A DNA stretch of 31,853 nucleotides, taken from the IMG/VR virus record IMGVR_UViG_3300005529_000334, positions 1 through 31,853 of that record; one strand, written 5' to 3'. This stretch comes from a virus. Positions 1-31,853 of this stretch are shown in pieces. Below the pieces are notes generated by a model. The model made no database searches. It was not told the origin of the DNA and saw only the letters and a program-made list of their open reading frames with translations. The position numbers and the translations under genes were made by a program. Within the stretch, counting starts at the first letter, position 1. Each line of letters opens with the position of its first letter.

Positions 1-2
1 TC

Positions 3-236
3 CAGACGCCAGAGGCACAACGCCTGATAGAGCGCCAGAAGCGGATGCGCGAGTTGGCGCACTTCCGCAAGACGTTCCTGAGGCCCGCGAATGACTGGTG
101 CATTGACTGCGGCGCAAAGGTGGAGAAGCACGAGCGCGGCTACATTGTCTGGGACGGAGACAGGCGCGAATACCGCAGGCAATGTGGCAAGTGTCGTGAC
201 CGCGAAGGATGCGGCGGCGCAGAAGCTCTAGCGTAA
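3..236 (+). CDS. Partial small zinc-binding protein (5' end outside window)
   Basis: The reading frame is open from the left edge and ends at TAA 234-236, so the true start probably lies outside; an internal ATG at 45 would give 63 residues. The visible part is basic, with two cysteine pairs, CIDC and CGKC, separated by about 28 residues. That spacing is typical of a small zinc ribbon. Proteins of this kind in phages usually bind nucleic acid or act as adaptors, but no specific function can be read here. It belongs with the other small Cys-pair proteins found beside the terminase. Confidence 0.55.
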   Translation, partial: QTPEAQRLIERQKRMRELAHFRKTFLRPANDWCIDCGAKVEKHERGYIVWDGDRREYRRQCGKCRDREGCGGAEALA

Positions 237-335
237 GTGCTCCATCCCAGCCTGCTCCAACCTGACCGACAGGGATGCACTGCCGGTTTCACCAGCCATC
301 TCTGTGGGATGCGCTCGCATGTGTTTTTGAGAGCG

Positions 336-593
336 ATGCGTGCTTGCGAGCAGCACTGTGAGTTCATGCGCTGCACAGCGCCATGCTCCGATCCAAGCGG
401 GCATCGTAGTGGGCACCTCTGCACGTGGCACAGACAGGGGCCAATGCGTACCTGCTCCTGTGACTACTGCACGCGAGTGTGGGAGCAGGATGTGGCGGAG
501 CATGCGCGGATCACAGGACATGTGCATGTACGTGATGACCACGCAGCCAGCCTGGCGACCGAGGCAGCCGCAAACCGGGCAGGAGGGGCTTGA
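336..593 (+). CDS. Cys/His-rich small hypothetical protein
   Basis: An 85-residue frame rich in Cys and His. It contains CEQHC near the N-terminus and, later, CDYC followed by two histidines at C2H2-like spacing (C-x2-C-x10-H-x5-H), so zinc binding is plausible. The start is uncertain: ATG 336 has only a close GAGAG upstream, and the same frame is open to ATG 309 and GTG 237. Codon use is less convincing than in neighbouring genes, and the region from 237 to 335 holds nothing else I can support. It could be a spurious frame. Confidence 0.35.
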   Translation: MRACEQHCEFMRCTAPCSDPSGHRSGHLCTWHRQGPMRTCSCDYCTRVWEQDVAEHARITGHVHVRDDHAASLATEAAANRAGGA

Positions 594-653
594 GGACTCC
601 GGCGCTCCCTTCACGAACAATTTCTCCAATTCAGAATCCAGGCGAGGTTGAAC

Positions 654-839
654 ATGGCCCACCAGTTAAGCGATGCGTTCAAAAACGCCCACGGTCAGCT
701 ACACAAACAGATAAAGGTGAAGCAGGGAGCGAAAATCCCCAAAGCCAAGTTGCTGGCCGCCGTCAAAGGCAAATACGGCCCCAAGGCCAAACAGCGTGCC
801 CTGCCCGTGCTTAACATGCAGGGGGCGCGACAGTCCTAA
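654..839 (+). CDS. Small basic hypothetical protein
   Basis: A 61-residue lysine-rich protein starting at ATG 654 behind an AGGCGAGG ribosome-binding site (about 641-648). It reads MAHQLSDAFKNAHGQL and then a strongly basic stretch with many Lys, ending MQGARQS. The charge suggests nucleic-acid binding, but no family is recognised. It is followed after 19 bases by another small gene, so the two are probably co-transcribed. Confidence 0.55.
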   Translation: MAHQLSDAFKNAHGQLHKQIKVKQGAKIPKAKLLAAVKGKYGPKAKQRALPVLNMQGARQS

Positions 840-858
840 TCCCGGAGGAAAAACAAAA

Positions 859-1083
859 ATGTTGGTTGAGCACATTCGCCAGGCGGTAGACGAAATTGAA
901 ATCACCGGCCTCCGCAGCCCGCATTTGGAGGCTGCACTGGAACACCTGAGAGCGGCGGAAGCTGTGGCCTCCAGCCAGCGCGAGGTAGAAGTCGCGACTG
1001 CTCAGCAGGCAAGCCAGCCCCAAGGCAAAGATTCCGGCAGCGACAAAGACAAGTCGGAGGGCGTAACGGATGCGACGGTATAG
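859..1083 (+). CDS. Small hypothetical protein with acidic disordered tail
   Basis: A 74-residue protein. ATG 859 is preceded by a strong GGAGG (844-848). The first half (MLVEHIRQAVDEIEITGL, then LEAALEHLRAAEAV) is predicted helical. The C-terminal third is rich in Ser, Asp, Lys and Gln and looks disordered. Its end overlaps the start of the metallophosphoesterase gene by 14 bases, implying translational coupling. No family recognised. Confidence 0.6.
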   Translation: MLVEHIRQAVDEIEITGLRSPHLEAALEHLRAAEAVASSQREVEVATAQQASQPQGKDSGSDKDKSEGVTDATV

Positions 1084-1927
1084 AGTGCTGGTCGTTTCCG
1101 ATATCCACGTAGGCTCCATCTTCGGCCTGCTCCCGCCAGGTTTTGTCCGCTCCGACAATGCCACGGTTTCTCTGAACCCAGGCCAGGAGCATTTGTGGGG
1201 GTGCTGGGATGATCTTCGCCAGCGCGTCCGCGATGTGGACGTGGTGGTGGTCAACGGGGACGTGATAGACGGCCCGCAACCAGCGCAGCGTGGAACCGAG
1301 CTATCGCTACCCATCCTGGGAGACCAGGCAGAGGCAGCCATAGAAACCCTGCGCCTGCTCAAGAAATCAACCGGCACGGCTCCCTGGTACTTCATCCAGG
1401 GTACGGAATATCATGATTGTCGCGCCGGACGCTCCGCCGAGGAAGTGGCCCGCGCCCTGGACGCCACGCCATACACCGGCCTGGGAACCGGCAGATACAG
1501 CCGCGAGGTGCTGGACTTGGACATAGACGGCGTGGTTATCAACTTCGCCCACGGCATCTCCGTGGCTACCGGCTTCTACCGCGCCACTCCCGCAGACCGG
1601 GAAGGCATCTGGTCGGCGCTTGCCGGAAAGGACGGCAAAATGCCCAAGGCCGACGCGGTGGTTCGCTCCCACGCGCACAGTTTTGTGCATGTGGAACACG
1701 CCAGCAAGCACATCGTCATCAGTCCATGCTGGCAGCTTCAGACCCGCTACCAGAGGAAAAACAGTGTGTACAGGATGATTCCCGACATCGGCGCTATGGT
1801 GCTGGAGGTCACTCCAGATGCCAAGCGTCAGGGGTTTGATCCTGTACACGTTCAGAAAATCCTGTACCCGCTTCCGGCGGTGAAGCCGACCAAGCTGGAA
1901 CTCCCATCAGGCGGCTCCAGGATGTAA
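1070..1927 (+). CDS. Calcineurin-like metallophosphoesterase
   Basis: A 285-residue protein of the calcineurin-like phosphoesterase fold, which uses a two-metal centre to hydrolyse phosphomono- or diesters. Motifs visible in order: DIHVG (D11, H13), GDVIDG (63-68), GTEYHD (about 111-116, in the place of the usual GNH motif), FAHG (H161) and SHAHSF (H201, H203). Start ATG 1070 has GGAGG about 11 bases upstream and overlaps the preceding gene. Phage members are often found among accessory genes near the terminase. The substrate is unknown; nucleotide or RNA processing are both possible. Confidence 0.85.
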   Translation: MRRYRVLVVSDIHVGSIFGLLPPGFVRSDNATVSLNPGQEHLWGCWDDLRQRVRDVDVVVVNGDVIDGPQPAQRGTELSLPILGDQAEAAIETLRLLKKSTGTAPWYFIQGTEYHDCRAGRSAEEVARALDATPYTGLGTGRYSREVLDLDIDGVVINFAHGISVATGFYRATPADREGIWSALAGKDGKMPKADAVVRSHAHSFVHVEHASKHIVISPCWQLQTRYQRKNSVYRMIPDIGAMVLEVTPDAKRQGFDPVHVQKILYPLPAVKPTKLELPSGGSRM

Positions 1928-1962
1928 CAAAACGTCGGTAACTCACGACAATTACCAACAAA

Positions 1963-2199
1963 ATGAAATACACGGCTCCCGTTGCTCCCGATGACATATG
2001 GGAGCAGTTGGAAAGGGTGCGCCGGGAGGCGCTGGAACAGGAGCGCCCGCAGGACTCGTTCACCGTCTTGGAATACGCCGAACGCTTCGGCCTGCCAGAG
2101 CGAACAGCCTATGCCCAAGTGAAAAAACTCCTGGCGAAGGGGCGGATCGAGCTTGCGGGCAGTTTCGGGCATCAGCGGTACTACCGGCTGAAATCATGA
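1963..2199 (+). CDS. Small winged-helix DNA-binding protein
   Basis: A 78-residue protein. Residues about 33-62 (FTVLEYAERFGLPERTAY, then AQVKKLLAKGRIEL) fit a helix-turn-helix, and the following HQRYYRL strand fits a wing, so a winged-helix DNA-binding domain is likely. No clear Shine-Dalgarno precedes ATG 1963. The 35-base spacer before it contains GGTAA and TTACC arms 10 bases apart, which could be an operator or leader hairpin. Its stop overlaps the next start (ATGA). It may be a small transcriptional regulator or a terminase-small-subunit-like DNA-recognition protein; position upstream of the large terminase makes the latter worth considering. Confidence 0.6.
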   Translation: MKYTAPVAPDDIWEQLERVRREALEQERPQDSFTVLEYAERFGLPERTAYAQVKKLLAKGRIELAGSFGHQRYYRLKS

Positions 2200-2492
2200 T
2201 CTGGGTGCTGTGGGCTATTGCGCTGATCGCGCAGCAGGCGACGCAGACGATTCACACGCGGGCCAAGGCGATGACCAACCTGCGCTACACGGCAGTCGCC
2301 GGGGCGCTGAGTCACCTGAGTTGGATTCTTTCCAACTTCATCATGGTGGACAAAATCGTAACCGCCCAGCACAGCAGCGACCTGCCCCTGGCTGCGTTCG
2401 TCGTTGTGTTCTACGTCCTTTGGGCGGACGCCGGAGGCGTTCTGGCGCAGTGGCTTGCCATGAACGTTCTGGAAAAGCGCATTCGGTTATGA
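2196..2492 (+). CDS. Small integral membrane protein
   Basis: A 98-residue protein starting at ATG 2196, which overlaps the preceding stop by four bases (ATGA). It shows at least three hydrophobic stretches: WVLWAIALIAQQ at the N-terminus, a middle helix around LSHLSWILSNFIMV, and LAAFVVVFYVLWADAGGVLAQWLA near the C-terminus. The topology suggests a polytopic inner-membrane protein. Function is not recognised; a holin-like role is possible, but a better holin candidate lies in the lysis cassette at 27840. Confidence 0.65.
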   Translation: MIWVLWAIALIAQQATQTIHTRAKAMTNLRYTAVAGALSHLSWILSNFIMVDKIVTAQHSSDLPLAAFVVVFYVLWADAGGVLAQWLAMNVLEKRIRL

Positions 2493-2896
2493 CTGACAGG
2501 GAGACACTGGAGGCCCGCAGAATGCGCGGTATTGGTGGTGCGCCAACCAGGGCGACCACGCTTCCTGATGGCGCAAAGCGGAAGGAGTTTCCGGTCGCCA
2601 GCGGCGTTCTGGATTACTTTCCCGACGCGCTGGTTGCGGTTGCAGAGGTCAGCTATCGCGGTAATCAACAGCACAACCCAGGCCAGCCGATCCACTGGGC
2701 GCGGGACAAGTCCACGGATGAAGCCGATACCATGATCCGCCACTTCTTGCAGCGCGGCCTGCGCGATACGGATGGAATCCGGCACTCGGCAAAGATGGCA
2801 TGGCGGGCGCTGGCGATTCTTCAGAAAGAAATAGAGGCCGAACAAGACCAGGCGATTCTTCACCAAGAGATCGAGGCGGAGCAGGGTTGTGGCTGA
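2489..2896 (+). CDS. dATP/dGTP diphosphohydrolase-like domain protein (DUF5664 type)
   Basis: A 135-residue protein starting at ATG 2489 with an ATGA overlap. The core KEFPVASGVLDYFPDALVAV, then GNQQHNPGQPIHWARDKS, then DTDGIRHSAKMAWRALAILQ matches my memory of the phage domain annotated as dATP/dGTP diphosphohydrolase N-terminal (DUF5664). This family is related to MazZ of Z-genome phages, which removes pyrophosphate from dGTP/dATP. Here there is no PurZ or polymerase in view, so modified-DNA synthesis cannot be claimed. It probably trims the purine dNTP pool. The C-terminus has an imperfect duplication (KEIEAEQDQAIL, then HQEIEAEQ). Confidence 0.65.
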   Translation: MTDRETLEARRMRGIGGAPTRATTLPDGAKRKEFPVASGVLDYFPDALVAVAEVSYRGNQQHNPGQPIHWARDKSTDEADTMIRHFLQRGLRDTDGIRHSAKMAWRALAILQKEIEAEQDQAILHQEIEAEQGCG

Positions 2897-3080
2897 TATG
2901 GGCTTTCTACCGGACGACCTCGACATGGAGCCAGGCGACACGACACTAGGGGTGATCTGGCCCAGCGACCAGAGGCGCTGCGTTTGCAGATATGCGCGGA
3001 ATCATAGATGGCGAGTTAACGCTGGAAAAAGCACTAGCCAACCTTCTGCCCAAACAAAAGGAGTTTCTTCGCGCCCCTGA
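2889..3080 (+). CDS. Possible small protein overlapping the terminase start
   Basis: A 63-residue frame from GTG 2889 (or ATG 2898), preceded by GGCGGAGCAGGG. It begins MADMGFLPDDLDMEPGDTTL and runs 89 bases into the terminase gene in another frame. The N-terminal half, which lies in otherwise unoccupied sequence, looks protein-like; the C-terminal part is probably only the shadow of the terminase. It could couple translation to the terminase, whose own ATG lacks a clear ribosome-binding site. Doubtful. Confidence 0.3.
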   Translation: MADMGFLPDDLDMEPGDTTLGVIWPSDQRRCVCRYARNHRWRVNAGKSTSQPSAQTKGVSSRP

Positions 3081-4473
3081 GCGCTACGTCGCCTACATCG
3101 GCGGCGAGGGTTCTGGCAAGACTGTGGCTCTATGCCTGGCAGCAATCATGAACGGTCATATGAACCCTGGCGGCATGAGTCTGATCGGTCGCGCCACGAT
3201 TCCGGCGCTGAAGGTTACCACTCGCAAGACGTTCCTGGAACTGTTCCCGCATGAGTGGTGCGCGGACTGGAAGGACACGCAGCCAACCGCTGGCGGAATG
3301 GTGGTTCACAAGAACGGACATGAATTCCATTTCGTCCACCTGGACATGGACGATGCGGCGGTTCGCTCCCACATCCGCTCCATGAACCTGTCGCATGGCT
3401 ACCTGGACGAGGGCAGCGAACTGAGCGAGGACGCCTTCCGGGTTGTAACAGGGCGACTTCGCCGGAAAGGGGTCAATCGCCGCCTGCTCAGGGTATGCGG
3501 CAACCCTGGCGGCCAGGATTGGCAGTGGCGCACGTTTTTCGATGAGAAGCGCCCGGCCAGGCTGAAGCGGATTACACGCGGCATCCTGGCTCCATCAACC
3601 GAGAACTACCACCTGCCGAAGGAGTACATAGAGGACAGGCTCTGCATATATCCTCCAGACTGGCAGGAACGGTTCATCTACGGATCGTTCGCGGACTTCT
3701 CGGACAAAATCTACAAGGAACTCAGCCGCGACCTGCACACCTGGGAGTGCGCTGGAGGCGCACGGTACGAGGTGTTCGGCGGACACGACCATCCGCCGGA
3801 TAACTGGCCGGTGATCGTGGGTATAGATATCGGCGGCGGCGCTGAGGGCGACCCCTGGGCGCTGGTGTTCATCGCCGTGCAGCCGGAGACCGGCTTTCTT
3901 TACCAGTACGGCGAGGTTTACGGAACCGGCATCCTGGTTCGCAAGATAGCCGATGAATACTTTGACCGGCTGGGTAATCACCCGCTGGACGGGGCGGCAT
4001 ACGACTGGGAGAACAAAGTTGCTGGTCTGGAATTGAACGCCGAAGGCGTGCCATGTGCTCCGGCGAACAAGGATTGGAGAGCGGGGGTATTCAAGGTCGC
4101 GCAGTATCTTCACCCAGACCCGCGTCTGACGCACCCGTTCACCGGGAAAAAGAATTCGCCGCGCTACTTCGTCTGCCGCTACTGCTGCCCAAACACCTGG
4201 CGCGAGTTGGTTGCCTACTCCTGGGCAAAAGACAGGGCGGGAAATCCAACCGGCAAGCCGGTTGGCAAGGACGATCACACCTGCGACGCAGTTCGTTACG
4301 CGATTCACACCTTCAGGCCGGAGCCGCATCAACTGAAGCCAAAGCCGATTTGGGACAACCCCGGCCTGGACATGCTCTCGCGCATGTTCTGGCGCGACGT
4401 GACGCGGGCGCAGGAGCGGCGGGAGGAGCGCCGCAACCGGCCAGTTTTCGGATATAGAGCGAGGTTGTTCTGA
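2992..4473 (+). CDS. terL: Terminase large subunit
   Basis: A 493-residue DNA-packaging motor. Walker A is GGEGSGKT (37-44), Walker B is GYLDE (D139, E140), and a coupling motif is VCGNPGG (168-174). The C-terminal RuvC-like nuclease is marked by VGIDIGGG (D279), AYDWE (D338) and DDHTCDAVRY (D432). It cuts concatemers and pumps DNA through the portal into the prohead. In its frame the only upstream stop is at 2953, so ATG 2992 is the first start. The frame also has a Cys-rich patch CRYCC near 395-399, unusual but not obviously functional. Portal follows about 1.7 kb downstream after many small genes. Confidence 0.95.
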   Translation: MRGIIDGELTLEKALANLLPKQKEFLRAPERYVAYIGGEGSGKTVALCLAAIMNGHMNPGGMSLIGRATIPALKVTTRKTFLELFPHEWCADWKDTQPTAGGMVVHKNGHEFHFVHLDMDDAAVRSHIRSMNLSHGYLDEGSELSEDAFRVVTGRLRRKGVNRRLLRVCGNPGGQDWQWRTFFDEKRPARLKRITRGILAPSTENYHLPKEYIEDRLCIYPPDWQERFIYGSFADFSDKIYKELSRDLHTWECAGGARYEVFGGHDHPPDNWPVIVGIDIGGGAEGDPWALVFIAVQPETGFLYQYGEVYGTGILVRKIADEYFDRLGNHPLDGAAYDWENKVAGLELNAEGVPCAPANKDWRAGVFKVAQYLHPDPRLTHPFTGKKNSPRYFVCRYCCPNTWRELVAYSWAKDRAGNPTGKPVGKDDHTCDAVRYAIHTFRPEPHQLKPKPIWDNPGLDMLSRMFWRDVTRAQERREERRNRPVFGYRARLF

Positions 4474-4484
4474 CGCCTGTAGTC

Positions 4485-4658
4485 ATGGGTTCGCCAGCGA
4501 ATCTGGCGAGTGTCACCTACATCTTCCGAGCCTGGGTGCCAGGCTGGTTGCGCCGCGTTCTACTGCGCCTGTTTCTCGAACCAGCGCCGGATCGCGGTTA
4601 CGAGGCCGGATACCAGCAGGGGCTGGCAGACGCCAGGGCGGAGATGTCGGGAAGCTAG
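4485..4658 (+). CDS. Small basic/amphipathic hypothetical protein
   Basis: A 57-residue frame between the terminase and the next zinc protein. It begins MGSPANLASVTYIF, has a hydrophobic-basic stretch (VPGWLRRVLLRLFLEP), and ends in GYEAGYQQGLADARAEM, a Gly/Tyr-Ala-Gly pattern often seen in small phage proteins. The N-terminal half could sit at the membrane. The coding case is position: it fills the gap exactly and stays in an intact frame. Function unknown. Confidence 0.5.
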   Translation: MGSPANLASVTYIFRAWVPGWLRRVLLRLFLEPAPDRGYEAGYQQGLADARAEMSGS

Positions 4659-4661
4659 CCG

Positions 4662-4904
4662 TTGCGGGGTATGCAGTACGAGTACCGACACCACACCGAG
4701 GCCAAGAGCGACATTTCAATCTGCGCCGCTGCCGGGTGCCCAAGGCCAAGGGCGGGATTCTCGCGGTTCTGTTCCAGCAGGTGCAGGAACCGGGAAGCCT
4801 GCCGCCGATACTACTGGCGCAACCCGGAGGCGCAGCGCAAGCGGAAGCTGGACTACTACCACCGGCGGAAGCGGAGGATGAATGCCAGTAGAAAGGTTCG
4901 TTAG
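4662..4904 (+). CDS. Small arginine-rich zinc-finger protein
   Basis: An 80-residue protein if read from TTG 4662 (GGAAG seven bases upstream), or 77 from ATG 4671. It contains C-x4-C and C-x3-C pairs (CAAAGC, later CSSRC) followed by a highly basic tail (RRYYWRNPEAQRKRKLDYYH, then RRKRR). The FSRFCSSRCR sequence resembles the treble-clef/zinc-ribbon piece of phage HNH-like DNA-binding proteins, without an HNH motif. DNA or RNA binding is likely, function unknown. It overlaps the next gene by 23 bases. Confidence 0.6.
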   Translation: MRGMQYEYRHHTEAKSDISICAAAGCPRPRAGFSRFCSSRCRNREACRRYYWRNPEAQRKRKLDYYHRRKRRMNASRKVR

Positions 4905-5082
4905 GTTCACCTGCGACCAGTGCGGCCAGGAGACAACCATCCCAGGCGACCGTCAGCCGACCAGGGCCGAGCAGGAGGAAGTCGAGCGAATTTTGGTCGT
5001 ATCGCAGGGAAACAGGCAATTCATCCTGTGTCGCCCGCTTTGCCTGCTCAACTTCTTCAGGCGGATTGTTGGACAACTGTAA
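4882..5082 (+). CDS. Small zinc-ribbon-like protein
   Basis: A 66-residue protein with GGAGG upstream of ATG 4882. The N-terminal CDQCG and the C-terminal CRPLC pairs, 39 residues apart, suggest a single zinc site. The intervening part is predicted helical (RAEQEEVERILVV). It overlaps the genes on either side (23 bases upstream; TAATG with the next). No named family. Confidence 0.6.
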   Translation: MPVERFVRFTCDQCGQETTIPGDRQPTRAEQEEVERILVVSQGNRQFILCRPLCLLNFFRRIVGQL

Positions 5083-5300
5083 TGGATATCCAGGCGCTAA
5101 AGGAGCAAGTCGAGCAGGAGCGCCAGGCTCTCCTGACTGCTCCATCCGTGCCAATCACGGCTGGCACGGTGACGCGATGCTCGTTCTGTGGTCGGATGTC
5201 AGCCGCGCTCGTTCGCTGCGAGACCATGGGCACAGTGGAGCGTTACTGCTGCGAGGCGTGCCATCCCGACTGCGCGGCTGGTTCGCCCTTGCCGCAATAG
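5082..5300 (+). CDS. Small zinc-ribbon-like protein
   Basis: A 72-residue protein starting in a TAATG overlap at 5082. After an N-terminal helix (MDIQALKEQVEQERQALL) it carries CSFCG and CCEACH pairs around a short basic loop, a clear zinc-ribbon arrangement. Its TAG stop (5298-5300) lies inside the first copy of a 31-bp tandem duplication. This is the third consecutive Cys-pair protein downstream of the terminase; together they may form a DNA- or protein-binding set. Confidence 0.6.
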   Translation: MDIQALKEQVEQERQALLTAPSVPITAGTVTRCSFCGRMSAALVRCETMGTVERYCCEACHPDCAAGSPLPQ

Positions 5301-5357
5301 GTAAACCAATGGTTGACAAATTCGACAATAGGTAAACCAATGGTTGACAAATTCGAC
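5296..5357 (+). repeat. 31-bp perfect tandem duplication covering a translation start
   Basis: Two identical 31-base copies (5296-5326 and 5327-5357) beginning AATAGGTAAACCAATGG. Each holds an ATG (5309 and 5340) and the codons for MVDKFD. From the first ATG only a nine-codon reading frame (MVDKFDNR, stop at 5335) is possible because 31 is not a multiple of three; the second ATG opens the real gene. So a spacer plus gene start has been duplicated, leaving a decoy start. Confidence 0.9.
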
Positions 5358-5612
5358 ACGCCCGGCTCCGCCGGGCGACTTACGCGCCATGACATAGGCG
5401 CAGATATTGATCCAACCCTGAATCACTACGGAAACGCCGACTGGGACTTGGATCGGCTGGAGGAGGAAGTAAAGCGTGTTAGTCGCGGCTCTCTTAGGAA
5501 TTATCGCGGCCTTGATCGTGCTCTCGGTCTTGAACGAACTGAGCCATCGCAGGACGGAGAGGGCGCTGATGGACAGGATTCTGGAGACGGCGGGATCACG
5601 CTCTCTTTCTGA
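5340..5612 (+). CDS. Small hypothetical protein, C-terminus overlapping next gene
   Basis: A 90-residue frame from ATG 5340 in the second repeat copy. The first 45 residues (MVDKFDTPGSAGRLTRHDIG, then DPTLNHYGNADWDLDRLEEE) look genuinely coding. The last 45, rich in Gly, Asp and Arg, overlap the membrane-protein gene at 5476 by 137 bases in another frame and look like its shadow. Either this is a true long overlap or an ancestral stop near 5475 has been lost. Function unknown. Confidence 0.45.
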   Translation: MVDKFDTPGSAGRLTRHDIGADIDPTLNHYGNADWDLDRLEEEVKRVSRGSLRNYRGLDRALGLERTEPSQDGEGADGQDSGDGGITLSF

Positions 5613-5685
5613 ACCTGCCGCATCATCCACTCCTGCTCACCAGAAGCGCGAACCGGAAAGGCTGCGGTTTCGCGTTCTGGCGTAA
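5476..5685 (+). CDS. Small single-span membrane protein
   Basis: A 69-residue protein from GTG 5476, supported by an excellent ribosome-binding site (GGAGGAGG, 5459-5466). The N-terminus MLVAALLGIIAALIVLSVL is one hydrophobic helix, followed by a charged, probably disordered region with many Arg and Glu. N-in, single-span topology is similar to small phage membrane proteins such as spanin or holin accessories, but the position near the portal does not support a lysis role. Confidence 0.6.
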   Translation: MLVAALLGIIAALIVLSVLNELSHRRTERALMDRILETAGSRSLSEPAASSTPAHQKREPERLRFRVLA

Positions 5686-5698
5686 CGCTGATTAGCGT

Positions 5699-5989
5699 AT
5701 GGCGAACATCATCGAACGCTTCCTGATCCACGTCACCGCCGCCACATCGCTTGTGCTGGCGGTTGAATTGTTGCTTGCCTGGATCGCCCGCCAGCGTGAT
5801 GAGGCGGAGGCGTGGTATAGGCGGGCGCTTCCTGGGCTGTTGGTTGCGGCTGTGGCGTTCACGCGGGAGGCTTATGACGTCTCACGCGGCCAGCCGCTAC
5901 TAAAGGCGTTCACCGACTACGCCTCATGGATTATCGGAGTTTCAGCCAGCGTGTACGCGATATACCGAATCCGAAACGCGCAGAGGTGA
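5699..5989 (+). CDS. Small membrane protein
   Basis: A 96-residue protein with three hydrophobic segments: TAATSLVLAVELLLAWIA, ALPGLLVAAVAF and ASWIIGVSASVYAIYRI. It begins two codons after the end of the previous small membrane-protein gene, with no strong ribosome-binding site. No family recognised. Two adjacent small membrane proteins between the terminase and portal are unusual and might act on the host envelope. Confidence 0.6.
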   Translation: MANIIERFLIHVTAATSLVLAVELLLAWIARQRDEAEAWYRRALPGLLVAAVAFTREAYDVSRGQPLLKAFTDYASWIIGVSASVYAIYRIRNAQR

Positions 5990-5991
5990 CC

Positions 5992-6132
5992 ATGCCAAAG
6001 GGCTACGAGAAAATCCGCGACAAGTTCATCCGCCAGGGCATGAAAACAGAGGCGGCCAAGGAAAAGGCCGCGAAAATTTGGAACGCAAAGATGGCGGGAA
6101 CGGGCAAGACGGTAGGCAGAGGACGAAACTAA
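5992..6132 (+). CDS. Small basic conserved-type phage protein
   Basis: A 46-residue protein from ATG 5992 with AGAGGTG just upstream. The sequence KIRDKFIRQGMKTEAAKEKA, then AKIWNAKMAG and a basic Gly/Arg tail, resembles tiny proteins commonly seen beside phage portal genes. It may bind DNA or assist assembly; nothing more can be read. The portal gene follows four bases later. Confidence 0.6.
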   Translation: MPKGYEKIRDKFIRQGMKTEAAKEKAAKIWNAKMAGTGKTVGRGRN

Positions 6133-6136
6133 AGCT

Positions 6137-8512
6137 ATGGCGATTAAGTCCAGGATCACGCCGGGAATCGGCCAGATGGTGCGCGACCTGTTCGCGGGCG
6201 CACGCCGCTTTCCGCGTGACAGCGGCGAAGCACAGCGGCAGGTTGCTGGCTATCCCCACCAGGCGGACAAGGCCGAGCGCATTAAGTACCTGGCGAGGAA
6301 GGTGTACGCCGAGGGCGCGTTCGAGAAGATACAGCTTGCCCGCAAGTGGATGCGAAACATTCTGGTGTTCCAGGGCTATCACGAATTGGAGTGGAGCGAG
6401 ATCAACGCCGCCTGGGATGCGCTTGTCCGCGATGCAACCGATTACGCCTTCCCGAACAACTACTACCGTTCGCACATACTGTATGGAGCCGGTTTGTACG
6501 TCAAGAACGCGCCGCAGTTTGTCTTTGCCCCTACCGGCGATTTCGAGTCCGAGGCCGTGGCGGAGGCGGCGGCAACGGCGTTCGAGATCATCAAGGAAAA
6601 CATCGCCTATGACACCCTGCGGGTTTGGGAAGCGATCAACCTGCGACTGATGGGTAACAGCTTCAGGTATTCCTATTACTCGCTTGATCCGCGTTACGGC
6701 CATGTTACTGCGCCGGTGTACGAGGAGGCCGAGGTTGCAGTTGACAGCGGCATGTTCCAATGTCCGACCTGCGGAGCGCAGGGCGAGGGCAATCCCGCCG
6801 TCTGCCCGGTATGCGGCACGCCGCTTCCTCCAGAGGCGATGACGCCGCCCACGATGGTCAAGGTTCCGAGGCAGGTGGGCACAGTTCGGTACCCACGCGG
6901 CCAAGAGGTGACGGAGGTTGTGTCGCCGTTGGAGGTTGGCTTGCGTTCCTCTGCTCCATCGCTGGAGCACGCGCCGTACCTGTACCGCGCCCGCGTGGTG
7001 GACAGAATTGCGCTTGCGTCGGACTTCCCCGATGTTGACCTTAGCCTGGGCGAGGAGATGGGCGGCGCGGCCTACGCGACCGAAGGCGACATCTCGCTGA
7101 TCTACCAGCAGACGCTTGCCGATCTGCCGGGCGATCCCACTCAGTTTGCCGCCTGGTACGAGCGTGCCACGCAGTATGCCCGCACTATGCTGCTCCAGGT
7201 GTGGCTGCGGCCTTCGCAGTACCACTTCGATAAGGAACTGAGGGAACGGTTCCCGGACGGCCTCTACGCCGCCATCGCCGCCGACAAGCTGCTGGAGTCG
7301 CGTAACGAGAGCATGGACGACCACTGGGTTCACTTCATTTACAACCCGGTGCCGGGGCGTGTCTGGGGTGACGGTGATGATGACCTGATCCCCAAGCAGC
7401 TTCAATTGGACGAGAACGAGCGCCTGATTATGCGGAACATCGCCTATAACTCGGTTCCGCAGTTGGCGGTGGATTCGCAGCGCGTGGACGCGGACAAGTT
7501 CGTGAACGACCCCGGCGAAGTGATCCGCGTGAAGATGACCGGAAGGCCGGTCGCAGAAGCGTTCCACCAGATGCCGGGGATGCAGCTTCCGCAGGAAGTC
7601 TGGATGTGGCGGCAGTCTCAACTTCAGGACATGGAATACCATTCCGGCGTGTTCGGTTCCGCCATTGGTCAGCACCAGCCTGGGGTTAACACTTTCGGCG
7701 GCCAAATCCAGATGGCAGAGAGGGCCGAGCAAAACCTGTCACCCCTGCTGCTGATGTACAAAGAGGCGAACGAAAAGTGGGCGCGGCAGGTGTTGAAGCT
7801 GGCCGCCGAAAACTGGCTGGATGACCGCATTCGTTCGGTTATGGGCATCAACGGCAACTGGCAGTTCCAGAAATTGCGCGGCGCGATGCTTGATCTGGAC
7901 AAGGTAAAGATTATCGCCAAGCTTCTACCGGTTGACTATGGGCAGCAGCAGGCGATGGCGAACGCGGTTGCCTCCGGACTGCTCAATCCGCAAGACCCGC
8001 GTGTACAGCGCAAGGCGCTGGAATTGTTCCAGCTTCCCACGGAGTTGAATGCATATACCGTGGACGCCAAGGTGCAATGGAAAGAGATCGAACGCATGAA
8101 GCGCGGAGAGCCGGTTGAGCCGGTACTTCTGCGCGATGCCGATGAAGTACACATAGAAATCTGCCGCACCTGGCTGAATTCAGATGATGCTGAGCAGTCG
8201 CCGCCAGAAGTTGTAGCGATGGTATTGCAGCATCTTCAGGCGCACGTCATAAATCGCGCCAAGGTTGCGCAGATTCAGGCCGCAGTCCAGTTAGCGCCGC
8301 AGGAATTGGCGATGATGATGGGCGCTCCACCGCAGGCTGTTCAACCCCAGCCTGCTCAGCAGGAGCAAGCGCCACAAGCTGGGCGGCGCGGCGGACAGGT
8401 ACCGCCCAATCCGGCGGTTCGTCAGGCCCGCGCCCGCAAGGGACGGGCGGCGAAGCCCAATACGCCACAGCCGCCAGAGGGCAACCAATACGGGTTGAGG
8501 CCCACGGCTTAG
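6137..8512 (+). CDS. Portal protein with inserted zinc ribbon
   Basis: A 791-residue protein placed between terminase and scaffold/capsid, the usual portal location, and of the length found in large portal families. The portal is a dodecameric ring through which DNA enters and leaves. N-terminal helical regions (AERIKYLARKVYAEG, ARKWMRNILVFQG) and the segment about 467-530 with a Gln/Met-rich helix fit portal stem and wing regions by inference. Residues about 209-228 hold CPTCG and CPVCG pairs, a zinc ribbon inside the portal. The C-terminus (about 715-791) is Gln/Pro/Arg-rich and probably disordered. Start ATG 6137 follows a weak AAAGC. Confidence 0.8.
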   Translation: MAIKSRITPGIGQMVRDLFAGARRFPRDSGEAQRQVAGYPHQADKAERIKYLARKVYAEGAFEKIQLARKWMRNILVFQGYHELEWSEINAAWDALVRDATDYAFPNNYYRSHILYGAGLYVKNAPQFVFAPTGDFESEAVAEAAATAFEIIKENIAYDTLRVWEAINLRLMGNSFRYSYYSLDPRYGHVTAPVYEEAEVAVDSGMFQCPTCGAQGEGNPAVCPVCGTPLPPEAMTPPTMVKVPRQVGTVRYPRGQEVTEVVSPLEVGLRSSAPSLEHAPYLYRARVVDRIALASDFPDVDLSLGEEMGGAAYATEGDISLIYQQTLADLPGDPTQFAAWYERATQYARTMLLQVWLRPSQYHFDKELRERFPDGLYAAIAADKLLESRNESMDDHWVHFIYNPVPGRVWGDGDDDLIPKQLQLDENERLIMRNIAYNSVPQLAVDSQRVDADKFVNDPGEVIRVKMTGRPVAEAFHQMPGMQLPQEVWMWRQSQLQDMEYHSGVFGSAIGQHQPGVNTFGGQIQMAERAEQNLSPLLLMYKEANEKWARQVLKLAAENWLDDRIRSVMGINGNWQFQKLRGAMLDLDKVKIIAKLLPVDYGQQQAMANAVASGLLNPQDPRVQRKALELFQLPTELNAYTVDAKVQWKEIERMKRGEPVEPVLLRDADEVHIEICRTWLNSDDAEQSPPEVVAMVLQHLQAHVINRAKVAQIQAAVQLAPQELAMMMGAPPQAVQPQPAQQEQAPQAGRRGGQVPPNPAVRQARARKGRAAKPNTPQPPEGNQYGLRPTA

Positions 8513-8538
8513 AAAAAATTAGTTGTCATATATACAAC

Positions 8539-8562
8539 AGCGCCCTTCTTGGGCGCTTTTTC
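8539..8562 (+). terminator. Intrinsic terminator between portal and scaffold
   Basis: Stem AGCGCCC (8539-8545), loop TTCTT, stem GGGCGCT (8551-8557), then a run of T. Immediately upstream is a second palindrome, GTTGT-catatat-ACAAC (8522-8538), that could be part of the same structure or a protein site. Placed between portal and scaffold it would reduce, not abolish, transcription into the head genes, or the scaffold may have its own promoter. Confidence 0.75.
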
Positions 8563-8587
8563 ATTTCTGTGTAAAAACGGAGGGCAG

Positions 8588-9532
8588 ATGAGCGCACAAG
8601 CACTCAATCTGGATGCAGCGGCGAACGCTGCGTCGTTCGAGGAATTCAACCCTGAAACCCCTGCCCAGGACGCTGCTGGTCAGGGACAACCTTCAGGGGA
8701 CGGCAGTCCTGAACAGGCTGCTGCGGCTGGCGAAGGCAAGCCACAGGAGAAGCCGAAGGTAGCTGCCGAGGTTCCTCAAGTGACCGACCAGGATGCGGTC
8801 GCCATTGCGGAGCACTTGGCGTCCTTTGGATATACCAAGGACAACATTGACTCACTGTTGAGCGAGGGCCAGGCGTTCAAACAGTTCAGCTATTTGGTGG
8901 ACAACAACCCCGACGAACTGCTCCGCAGCATTGAACGGTGGAACCCAGAAGCCTATCAGAGATTGATTGACAAGGCTTCCGACCACTACCTGGAACGTCA
9001 CTACTCGCCCGAGGAATCGGATGAAGGCAAAGCGGGCGCACCTCAGAGCAGGGGTGCGGTCGCGGTAACTCCTGAACTCCGCGAACTTGACCGCAGGCTG
9101 GCGCAAATCGAGTCCGTTCTGGTGCAGTCGCATCAGGCGGCGGCGGCACAGCAGGTCAGAACGGCATACGAGGCCAAGGTCAACGAGCTTGTTGGCAAGT
9201 TGGGCCTGTCGGCCAAGGATCAGAAGGCCGTCCGAGCGATGCTGAACGACTCGATTGCAAACGACCCCGGAGCAAGGATGCGGGTGAATCAGGGAATCCT
9301 GGTGGATGTTCCGCGACACCTCCAGAAGGTTTTAGCCGACTGGACTGCTGACACCGTAGGCCATGCCGAAGCGGAAAAGCAACGGCGGGCAGAGGTGGAA
9401 GGCCGGGCCGTCAAACACGAAACGGCGGCAGGCGCAGTGGCCCAGGGAACGCAGGTTCCTAAGCCGGAGGATTCCTGGGAAGCCGCAGAACAAGCCTTCG
9501 CCCAAGCCTTGCTGAAATCCCGCAAGAAGTAA
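8588..9532 (+). CDS. Probable scaffolding protein
   Basis: A 314-residue acidic, Gln/Ala-rich protein between portal and capsid. ATG 8588 has GGAGG six bases upstream. The N-terminal 75 residues are low complexity (many Ala, Gln, Gly, Pro), followed by helical segments such as LRELDRRLAQIESVLVQSHQ and a C-terminal AEQAFAQALLKSRKK helix. Scaffold proteins of tailed phages share this disordered/coiled-coil character and guide capsid assembly before being released or cleaved. Identity rests mainly on position and composition. Confidence 0.65.
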   Translation: MSAQALNLDAAANAASFEEFNPETPAQDAAGQGQPSGDGSPEQAAAAGEGKPQEKPKVAAEVPQVTDQDAVAIAEHLASFGYTKDNIDSLLSEGQAFKQFSYLVDNNPDELLRSIERWNPEAYQRLIDKASDHYLERHYSPEESDEGKAGAPQSRGAVAVTPELRELDRRLAQIESVLVQSHQAAAAQQVRTAYEAKVNELVGKLGLSAKDQKAVRAMLNDSIANDPGARMRVNQGILVDVPRHLQKVLADWTADTVGHAEAEKQRRAEVEGRAVKHETAAGAVAQGTQVPKPEDSWEAAEQAFAQALLKSRKK

Positions 9533-9570
9533 AAGTTCGGCTGGCCTGACGAAACAGCAAAGGTTCCGTC

Positions 9571-10833
9571 ATGCCTGCATTCGATCTCACTGCTGCCGAT
9601 CCGTTGATGAAGATTCACTTCAACCCACGGATCATCAAGCAATTCAACACGGCTGCGGTTCTGTTCAACCGCTTCTTCGACGGGAAAGGAATCCCGATCT
9701 CGAACCGTGGCTTGGAAATCCCGATCCACACTGGCGGGAATGGCGACATCGCCTGGTACTCCGACGGCGGCACTCTGCCTGACGGCAGCGGTCAGAACTT
9801 GGTACGCGCCTCGGTCGGCTTCTTCCAGTACGCAATGGCGGTGAAGTTCACCGGCGCTGCCCTGGACGCCGCTGGCGATGATGCGGTCACCTATGCCAAG
9901 ACCCTGGCGTTCAACATCCGCAACGCCACGGTGGATTCGATCAAGTTCCTGAACATTTACTCGTTCCTTGACGGGAGCGGGAAGCTGGCGAAGGTCAGCG
10001 CGGGCGTCACGCTGTCCACGTCCGGCAATACCACGGTGAGCGTGGACGGCAACAACGACAGCGCCCGCTATCTGCGGAATGGCATGAGGATTGATTTCCT
10101 CGCCGCTGCCGATGACAGCCTGAAGGCCTCGGCCACGATTGTCAGCGTTAACAAGATTCCTGGCGACGCCACTTCTGGCGCGACCATCACGGTCGGCCCG
10201 GCGACTTCTGCCGCTGTCCTGGCCTCCGGCGACAGCATCGTGGTCAGCGGTTCGCTGAACAAGGTGATGGCCGGTCTGAAGAACATTGTTGATGACACCG
10301 GCACCTTCCAGGGCGTCAACCGCTCGAACGTTCCCACGTTCAAGGGCAACGTAATCGCGCTGTCCGGCTCTCCGGCGCTGGCCCGCGACCACCTGCGCCG
10401 CGCTCTGGCGCTGATCCAGGTGGCGCGTGGCTCGATTGACATGAGCCAAGTTGAGATTTGGTCTCACCCGTCCCAGCTTCACTCCTATATGGACATGGGA
10501 TGGTCGCTCAAGCGGTTCCAGGGCAGCAATGCCCGCCAGCTTGATTTGGGCTACACGGCAGTCGAATGGGAGGGAGTGCCGTGGGTTATTGCCACGGACA
10601 TGCCCAAAGATCACCTGTTCGTGCTGGATCGCTCCAGCATGTTCAAGGTGCGGGCGCGTGAGTTGTCATTCGACGACCGCACCGGATCGATTCTCCGCCA
10701 AGTGCCTTCGTCCACGGCTGGCCGGTATGACGATGCCTTCGTTGCCTTCCTCCTGTTCCGGGGCAACATCGGCTCGTACTCGCCAAACAGCAACACCAAG
10801 GTTAATGGTTTGGCGGTTCCGTCCGGCTATTAA
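9571..10833 (+). CDS. Major capsid protein
   Basis: A 420-residue protein directly after the scaffold, of the right length for an HK97-fold capsid. Features that fit: an N-terminal arm, the IPIHTGGNGDIAWYSDGG segment, a long helix region around DDAVTYAKTLAFNIRNATVD, a Thr/Ser/Val-rich inserted region about residues 145-225, and a C-terminal LDRSSMFKVRARELSFDDRT segment. It forms the icosahedral shell. Ends SGY. A strong hairpin lies just downstream. Confidence 0.8.
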   Translation: MPAFDLTAADPLMKIHFNPRIIKQFNTAAVLFNRFFDGKGIPISNRGLEIPIHTGGNGDIAWYSDGGTLPDGSGQNLVRASVGFFQYAMAVKFTGAALDAAGDDAVTYAKTLAFNIRNATVDSIKFLNIYSFLDGSGKLAKVSAGVTLSTSGNTTVSVDGNNDSARYLRNGMRIDFLAAADDSLKASATIVSVNKIPGDATSGATITVGPATSAAVLASGDSIVVSGSLNKVMAGLKNIVDDTGTFQGVNRSNVPTFKGNVIALSGSPALARDHLRRALALIQVARGSIDMSQVEIWSHPSQLHSYMDMGWSLKRFQGSNARQLDLGYTAVEWEGVPWVIATDMPKDHLFVLDRSSMFKVRARELSFDDRTGSILRQVPSSTAGRYDDAFVAFLLFRGNIGSYSPNSNTKVNGLAVPSGY

Positions 10834-10886
10834 TGGATACGGCGCATAAGGGTTACTAATCTTCACCCGCAGCACGCACAACCAAC

Positions 10887-10923
10887 CCGCCCTGACGCTC
10901 TCTAACCGGAGGGCGCAGGGCGG
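10887..10923 (+). other. Strong RNA hairpin downstream of capsid gene
   Basis: CCGCCCTG (10887-10894) pairs with CAGGGCGG (10916-10923). Inside, CGCTCTC pairs with GGAGGGCG with one bulged A and wobble pairs. The loop is TAACC or similar. It is not followed by a T run (CCCCCAAAATA), so it is not a classical terminator; mRNA stabilisation or processing after the highly expressed capsid gene is a reasonable guess. Confidence 0.55.
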
Positions 10924-10957
10924 CCCCCAAAATATTTGAAAGGAAGGTTCGGAAACT

Positions 10958-11137
10958 ATGCCCAAGGGCAGATCAACTGGTACTGGCGAATACATCTACG
11001 GCTATGACCCGCAGGACATGGCCGAGTCCATCGCAAGCGATGCGCTAAAGGGCGGCGCTCCCACGCTGGACGTAAACGGCGTGCGCGACAGCCGCGTGAG
11101 CACCAAGACCGACCCCGACGCGGGGAGCGAGGAGTAG
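10958..11137 (+). CDS. Small hypothetical head-region protein
   Basis: A 59-residue frame. ATG 10958 has a strong GAAAGGAAGG (10938-10947) upstream. It begins MPKGRSTGTGEYIYGYDPQD and ends in an acidic DPDAGSEE. No motif is recognised. Position after the capsid gene and the clear ribosome-binding site support it; it may be a head decoration or completion protein. Confidence 0.6.
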   Translation: MPKGRSTGTGEYIYGYDPQDMAESIASDALKGGAPTLDVNGVRDSRVSTKTDPDAGSEE

Positions 11138-11144
11138 CTGACGA

Positions 11145-11489
11145 ATGGCTATCACTGTTAGCCAAGTTTTGGATTTTCCCTCCGCCAGCATTAAGCGTCT
11201 CGACATACCAGGAGACGTTTTTCTTGGCGTCGTGGAGTTGGCCGGAGATTCCAGCTATCCGACCGGAGGATATCCGATTACCCCGGCGCTGCTCGGCCTA
11301 ATGAACATCAAATTCGCCGTTCCGCTGGCTACAAATGATGGCCATGTTGCGGTTCTCGATCAGGCGAATATGAAGGTGAAGCTGTTTGTGGGCGACAACC
11401 CGAACGCCTCCGTTGGCCCGCTCGTTGAAAAGGCGAGTGGATCAAACGTCTCCACCACCAGGATTTACTTGCTCGTTGCTGGAGTCTAA
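11145..11489 (+). CDS. Small structural protein, head-region
   Basis: A 114-residue protein with mostly beta-type composition (VAVLDQANMKVKLFVGDN, then TTRIYLLVAGV). The start is seven bases after the previous stop. Such proteins lying between capsid and tail genes are commonly decoration or head-closure proteins, but no family could be named. The Thr/Val/Gly content and lack of charge clusters fit a virion beta-sandwich. Confidence 0.55.
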   Translation: MAITVSQVLDFPSASIKRLDIPGDVFLGVVELAGDSSYPTGGYPITPALLGLMNIKFAVPLATNDGHVAVLDQANMKVKLFVGDNPNASVGPLVEKASGSNVSTTRIYLLVAGV

Positions 11490-11492
11490 ACG

Positions 11493-11825
11493 ATGCCATT
11501 TCCTGTAGTGCTTCGGCGCGGCATTACCGAACGCATTCTGGACACCTCCGGGCCTGCCCCAGTCACGGGCTGGCAGGCATCACTCCCGGTTGACATGGGT
11601 GGAGCACGACTGGCGTGGCAGACCAAATTTGGAAGCCCGCCGGCTTCTGTCAACGTGGTCCTCGAAGGCACCATTAATGGAACCGATTGGGCGCAGATTG
11701 ATGCCAGTACAAATGTTAACGGCGATGTGCGAATTGTTATTGTCGAAGGATTGCTGGCGGTTAGGGCTACGCTTCAAGCCCAAAGCGGCGGAAGCTGGGT
11801 GAATGTTTACGTTCGCGTGAGGTAA
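11493..11825 (+). CDS. Small structural protein, beta-rich
   Basis: A 110-residue protein, with the start three bases after the preceding stop. The sequence VVLEGTINGTDWAQIDASTN, followed by VRIVIVEGLLAVRATLQAQS, GGSWVNVYVRVR, looks like a jelly-roll or beta-sandwich domain, as in phage decoration or fibre-tip proteins. Function is inferred only from fold-like features and location. The gene holds one of the two GGWCC sites found in the window (11657). Confidence 0.5.
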   Translation: MPFPVVLRRGITERILDTSGPAPVTGWQASLPVDMGGARLAWQTKFGSPPASVNVVLEGTINGTDWAQIDASTNVNGDVRIVIVEGLLAVRATLQAQSGGSWVNVYVRVR

Positions 11826-11855
11826 CCCCCCAACAAACACACCATCTCGATTTCC

Positions 11856-11885
11856 GGCTGCGTGCGCGGGTGAACACACGCAGCC
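11856..11885 (+). promoter_or_regulatory. Leader hairpin abutting the start codon of the glycoside-hydrolase-like gene
   Basis: GGCTGCGTG (11856-11864) pairs perfectly with CACGCAGCC (11877-11885), loop CGCGGGTGAACA. The stem ends three bases before ATG 11889, so it would cover the ribosome-binding region. A matching hairpin stands before 15153, sharing the 15-base sequence GGCTGCGTGCGCGGG. This suggests a shared translational control element or a target for an RNA-binding protein. Confidence 0.65.
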
Positions 11886-11888
11886 TCC

Positions 11889-13811
11889 ATGAAAGTTTGT
11901 CGTTTTGCATTACTAGCGTTCATCGTTGCGCTGGCTATGGGACTTCTGCTGCCTCGCCACATCAATGCCGTGGTCAGCCTGTCGCCGACAACGACCATTG
12001 CCAAAGAGCGCGATAACAACACATCCGCCTGCGGCACGGACTATCAGTCCAAGGCGTACTGTGACCAGGCATATGGCCCGTTCCTCGGCTGGACTGACAG
12101 GCGGACTGGCGCAACAGTTCTGACCAATCCGTACAACATCGCTCCGGCGAACACCTCCAAGGGGCGCGGGAGCTTTGGCGACATTCACAACCTGCTCCCG
12201 GCGGGAATGCAGGACGTTCCAGTGTTCGCGCACATGCAGTCGTGGTTCAGCGGGCCGCAGTCCCGCACGGAAACCAATGACGGCGTGGTGTATCCGGCCA
12301 CCAGCGGACACAAGATGAACGGCGTGATTGACTGCACCTGGCAGGTTGATTGTGCCACCACCGGACTATCCATTGCCAGGGCGCGTGCCCAGGCAGTTCT
12401 GAAAGACCTGTGGGAACGCGGCTACGACGGACTGTTTGCCGACTGGTCTGGCGGCAGGAACACCTGCGGCAACGGCACCAGAAACTTCTCCCAGAGTTGT
12501 GGCATTGCCGATTCTCTCTACCGCCGCGACGTTCAACACCAGCTGCTCATGGACGAGATGGCGGCCAACTATCCGTCAATGAAGTACGGGATCATTTACA
12601 CCGAATCCGGGATCAAGTTTGGTAACAACTGCGGCCCAGGTTCCGGTTACGACGATGGCGAAGCGAAGCAGATGGAGCAGGTCAAATGCGTGGAGGGCAA
12701 GCTGCGTGCTGACATGGCCTATGCCAGGGATCATTATTTCAACCAGCCCGTTTATTGGAAGGTCAACAATCAGCCGGTGATTGGCTGGTTTGTTTGCGAG
12801 ACCTGCGAGATCGTGTTTTCGCAATGCACGTCTGCGAATCCGTGCTTCTTTACTGACAATACCACCACCTGCACCAGTGGTAGCGGGTGTTGGTCAACCC
12901 TGTGGACAAGGCTGAAAAGTTACACCCAAAACACCCTTGGGGTGAACATCAAGTTCATCTTTAGGCACTCCACCGGTATGACTAAGACCAGTTCAGATGG
13001 CGGATTTCAGTGGAAAGAGCCTCGCCCAGAGAGCGGTAGCGCGATCACGGTTGAAAGCCAGGAGGATTGGCGCAGGAAAGACAATCCCGCCGATCCGAAT
13101 TCAGATACCTATGTGACCCGCTTCTATCGTGTCGGTTCTCAGGAATGGGATAACGGTAAGGTTATTGTTGCCTTGGCGAAGAAGGGCGTTGATTTCCGCA
13201 ATGCGTCATGGCACTACCAGACCAGCGATAGCGTCACGGCGCAGCAGTGCGGGCAGGTGTGGCTTGACAGCTTCTTGGAGATGGCAAGAAACAACTACTT
13301 CACGCCATCCAAAAAACCGCACGCCATCAATGTCGGAACGTGGGATGACTACGAGGAGGGCAGCGAGGTTGAGACCGGCATAGATAATTGCTGGCGCGTA
13401 AACGGAAGTATGTCCAGCGGCATTCTCAACTGGTCGCTGACGGCGACCGATAACCGATACGCGCAGCTTCGCACCCTGGATCACTTAACGGTCTTTGTGA
13501 CCACCGACGGCGTGAATCTCACGCCAGTTGTGGATGGCATTCCGCCGTCTGCGGCAGGTACGGTTGATCTAAATACTCTCAACCTACCCGCAGGCTCATA
13601 CACATTATGGGTGAAAGCCTGGGGCAAGCCCGGACTGCGTAATGACATTTCCCAGGTTGGCACGTTCACCGTCACGTCAACTGGTGGTGGGCTGCCACAG
13701 CAGCCGCCGCCACAGGCGACCCCGCCATCGGAGGGCGGAGCGCCGCCTACACCCAAGCCGAAGCCGGTTAACCCAAGAACTACAGGTACGAAGGGGATCA
13801 CGATTCTGTAA
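11889..13811 (+). CDS. Secreted glycoside-hydrolase-like protein in the virion operon
   Basis: A 640-residue protein with a signal peptide (MKVCRFALLAFIVALAMG, then LLLPRHINA). The body has several Cys, typical of exported disulphide proteins. YDGLFADWSGG (about 179-189), QPVIGWFV (about 297-304) and INVGTWDDYEEGSEVETG (about 480-497) resemble the barrel strands and acidic catalytic loops of GH71/GH99-like glycosidases, a tentative match. A small beta domain follows (about 535-608), then a Pro/Thr-rich tail (PPPQATPPSEGGAPPTPKP). It could be an envelope- or capsule-degrading virion protein, or a cargo gene acquired from a host. A hairpin controls its start; it ends in a TAATG overlap with the next gene. 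Confidence 0.6.
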   Translation: MKVCRFALLAFIVALAMGLLLPRHINAVVSLSPTTTIAKERDNNTSACGTDYQSKAYCDQAYGPFLGWTDRRTGATVLTNPYNIAPANTSKGRGSFGDIHNLLPAGMQDVPVFAHMQSWFSGPQSRTETNDGVVYPATSGHKMNGVIDCTWQVDCATTGLSIARARAQAVLKDLWERGYDGLFADWSGGRNTCGNGTRNFSQSCGIADSLYRRDVQHQLLMDEMAANYPSMKYGIIYTESGIKFGNNCGPGSGYDDGEAKQMEQVKCVEGKLRADMAYARDHYFNQPVYWKVNNQPVIGWFVCETCEIVFSQCTSANPCFFTDNTTTCTSGSGCWSTLWTRLKSYTQNTLGVNIKFIFRHSTGMTKTSSDGGFQWKEPRPESGSAITVESQEDWRRKDNPADPNSDTYVTRFYRVGSQEWDNGKVIVALAKKGVDFRNASWHYQTSDSVTAQQCGQVWLDSFLEMARNNYFTPSKKPHAINVGTWDDYEEGSEVETGIDNCWRVNGSMSSGILNWSLTATDNRYAQLRTLDHLTVFVTTDGVNLTPVVDGIPPSAAGTVDLNTLNLPAGSYTLWVKAWGKPGLRNDISQVGTFTVTSTGGGLPQQPPPQATPPSEGGAPPTPKPKPVNPRTTGTKGITIL

Positions 13812-14197
13812 TGGCTGAGATACCAGCAGGATTTGGCCTGGAGACGCGCAAGCGAGATGACGGGCGGCTCGACCTGATTGGCCGCGATGACAGTGGGCAC
13901 GAATATGTGGCCCGCACCACAGACGGCCCAGGCATTACCGAGAAAGACCTGCAGGCGCTGGCCGCCATAGACCGTGAGCGCACAAATGCCCGCGAGTTTA
14001 CGCAGCGTGTGATCCAGCAGGCCAGGCGCAGCCAGGAAGAATTTGCTGAGCGGATGTTGGAGGACTTTCTGGAACCAGCCGAGCGTGTGGCCCACGCTGG
14101 CCTGCATCGCTCTGAAAGCACGGTTTCGCTGGCTGGCGCTTACGAGCGCGGACGCCGGTATTTCGAGTGGAAGAAATCCATAGGACTAGGAGGATAG
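13811..14197 (+). CDS. Hypothetical helical protein
   Basis: A 128-residue protein starting in a TAATG overlap with the glycoside-hydrolase-like gene, so probably co-translated with it. The N-terminal 45 residues are beta-like (GRLDLIGRDDSGHEYVART), then a charged helical part rich in Arg, Glu and Gln (AREFTQRVIQQARRSQEEFA, then ERMLEDFLEPAERVA). No family recognised. The coupling suggests a partner or assembly factor for the upstream protein. Confidence 0.55.
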   Translation: MAEIPAGFGLETRKRDDGRLDLIGRDDSGHEYVARTTDGPGITEKDLQALAAIDRERTNAREFTQRVIQQARRSQEEFAERMLEDFLEPAERVAHAGLHRSESTVSLAGAYERGRRYFEWKKSIGLGG

Positions 14198-14854
14198 ATG
14201 CCGCTTTACGTTTACTCGCCGGAAAACCTGCCGGACTTCCGTCCGGGGTTCAGCCGGGAATACATCGAAGCCGACGGGTTCGTGATTGGCCCGCTGAAAG
14301 CTGGTGAATGGCACGAACTGGACACCAAACGGCGCAGGGTGTTTTCCGACTACCAGGACAAGCACGGCCGCGAGGTCATGTTGACCGACAAAGATGCCGC
14401 CAACTTTATCCGCGAACGATTCGCGGAACGAGGGCTGGTAGTGGCTACCGATCTGGAGTTGCACACTAAGCGCGAGGAACTGGAGCGCGAGGCACGGGAG
14501 CGAAATCTTGAGTTCCGCAAGCGCCTGGTTTCTGAGTACGAGTTCCAGGCGGACGAGGCCCGCAACGCGGGCCGCAAGGTTCCGCCAGTGTCGAAGTATT
14601 TGGAGGAGTCCTACCGGATGCTCGACATGACCAACCCCTACAGCTTCGAGGCGATTCAGGCGGCCCGCAATCCTGGCAACGCGGTCGCGCAGGACATTGC
14701 CAAGGCGCTGACGGATGCTCTTGCGCCGTTCGTTCAGTTGCTGAAGCAGATCGCCGAGAGCCAGAATCCACCTCCGCCTGCTCCGAAGCGGACGGTTGAA
14801 TCCGAGGCGGACGACCGCGAGGTTGATTTCTCTGTGGACGAACCAGCCGCTTAG
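14198..14854 (+). CDS. Hypothetical protein, coiled-coil and acidic tail
   Basis: A 218-residue protein. ATG 14198 follows an excellent AGGAGG (about 14189-14194). The N-terminus is globular (MPLYVYSPENLPDFRPGFS), the centre a long charged helix (LELHTKREELEREARERNLE), and the C-terminus is Pro-rich and acidic (PPPPAPKRTVESEADDREVD). It may be a structural assembly or chaperone protein. No named family. Confidence 0.6.
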   Translation: MPLYVYSPENLPDFRPGFSREYIEADGFVIGPLKAGEWHELDTKRRRVFSDYQDKHGREVMLTDKDAANFIRERFAERGLVVATDLELHTKREELEREARERNLEFRKRLVSEYEFQADEARNAGRKVPPVSKYLEESYRMLDMTNPYSFEAIQAARNPGNAVAQDIAKALTDALAPFVQLLKQIAESQNPPPPAPKRTVESEADDREVDFSVDEPAA

Positions 14855-14863
14855 TAATGGAGC

Positions 14864-15109
14864 ATGGCGATGACCGTGGCTGAGGTGTGGGCAATAATCG
14901 CCACAACCGCGAACTTTGTCTATTTGGTGCGCTGGGCCTACAAGCGCGTGTTCAACTACCAGATCAGCGAAGCGTTCGTGGAGGATGTGGCGACCAACCA
15001 TCTGCCTCACATACAAGCCTGCCTTCACCTGATCGCCGTGAAGCTAGGCATAGAATTGCCTGAACCGCCTCCGATTAAATTCATTCGACTTAACGGAAGG
15101 CACCACTAA
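14864..15109 (+). CDS. Small membrane-anchored hypothetical protein
   Basis: An 81-residue protein with an N-terminal hydrophobic helix (VAEVWAIIATTANFVYLV) followed by a charged cytoplasmic-type segment and a second mildly hydrophobic helix (LPHIQACLHLIAVKLGI). The start ATG lies nine bases after the previous stop. Function unknown. It ends 10 bases before the second leader hairpin. Confidence 0.55.
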   Translation: MAMTVAEVWAIIATTANFVYLVRWAYKRVFNYQISEAFVEDVATNHLPHIQACLHLIAVKLGIELPEPPPIKFIRLNGRHH

Positions 15110-15119
15110 GGGGCCAATT

Positions 15120-15152
15120 GGCTGCGTGCGCGGGCGATGAGGAAGCGCAGCC
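15120..15152 (+). promoter_or_regulatory. Leader hairpin abutting the start codon of the fibre-like gene
   Basis: GGCTGCG (15120-15126) pairs with CGCAGCC (15146-15152), which touches ATG 15153 directly; the 19-base loop contains GATGAGGAAG with the likely ribosome-binding site. It shares GGCTGCGTGCGCGGG with the hairpin before 11889, and both genes encode signal-peptide proteins. See the paired finding. Confidence 0.65.
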
Positions 15153-16550
15153 ATGAAAAACTCTTTCTGTACATGTCTTGTACTTCTGACTGTCGCAGTT
15201 TTGGCGTTCGGACAGGGTTCCAAGCGCGAGGATGCGGCCCTGGCGGGAAGCACGCCTATTGCATATCCCCAAGTCCGCGTCTGCTCTGAGGCGGCTACGG
15301 GTACGCCGTGTGCGCCGCTGGCGACCATCTACACAGACAAGACGCTCACCACGGCCAAGCCAAACCCGTTCACCGGAGACGCCTTCGGGAACTTCGAGTT
15401 CTACGGCGCGCCGGGATGGTACATGGTGCAGGTGTCCGCGCCTGGCGTGCAGACGTACACCTACAAGGTGCTTTTGCCGCCAGATGTGGCAAATGCCACG
15501 TTCCAGACACTGAACGTGTCCGGCGTGCTGACCATTTCCGGCTCGTTCACCGCCGCCTCGTTCTCTACCAATGCGGTGAATCCCGCCACAAGCGGCACCG
15601 TAAAGCTGGCAAAGGGCGACCAGATTTGCTGGCGAAACGAGGCCAACAGCGCCAACGTCTGTATTTCAAAAAACTCCAGCGACCAGATTATTGGGGCGGT
15701 CGCTTCGACGCCGCTGATATCCAGCACGATTAATCCTGCGGTGAGCGGGCAGGTTAGGCTGGCGAAGTCGGACACGATCTGCTGGCGCAACGAAGCCAAT
15801 ACTGGCGATGTGTGCCTGAGCAAGAACACCAGCGACCAGTTGATCGGGGCAAGCGCCACTGCTCCCTTCATCACCAACAGTGCGAACCCCGCCTCCAGCG
15901 GGACCTTCCGCCTCGGCAACGCCGACCAGATTTGCTGGCGCAATGCGGCCAACACATCCGATGTATGCCTTAGCAAAAACAACCTTGATCAAATCGTCGG
16001 AGCAAACGCAACGGCTCCACTGTTAAGCCCGAAGCCAAACATTGCCGATACTGGCACGGTTCGCATGGCCCAGGACGACCAGATTTGCTGGCGCGACGAG
16101 GGCAACCTTGGAAATGTATGTCTGAGCAAAAACGACAATAACAGCATTCAGCTTCCCAATAACGGTTTTACTTTCGGCGTTGGCGGTAGTCCTGTAAGCC
16201 GCCCGCCGATTGGCCTGTGGAATCCGTTTACTACCGGAGACCTGGGTGGCACCAGCACGCTTGCTAAGTGGAAGCCGCACGTGAACGTTGCCACTGAGCG
16301 CTTTCAGGTGTGGCTTGCCACGCCGGGGGCGGGGTGCTCAACCCTGCCCGTGTTGAAGCTGAGAAACGAAACCACCTCCACCGACATTGCTTCCATCACG
16401 GTCTCGAACGGAACACAGTTTTTTGATGTCGCAGCGAATAGCGACGTGAACGCGAACGACGTTCTGTCCGTGGCGATTACGACCGCTGCCGCTGGCTGCA
16501 CCACCACTCCGCTGGCCGCCAAGGCGACTGTCGCGTTTGTAACCAGGTAA
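15153..16550 (+). CDS. Secreted/fibre-like protein with four 51-residue repeats
   Basis: A 465-residue protein with a signal peptide (MKNSFCTCLVLLTVAVLAFG, cleavage probably before QGSKRED). Residues about 30-110 form a beta-rich domain (PNPFTGDAFGNFEFYGAPGW, then YTYKVLLPPD), resembling carboxypeptidase-regulatory/Ig-like folds. Then come four repeats of exactly 51 codons from residue 143, each with DQICWRNEAN and VCLSKN. The last part (about 345-465) is beta-rich with SNGTQFFDV and Cys pairs. The arrangement suits a tail-fibre or adhesin with a repetitive shaft. Signal peptides are unusual for virion proteins; this may instead be a secreted moron product. Confidence 0.6.
   Translation: MKNSFCTCLVLLTVAVLAFGQGSKREDAALAGSTPIAYPQVRVCSEAATGTPCAPLATIYTDKTLTTAKPNPFTGDAFGNFEFYGAPGWYMVQVSAPGVQTYTYKVLLPPDVANATFQTLNVSGVLTISGSFTAASFSTNAVNPATSGTVKLAKGDQICWRNEANSANVCISKNSSDQIIGAVASTPLISSTINPAVSGQVRLAKSDTICWRNEANTGDVCLSKNTSDQLIGASATAPFITNSANPASSGTFRLGNADQICWRNAANTSDVCLSKNNLDQIVGANATAPLLSPKPNIADTGTVRMAQDDQICWRDEGNLGNVCLSKNDNNSIQLPNNGFTFGVGGSPVSRPPIGLWNPFTTGDLGGTSTLAKWKPHVNVATERFQVWLATPGAGCSTLPVLKLRNETTSTDIASITVSNGTQFFDVAANSDVNANDVLSVAITTAAAGCTTTPLAAKATVAFVTR
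15579..16190 (+). repeat. Four tandem 153-bp coding repeats
   Basis: The repeats begin at 15579, 15732, 15885 and 16038, exactly 153 bases (51 codons) apart. Protein units share NPAxSGTxRLA, DQICWRNxAN, VCLSKN and DQ-IGAxATAP. The first three are close; the fourth is diverged at its end. The two conserved Cys in each unit (CWRN, VCLSKN) could form one disulphide per repeat in the oxidising exterior. Confidence 0.85.
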
Positions 16551-16553
16551 ATC

Positions 16554-17564
16554 ATGCCCGTTGTATCGCAACTGACAACAACCGGGGCGGTAATAGGCCG
16601 TGGTCTAAACGCCTTCAGCCTGATGGAACTGGTCAAGCGCCGCGTGCCCGGATACGAGGATGTCGAGTACCTGTCCGAGGTGAACGCGGCCTACAACGAG
16701 GTGTGGCAGGAGGTAATGCAGATTGACGAGTTGTACTTCAGCGACGTGCAAACTCTCACGGTTACTGCTGAAGGTGACACGTTCGACTTTGTGAACAACA
16801 TTTACGCGAACCTTGGTTTTGCCATACCCAGAATGCACCAGATTCACCGGGTTCGCGTGCAGCTTCCTGGCACAAACCAGATGCACGCCGCAGTGCCGAC
16901 GCACCTGAATAGCCCGGATTTTGTGGGAATTCAGCGGAACACTGACAGGTCACCCTACAGCGGCCCGCCATTTTTCTACGTCCCGTTTGGCATTGGCGGA
17001 GTGCAGTTCGCCAGGAAGTTGCCTGTGAATAGCAAGATCGAGGTGTTCTTTACCTTCGGAATGGTGGACTTAGTGCTCCTGGACAAGGGGCAGGTAACAA
17101 GCAGCGGGACGGCGGTGACTGGCGCGGACACGTTTTTTACGAAGGTGGTGTCGCCGGAATTGGCTGCCGCACTGCCGTCACAGACGCAGCCATCTGAAAG
17201 CCAAATCGAGGCGGAGATCATCGTGGCCGGTGTTGCCTACCACGTCAGCGAGATCACCAACGACACCCTGCTCAAGACTGCAAGCGCGATCACGCCGGGA
17301 CTCGGCCAGGCGCAGGACTACATTCTTGCCCTTGTGCCTGAGCTTCCGCACTACGCGCACAGGACAATTGCCGACATCGCAACACGGAACATCCTGAGCA
17401 CTCCTGGAGATGATCCGCGCTTTGGTGAATGGGCCGCGATAGCTGGCGCATCCCTGCTAAGACTGAAGAACACCCTTCAGGAGAGGCAGCGCCAGAAAGC
17501 CCCGCGCAAGCAGCGTTTTCCGTACAGCGCAAGTTACACCTTGAGCCGGTATCGCCCTGTCTAG
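16554..17564 (+). CDS. Head-tail connector / tail tubular A-like protein
   Basis: A 336-residue protein placed just before the large tail protein. The start MPVVSQLTTTGAVIGRGLNA leads to a helical segment (ELVKRRVPGYEDVEYLSEVN, then AAYNEVWQEVMQID), consistent with adaptor proteins that bind the portal ring; the middle is beta-rich. In T7-like gene order (portal, scaffold, capsid, tubular A, tubular B) this slot is the gatekeeper/adaptor. Identification is by position and fold-like features, not by a signature. The C-terminus is very basic (RQRQKAPRKQRFPYSAS). Confidence 0.6.
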   Translation: MPVVSQLTTTGAVIGRGLNAFSLMELVKRRVPGYEDVEYLSEVNAAYNEVWQEVMQIDELYFSDVQTLTVTAEGDTFDFVNNIYANLGFAIPRMHQIHRVRVQLPGTNQMHAAVPTHLNSPDFVGIQRNTDRSPYSGPPFFYVPFGIGGVQFARKLPVNSKIEVFFTFGMVDLVLLDKGQVTSSGTAVTGADTFFTKVVSPELAAALPSQTQPSESQIEAEIIVAGVAYHVSEITNDTLLKTASAITPGLGQAQDYILALVPELPHYAHRTIADIATRNILSTPGDDPRFGEWAAIAGASLLRLKNTLQERQRQKAPRKQRFPYSASYTLSRYRPV

Positions 17565-17570
17565 TTACCA

Positions 17571-20420
17571 ATGCCCAGAAGAAGCACAGGACAAACGACC
17601 ATAATCGCTGGCAGCAATCTCGGCTACAACGGGTACGCCGACCCAAGCGCTCTTGGGCCGCGCCAGTGGAAGGCATGCGCGAACGTGTACTCCGGCCAGC
17701 ACGGCAAGATTCGCCGTGCCCGTTTTGCCGAGGCGGTGACGCCCAATGTTTCTGCCGGAATTGTTCCGTCCAGCTTCGCGTTCCCGTCGCAGGGCGCGAT
17801 CTTCGACTCCCTTTACAACTTCCGCGATGCTTCCGAGACCATCATTCCACCAGCTCTGCCCAACCTGCTGGAGAACCCAGGATTCGAGCTTGGCAGCCAG
17901 TCATGGGAGGGCGGAGCGGGGGTTACGTTTGAGAACGACCCCACCAAGGCGAAGTCTGGCAGCTATTACTGCCGCGTCGAGCGCACGACGCAACTAGACT
18001 TCGCGCAGGCTTATGCTACCGGCGGGAGAAAGAGATATCCAGTCTCACCCGGAGACGTGGTTCGCATCAGTGGCTATCTCATGCGTGAGGCCGGGGATGG
18101 CAGAGTTGCCATCTACGCCCATGCGGTAAAGGTTTTGGGTGATCCGCACGAAACACAGTTCCCTCTCACGTTGGCGGTGACTGCTCCCAATGGAGAGTGG
18201 CAGCTAGTTTCCGGCGATTTTACCGTTCAGCCCGGCATGGCCTACGTGGAGTTCGTTATCACTGTGGGCCTGAATGCAACGCAGAACACGATTGCCAGGC
18301 TGGATGACCTGTCGCTGACGATTCGCAAATCCACCAACAAAGACAGGACGCTGAAGGGACAGTCAATACTGCTTGGCGACATCAACCGCAAGCTGTTTGC
18401 CTTCGATACGGCGTACTCCTACGCATCGTTCCAGAGGTTCAACAAGTATGTTGACCCCGGCGGCGCTGGCGTGGAGGAGATGGCCGGGCCTTGGTCGCGC
18501 AGTTCGATATTCAACCTGCTGTTCGAGATGAATGGCAAGGTGAAACAGACGGCCAGAGGCAGCGGAGCTACCACGATAGAGGGCTGGGGACTGGACGCTC
18601 CAGACGCATCTCCCGCTGTCAACGTGGCGGCTGGAGGGATAACCAAGACGGTTGGGCGAAGCTACAGCTATGCCTGGGAAAACGAGGGCAAATCGCATGT
18701 CGGGCCACCGTCACCGGCGACTGCATTTGTGGCGTATCAGTCGCAACAGGGAACGATTGACTGCGTTCAGCCGGGCACCATTACCGCAGACGGCACAACC
18801 ACCATACGCGGGAGCGGCACGGCATTCAGCCGGGCCTGGATTGGCAAGCGGCTATGGATTGAAGGTCGCGGTGGAGGAACGGTATCTCTTTCTGGCGGCG
18901 GTGACACCAGCAGCAGCGGCCCAGCTACTGGTGGTGCTGGCCCTTCACCACGGATTGTGCAGGTCAACAGCCCGACCGAAATGGCGGTGGATGTGGCAGT
19001 GCCGCCGATCAACAACGCCCGCTTCCAGGTGTTTGATCCGCAGACAACGCACGTTCGTCTCTACGCCACGGCAGACGGGGGCGCTACCTACTTCCGCGTT
19101 CAGCGCAATGTGTTCAACACTGCCGAGGGCGATATAAGCGTTGCCGGTCTCAGGTTTGTAGATACCGATAACAGCGAACCGCCGCAGGGCAATTTCACGA
19201 GCGAGCAGGCGCAGTTCTTCAACGTGCCCCCGCCGGTGGGCGCGGCGGTGTACGAGTACCAGTCGCGCATGATTATCTTTCGCGTGCCCGGTGCTCCGCA
19301 CACGCTGTTCTATACCAACATCGAACTGACAACGGTTGGCAACCCGCCAGAGGGAAGCGCCCCGCTCAACCAAATCACGCTGCCTCTGCGTGACGCGGAA
19401 ATCATGGGCTGCGGCGCGGTGCCGACAGGACTGGTAGTTTGGAGCAACCGCTATGACATGTTCAAGATCACCGGCCTGCTCACAGATAACTCCGTGAGTG
19501 GCGCGGTACAGCTTGGCGCTAGCGTTCAGCGTCTGCCCTACGAGTTGGGGATTGCATCACCAGAGGCGCGGGTGGTCACGCCGCTGGGACTGATCTGGCT
19601 TACCAGCGACCGCGAGGTGTGGCTGTTTACCGACCAGTACGCGCCGCGAAACATTGGCCGCCCGGTACAGGATGTCTTGTCCACCATCAACCCAGATGTC
19701 ATCCACCTGGCGAAGATGCGCTACATCCACGGCGATGACCGTAACTGGGTCGTGCTCGCCGTGCCTACCGGAGACGCGACATTCAACAACACGTTGCTGA
19801 TCCTGGACATTGACATGCTGACCAGCGGCGGCCAGCAGTCGTTCTTCGTATTTGACGCCATCCAGTCGCAGCCCGCCTGGTACGTGTTCAGCGTGGCGGC
19901 GAATGCGATAGAAGCGGTTGTGGACGCCTACGGCTATACACACCTGATGGCTGGCGAATTTGACCGCATTCTGGACATTACCTACCGAGAGGGGTGGTTC
20001 CGCCAGGGTGACGAACTAGAAGTCCCTGGCTTTGTCACGTTGCACGCCATCGGTAACGAAAACGCCGACGTGGTGAAAAGACTGGCGTGGGTGCGGTTCG
20101 TTACAAACCGCGATCCCAAAGATATCCAGGCGGAGGGCTGGCGTTTCCGCGTGGACGCCGTGGACGATGACGTGTACACGTTCGACAATCCGAAATCGCT
20201 TGATCTTCTGCCCGGCGTCAACAGCCCATCGGTTGGACACAGCGCGGCGGGCGGAAGGATCGTGCAGCGTTCGCAGCAGTTTTCCCCTGCCATGTTTAAG
20301 ACGCAGGGGGTGAAGTCGGTTCAGGGGCGCAGGTTCCTCTTTACCGTCAACTTTCCCAGCGGCGCGGGTGACTTTGAACTACAGAGCATCCAGCTTCAAC
20401 TGGAGCCGGTCAGGAGGTAG
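17571..20420 (+). CDS. Large tail (nozzle / tubular B-like) protein with carbohydrate-binding-like insert
   Basis: A 949-residue protein, the largest in the window, immediately after the connector. In T7-like plans this slot holds the tail nozzle. Residues about 103-248 (NLLENPGFELGSQSWEGG to IARLDDLSLTIRKS) look like a CBM4/9-type or related jelly-roll domain inserted near the N-terminus. The rest (YSYAWENEGKSHVGPPSPAT, YEYQSRMIIFRVPGAPHT, WSNRYDMFKITG) is beta-rich, compatible with a propeller-like nozzle. The insert could touch host glycans. The TAG stop is three bases before the next start. Confidence 0.65.
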   Translation: MPRRSTGQTTIIAGSNLGYNGYADPSALGPRQWKACANVYSGQHGKIRRARFAEAVTPNVSAGIVPSSFAFPSQGAIFDSLYNFRDASETIIPPALPNLLENPGFELGSQSWEGGAGVTFENDPTKAKSGSYYCRVERTTQLDFAQAYATGGRKRYPVSPGDVVRISGYLMREAGDGRVAIYAHAVKVLGDPHETQFPLTLAVTAPNGEWQLVSGDFTVQPGMAYVEFVITVGLNATQNTIARLDDLSLTIRKSTNKDRTLKGQSILLGDINRKLFAFDTAYSYASFQRFNKYVDPGGAGVEEMAGPWSRSSIFNLLFEMNGKVKQTARGSGATTIEGWGLDAPDASPAVNVAAGGITKTVGRSYSYAWENEGKSHVGPPSPATAFVAYQSQQGTIDCVQPGTITADGTTTIRGSGTAFSRAWIGKRLWIEGRGGGTVSLSGGGDTSSSGPATGGAGPSPRIVQVNSPTEMAVDVAVPPINNARFQVFDPQTTHVRLYATADGGATYFRVQRNVFNTAEGDISVAGLRFVDTDNSEPPQGNFTSEQAQFFNVPPPVGAAVYEYQSRMIIFRVPGAPHTLFYTNIELTTVGNPPEGSAPLNQITLPLRDAEIMGCGAVPTGLVVWSNRYDMFKITGLLTDNSVSGAVQLGASVQRLPYELGIASPEARVVTPLGLIWLTSDREVWLFTDQYAPRNIGRPVQDVLSTINPDVIHLAKMRYIHGDDRNWVVLAVPTGDATFNNTLLILDIDMLTSGGQQSFFVFDAIQSQPAWYVFSVAANAIEAVVDAYGYTHLMAGEFDRILDITYREGWFRQGDELEVPGFVTLHAIGNENADVVKRLAWVRFVTNRDPKDIQAEGWRFRVDAVDDDVYTFDNPKSLDLLPGVNSPSVGHSAAGGRIVQRSQQFSPAMFKTQGVKSVQGRRFLFTVNFPSGAGDFELQSIQLQLEPVRR

Positions 20421-20423
20421 TTT

Positions 20424-21377
20424 ATGCTGTCGCCGCTTGATGATCCCCTTGCCAGAGAGCAAGTATTTACCGGCGGAAGGCTCAGGTTTACGCCCACGCC
20501 GCCTACTACTCCACTTCCGCCTGCCCCAAGGCCGATAGCGCCTGTCAGCTATGTTAATCCACCGTCGGTTCCGGCGAGTAGGGTTACCCTTGCGCCGTCT
20601 GTGTCGGCATCGCCAGTATTGCCTTCTCCGCCCCAGGCTCCAGCGCCGTTTACAATGCAGGCTCCCGTTGCTCCTGCTCCATTCAACATGCCGGTTCCGG
20701 TTGCCCCGGCAGCCCCTGATCTGTCCGCGAAACCGCTGGCTGCACAGGCCGTCCGCGCCACGGGACATGGTTTTGATCCGGCGTATTTGCAAAACCTGGC
20801 GGTCAACTATGCCGCAACGTCGGTCAGGCCTGACGTACTTGAGTTTGATCCAAGGCGGGTTGAGAGCTTTCAGCAAGCCTTGGGGGTGCGCACGATGGGC
20901 GGTGGTAACGCGCCCACGCTGGGAGCGCCTGTGAGCTTGCTGGAAAAGGCGCTTGCCGGGATGCGCGAACGAGAAACGAAGCGAGGCGAGTATCAGAAGC
21001 AGGTCGAGGCGTACAACCGCGACGTTTCCAACTATGGCCAGGCGCGGCAGGCATATCAAGCAGCCGTTGACAAATACAATCGCGATGTTGCTGCCTACCA
21101 GCAGGCCAAGGCGGAACACGACAGGTTGGTCGCGGAATACAACAAGAAACTGGCCGAGTACAACAAGCAGGCGGCTGCGGCTAAGGCAGCCCCGCCTGCT
21201 CCAGCGCCGGTTACTGTAACCCCGCCGCCAGCCCCTGCCCCGATTGCCGTAACGCCAGCGCCCACCCCGGTTACTTCACCGCCGCAATATCCCATTTCGC
21301 GGGCGGCATCGTCTTATCCTTCTTATTATGGCGGTGTTCCGACTGCTTATCTTGGTCGGAGGCCAGCCCTGCTGTAG
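20424..21377 (+). CDS. Proline-rich protein with tyrosine-heptad coiled coil
   Basis: A 317-residue protein. ATG 20424 follows GGAGGTAG. The first 110 residues are Pro/Ala/Val-rich (PTPPTTPLPPAPRPIAPVS). Residues about 188-250 form a charged helix with Tyr at every seventh position (EYQKQVEAYNRDVSNYGQAR continuing to AEYNKKLAEYNK). Then comes another Pro/Ala/Thr-rich tail, ending in YPSYYGGVPTAYLGRRPALL. Such disorder plus coiled coil is typical of tail-assembly or ejection proteins. The function is inferred from position between nozzle and internal virion genes. Confidence 0.55.
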   Translation: MLSPLDDPLAREQVFTGGRLRFTPTPPTTPLPPAPRPIAPVSYVNPPSVPASRVTLAPSVSASPVLPSPPQAPAPFTMQAPVAPAPFNMPVPVAPAAPDLSAKPLAAQAVRATGHGFDPAYLQNLAVNYAATSVRPDVLEFDPRRVESFQQALGVRTMGGGNAPTLGAPVSLLEKALAGMRERETKRGEYQKQVEAYNRDVSNYGQARQAYQAAVDKYNRDVAAYQQAKAEHDRLVAEYNKKLAEYNKQAAAAKAAPPAPAPVTVTPPPAPAPIAVTPAPTPVTSPPQYPISRAASSYPSYYGGVPTAYLGRRPALL

Positions 21378-21386
21378 GAGGCTAGT

Positions 21387-22655
21387 ATGGGCGCTTTTCT
21401 AATGCCGGTTGGCTATCCGATATTGGGCGATCCGCTGATGGCGGCCAATCCTATTGACTGGGCCGGAATCCAGCGTGCCGTGTCCAAACACGAGTCGGAC
21501 AAGGGCAAGCGCAAAGAGCTAATAAATCAGATGATCGGCCCCTGGCTTCAGCAGGCCGGTCTGTCTGCGGCTGGGTTCGACACCGCCATGCGCTACGCGG
21601 CGGATGTGTCGCCGTATATCGAGGCCGCATCTCCGCTGATTGACCAAGCGGCAAGCTATTACGCTGGAATCTCGCCGCTGATAGACGAGGCACGCGGTTA
21701 CATCGCGGGGGTGTCTCCGCTGATCGGCAAGGGCGAGAGCGCCCTTGGCAAGGCTCTCTCCTATATCGGAGAAGCAACGCCACTCTATAAGCAGGGTGTC
21801 GGCTATGTGGAGAAGGCCAGCCCTTACATCGAATCCGTCACACCGATCACACAGGAAGGCATTGGTTACATCCGTGACGTGACGCCACTGGCGGAGCAAC
21901 TGCAACAGCTTTTGCTCGACAGGATGAACCTGGGTAGTCCGTATTACCAAGAGCGCCAGCGGCAGGCTTTCGAGCAGGTAGCACGCGACTATGACCAAGC
22001 TGCCGGACAATTGGCCGCGCAGCTTGCCACTCAGGGCTTGGCCGGAGGCGGTTCTGCCGCCGCCGCTGTTGCTGGTTTGCAGCAGGCGCGTTCACAGTCT
22101 CTCGCGCAGGCGTTCCTGGAAAACCTGTTCCAGAACGAAAACTTGCAGATGCAGGCCGCCGGACAGCTTCCCAACGTGGCCGCCATGCGGTTCAACCAGG
22201 CGGCTGGTATGCGTTCTCTCGGTGAGTTGCCACTTCAGCAAGCCCAAGCGCGTATGGGACAGGCTGAGCAGATGCGTGGCCTGGCGCAGATTCCAATCCA
22301 GCAAGGAACCGCTGCGACCGGAGTTGGACAAGGCTATGCCGATCTGGGCCGCCTGCGCCTTGGTCAGGCCGATGCCACCGCTGGGCTGGGACAGCTTCGC
22401 GCCGCGCAGGGCGCAGGATTCAACCAGCTTGCTGGTACGCGCCTAAATCAGGCGCAGGCCAAGACCAGCCAGGCTGACCTGTTCAACCAGATCGCCAGAG
22501 GTCGCGGCGCTCTTGCCGCTAGTCTCAACCCAAGGGAGGCCGTTGGCACAATAGATTTCGGCCCCGATGCTGGTGGTAGCTGGACGGATGTCTTGAATGG
22601 CGTAGGCAACGCTATCGGACTAGGTGCCAAAGTAGCGCTGCCGTTCCTGTTCTAA
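21387..22655 (+). CDS. Probable internal virion/ejection protein with heptad S/T-P repeats
   Basis: A 422-residue protein; ATG 21387 has TAGGAGG upstream. Residues about 74-164 are made of units whose lengths are all multiples of seven, each starting Ser/Thr-Pro (SPYIEAA, SPLIDQAASYYAGI, SPLIDEARGYIAGV, TPLYKQGVGYVEKA). The second half is Ala/Gln-rich and helical (AQARMGQAEQMRGLAQIPIQ). The amphipathic helices suggest an ejection protein that crosses the envelope to let DNA pass. No known family name can be attached. Confidence 0.55.
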   Translation: MGAFLMPVGYPILGDPLMAANPIDWAGIQRAVSKHESDKGKRKELINQMIGPWLQQAGLSAAGFDTAMRYAADVSPYIEAASPLIDQAASYYAGISPLIDEARGYIAGVSPLIGKGESALGKALSYIGEATPLYKQGVGYVEKASPYIESVTPITQEGIGYIRDVTPLAEQLQQLLLDRMNLGSPYYQERQRQAFEQVARDYDQAAGQLAAQLATQGLAGGGSAAAAVAGLQQARSQSLAQAFLENLFQNENLQMQAAGQLPNVAAMRFNQAAGMRSLGELPLQQAQARMGQAEQMRGLAQIPIQQGTAATGVGQGYADLGRLRLGQADATAGLGQLRAAQGAGFNQLAGTRLNQAQAKTSQADLFNQIARGRGALAASLNPREAVGTIDFGPDAGGSWTDVLNGVGNAIGLGAKVALPFLF

Positions 22656-22672
22656 GCAGAGGAAAAGTTTTA

Positions 22673-23869
22673 ATGCCAGTAAATTTTCCTGAGTTAGTTC
22701 CTCCGCCGGTGAATATTCCGCTGGTTGGAGTCCCGGAATATCCGACCATTGATCAAGCAGCGATTGACAGGATTCTAGGGCCGGAACCTATCCACAGGAT
22801 TACCAGGCCAGGATTTTGGGGAACCCTTGGTCGGGTGGTGCAGGGCATTGGTCTTGCGCTTAACCCTGAACTTGCCGAACGGCAACTTCAGTACCAACGT
22901 GCCAAGGCCGAATTGATTATGCGGGCGCAACAGGCAGCGGATGAAGCTGCCCGTCGCCGGGAGGAGCAGGAACTTCGCCGTCAGCAGTTAGAGATTCAGC
23001 GTCAGCAGGCAGAGGAACAGGCTCGCCACAATAAGGCGATGGAGCAGATCAAGGAACCCCAGAAGTGGGAGCGCGTGGAGACTGACCAGGGCGTCATGTA
23101 CGTTAACCCATACACCTTGGAGGAACGCCCCGCTGGATTCCAGCCCAAACCGGAAAAGCCTAAAACGTTGGCCGAAGCGCTGCTCAGCAATGATCCCGCT
23201 GTTCAGGCGAGGGCGCGGCAGGCGTTAGAAGCCGAGGAGAGCATACGCGCCAGATACCGCACGCCAGAAGGCGCAAACACCAGGGATGTGGCCGCGATTA
23301 TTCAGACCGTTAACAGGGCCGAGTCGGAGATGGCCAATATTGACCGGCTTGTCTCCGCCGCGAATGAATTATTAAATCATCCAGGACTGGAGGGAGCGAC
23401 CGGCAAGAGCGGACTGCTACTGGCAAATATTCCAGGCACAAGTGCTGCCGATTTTCGGGCCAAACTGCAAACCTTGAGGTCGCAGATTGCATTCAACACG
23501 CTCCAGGCGATACGAAATGCCTCCAAGACCGGAGGTGCGCTTGGCAGTATTAGCGAGCGCGAGCTTGAGTTGCTGCAAAACAATATTGATTCCCTAGACC
23601 TGTCGCAGTCCGGGCATCAGTTCCGCCAGTCGCTAAACAATATCATCTCCACTGCCCAGAACCTCAAGCTGAGAGCGCAGGAGGCGGCGCAGAGGGAGAT
23701 TGAGGCGCTTAGCGGCGGCTCGCGCCAACCGCAAAAAAACCGCACGCTTTTCACCACTGGGCAATCGCAATCTCGCGTAGCACCGGAGGGTACGGTTATC
23801 GAGGTGCAGGGCAGGCGAATGATCAAGAGGGGGGGCAATGGGTTCCACTTCAGTAGCGCCATTCATTGA
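22673..23869 (+). CDS. Probable DNA-ejection/internal virion protein
   Basis: A 398-residue protein. A Pro-rich start (MPVNFPELVPPPVNIPLVGV) is followed by a long charged coiled coil (about 80-125, EEQELRRQQLEIQRQQAEEQ). A conserved-looking helical domain at about 260-340 (FRAKLQTLRSQIAFNTLQAI, ASKTGGALGSISERELELLQ) is of a type I associate with phage internal virion or tail-length-like proteins. It overlaps the next gene by 32 bases. Role by inference: part of the ejection apparatus. Confidence 0.6.
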   Translation: MPVNFPELVPPPVNIPLVGVPEYPTIDQAAIDRILGPEPIHRITRPGFWGTLGRVVQGIGLALNPELAERQLQYQRAKAELIMRAQQAADEAARRREEQELRRQQLEIQRQQAEEQARHNKAMEQIKEPQKWERVETDQGVMYVNPYTLEERPAGFQPKPEKPKTLAEALLSNDPAVQARARQALEAEESIRARYRTPEGANTRDVAAIIQTVNRAESEMANIDRLVSAANELLNHPGLEGATGKSGLLLANIPGTSAADFRAKLQTLRSQIAFNTLQAIRNASKTGGALGSISERELELLQNNIDSLDLSQSGHQFRQSLNNIISTAQNLKLRAQEAAQREIEALSGGSRQPQKNRTLFTTGQSQSRVAPEGTVIEVQGRRMIKRGGNGFHFSSAIH

Positions 23870-25412
23870 CCTGCCTAAAGGTGCTCGCGTTATCAGCGTG
23901 CCAAACGCAGCGCCGCAGTACACGGATCTTCCGGATGGTGCCATCGTTGTCACGCCTGGAGCGGGAGCCACGATCAGCGCCGCGCCAAACACCGTGGCTG
24001 AGAAGGTTCGCAGATTGCGTGCGTCTCTCGCGGAGCGCCTGAGTCGCGGACAAGGCGAGGGCGCTGGAGAATTTATGGGCAGCGTGCTGTTGGGGCCGCT
24101 GGATGTTGGCGCTGGATTGGCCGAAATCTTTGGTGAGGGCAGATTGGGCCAGGGGCTAAAAGATGTCGGCTCCGGCCTGCTCCAGGCGGCAGAGATTCCA
24201 AGCTATTTTTATGCCCCAGGCTCTGCCAAGGCCGTTCGCCAGGCAGAGAAAGTGGCTGCCCTGAGTCGCTCAATCGGCGGCAAGGCGGGTTCCGCTGCTG
24301 GCGGAGCGCTGGAGGTTGTCGGGGGCGTGCTTGATTCCAATCTAGCAGGCACGATAAGCCCGCGACTGCCGCACCTCGGGAGAATCGCACGCGCAGCCGG
24401 TCAGACCGTAAAGTCCAAGGCCAGCGCCCTTGCAAAGGCCAAGGGCGCTCCGGCGGTAGAGGGCGAGGTTGCCGTTACCCGCTATCGTGTTCCCGAGGCT
24501 AAAAGAGTTGGCGGTCAACTGCAAACGCCAGCCGAGGTGATCGAGTCTGGCGCGATTCCTGGCAGGGACTTCCCGCAGGTGGGCATGGGGCGTGAGATTA
24601 CGAAACCAGCCTCGCGTGTCAGCAACATCGGAGAGTATGAGTCGCTTGGTTATAGGCCAAGGCCGGTAAGCGTCAAGGGGGCGAAACAGGCCTATCCGCG
24701 CGCTAGCCGTGGCTTTGTTGAGAGTCGCGCATTACAAGATGACATCAGGCAGATTCAGCAGGAGCAAATGCTTAAGGATGAGCTGCGCTCCAGCCGCGGG
24801 CAAGCGCCGCTCAAGACGTATCAGCGCAGTCGTATTGCGCCGGATCAGATTGGAGAAATGTTCGATGACCCGCTGATGCGGCAATTCGAGAAGGACGTGA
24901 TCCAGAAAGGCCCGAAGGAGCACGGACTAAAAGCCACGGCGACGCGGGCCGAGGGGCTGTGGAGGGGTGCCCCGGAGCCTAGTTGGATTGTAGAGGCCCA
25001 AGGTAGAGAGAGCGATATAATCCGCTATGCCGGACAGGCTGGGGCAAAAGGCGACCAGAAAGCAGTAGCTGTGTTCCTGAAGGATGCGAACGGCCCAGAT
25101 GCACGCTATGTTATCAGCGGCATCAAGAACAGGCCGCTGGCCGCCCGCCTGCTTAAGGCCGCAGGACAAGATGGCGCAACCTTTGTGGGCGATAAGGCCA
25201 TCATCTTTGACATGGGCGGAAAGAGGCTGAACAGCATTACGCAGATGGCGCAGAAGCGCGGTCTTAGCGTTTCCGCGCCGGAGAGGGGCCAGTTTAAGCT
25301 GCTGTTCCAGGACGACTTCGACACCGCCCTGCGTGAGGCGTCGGACTTCCGTACCAGGGGTACAATTATTATTCTTGGCCCGCAGGTCGGCAAAAGGGCT
25401 GTGGTTGAGTAA
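23838..25412 (+). CDS. Probable large internal virion protein
   Basis: A 524-residue protein beginning at ATG 23838 behind AGGGGGGGC, 32 bases inside the previous gene. The N-terminal part is Gly/Ala-rich with hydrophobic patches (EFMGSVLLGPLDVGAGLAEI, GGKAGSAAGGALEVVGGVL) that could insert in membranes. The C-terminal 140 residues (PSWIVEAQGRESDIIRYAGQ, then RYVISGIKNRPLAARLLKAA) look like a compact alpha/beta domain that I do not recognise. Most likely an ejected virion protein. Confidence 0.55.
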   Translation: MGSTSVAPFIDLPKGARVISVPNAAPQYTDLPDGAIVVTPGAGATISAAPNTVAEKVRRLRASLAERLSRGQGEGAGEFMGSVLLGPLDVGAGLAEIFGEGRLGQGLKDVGSGLLQAAEIPSYFYAPGSAKAVRQAEKVAALSRSIGGKAGSAAGGALEVVGGVLDSNLAGTISPRLPHLGRIARAAGQTVKSKASALAKAKGAPAVEGEVAVTRYRVPEAKRVGGQLQTPAEVIESGAIPGRDFPQVGMGREITKPASRVSNIGEYESLGYRPRPVSVKGAKQAYPRASRGFVESRALQDDIRQIQQEQMLKDELRSSRGQAPLKTYQRSRIAPDQIGEMFDDPLMRQFEKDVIQKGPKEHGLKATATRAEGLWRGAPEPSWIVEAQGRESDIIRYAGQAGAKGDQKAVAVFLKDANGPDARYVISGIKNRPLAARLLKAAGQDGATFVGDKAIIFDMGGKRLNSITQMAQKRGLSVSAPERGQFKLLFQDDFDTALREASDFRTRGTIIILGPQVGKRAVVE

Positions 25413-25417
25413 GCGCT

Positions 25418-25897
25418 ATGAGTCTCCGGGAATACGCTGGAAAGAAGTTTTCTGAACTTCCTCTTTGGCTTAAAGGCGTTCGCATTCTGGCGTGGCCCAT
25501 CGTGTGGGCGGCCTGGGTTCTAATTGTGCCTCCGCTCATTCTTCTGAAGCGGTGGGCGGAAAGACCGCTTCCTAGGCACTGGACAGACGAGGTGCTTGAA
25601 AGGAGGCAAACCGCGGAGGATCACCGTAGAATCATGGCGTATAAGTTCGGATACCCATATCCCCGCCCGACGCCACAATCGGCGACGCTGGAAGAACTGC
25701 TGGAATGGAAGCGCAACAGCGAACTGACACATGAAAGCAGGATTGCCAAACTGCAAGGCATGATCGAACAGGGCAAGCGCCTTGGCGTGCCAGTGGACAC
25801 TTTTGAAAGGGAATTGGCGATCCGAATGGATGACCAAAACAGAGGTGTCCCACCGGGGGTGCTTCACCACATAGCCAGGCGGATTCAAGAACAGTAA
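25418..25897 (+). CDS. Membrane-anchored hypothetical protein
   Basis: A 159-residue protein, five bases after the previous stop. The N-terminal region carries a long hydrophobic segment (RILAWPIVWAAWVLIVPPLI) and the rest is a charged helical domain (SATLEELLEWKRNSELTHES). No family recognised. It ends 25 bases before the intrinsic terminator, closing the virion operon. Confidence 0.55.
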   Translation: MSLREYAGKKFSELPLWLKGVRILAWPIVWAAWVLIVPPLILLKRWAERPLPRHWTDEVLERRQTAEDHRRIMAYKFGYPYPRPTPQSATLEELLEWKRNSELTHESRIAKLQGMIEQGKRLGVPVDTFERELAIRMDDQNRGVPPGVLHHIARRIQEQ

Positions 25898-25922
25898 ACA
25901 GTCAGAAGTTTGTTTTGCTAGC

Positions 25923-25949
25923 GCCCACCATTCTGGTGGGCATTTTTAT
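25923..25949 (+). terminator. Intrinsic terminator closing the structural operon
   Basis: GCCCACCA (25923-25930), loop TTC, TGGTGGGC (25934-25941), then ATTTTTATT. It sits six bases before the ATG of the next gene (25955), which has no ribosome-binding site in view, so the hairpin may also limit translation or permit regulated read-through into the lysis genes. Confidence 0.8.
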
Positions 25950-25954
25950 TGCCC

Positions 25955-26545
25955 ATGACAATCTATCTCGTACCGTTGCCACCAACCAAGCTGGTCAGGC
26001 GTGGCAGGGTGAACAGTCACGCCTATGTGAAGCTGGATCGTGAATCTGAGCACCACCTAAAGGCGCTGGCCAAACAGCTTCGCAATCGCGGGATCGCGCA
26101 GGTGGTTGCCGCCGATATCCATGAACAGGCCGCCAACCTCCTTGCCAAAGAAATCGGAGCACAGAAGCGAGTAAGCCAGAAGTTGCGCGGGTTCAACTTC
26201 GGTCGTTTCTCTGGCCGTCACACCGATGAGGTTGACAAGGTTCTACTTGACCTGTTCAAGCAGTGGTCGCGGAATCAGATTGTGCCCATCGCCGGGGGCG
26301 ATTCCTGGGTGAGCTACGAGCGTAGATTTATCGCTTTCGTTCGCAGATTGCTGGATTCACCCGAGCACGACATTGCGCTGCTTCTGGAGCCGCGTGAGAT
26401 TGCGGTTGTGCGCAGCATTGTTATGCCCGGCGATCCGGATCGGCCTAACTGGATCGTGCTTACCAGCTTTGGCCATGCCGATATCAAACCCGTAATTTAT
26501 CGTGTCGTTATAAAAGAGGGGGCAGAGAATGCCGCAGCCATTTAG
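25955..26545 (+). CDS. Degenerate phosphoglycerate-mutase-like protein
   Basis: A 196-residue protein. The layout recalls the histidine phosphatase (PGM) superfamily: an N-terminal IYLVPLPPTKLV where LVRHGxT would be, then LKALAKQLRNRGIAQVVAAD, GFNFGRFSGRHTDEV and PIAGGDSWVSYERRFIAFVR. Both catalytic His positions appear replaced (LVRHG reads LVPLP; the second VxHG region reads LLEPREI). It is therefore a possible pseudoenzyme or substrate-binding relative. Start ATG 25955 lies against a terminator and lacks a Shine-Dalgarno. Overlaps the next gene by 17 bases. The fold call is moderate. Confidence 0.5.
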   Translation: MTIYLVPLPPTKLVRRGRVNSHAYVKLDRESEHHLKALAKQLRNRGIAQVVAADIHEQAANLLAKEIGAQKRVSQKLRGFNFGRFSGRHTDEVDKVLLDLFKQWSRNQIVPIAGGDSWVSYERRFIAFVRRLLDSPEHDIALLLEPREIAVVRSIVMPGDPDRPNWIVLTSFGHADIKPVIYRVVIKEGAENAAAI

Positions 26546-26939
26546 GCCGTGGAACCAGGTTCCGCGTGACCCGGCGATGTCCGCCGAAACCTATCAGTTC
26601 TTGGTTTGGGTGCAGCAGTCCATTATGCAGCTGCTGAGCGCCGTTATCATTCTGCCCGCTCCAGAGATTACGACCAAGGGCCTGCACCAGGCTGTGCGGA
26701 TTGACTGGGACGAAGTTCCTGGTGCTCTCAAGTATTACATTTTCGAGAACGTGACGGCGGCGTTGCCGTCGAACCCGCTGGCTGTCATTCCCGCGAATCT
26801 GGCGCGTACCAAAAACTCTTATCTCCGCAGTGGCCTGACTGATACCAACACTCGCTATTACGCAGTTCAGGCAGTAGGGCCGAACGAGTCGAAGGGTGCT
26901 CTCAGCGCCTTCAAGACTGGATTTGCCGCAAGCATCTAG
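26529..26939 (+). CDS. Fibronectin type III-like protein
   Basis: A 136-residue protein; ATG 26529 follows AGAGGGGGCAGAG. Residues about 45-136 (APEITTKGLHQAVRIDWDEV, YYIFENV, YYAVQAVGPNESKGALS) match an FN3-like beta-sandwich, with the Trp and YY.V positions typical of the fold. The N-terminus has a helical segment (YQFLVWVQQSIMQLL). FN3 domains in phages usually sit on tails or fibres and bind surfaces. Here it precedes the lysis cassette. Confidence 0.6.
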   Translation: MPQPFRPWNQVPRDPAMSAETYQFLVWVQQSIMQLLSAVIILPAPEITTKGLHQAVRIDWDEVPGALKYYIFENVTAALPSNPLAVIPANLARTKNSYLRSGLTDTNTRYYAVQAVGPNESKGALSAFKTGFAASI

Positions 26940-27293
26940 ATGTTTGCATTCAAGAAAACCGTCGTGTCCGACGGTGCCGCTCCCCAAACCTGGTTTGCGA
27001 TGGGTGTTTTCTACGCCCTGCACTCACTACTGGCCGGAGGCAGGTTCGTAGTGACGGCTGTCAGAGACGGAAAGCACGAGCCTGGGAGCAAGCACTACAC
27101 CGGCGAAGCATTTGACATGCGGGTTTGGTATATCACGCCGGAGCAACGCGCTCGTATCGTCGAGAAGGCACGCGAATTGTTAGACCCGCTGGGCTACGAC
27201 ATCATCTCCGCTGAGACGCCCGGCCATCAGGATCACGACCATTGCGAGTTCGATCCAAAAGAGGGCGAGATATGGGTTTCTTCGGTCAACTAA
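26940..27293 (+). CDS. Endolysin, M15-type peptidase
   Basis: A 117-residue peptidoglycan peptidase. It shows the M15 zinc signature SKHYTGEAFD (S50, H52, D59) and the C-terminal HQDHDHCEFDP (H96, H99, H101) carrying the remaining ligand and catalytic residues. It would cut cross-links or stem peptides in the murein. No signal peptide is visible, so it relies on the holin for access. ATG immediately follows the preceding TAG, and the end overlaps the spanin-like gene by 22 bases. Confidence 0.8.
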   Translation: MFAFKKTVVSDGAAPQTWFAMGVFYALHSLLAGGRFVVTAVRDGKHEPGSKHYTGEAFDMRVWYITPEQRARIVEKARELLDPLGYDIISAETPGHQDHDHCEFDPKEGEIWVSSVN

Positions 27294-27862
27294 TCGAGCT
27301 TGTCAAGCCGTATCGCTTCCGCATTCTGCTTGCCCTGGTAGCGGCCCTGGTTGGGTTCACGTGGCTGTCCCACCAGATCGCCGTGGAACGCGCCGAGGCC
27401 GCCGCCGACGCGACCAAGAAGGCGCAGGACGAGGTGATCAGCTACTTGGACGAGCGCGAAAAGGAGCGCAGAGAGCAACTTGATCGAATCTTGGAGCAAC
27501 TGGAGCAGGTGAAGCGCCAGGTGCGACAGCCACGCGATATCGTGCGCGAGATACCCGCCTACATCCGCCTTCCCAAGCCGATTGAACTCCAAGGGTCACA
27601 GAATGTGCCTCCGCCGCCGATGTCGGCGGTGGTTCCACCTGAGAGCGTGAAGCCGTTGTTCGACCATCTGGTTGATTGCAGGGCGTGTGAGGTGAGGCTG
27701 GCCGAGGCCCAGCAGACGATCCGGGATGACCAGCGGCGGATGGAGGCAATGCAAAAGAAACTGGAGGCGGAGGAAAGGAAGCACAGGCTTGGATTCAAGC
27801 AGGTTTTGAAATGGCTCGTGATTGGAGGTGCAGGCGGATATGTCGCTGGCAGGATTTTTTAA
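27272..27862 (+). CDS. Spanin-like membrane protein
   Basis: A 196-residue protein from ATG 27272 (GAGGGCGAG upstream). A transmembrane segment lies at about 17-36 (FRILLALVAALVGFTWLS) and is followed by a long charged coiled coil (EVISYLDEREKERREQLDRI) in the periplasm, a Pro-rich stretch (NVPPPPMSAVVPP) and a second coil. The C-terminus is hydrophobic (VLKWLVIGGAGGYVAGRIF). The architecture resembles i-spanin (Rz), which joins inner and outer membranes at lysis. No lipoprotein o-spanin is seen; the hydrophobic C-terminus may serve as the outer anchor. Confidence 0.55.
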   Translation: MGFFGQLIELVKPYRFRILLALVAALVGFTWLSHQIAVERAEAAADATKKAQDEVISYLDEREKERREQLDRILEQLEQVKRQVRQPRDIVREIPAYIRLPKPIELQGSQNVPPPPMSAVVPPESVKPLFDHLVDCRACEVRLAEAQQTIRDDQRRMEAMQKKLEAEERKHRLGFKQVLKWLVIGGAGGYVAGRIF

Positions 27863-28139
27863 GTTCCTTGGCGGAGCGTTTTCGGAGCTTAACGGATGCC
27901 CCAGCTTCTCCAGGTTGGCGACCGGCGCGATTGTGGCCTTCTCATTGTTCTGGGTGACATGGATCGTAGTCCACAGTTCGCAGCTTCCAGACCTGAGCGA
28001 ACTGGCGTTGTTCATCACGACGCTCTATGGCACCAACAAGCTGTCGAGTGCATTCAAGGGCGCGGACAAATCAACCGTTACAAACGGAGGCACTGAACAA
28101 AATGAAAGTCGCGGCGCTCTCCCTGTTGCTGGCAATTAG
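27840..28139 (+). CDS. Holin-like protein
   Basis: A 99-residue protein. ATG 27840 has GGAGGTG (27824-27830) upstream. It resembles small phage holins with a conserved N-terminal NGCPSFSRLATG, followed by hydrophobic segments (AIVAFSLFWVTWIVV, LSELALFITTLYGTNKL) and a charged, flexible C-terminus. Holins form inner-membrane holes at a fixed time so that the endolysin reaches the murein. It overlaps neighbours on both sides, fitting a lysis cassette. Confidence 0.65.
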   Translation: MSLAGFFKFLGGAFSELNGCPSFSRLATGAIVAFSLFWVTWIVVHSSQLPDLSELALFITTLYGTNKLSSAFKGADKSTVTNGGTEQNESRGALPVAGN

Positions 28140-28821
28140 CGCCGCTGCGGGCCTGGCGCAACCTGCGCCACAGGCGGAGGAGCGGTTCATATCCGAGGTG
28201 GTTCTACCGGCTACGGTTCTCTTGTACTACCAGGGGGACGGCCAGATGATGGCCGTATGTACGGCTGTCGCCATAGACCACAAGGGCGAGACGTACACCT
28301 TCGCCACCGCCGGTCACTGCATTCGCAAAGAGCGCAAACATTACTTTGTGACCGATGATGGCGCTGGCGAGGAAAAGCAGTTCATCCGTCTGAGAAACGC
28401 TACCTGCGGGGCGGTGGATCGCGGAGATGATTTCTGCCTGCTTGAGATCAAGACCAAGCGGGAGTTCCCGCTTATCAATCTTGGCCACGACGCCACAGGC
28501 TACTCCGTGCCTGTTGTGAATGTAGCCTCGCCTGGCGGCATGGGTAAGCGCGTGTATCGCGGCTACATCGCCAGCCCCAAGCTGGATCGCCCGATGGAAG
28601 TGGAGGATGCAAGCTGGCCCGACGCCATGAGCGTGCAGATTCCGGCATACAGCGGATCGAGCGGATCAGCCGTGATCTGCCTGGAGCAGCGGGCCATCTG
28701 CGGTTTTATTGTGGGCAAGACGCCCGCCGAGGCCGTGGCCCTGCCTGTATCACGGTTCATCAGGTTCCGCGAACAAGTCGCCAGGGGGGATTACGAATGG
28801 CCGCAAAAGGCAAAGAAGTAA
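28102..28821 (+). CDS. Secreted trypsin-like serine protease
   Basis: A 239-residue protein with a Sec signal peptide (MKVAALSLLLAISAAAGLAQ). The catalytic triad of S1-type proteases is visible: TAGHC (H72), DDFCLLEI (D109 or D110) and YSGSSGSAV (S187). ATG 28102 follows CGGAGG (28085-28090). It would act outside the inner membrane. Phage trypsin-like proteases are known as secreted cargo, but one inside a lysis cassette is uncommon. It could digest envelope proteins to aid lysis or act in superinfection exclusion. Four Cys in the mature part could form disulphides. Confidence 0.7.
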   Translation: MKVAALSLLLAISAAAGLAQPAPQAEERFISEVVLPATVLLYYQGDGQMMAVCTAVAIDHKGETYTFATAGHCIRKERKHYFVTDDGAGEEKQFIRLRNATCGAVDRGDDFCLLEIKTKREFPLINLGHDATGYSVPVVNVASPGGMGKRVYRGYIASPKLDRPMEVEDASWPDAMSVQIPAYSGSSGSAVICLEQRAICGFIVGKTPAEAVALPVSRFIRFREQVARGDYEWPQKAKK

Positions 28822-29129
28822 GCCGGGCGCAACTGCGGAGCCTGGTGCGGAAGTGGCAGCGCATTCTGCGCCTCCAAGACTGGCGCGTGACCGTGGACTA
28901 TGACGGCGACATGTGGGATGACTGGGGCGAGGTAACGTGGGATATCGAGGCCAAGACCGCACACATCCGCATCAACCCAGTTTCGCCTCCAGAGGAGACC
29001 ATCATTCACGAGTTGCTGCATCTACACGCCGCACCCCTCGGCGACCTGAAGGGGTACAAGAGCGACACCCTGGAGCAGATGATAGAGCTTACCGCTGGCG
29101 CATTATATGAACTCTCCAATGGCGGATAG
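28797..29129 (+). CDS. HExxH putative metallopeptidase (SprT-like)
   Basis: A 110-residue protein carrying HELLHLH (H71, E72, H75), the zinc-metalloprotease motif, preceded by a helical domain (LVRKWQRILRLQDWRVTVDY). No signal peptide, so cytoplasmic. It resembles small phage SprT- or ImmA-like peptidases often linked to regulators. It overlaps the trypsin gene by 25 bases and meets the oppositely oriented regulator gene end to end with a 27-base overlap, hinting at linked regulation. Confidence 0.6.
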   Translation: MAAKGKEVSRAQLRSLVRKWQRILRLQDWRVTVDYDGDMWDDWGEVTWDIEAKTAHIRINPVSPPEETIIHELLHLHAAPLGDLKGYKSDTLEQMIELTAGALYELSNGG

Positions 29130-29345
29130 CAGCGGGCCAGCAACAAGAATCAACCCGGCAATTTTTGTCACATCCGCGCCGCCGCCGTTCTTGCGAATTG
29201 GGGAGATGTGCTCGGCCTCGGCCAGCTTGCGGATGGCGAGGCGTACCACCGCCGACCTGCTCAAACCCAGTTTCTCAGAGAGAAGCGCGAGATAGCGTTC
29301 CTCCGCCTGGCGAAGGTGAACGCTGGTGCTTTTCAAGTGGCGCAT
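29103..29345 (-). CDS. Ribbon-helix-helix DNA-binding protein
   Basis: An 80-residue protein on the minus strand from ATG 29345. The N-terminal STSVHLRQAEERYLALLSEK, then LGLSRSAVVRLAIRKLAEAE, fits a ribbon-helix-helix (CopG/Arc-like) fold. The C-terminus is hydrophobic (IAGLILVAGPLLSAIGEFI), which could tie the protein to the membrane, unusual for this family. It is divergent from the integrase, and palindromes lie in the shared upstream region, so it may regulate itself and the integrase. Confidence 0.6.
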   Translation of the reverse strand: MRHLKSTSVHLRQAEERYLALLSEKLGLSRSAVVRLAIRKLAEAEHISPIRKNGGGADVTKIAGLILVAGPLLSAIGEFI

Positions 29346-29409
29346 GGGTTGTTGGATGACAGCGCAAATGTCTGGCTGCGCCTTGGTTGCATTACCTTGG
29401 TACAGGGGC

Positions 29410-29448
29410 GAGTTACTACTTCTCGGTTGCTACTCATTGGTGAGTAAC
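29410..29448. promoter_or_regulatory. Operator-like palindromes between the regulator and integrase
   Basis: TACTCA-TTGG-TGAGTA (29431-29446) is a perfect inverted repeat. Nearby AGTTACT (29411-29417) and AGTAACT (29443-29449) are related palindromic heptamers. This divergent upstream region is where an operator for the ribbon-helix-helix protein would be expected. No convincing promoter boxes could be assigned. Confidence 0.45.
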
Positions 29449-29547
29449 TACGCTGCAACTTTGTCTGTGCATACTGCGTCTCTGGATAGCGCCGGGACAG
29501 AGATGATGCCGCCACTCTGTCTGGCCTTTGTAAGGAAATAATCGTAA

Positions 29548-29562
29548 GTACATTATTTGTAC
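29548..29562. promoter_or_regulatory. Palindrome near the integrase start
   Basis: GTACA-TTATT-TGTAC (29548-29562), five-base arms around a five-base spacer, 43 bases upstream of the integrase ATG (29605). Possible operator or integration-protein site. The frame also opens at TTG 29557, inside the palindrome, but that start would leave no room for a ribosome-binding site. Confidence 0.45.
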
Positions 29563-29604
29563 GGAATAGGCGTTCCTGGGGGCGCAGTGTGTATTGTTCC
29601 CTTC

Positions 29605-30744
29605 ATGGATACGCGCTGCCCCAGTTGCAATTTTCACATTAGGGTTGATGAATGGCTGACAGACAGGTGGGCCGAGTGGTTGAAGTGTATGGGTGCCGAG
29701 CCGGGAAACCCGCCCGTCAAACCAGACGAGGACGTAGGGCCAATTTGGTTGTCAGACCAGGCGGCATTCGCCAGGCTGCCGTTTCCTGTCGCGTTCTACA
29801 AATGGCTGTCGGAGCGCAAGCGACGACTTGCCGACAACACATGGCGCAGGCACCAATGGCGCTTCCGGCCCTTGTACGCCTTCTTCGGCGATAGGCCGCT
29901 GGAGACCATCACTGCGCTCGATCTGCACCAGTACCAGCACTGGCGCACCAACACCGGCTTTGTCACGGTCAAGGAAAACGGAAAGTGGGTGTCCAGGGAG
30001 GTTGCCGCCAAGACCGAGCCGGACACCATCAATCATGAACTGAGCGTAATCCAGCAACTCCTGAAGAAGGCCGGTCGCTGGCATCTGATCCGCGACCTCT
30101 ACGAGCCGCTGCCCGTTCCAAACTACGAGGTTGGCAAGGCGCTGACCGAGGAGCAGGAGAGGCGGCTGTTCGAGGTTGCTTCCAGCAATCCGCGCTGGAG
30201 GGTCGCCTATTTGGCGGCGAAGCTGACCGCACACACCACCGCTGGCCCCAGCGAGATCAAACACCTCCGTCTGCGCGATGTGGACTTGGAGCGCCGCGAG
30301 ATCACCGTCCGGGAGGGCACGAAAAATAAGTACCGCGTCCGCCTGGTTCCACTGAACGATGATGCGTACTGGGCGGCATCCCAACTGCTGGAGCGGGCCA
30401 AGGCGAAGGGGGCAAGCGACCCAGACCACTACCTGCTCCCCGGTAAGACGCGGCAGGGATACGATCCCGCCAAGCCCATGAGCGCAAGCGGCTGGCGTAC
30501 GGCCTGGCGCTCTCTCCGCCAGGCGGCAGGGATGCCGAGTCTGCGTCCCTACGACCTCCGGCACCACGCGATCACCAAACTGGCTGAAAAGCCGGAGGTT
30601 AGCGAGCAGGTGATCCAGGACATCGCCGGTCACGTCTCCCAGAGAATGCTGCGCCACTACTCGCACATCCGCATGAGGGCCAAGCGGGAGGCGCTGGAAC
30701 TGCTGTCCAGGCCGAAGGGGGGCGGAGCAGGAGCGGCTGCGTAA
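29605..30744 (+). CDS. int: Tyrosine recombinase (phage integrase)
   Basis: A 379-residue integrase from ATG 29605 (the frame continues to TTG 29557). The N-terminus has CPSC, possibly a zinc site. A SAM-like core-binding domain spans about 60-165. In the catalytic domain the ordinary pieces are K240/K242 (GTKNKYRVR, then VPL), R319 in YDLRHH, H343 in AGHVSQRM and the nucleophile Y352 in RHYSHI. The first catalytic Arg, expected in TGxRxxE, reads TTAGPSE, with Gly at that position (214). The integrase inserts phage DNA at the tRNA-Asp site 1 kb downstream. C-terminus Gly/Ala-rich. Confidence 0.85.
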   Translation: MDTRCPSCNFHIRVDEWLTDRWAEWLKCMGAEPGNPPVKPDEDVGPIWLSDQAAFARLPFPVAFYKWLSERKRRLADNTWRRHQWRFRPLYAFFGDRPLETITALDLHQYQHWRTNTGFVTVKENGKWVSREVAAKTEPDTINHELSVIQQLLKKAGRWHLIRDLYEPLPVPNYEVGKALTEEQERRLFEVASSNPRWRVAYLAAKLTAHTTAGPSEIKHLRLRDVDLERREITVREGTKNKYRVRLVPLNDDAYWAASQLLERAKAKGASDPDHYLLPGKTRQGYDPAKPMSASGWRTAWRSLRQAAGMPSLRPYDLRHHAITKLAEKPEVSEQVIQDIAGHVSQRMLRHYSHIRMRAKREALELLSRPKGGGAGAAA

Positions 30745-30837
30745 GAGAGACTTCCCATTTGAAGAAAAGGAGAGCCACTGGTGGTACGCCCATGGCGTCA
30801 GCGGCAGCATCCGGCCCGTAGCATAATCGCGAATCTT

Positions 30838-30853
30838 GTCAGGCATTCCTGAC
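30838..30853. repeat. Short inverted repeat between convergent integrase and nuclease genes
   Basis: GTCAGG-CATT-CCTGAC, a perfect six-base stem with a four-base loop, between the ends of the convergent genes at 30744 and 30891. It is followed on neither strand by a T run, so it is at best a weak terminator. The rest of 30745-30890 shows no gene. Confidence 0.4.
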
Positions 30854-30890
30854 CGCAAAATACACTATCTTCTGTATCGTGAATAGGCAT

Positions 30891-31538
30891 TCAGACCCGC
30901 TTTCTCGCAACCGATTTCTTGGTGACGTAATCGCGGATGAATTGCTGGAAAAGCCCCTCGTCCGCCAGAGTGAGCCGGGAATTACCGGGCAAGTCCTGCC
31001 AACGGGTGTCTCCATTGGAAGCCTCGATTCGATACCAGGCTCGGATTTCAACTGGGCAGCCCATGGTTTGGATAAGCTCACGGATTCTCGAACTTGAACT
31101 GTTCTCACTGTTGCTCCGGTTCTTGATTTGCAGGAGATCAACCGGGGTATTGCCTCTGAAGAAGTCAACGTCCTGAATGATGTTTCCGCAGCACCAAACC
31201 CAGCCTTGCGGTTCTAAAACGCTTGCGAGATATGCTTCAAGAAGCTCACCGACCTTGTTCTCGGCGGCCATTGATTTCCGGTGTAGCTCAGAGATTTCCC
31301 TGAGGCGGGACTTTTCGGCTCCCGCGAATGCTTCGAGCACAACGTCCACTGCCGGATCAGGGACAGTCCGCATGGGCTGGAGCGCGATCTGCTGGCATTT
31401 TTTATCGAAATGGCTTCTCAGAAGCGCCCGCAGATACTCGCGGATTTCGCGGGGCAATGTGGTCTCAGACAGTTTGATCCCGGCGCGGCGGCGGAGTGAC
31501 GCGATCCGTCCTCCAAGGAGCTTGCATAAGTCGGACAC
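30891..31538 (-). CDS. SinI-family-like type II restriction endonuclease
   Basis: A 215-residue protein on the minus strand from GTG 31538 (the frame is open further but offers no better start; no clear Shine-Dalgarno). The core AENKVGELLEAYLASVLEPQ, then DVDFFRGNTPVDLLQIKNR (D123, D125, D134, Q137, K139) and NSENSSSSRIRE matches my memory of SinI-type enzymes, a PD-(D/E)xK nuclease family. SinI cuts GGWCC. No methyltransferase gene is visible on either side. It sits between the integrase and the tRNA fragment, a usual cargo position. The family call is from recognition of motifs only. Confidence 0.7.
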   Translation of the reverse strand: MSDLCKLLGGRIASLRRRAGIKLSETTLPREIREYLRALLRSHFDKKCQQIALQPMRTVPDPAVDVVLEAFAGAEKSRLREISELHRKSMAAENKVGELLEAYLASVLEPQGWVWCCGNIIQDVDFFRGNTPVDLLQIKNRSNSENSSSSRIRELIQTMGCPVEIRAWYRIEASNGDTRWQDLPGNSRLTLADEGLFQQFIRDYVTKKSVARKRV

Positions 31539-31735
31539 TCTGCCAGTCTGAAAGAGAACAGCACTAAGTGAACACTGAATTTAACTACGGGTAATCAGAA
31601 AAAGTAACGGCGTCAGGCAACCTTTGTCTTTGGCCTGCATCAAAACATCGTGTAAGCGTTGAACGCCGGTTCAAAACGCTGCCCGAAGGCGGTTAAGCCG
31701 CTGCCTGAAGGATGGGGGCCGATGCCAGCAGCAAA
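31539..31735. other. Non-coding region next to the attachment site
   Basis: No gene is supported here. It holds inverted repeats: AGCGTT.GAAC with GTTC.AAAACGCT around 31655-31680 and GCGG-TTAAG-CCGC near 31690-31702. It also holds AAACGCTGCCC at 31674-31684, repeated at 31733-31743 at the edge of the tRNA piece. These could be integrase arm or core sites. Confidence 0.5.
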
Positions 31736-31787
31736 CGCTGCCCTGTCACGGCAGAGGCCGCGGGTTCGAGTCCCGTCGTCCCCGCCA
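31736..31787 (+). tRNA. 3' fragment of tRNA-Asp(GTC): probable attachment site (attR)
   Basis: Starts in the anticodon stem (CTGCC 31738-31742), loop CTGTCAC with anticodon GTC (31745-31747), stem GGCAG, variable loop AGGCC, T arm GCGGG-TTCGAGT-CCCGT (31760-31776), acceptor strand CGTCCCC, discriminator G and encoded CCA (31785-31787). The 5' half (acceptor and D arm) is absent, so this is not a working tRNA. A displaced 3' half with phage DNA upstream is the signature of integration into tRNA-Asp. Confidence 0.85.
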
Positions 31788-31853
31788 TGTTTTTCAGTAA
31801 CTTACCCGCCCTATTCTCGCGCCTCACCCCGAGCATCCACAAGGTGTCTTGAG
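31788..31853. other. Probable host DNA flanking the prophage
   Basis: The 66 bases after the tRNA CCA contain no gene or recognised element. If the fragment is attR, these bases belong to the host chromosome downstream of tRNA-Asp. Inference only. Confidence 0.4.

Follow-up and report, generated by a model that had tools for sequence, protein, structure and literature searches.

Results

Gene content of the phage record

The window analysed here is the whole of a 31.9 kb IMG/VR virus record (IMGVR_UViG_3300005529_000334; 31,853 nucleotides), in which terminase, capsid and tail genes are syntenic with those of related phages (Table 1). A SinI/AvaII-family nuclease gene lies between a tyrosine integrase gene and an attachment core formed by the 3′ half of a tRNA-Asp gene; ARAGORN found no complete tRNA in the record. 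A 41-base part of the core recurs without mismatch in 89 genome stretches; every one bears an Acidobacteriota title, and those named to class or below are mostly Terriglobia. The integrase together with these matches indicates that the window most likely derives from a temperate phage of Acidobacteriota, mainly Terriglobia, a host placement that reaches class level. The terminase gene lies ∼ 3 kb from the left end of the window versus ∼ 11 kb in relatives of 41–44 kb, and the record is therefore probably a fragment that lacks several kilobases present in the relatives. A gene for a trypsin-like serine protease (28027–28821; Trypsin_2, E 1e-9) is located near the integrase end of the phage, and positions 5295–5356 hold a perfect tandem duplication of 31 nt (CAATAGGTAAACCAATGGTTGACAAATTCGA).

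Table 1. Features of the window referred to in the text.
Feature	Position	Strand	Evidence or context
Terminase large subunit	2992..4473	+	PHROG 2, E 6e-40
Major capsid protein, query for sister phages	9571..10833	+	PHROG 14242, E 1e-39
GGTCC, one of two remaining GGWCC sites	11657..11661		inside ORF 11493-11825
GGACC, second remaining GGWCC site	15901..15905		inside ORF 15153-16550
Tyrosine integrase	29557..30744	+	Pfam Phage_integrase, E 3e-23
SinI/AvaII-family restriction endonuclease, 215 aa, GTG start	30891..31538	-	Pfam, PDB, alignment
Nuclease codons 1-21, proposed C′ of a C′::R fusion	31476..31538	-	start-anchored comparison
Attachment core, 3′ half of tRNA-Asp gene	31734..31788	+	identical to Terriglobia tRNA genes

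The nuclease belongs to the SinI/AvaII family

The earlier note on this DNA had described the nuclease gene as SinI-type, and profile searches bear this out: the product matches RE_SinI (PF09570) with E 6e-40 and 137 bits (cut-off 22) over profile positions 54–217 of 218, and PDB entry 6g3b, which we take to be AvaII, with E 1e-27. SinI cuts GGWCC. The site of AvaII on RNA-DNA hybrids is GG(A/U)CC (PMC9605241). The reading frame is open, and the motif VDFF...LLQIKNRSNSENSSS is conserved with the relatives; D125, Q137, K139 and the NSSS motif are invariant in the nuclease alignment (A2) and are the predicted catalytic residues. The nearest relative found, at 53% identity, is in genome G072, which shares the tRNA sequence with the window. 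No relative was found when the nuclease and integrase sequences were each used singly to scan viral contigs, and scans for promoters and terminators around the nuclease gene found nothing. AlphaFold2 models of four viral nucleases had a mean pLDDT of 50, too poor for fold comparison.

A missing methyltransferase and a controller-like start

Two features of the locus had been overlooked in the earlier note: no methyltransferase was found, and the nuclease apparently starts with a piece of a controller protein. C5 methyltransferase (PF00145) has no match in any frame of the record, itself a fragment, and the window thus does not contain the linked cognate methyltransferase that marks a complete Type II system. 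The first 20 residues after the start of the nuclease, SDLCKLLGGRIASLRRRAGI, align from the start codon with PDTKAQLGKRIACLRKNAGL, the beginning of a C-like regulator encoded beside the methyltransferase of G340 (10/20 identical, score 41). When start codons in the collected loci were scored against the G340 regulator in this anchored fashion, the highest of 117,023 (G340 gene excluded) were that of the G323 C gene (37) and one more (36), a ranking that is not a clean probability because the test was devised after the resemblance had been seen. Within the window the nuclease gene scores 41 and the next best start codon 19. The resemblance stood out only when sequences were aligned from the start codon: a helix-turn-helix at the N-terminus of the nuclease is not detected by Pfam, and local alignment to the C protein of G323 without anchoring is not outstanding (fifth entry among 8678 ORFs, with the gene itself first). 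In G323 the genes run R, vsr, M, C, and R, vsr and C share a strand. From this order, a deletion reaching from inside C to inside R would yield the fusion, and the controller-like start suggests that such an event joined C′ to R and removed the methyltransferase.

GGWCC is nearly absent from the window

GGWCC occurs exactly twice in the window (Table 1), at the two places that the earlier note had reported. Its estimate that tens to about a hundred sites should be expected holds as well, the computed values being 98 from base composition, 53.1 from a maximal-order Markov model and 55.3 ± 6.1 from codon-preserving shuffles of 31 genes (minimum 31 in 1000 shuffles). GGAC, which had been put at well over one hundred occurrences with C following once, is present 144 times, and the next base is C in one case. 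No two of the 1024 five-mers fall further below the Markov expectation than GGACC (z -8.1) and GGTCC (z -4.7). The control site GGSCC is near expectation by the same model (78 observed versus 84.5 expected) and shows a mild deficit in the codon-preserving shuffles (68 versus 92.4). These whole-window counts, which the earlier note had proposed, identify GGWCC as depleted beyond composition and codon use, the mark of restriction-site avoidance.

We also compared codons that carry a site in non-depleted relatives and encode the same residues in the window. Here the window retains 0/36 GGWCC sites, 12/37 GGSCC sites and 35/70 CCWGG sites (GGWCC versus GGSCC: Fisher p 0.0002, sites from several relatives not being independent). 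Since GGWCC was lost at codons for identical residues, the loss acts on the DNA and not on the protein; it is synonymous. Neither remaining site overlaps CCWGG, so protection through such an overlap was rejected. The remaining GGACC sits in one of four copies of an 81-nt repeat that recurs at a spacing of exactly 153 nt (window 15594–16133) in the same ORF.

GGWCC is the most strongly avoided site in the window, although not the sole one. Observed over expected counts are 0/31 for GGCGCC, 1/28 for GCCGGC, 1/21 for CGGCCG and 3/22 for CCGCGG, and palindromic six-mers as a class reach 0.27 of expectation. GGWCC is therefore one member of a panel of avoided palindromes.

Several sister phages without a detectable nuclease are equally depleted

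The capsid protein retrieved 42 viral loci in 41 records, many of which are fragments; genome contigs searched with the capsid alignment gave no relative. An RE_SinI gene was not detected in any of the 41 records (because many are fragments, a nuclease may sit outside them), and two of the 41 have partial C5 methyltransferase matches. Several sisters are as poor in GGWCC as the window (observed/expected 1/33 in L014, 2/31 in L020 and 1/13 in L004), and so are two longer stretches, G012b (3/58) and G018 (2/40), neither with a detectable nuclease or C5 methyltransferase. Depleted phages are scattered over the capsid tree: L020 and L042 have almost identical capsids, yet GGWCC stands at 0.07 versus 0.33 of expectation. 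The depleted sisters also avoid the same palindromes as the window, and the stronger the depletion of palindromes, the stronger, on the whole, that of GGWCC (Spearman 0.56). Scattered depletion with parallel palindrome avoidance is the pattern expected from changing exposure to several Type II systems. As sisters without the nuclease are equally depleted, ordinary bacterial restriction is the likely cause.

The earlier note had concluded from the match between avoidance and nuclease specificity that the phage evolved under this very restriction activity. One half of that conclusion can be kept, namely that the phage plausibly evolved under GGWCC restriction, most likely from bacterial systems rather than from its own gene. 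The tie to the encoded nuclease is not supported in view of G012b and G018, the scattered tree and the parallel avoidance of palindromes.

Two further observations were made in the sister set. GATC is nearly eliminated in L014 (1/87), L020 (7/80) and L005 (10/88), the window having 132/165. The viral record G012 (78.7 kb; L141-L144) consists of two related phages, with two terminases and two capsid genes, which differ in GGWCC (20/55 versus 3/58).

Other phages with the nuclease

An alignment-based scan with the nuclease family returned four further viral records. An adjacent methyltransferase accompanies the nuclease in two of them, G482 and G483, and also in Streptococcus phage YS162, and these three phages retain 0.41–0.43 of expected GGWCC (YS162: first 50 kb). 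G480 is a 48.7 kb fragment of a T4-like phage unrelated to the window, with a baseplate-like protein that resembles those of 140–160 kb myophages and the nuclease gene at positions 41770–42393 (L205:6351-6974); the same protein occurs in a shorter record, G481. Neither a C5 nor an N4/N6 methyltransferase was found in the 48.7 kb of G480, where GGWCC is absent (0/30 expected). GGCC is likewise absent (0/72) and CCWGG nearly so (4/60), so that here too GGWCC shares its avoidance with other sites. The window and G480, the two carriers in which no methyltransferase was detected, are thus free or nearly free of GGWCC.

SinI-type systems in Terriglobia

RE_SinI was found in 1/50 and 2/399 genomes of the group (3 in ∼ 450 Terriglobia). 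All three have an adjacent C5 methyltransferase, and two of the three a vsr gene too. G255, a member of the Terriglobia with nuclease and methyltransferase (L139, L191-L196), has 9 GGWCC sites over 97 kb against 124 expected, with GGSCC at 0.91. Because a carrier of the complete system is itself nearly free of GGWCC, this sequence is, by family membership and by the purging in G255, very probably the target of the nuclease family here. GGWCC is slightly low in G072 (0.69) and G323 (0.85), values within the control range of 0.65–0.98; hosts have ∼ 0.82 of expected GGWCC. With RE_SinI rare in the sampled Terriglobia, the selecting systems are only loosely indicated, and GGWCC may also be cut by nucleases of other families.

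In Enterococcus faecium, plasmid pHLSA carries a SinI-family nuclease gene beside a Type I system (L150:3725-4510), with no C5 methyltransferase annotated within ∼ 4 kb in an incomplete annotation. Genes related to it are present on 93 Enterococcus plasmid records.

Discussion

The depletion of GGWCC, the panel of avoided palindromes and the synonymous nature of the loss are direct observations, from which we infer the selecting agent. We think it likely, if well short of certain, that GGWCC avoidance in this temperate phage of Terriglobia was driven by its hosts and that its nuclease has apparently lost the methyltransferase. Type II systems met in Terriglobia hosts, SinI/AvaII-type GGWCC systems included, would drive the avoidance, and the encoded nuclease would be a cargo gene rather than the main driver of the loss. 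Judging from the nuclease N-terminus and the gene order in G323, a deletion in a C-M-vsr-R locus would have joined the first ∼ 20 C codons to the nuclease and removed the methyltransferase and vsr. With two GGWCC sites left, the nuclease gene would do little harm to the DNA of the phage itself; a lysogen could carry it only if it were silent or inactive, or if a methyltransferase from another source gave protection. Several points speak against this reading: RE_SinI is rare in the Terriglobia sampled, the fragmentary sister records may have a nuclease beyond their ends, the C′ resemblance was seen before it was put to the test, such complete elimination is seldom found in temperate phages (PMC6286503), and L002, the nearest capsid relative, is not depleted (27/37).

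We regard it as unlikely that the nuclease is instead active without a methyltransferase and cuts host or competitor DNA in the manner of PacI, the purged site being the sole protection of the phage, a state that would have arisen independently in a Terriglobia temperate phage and a T4-like myophage. The conserved motif, the open frame and the methyltransferase not found in the record agree with such an enzyme; the pairing of the window with G480, when set against carriers that have a methyltransferase and more GGWCC, fits immunity by site loss, although these are two cases and both are fragments. PacI provides a precedent as an active solitary restriction endonuclease (Ershova et al., 2012; PMC3488263). 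Sister phages are equally depleted without the gene, however, two sites remain in the window, and lysogens would need protection in hosts that keep most of their GGWCC. Similarly unlikely is a split restriction-modification system, in which the methyltransferase would be encoded by the host or by the stretch of phage genome that the record lacks, and the phage would shield its lysogens by restricting rivals. The several kilobases probably missing from the record leave room for such a gene, G482, G483 and YS162 carry both enzymes, and distant nuclease/methyltransferase pairs are known (PMC3488263). In the complete relatives examined, though, the two genes are adjacent, whereas the window nuclease is flanked by the integrase gene and the attachment core, and the C′-like start suggests that the methyltransferase was deleted. 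An artefact of composition or codon usage, or deamination of methylated sites, can account for the depletion only with very low probability: the window is poor in palindromes generally and the codon test gives a slight shortage of GGSCC, but the codon-preserving shuffles, the contrast between W and S sites and the failure to keep any of 36 sites at identical residues all argue otherwise. Deamination was rejected as a cause since its products are not enriched (GGATC 0.66 and GGTTC 1.12 of expectation).

The comparison with known systems places host-driven avoidance by a phage with an unpartnered nuclease as follows. Over residues 34–206 the window nuclease belongs to the same family as SinI/AvaII (PF09570; PDB 6g3b, 6s48, 6s58) with the motif conserved, and GGWCC is likely also its site. 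It differs, as far as its sequence tells, in having no adjacent methyltransferase and an N-terminus replaced by a C-protein-like start. YS162, G482 and G483 likewise carry a SinI-family nuclease as phage or prophage cargo, directly adjoining the integrase in G482, but have kept the adjacent C5 methyltransferase and ∼ 42% of expected GGWCC. The likeness to PacI lies in a nuclease with no methyltransferase found and a genome nearly devoid of its site; PacI, however, is a bacterial enzyme of established activity, whereas the window gene is known from sequence, lies in a phage fragment and coexists with two sites. Restriction-site avoidance by phages is documented, with elimination less often seen in temperate ones (Rusinov et al., 2018; PMC6286503). 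The window resembles those cases in that an orthodox Type II site is nearly eliminated together with other palindromes, and departs from them in that the phage is temperate and carries a nuclease gene for the same site.

Avoided sites are usually taken to reflect restriction by hosts. In the present case the avoiding phage also encodes a nuclease of the same specificity family, with no methyltransferase found to protect it, and another phage fragment, unrelated to this one, combines the two in the same way. The unusual part is thus the unpartnered nuclease, apparently the remnant of a restriction system. Should the enzymes be active, the loss of sites would make the phage immune to its own weapon; should they be inactive, the case would show that relics of restriction systems can survive after their sites have disappeared. 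Since sisters without the gene show the same depletion, a single genome is a poor guide to cause.
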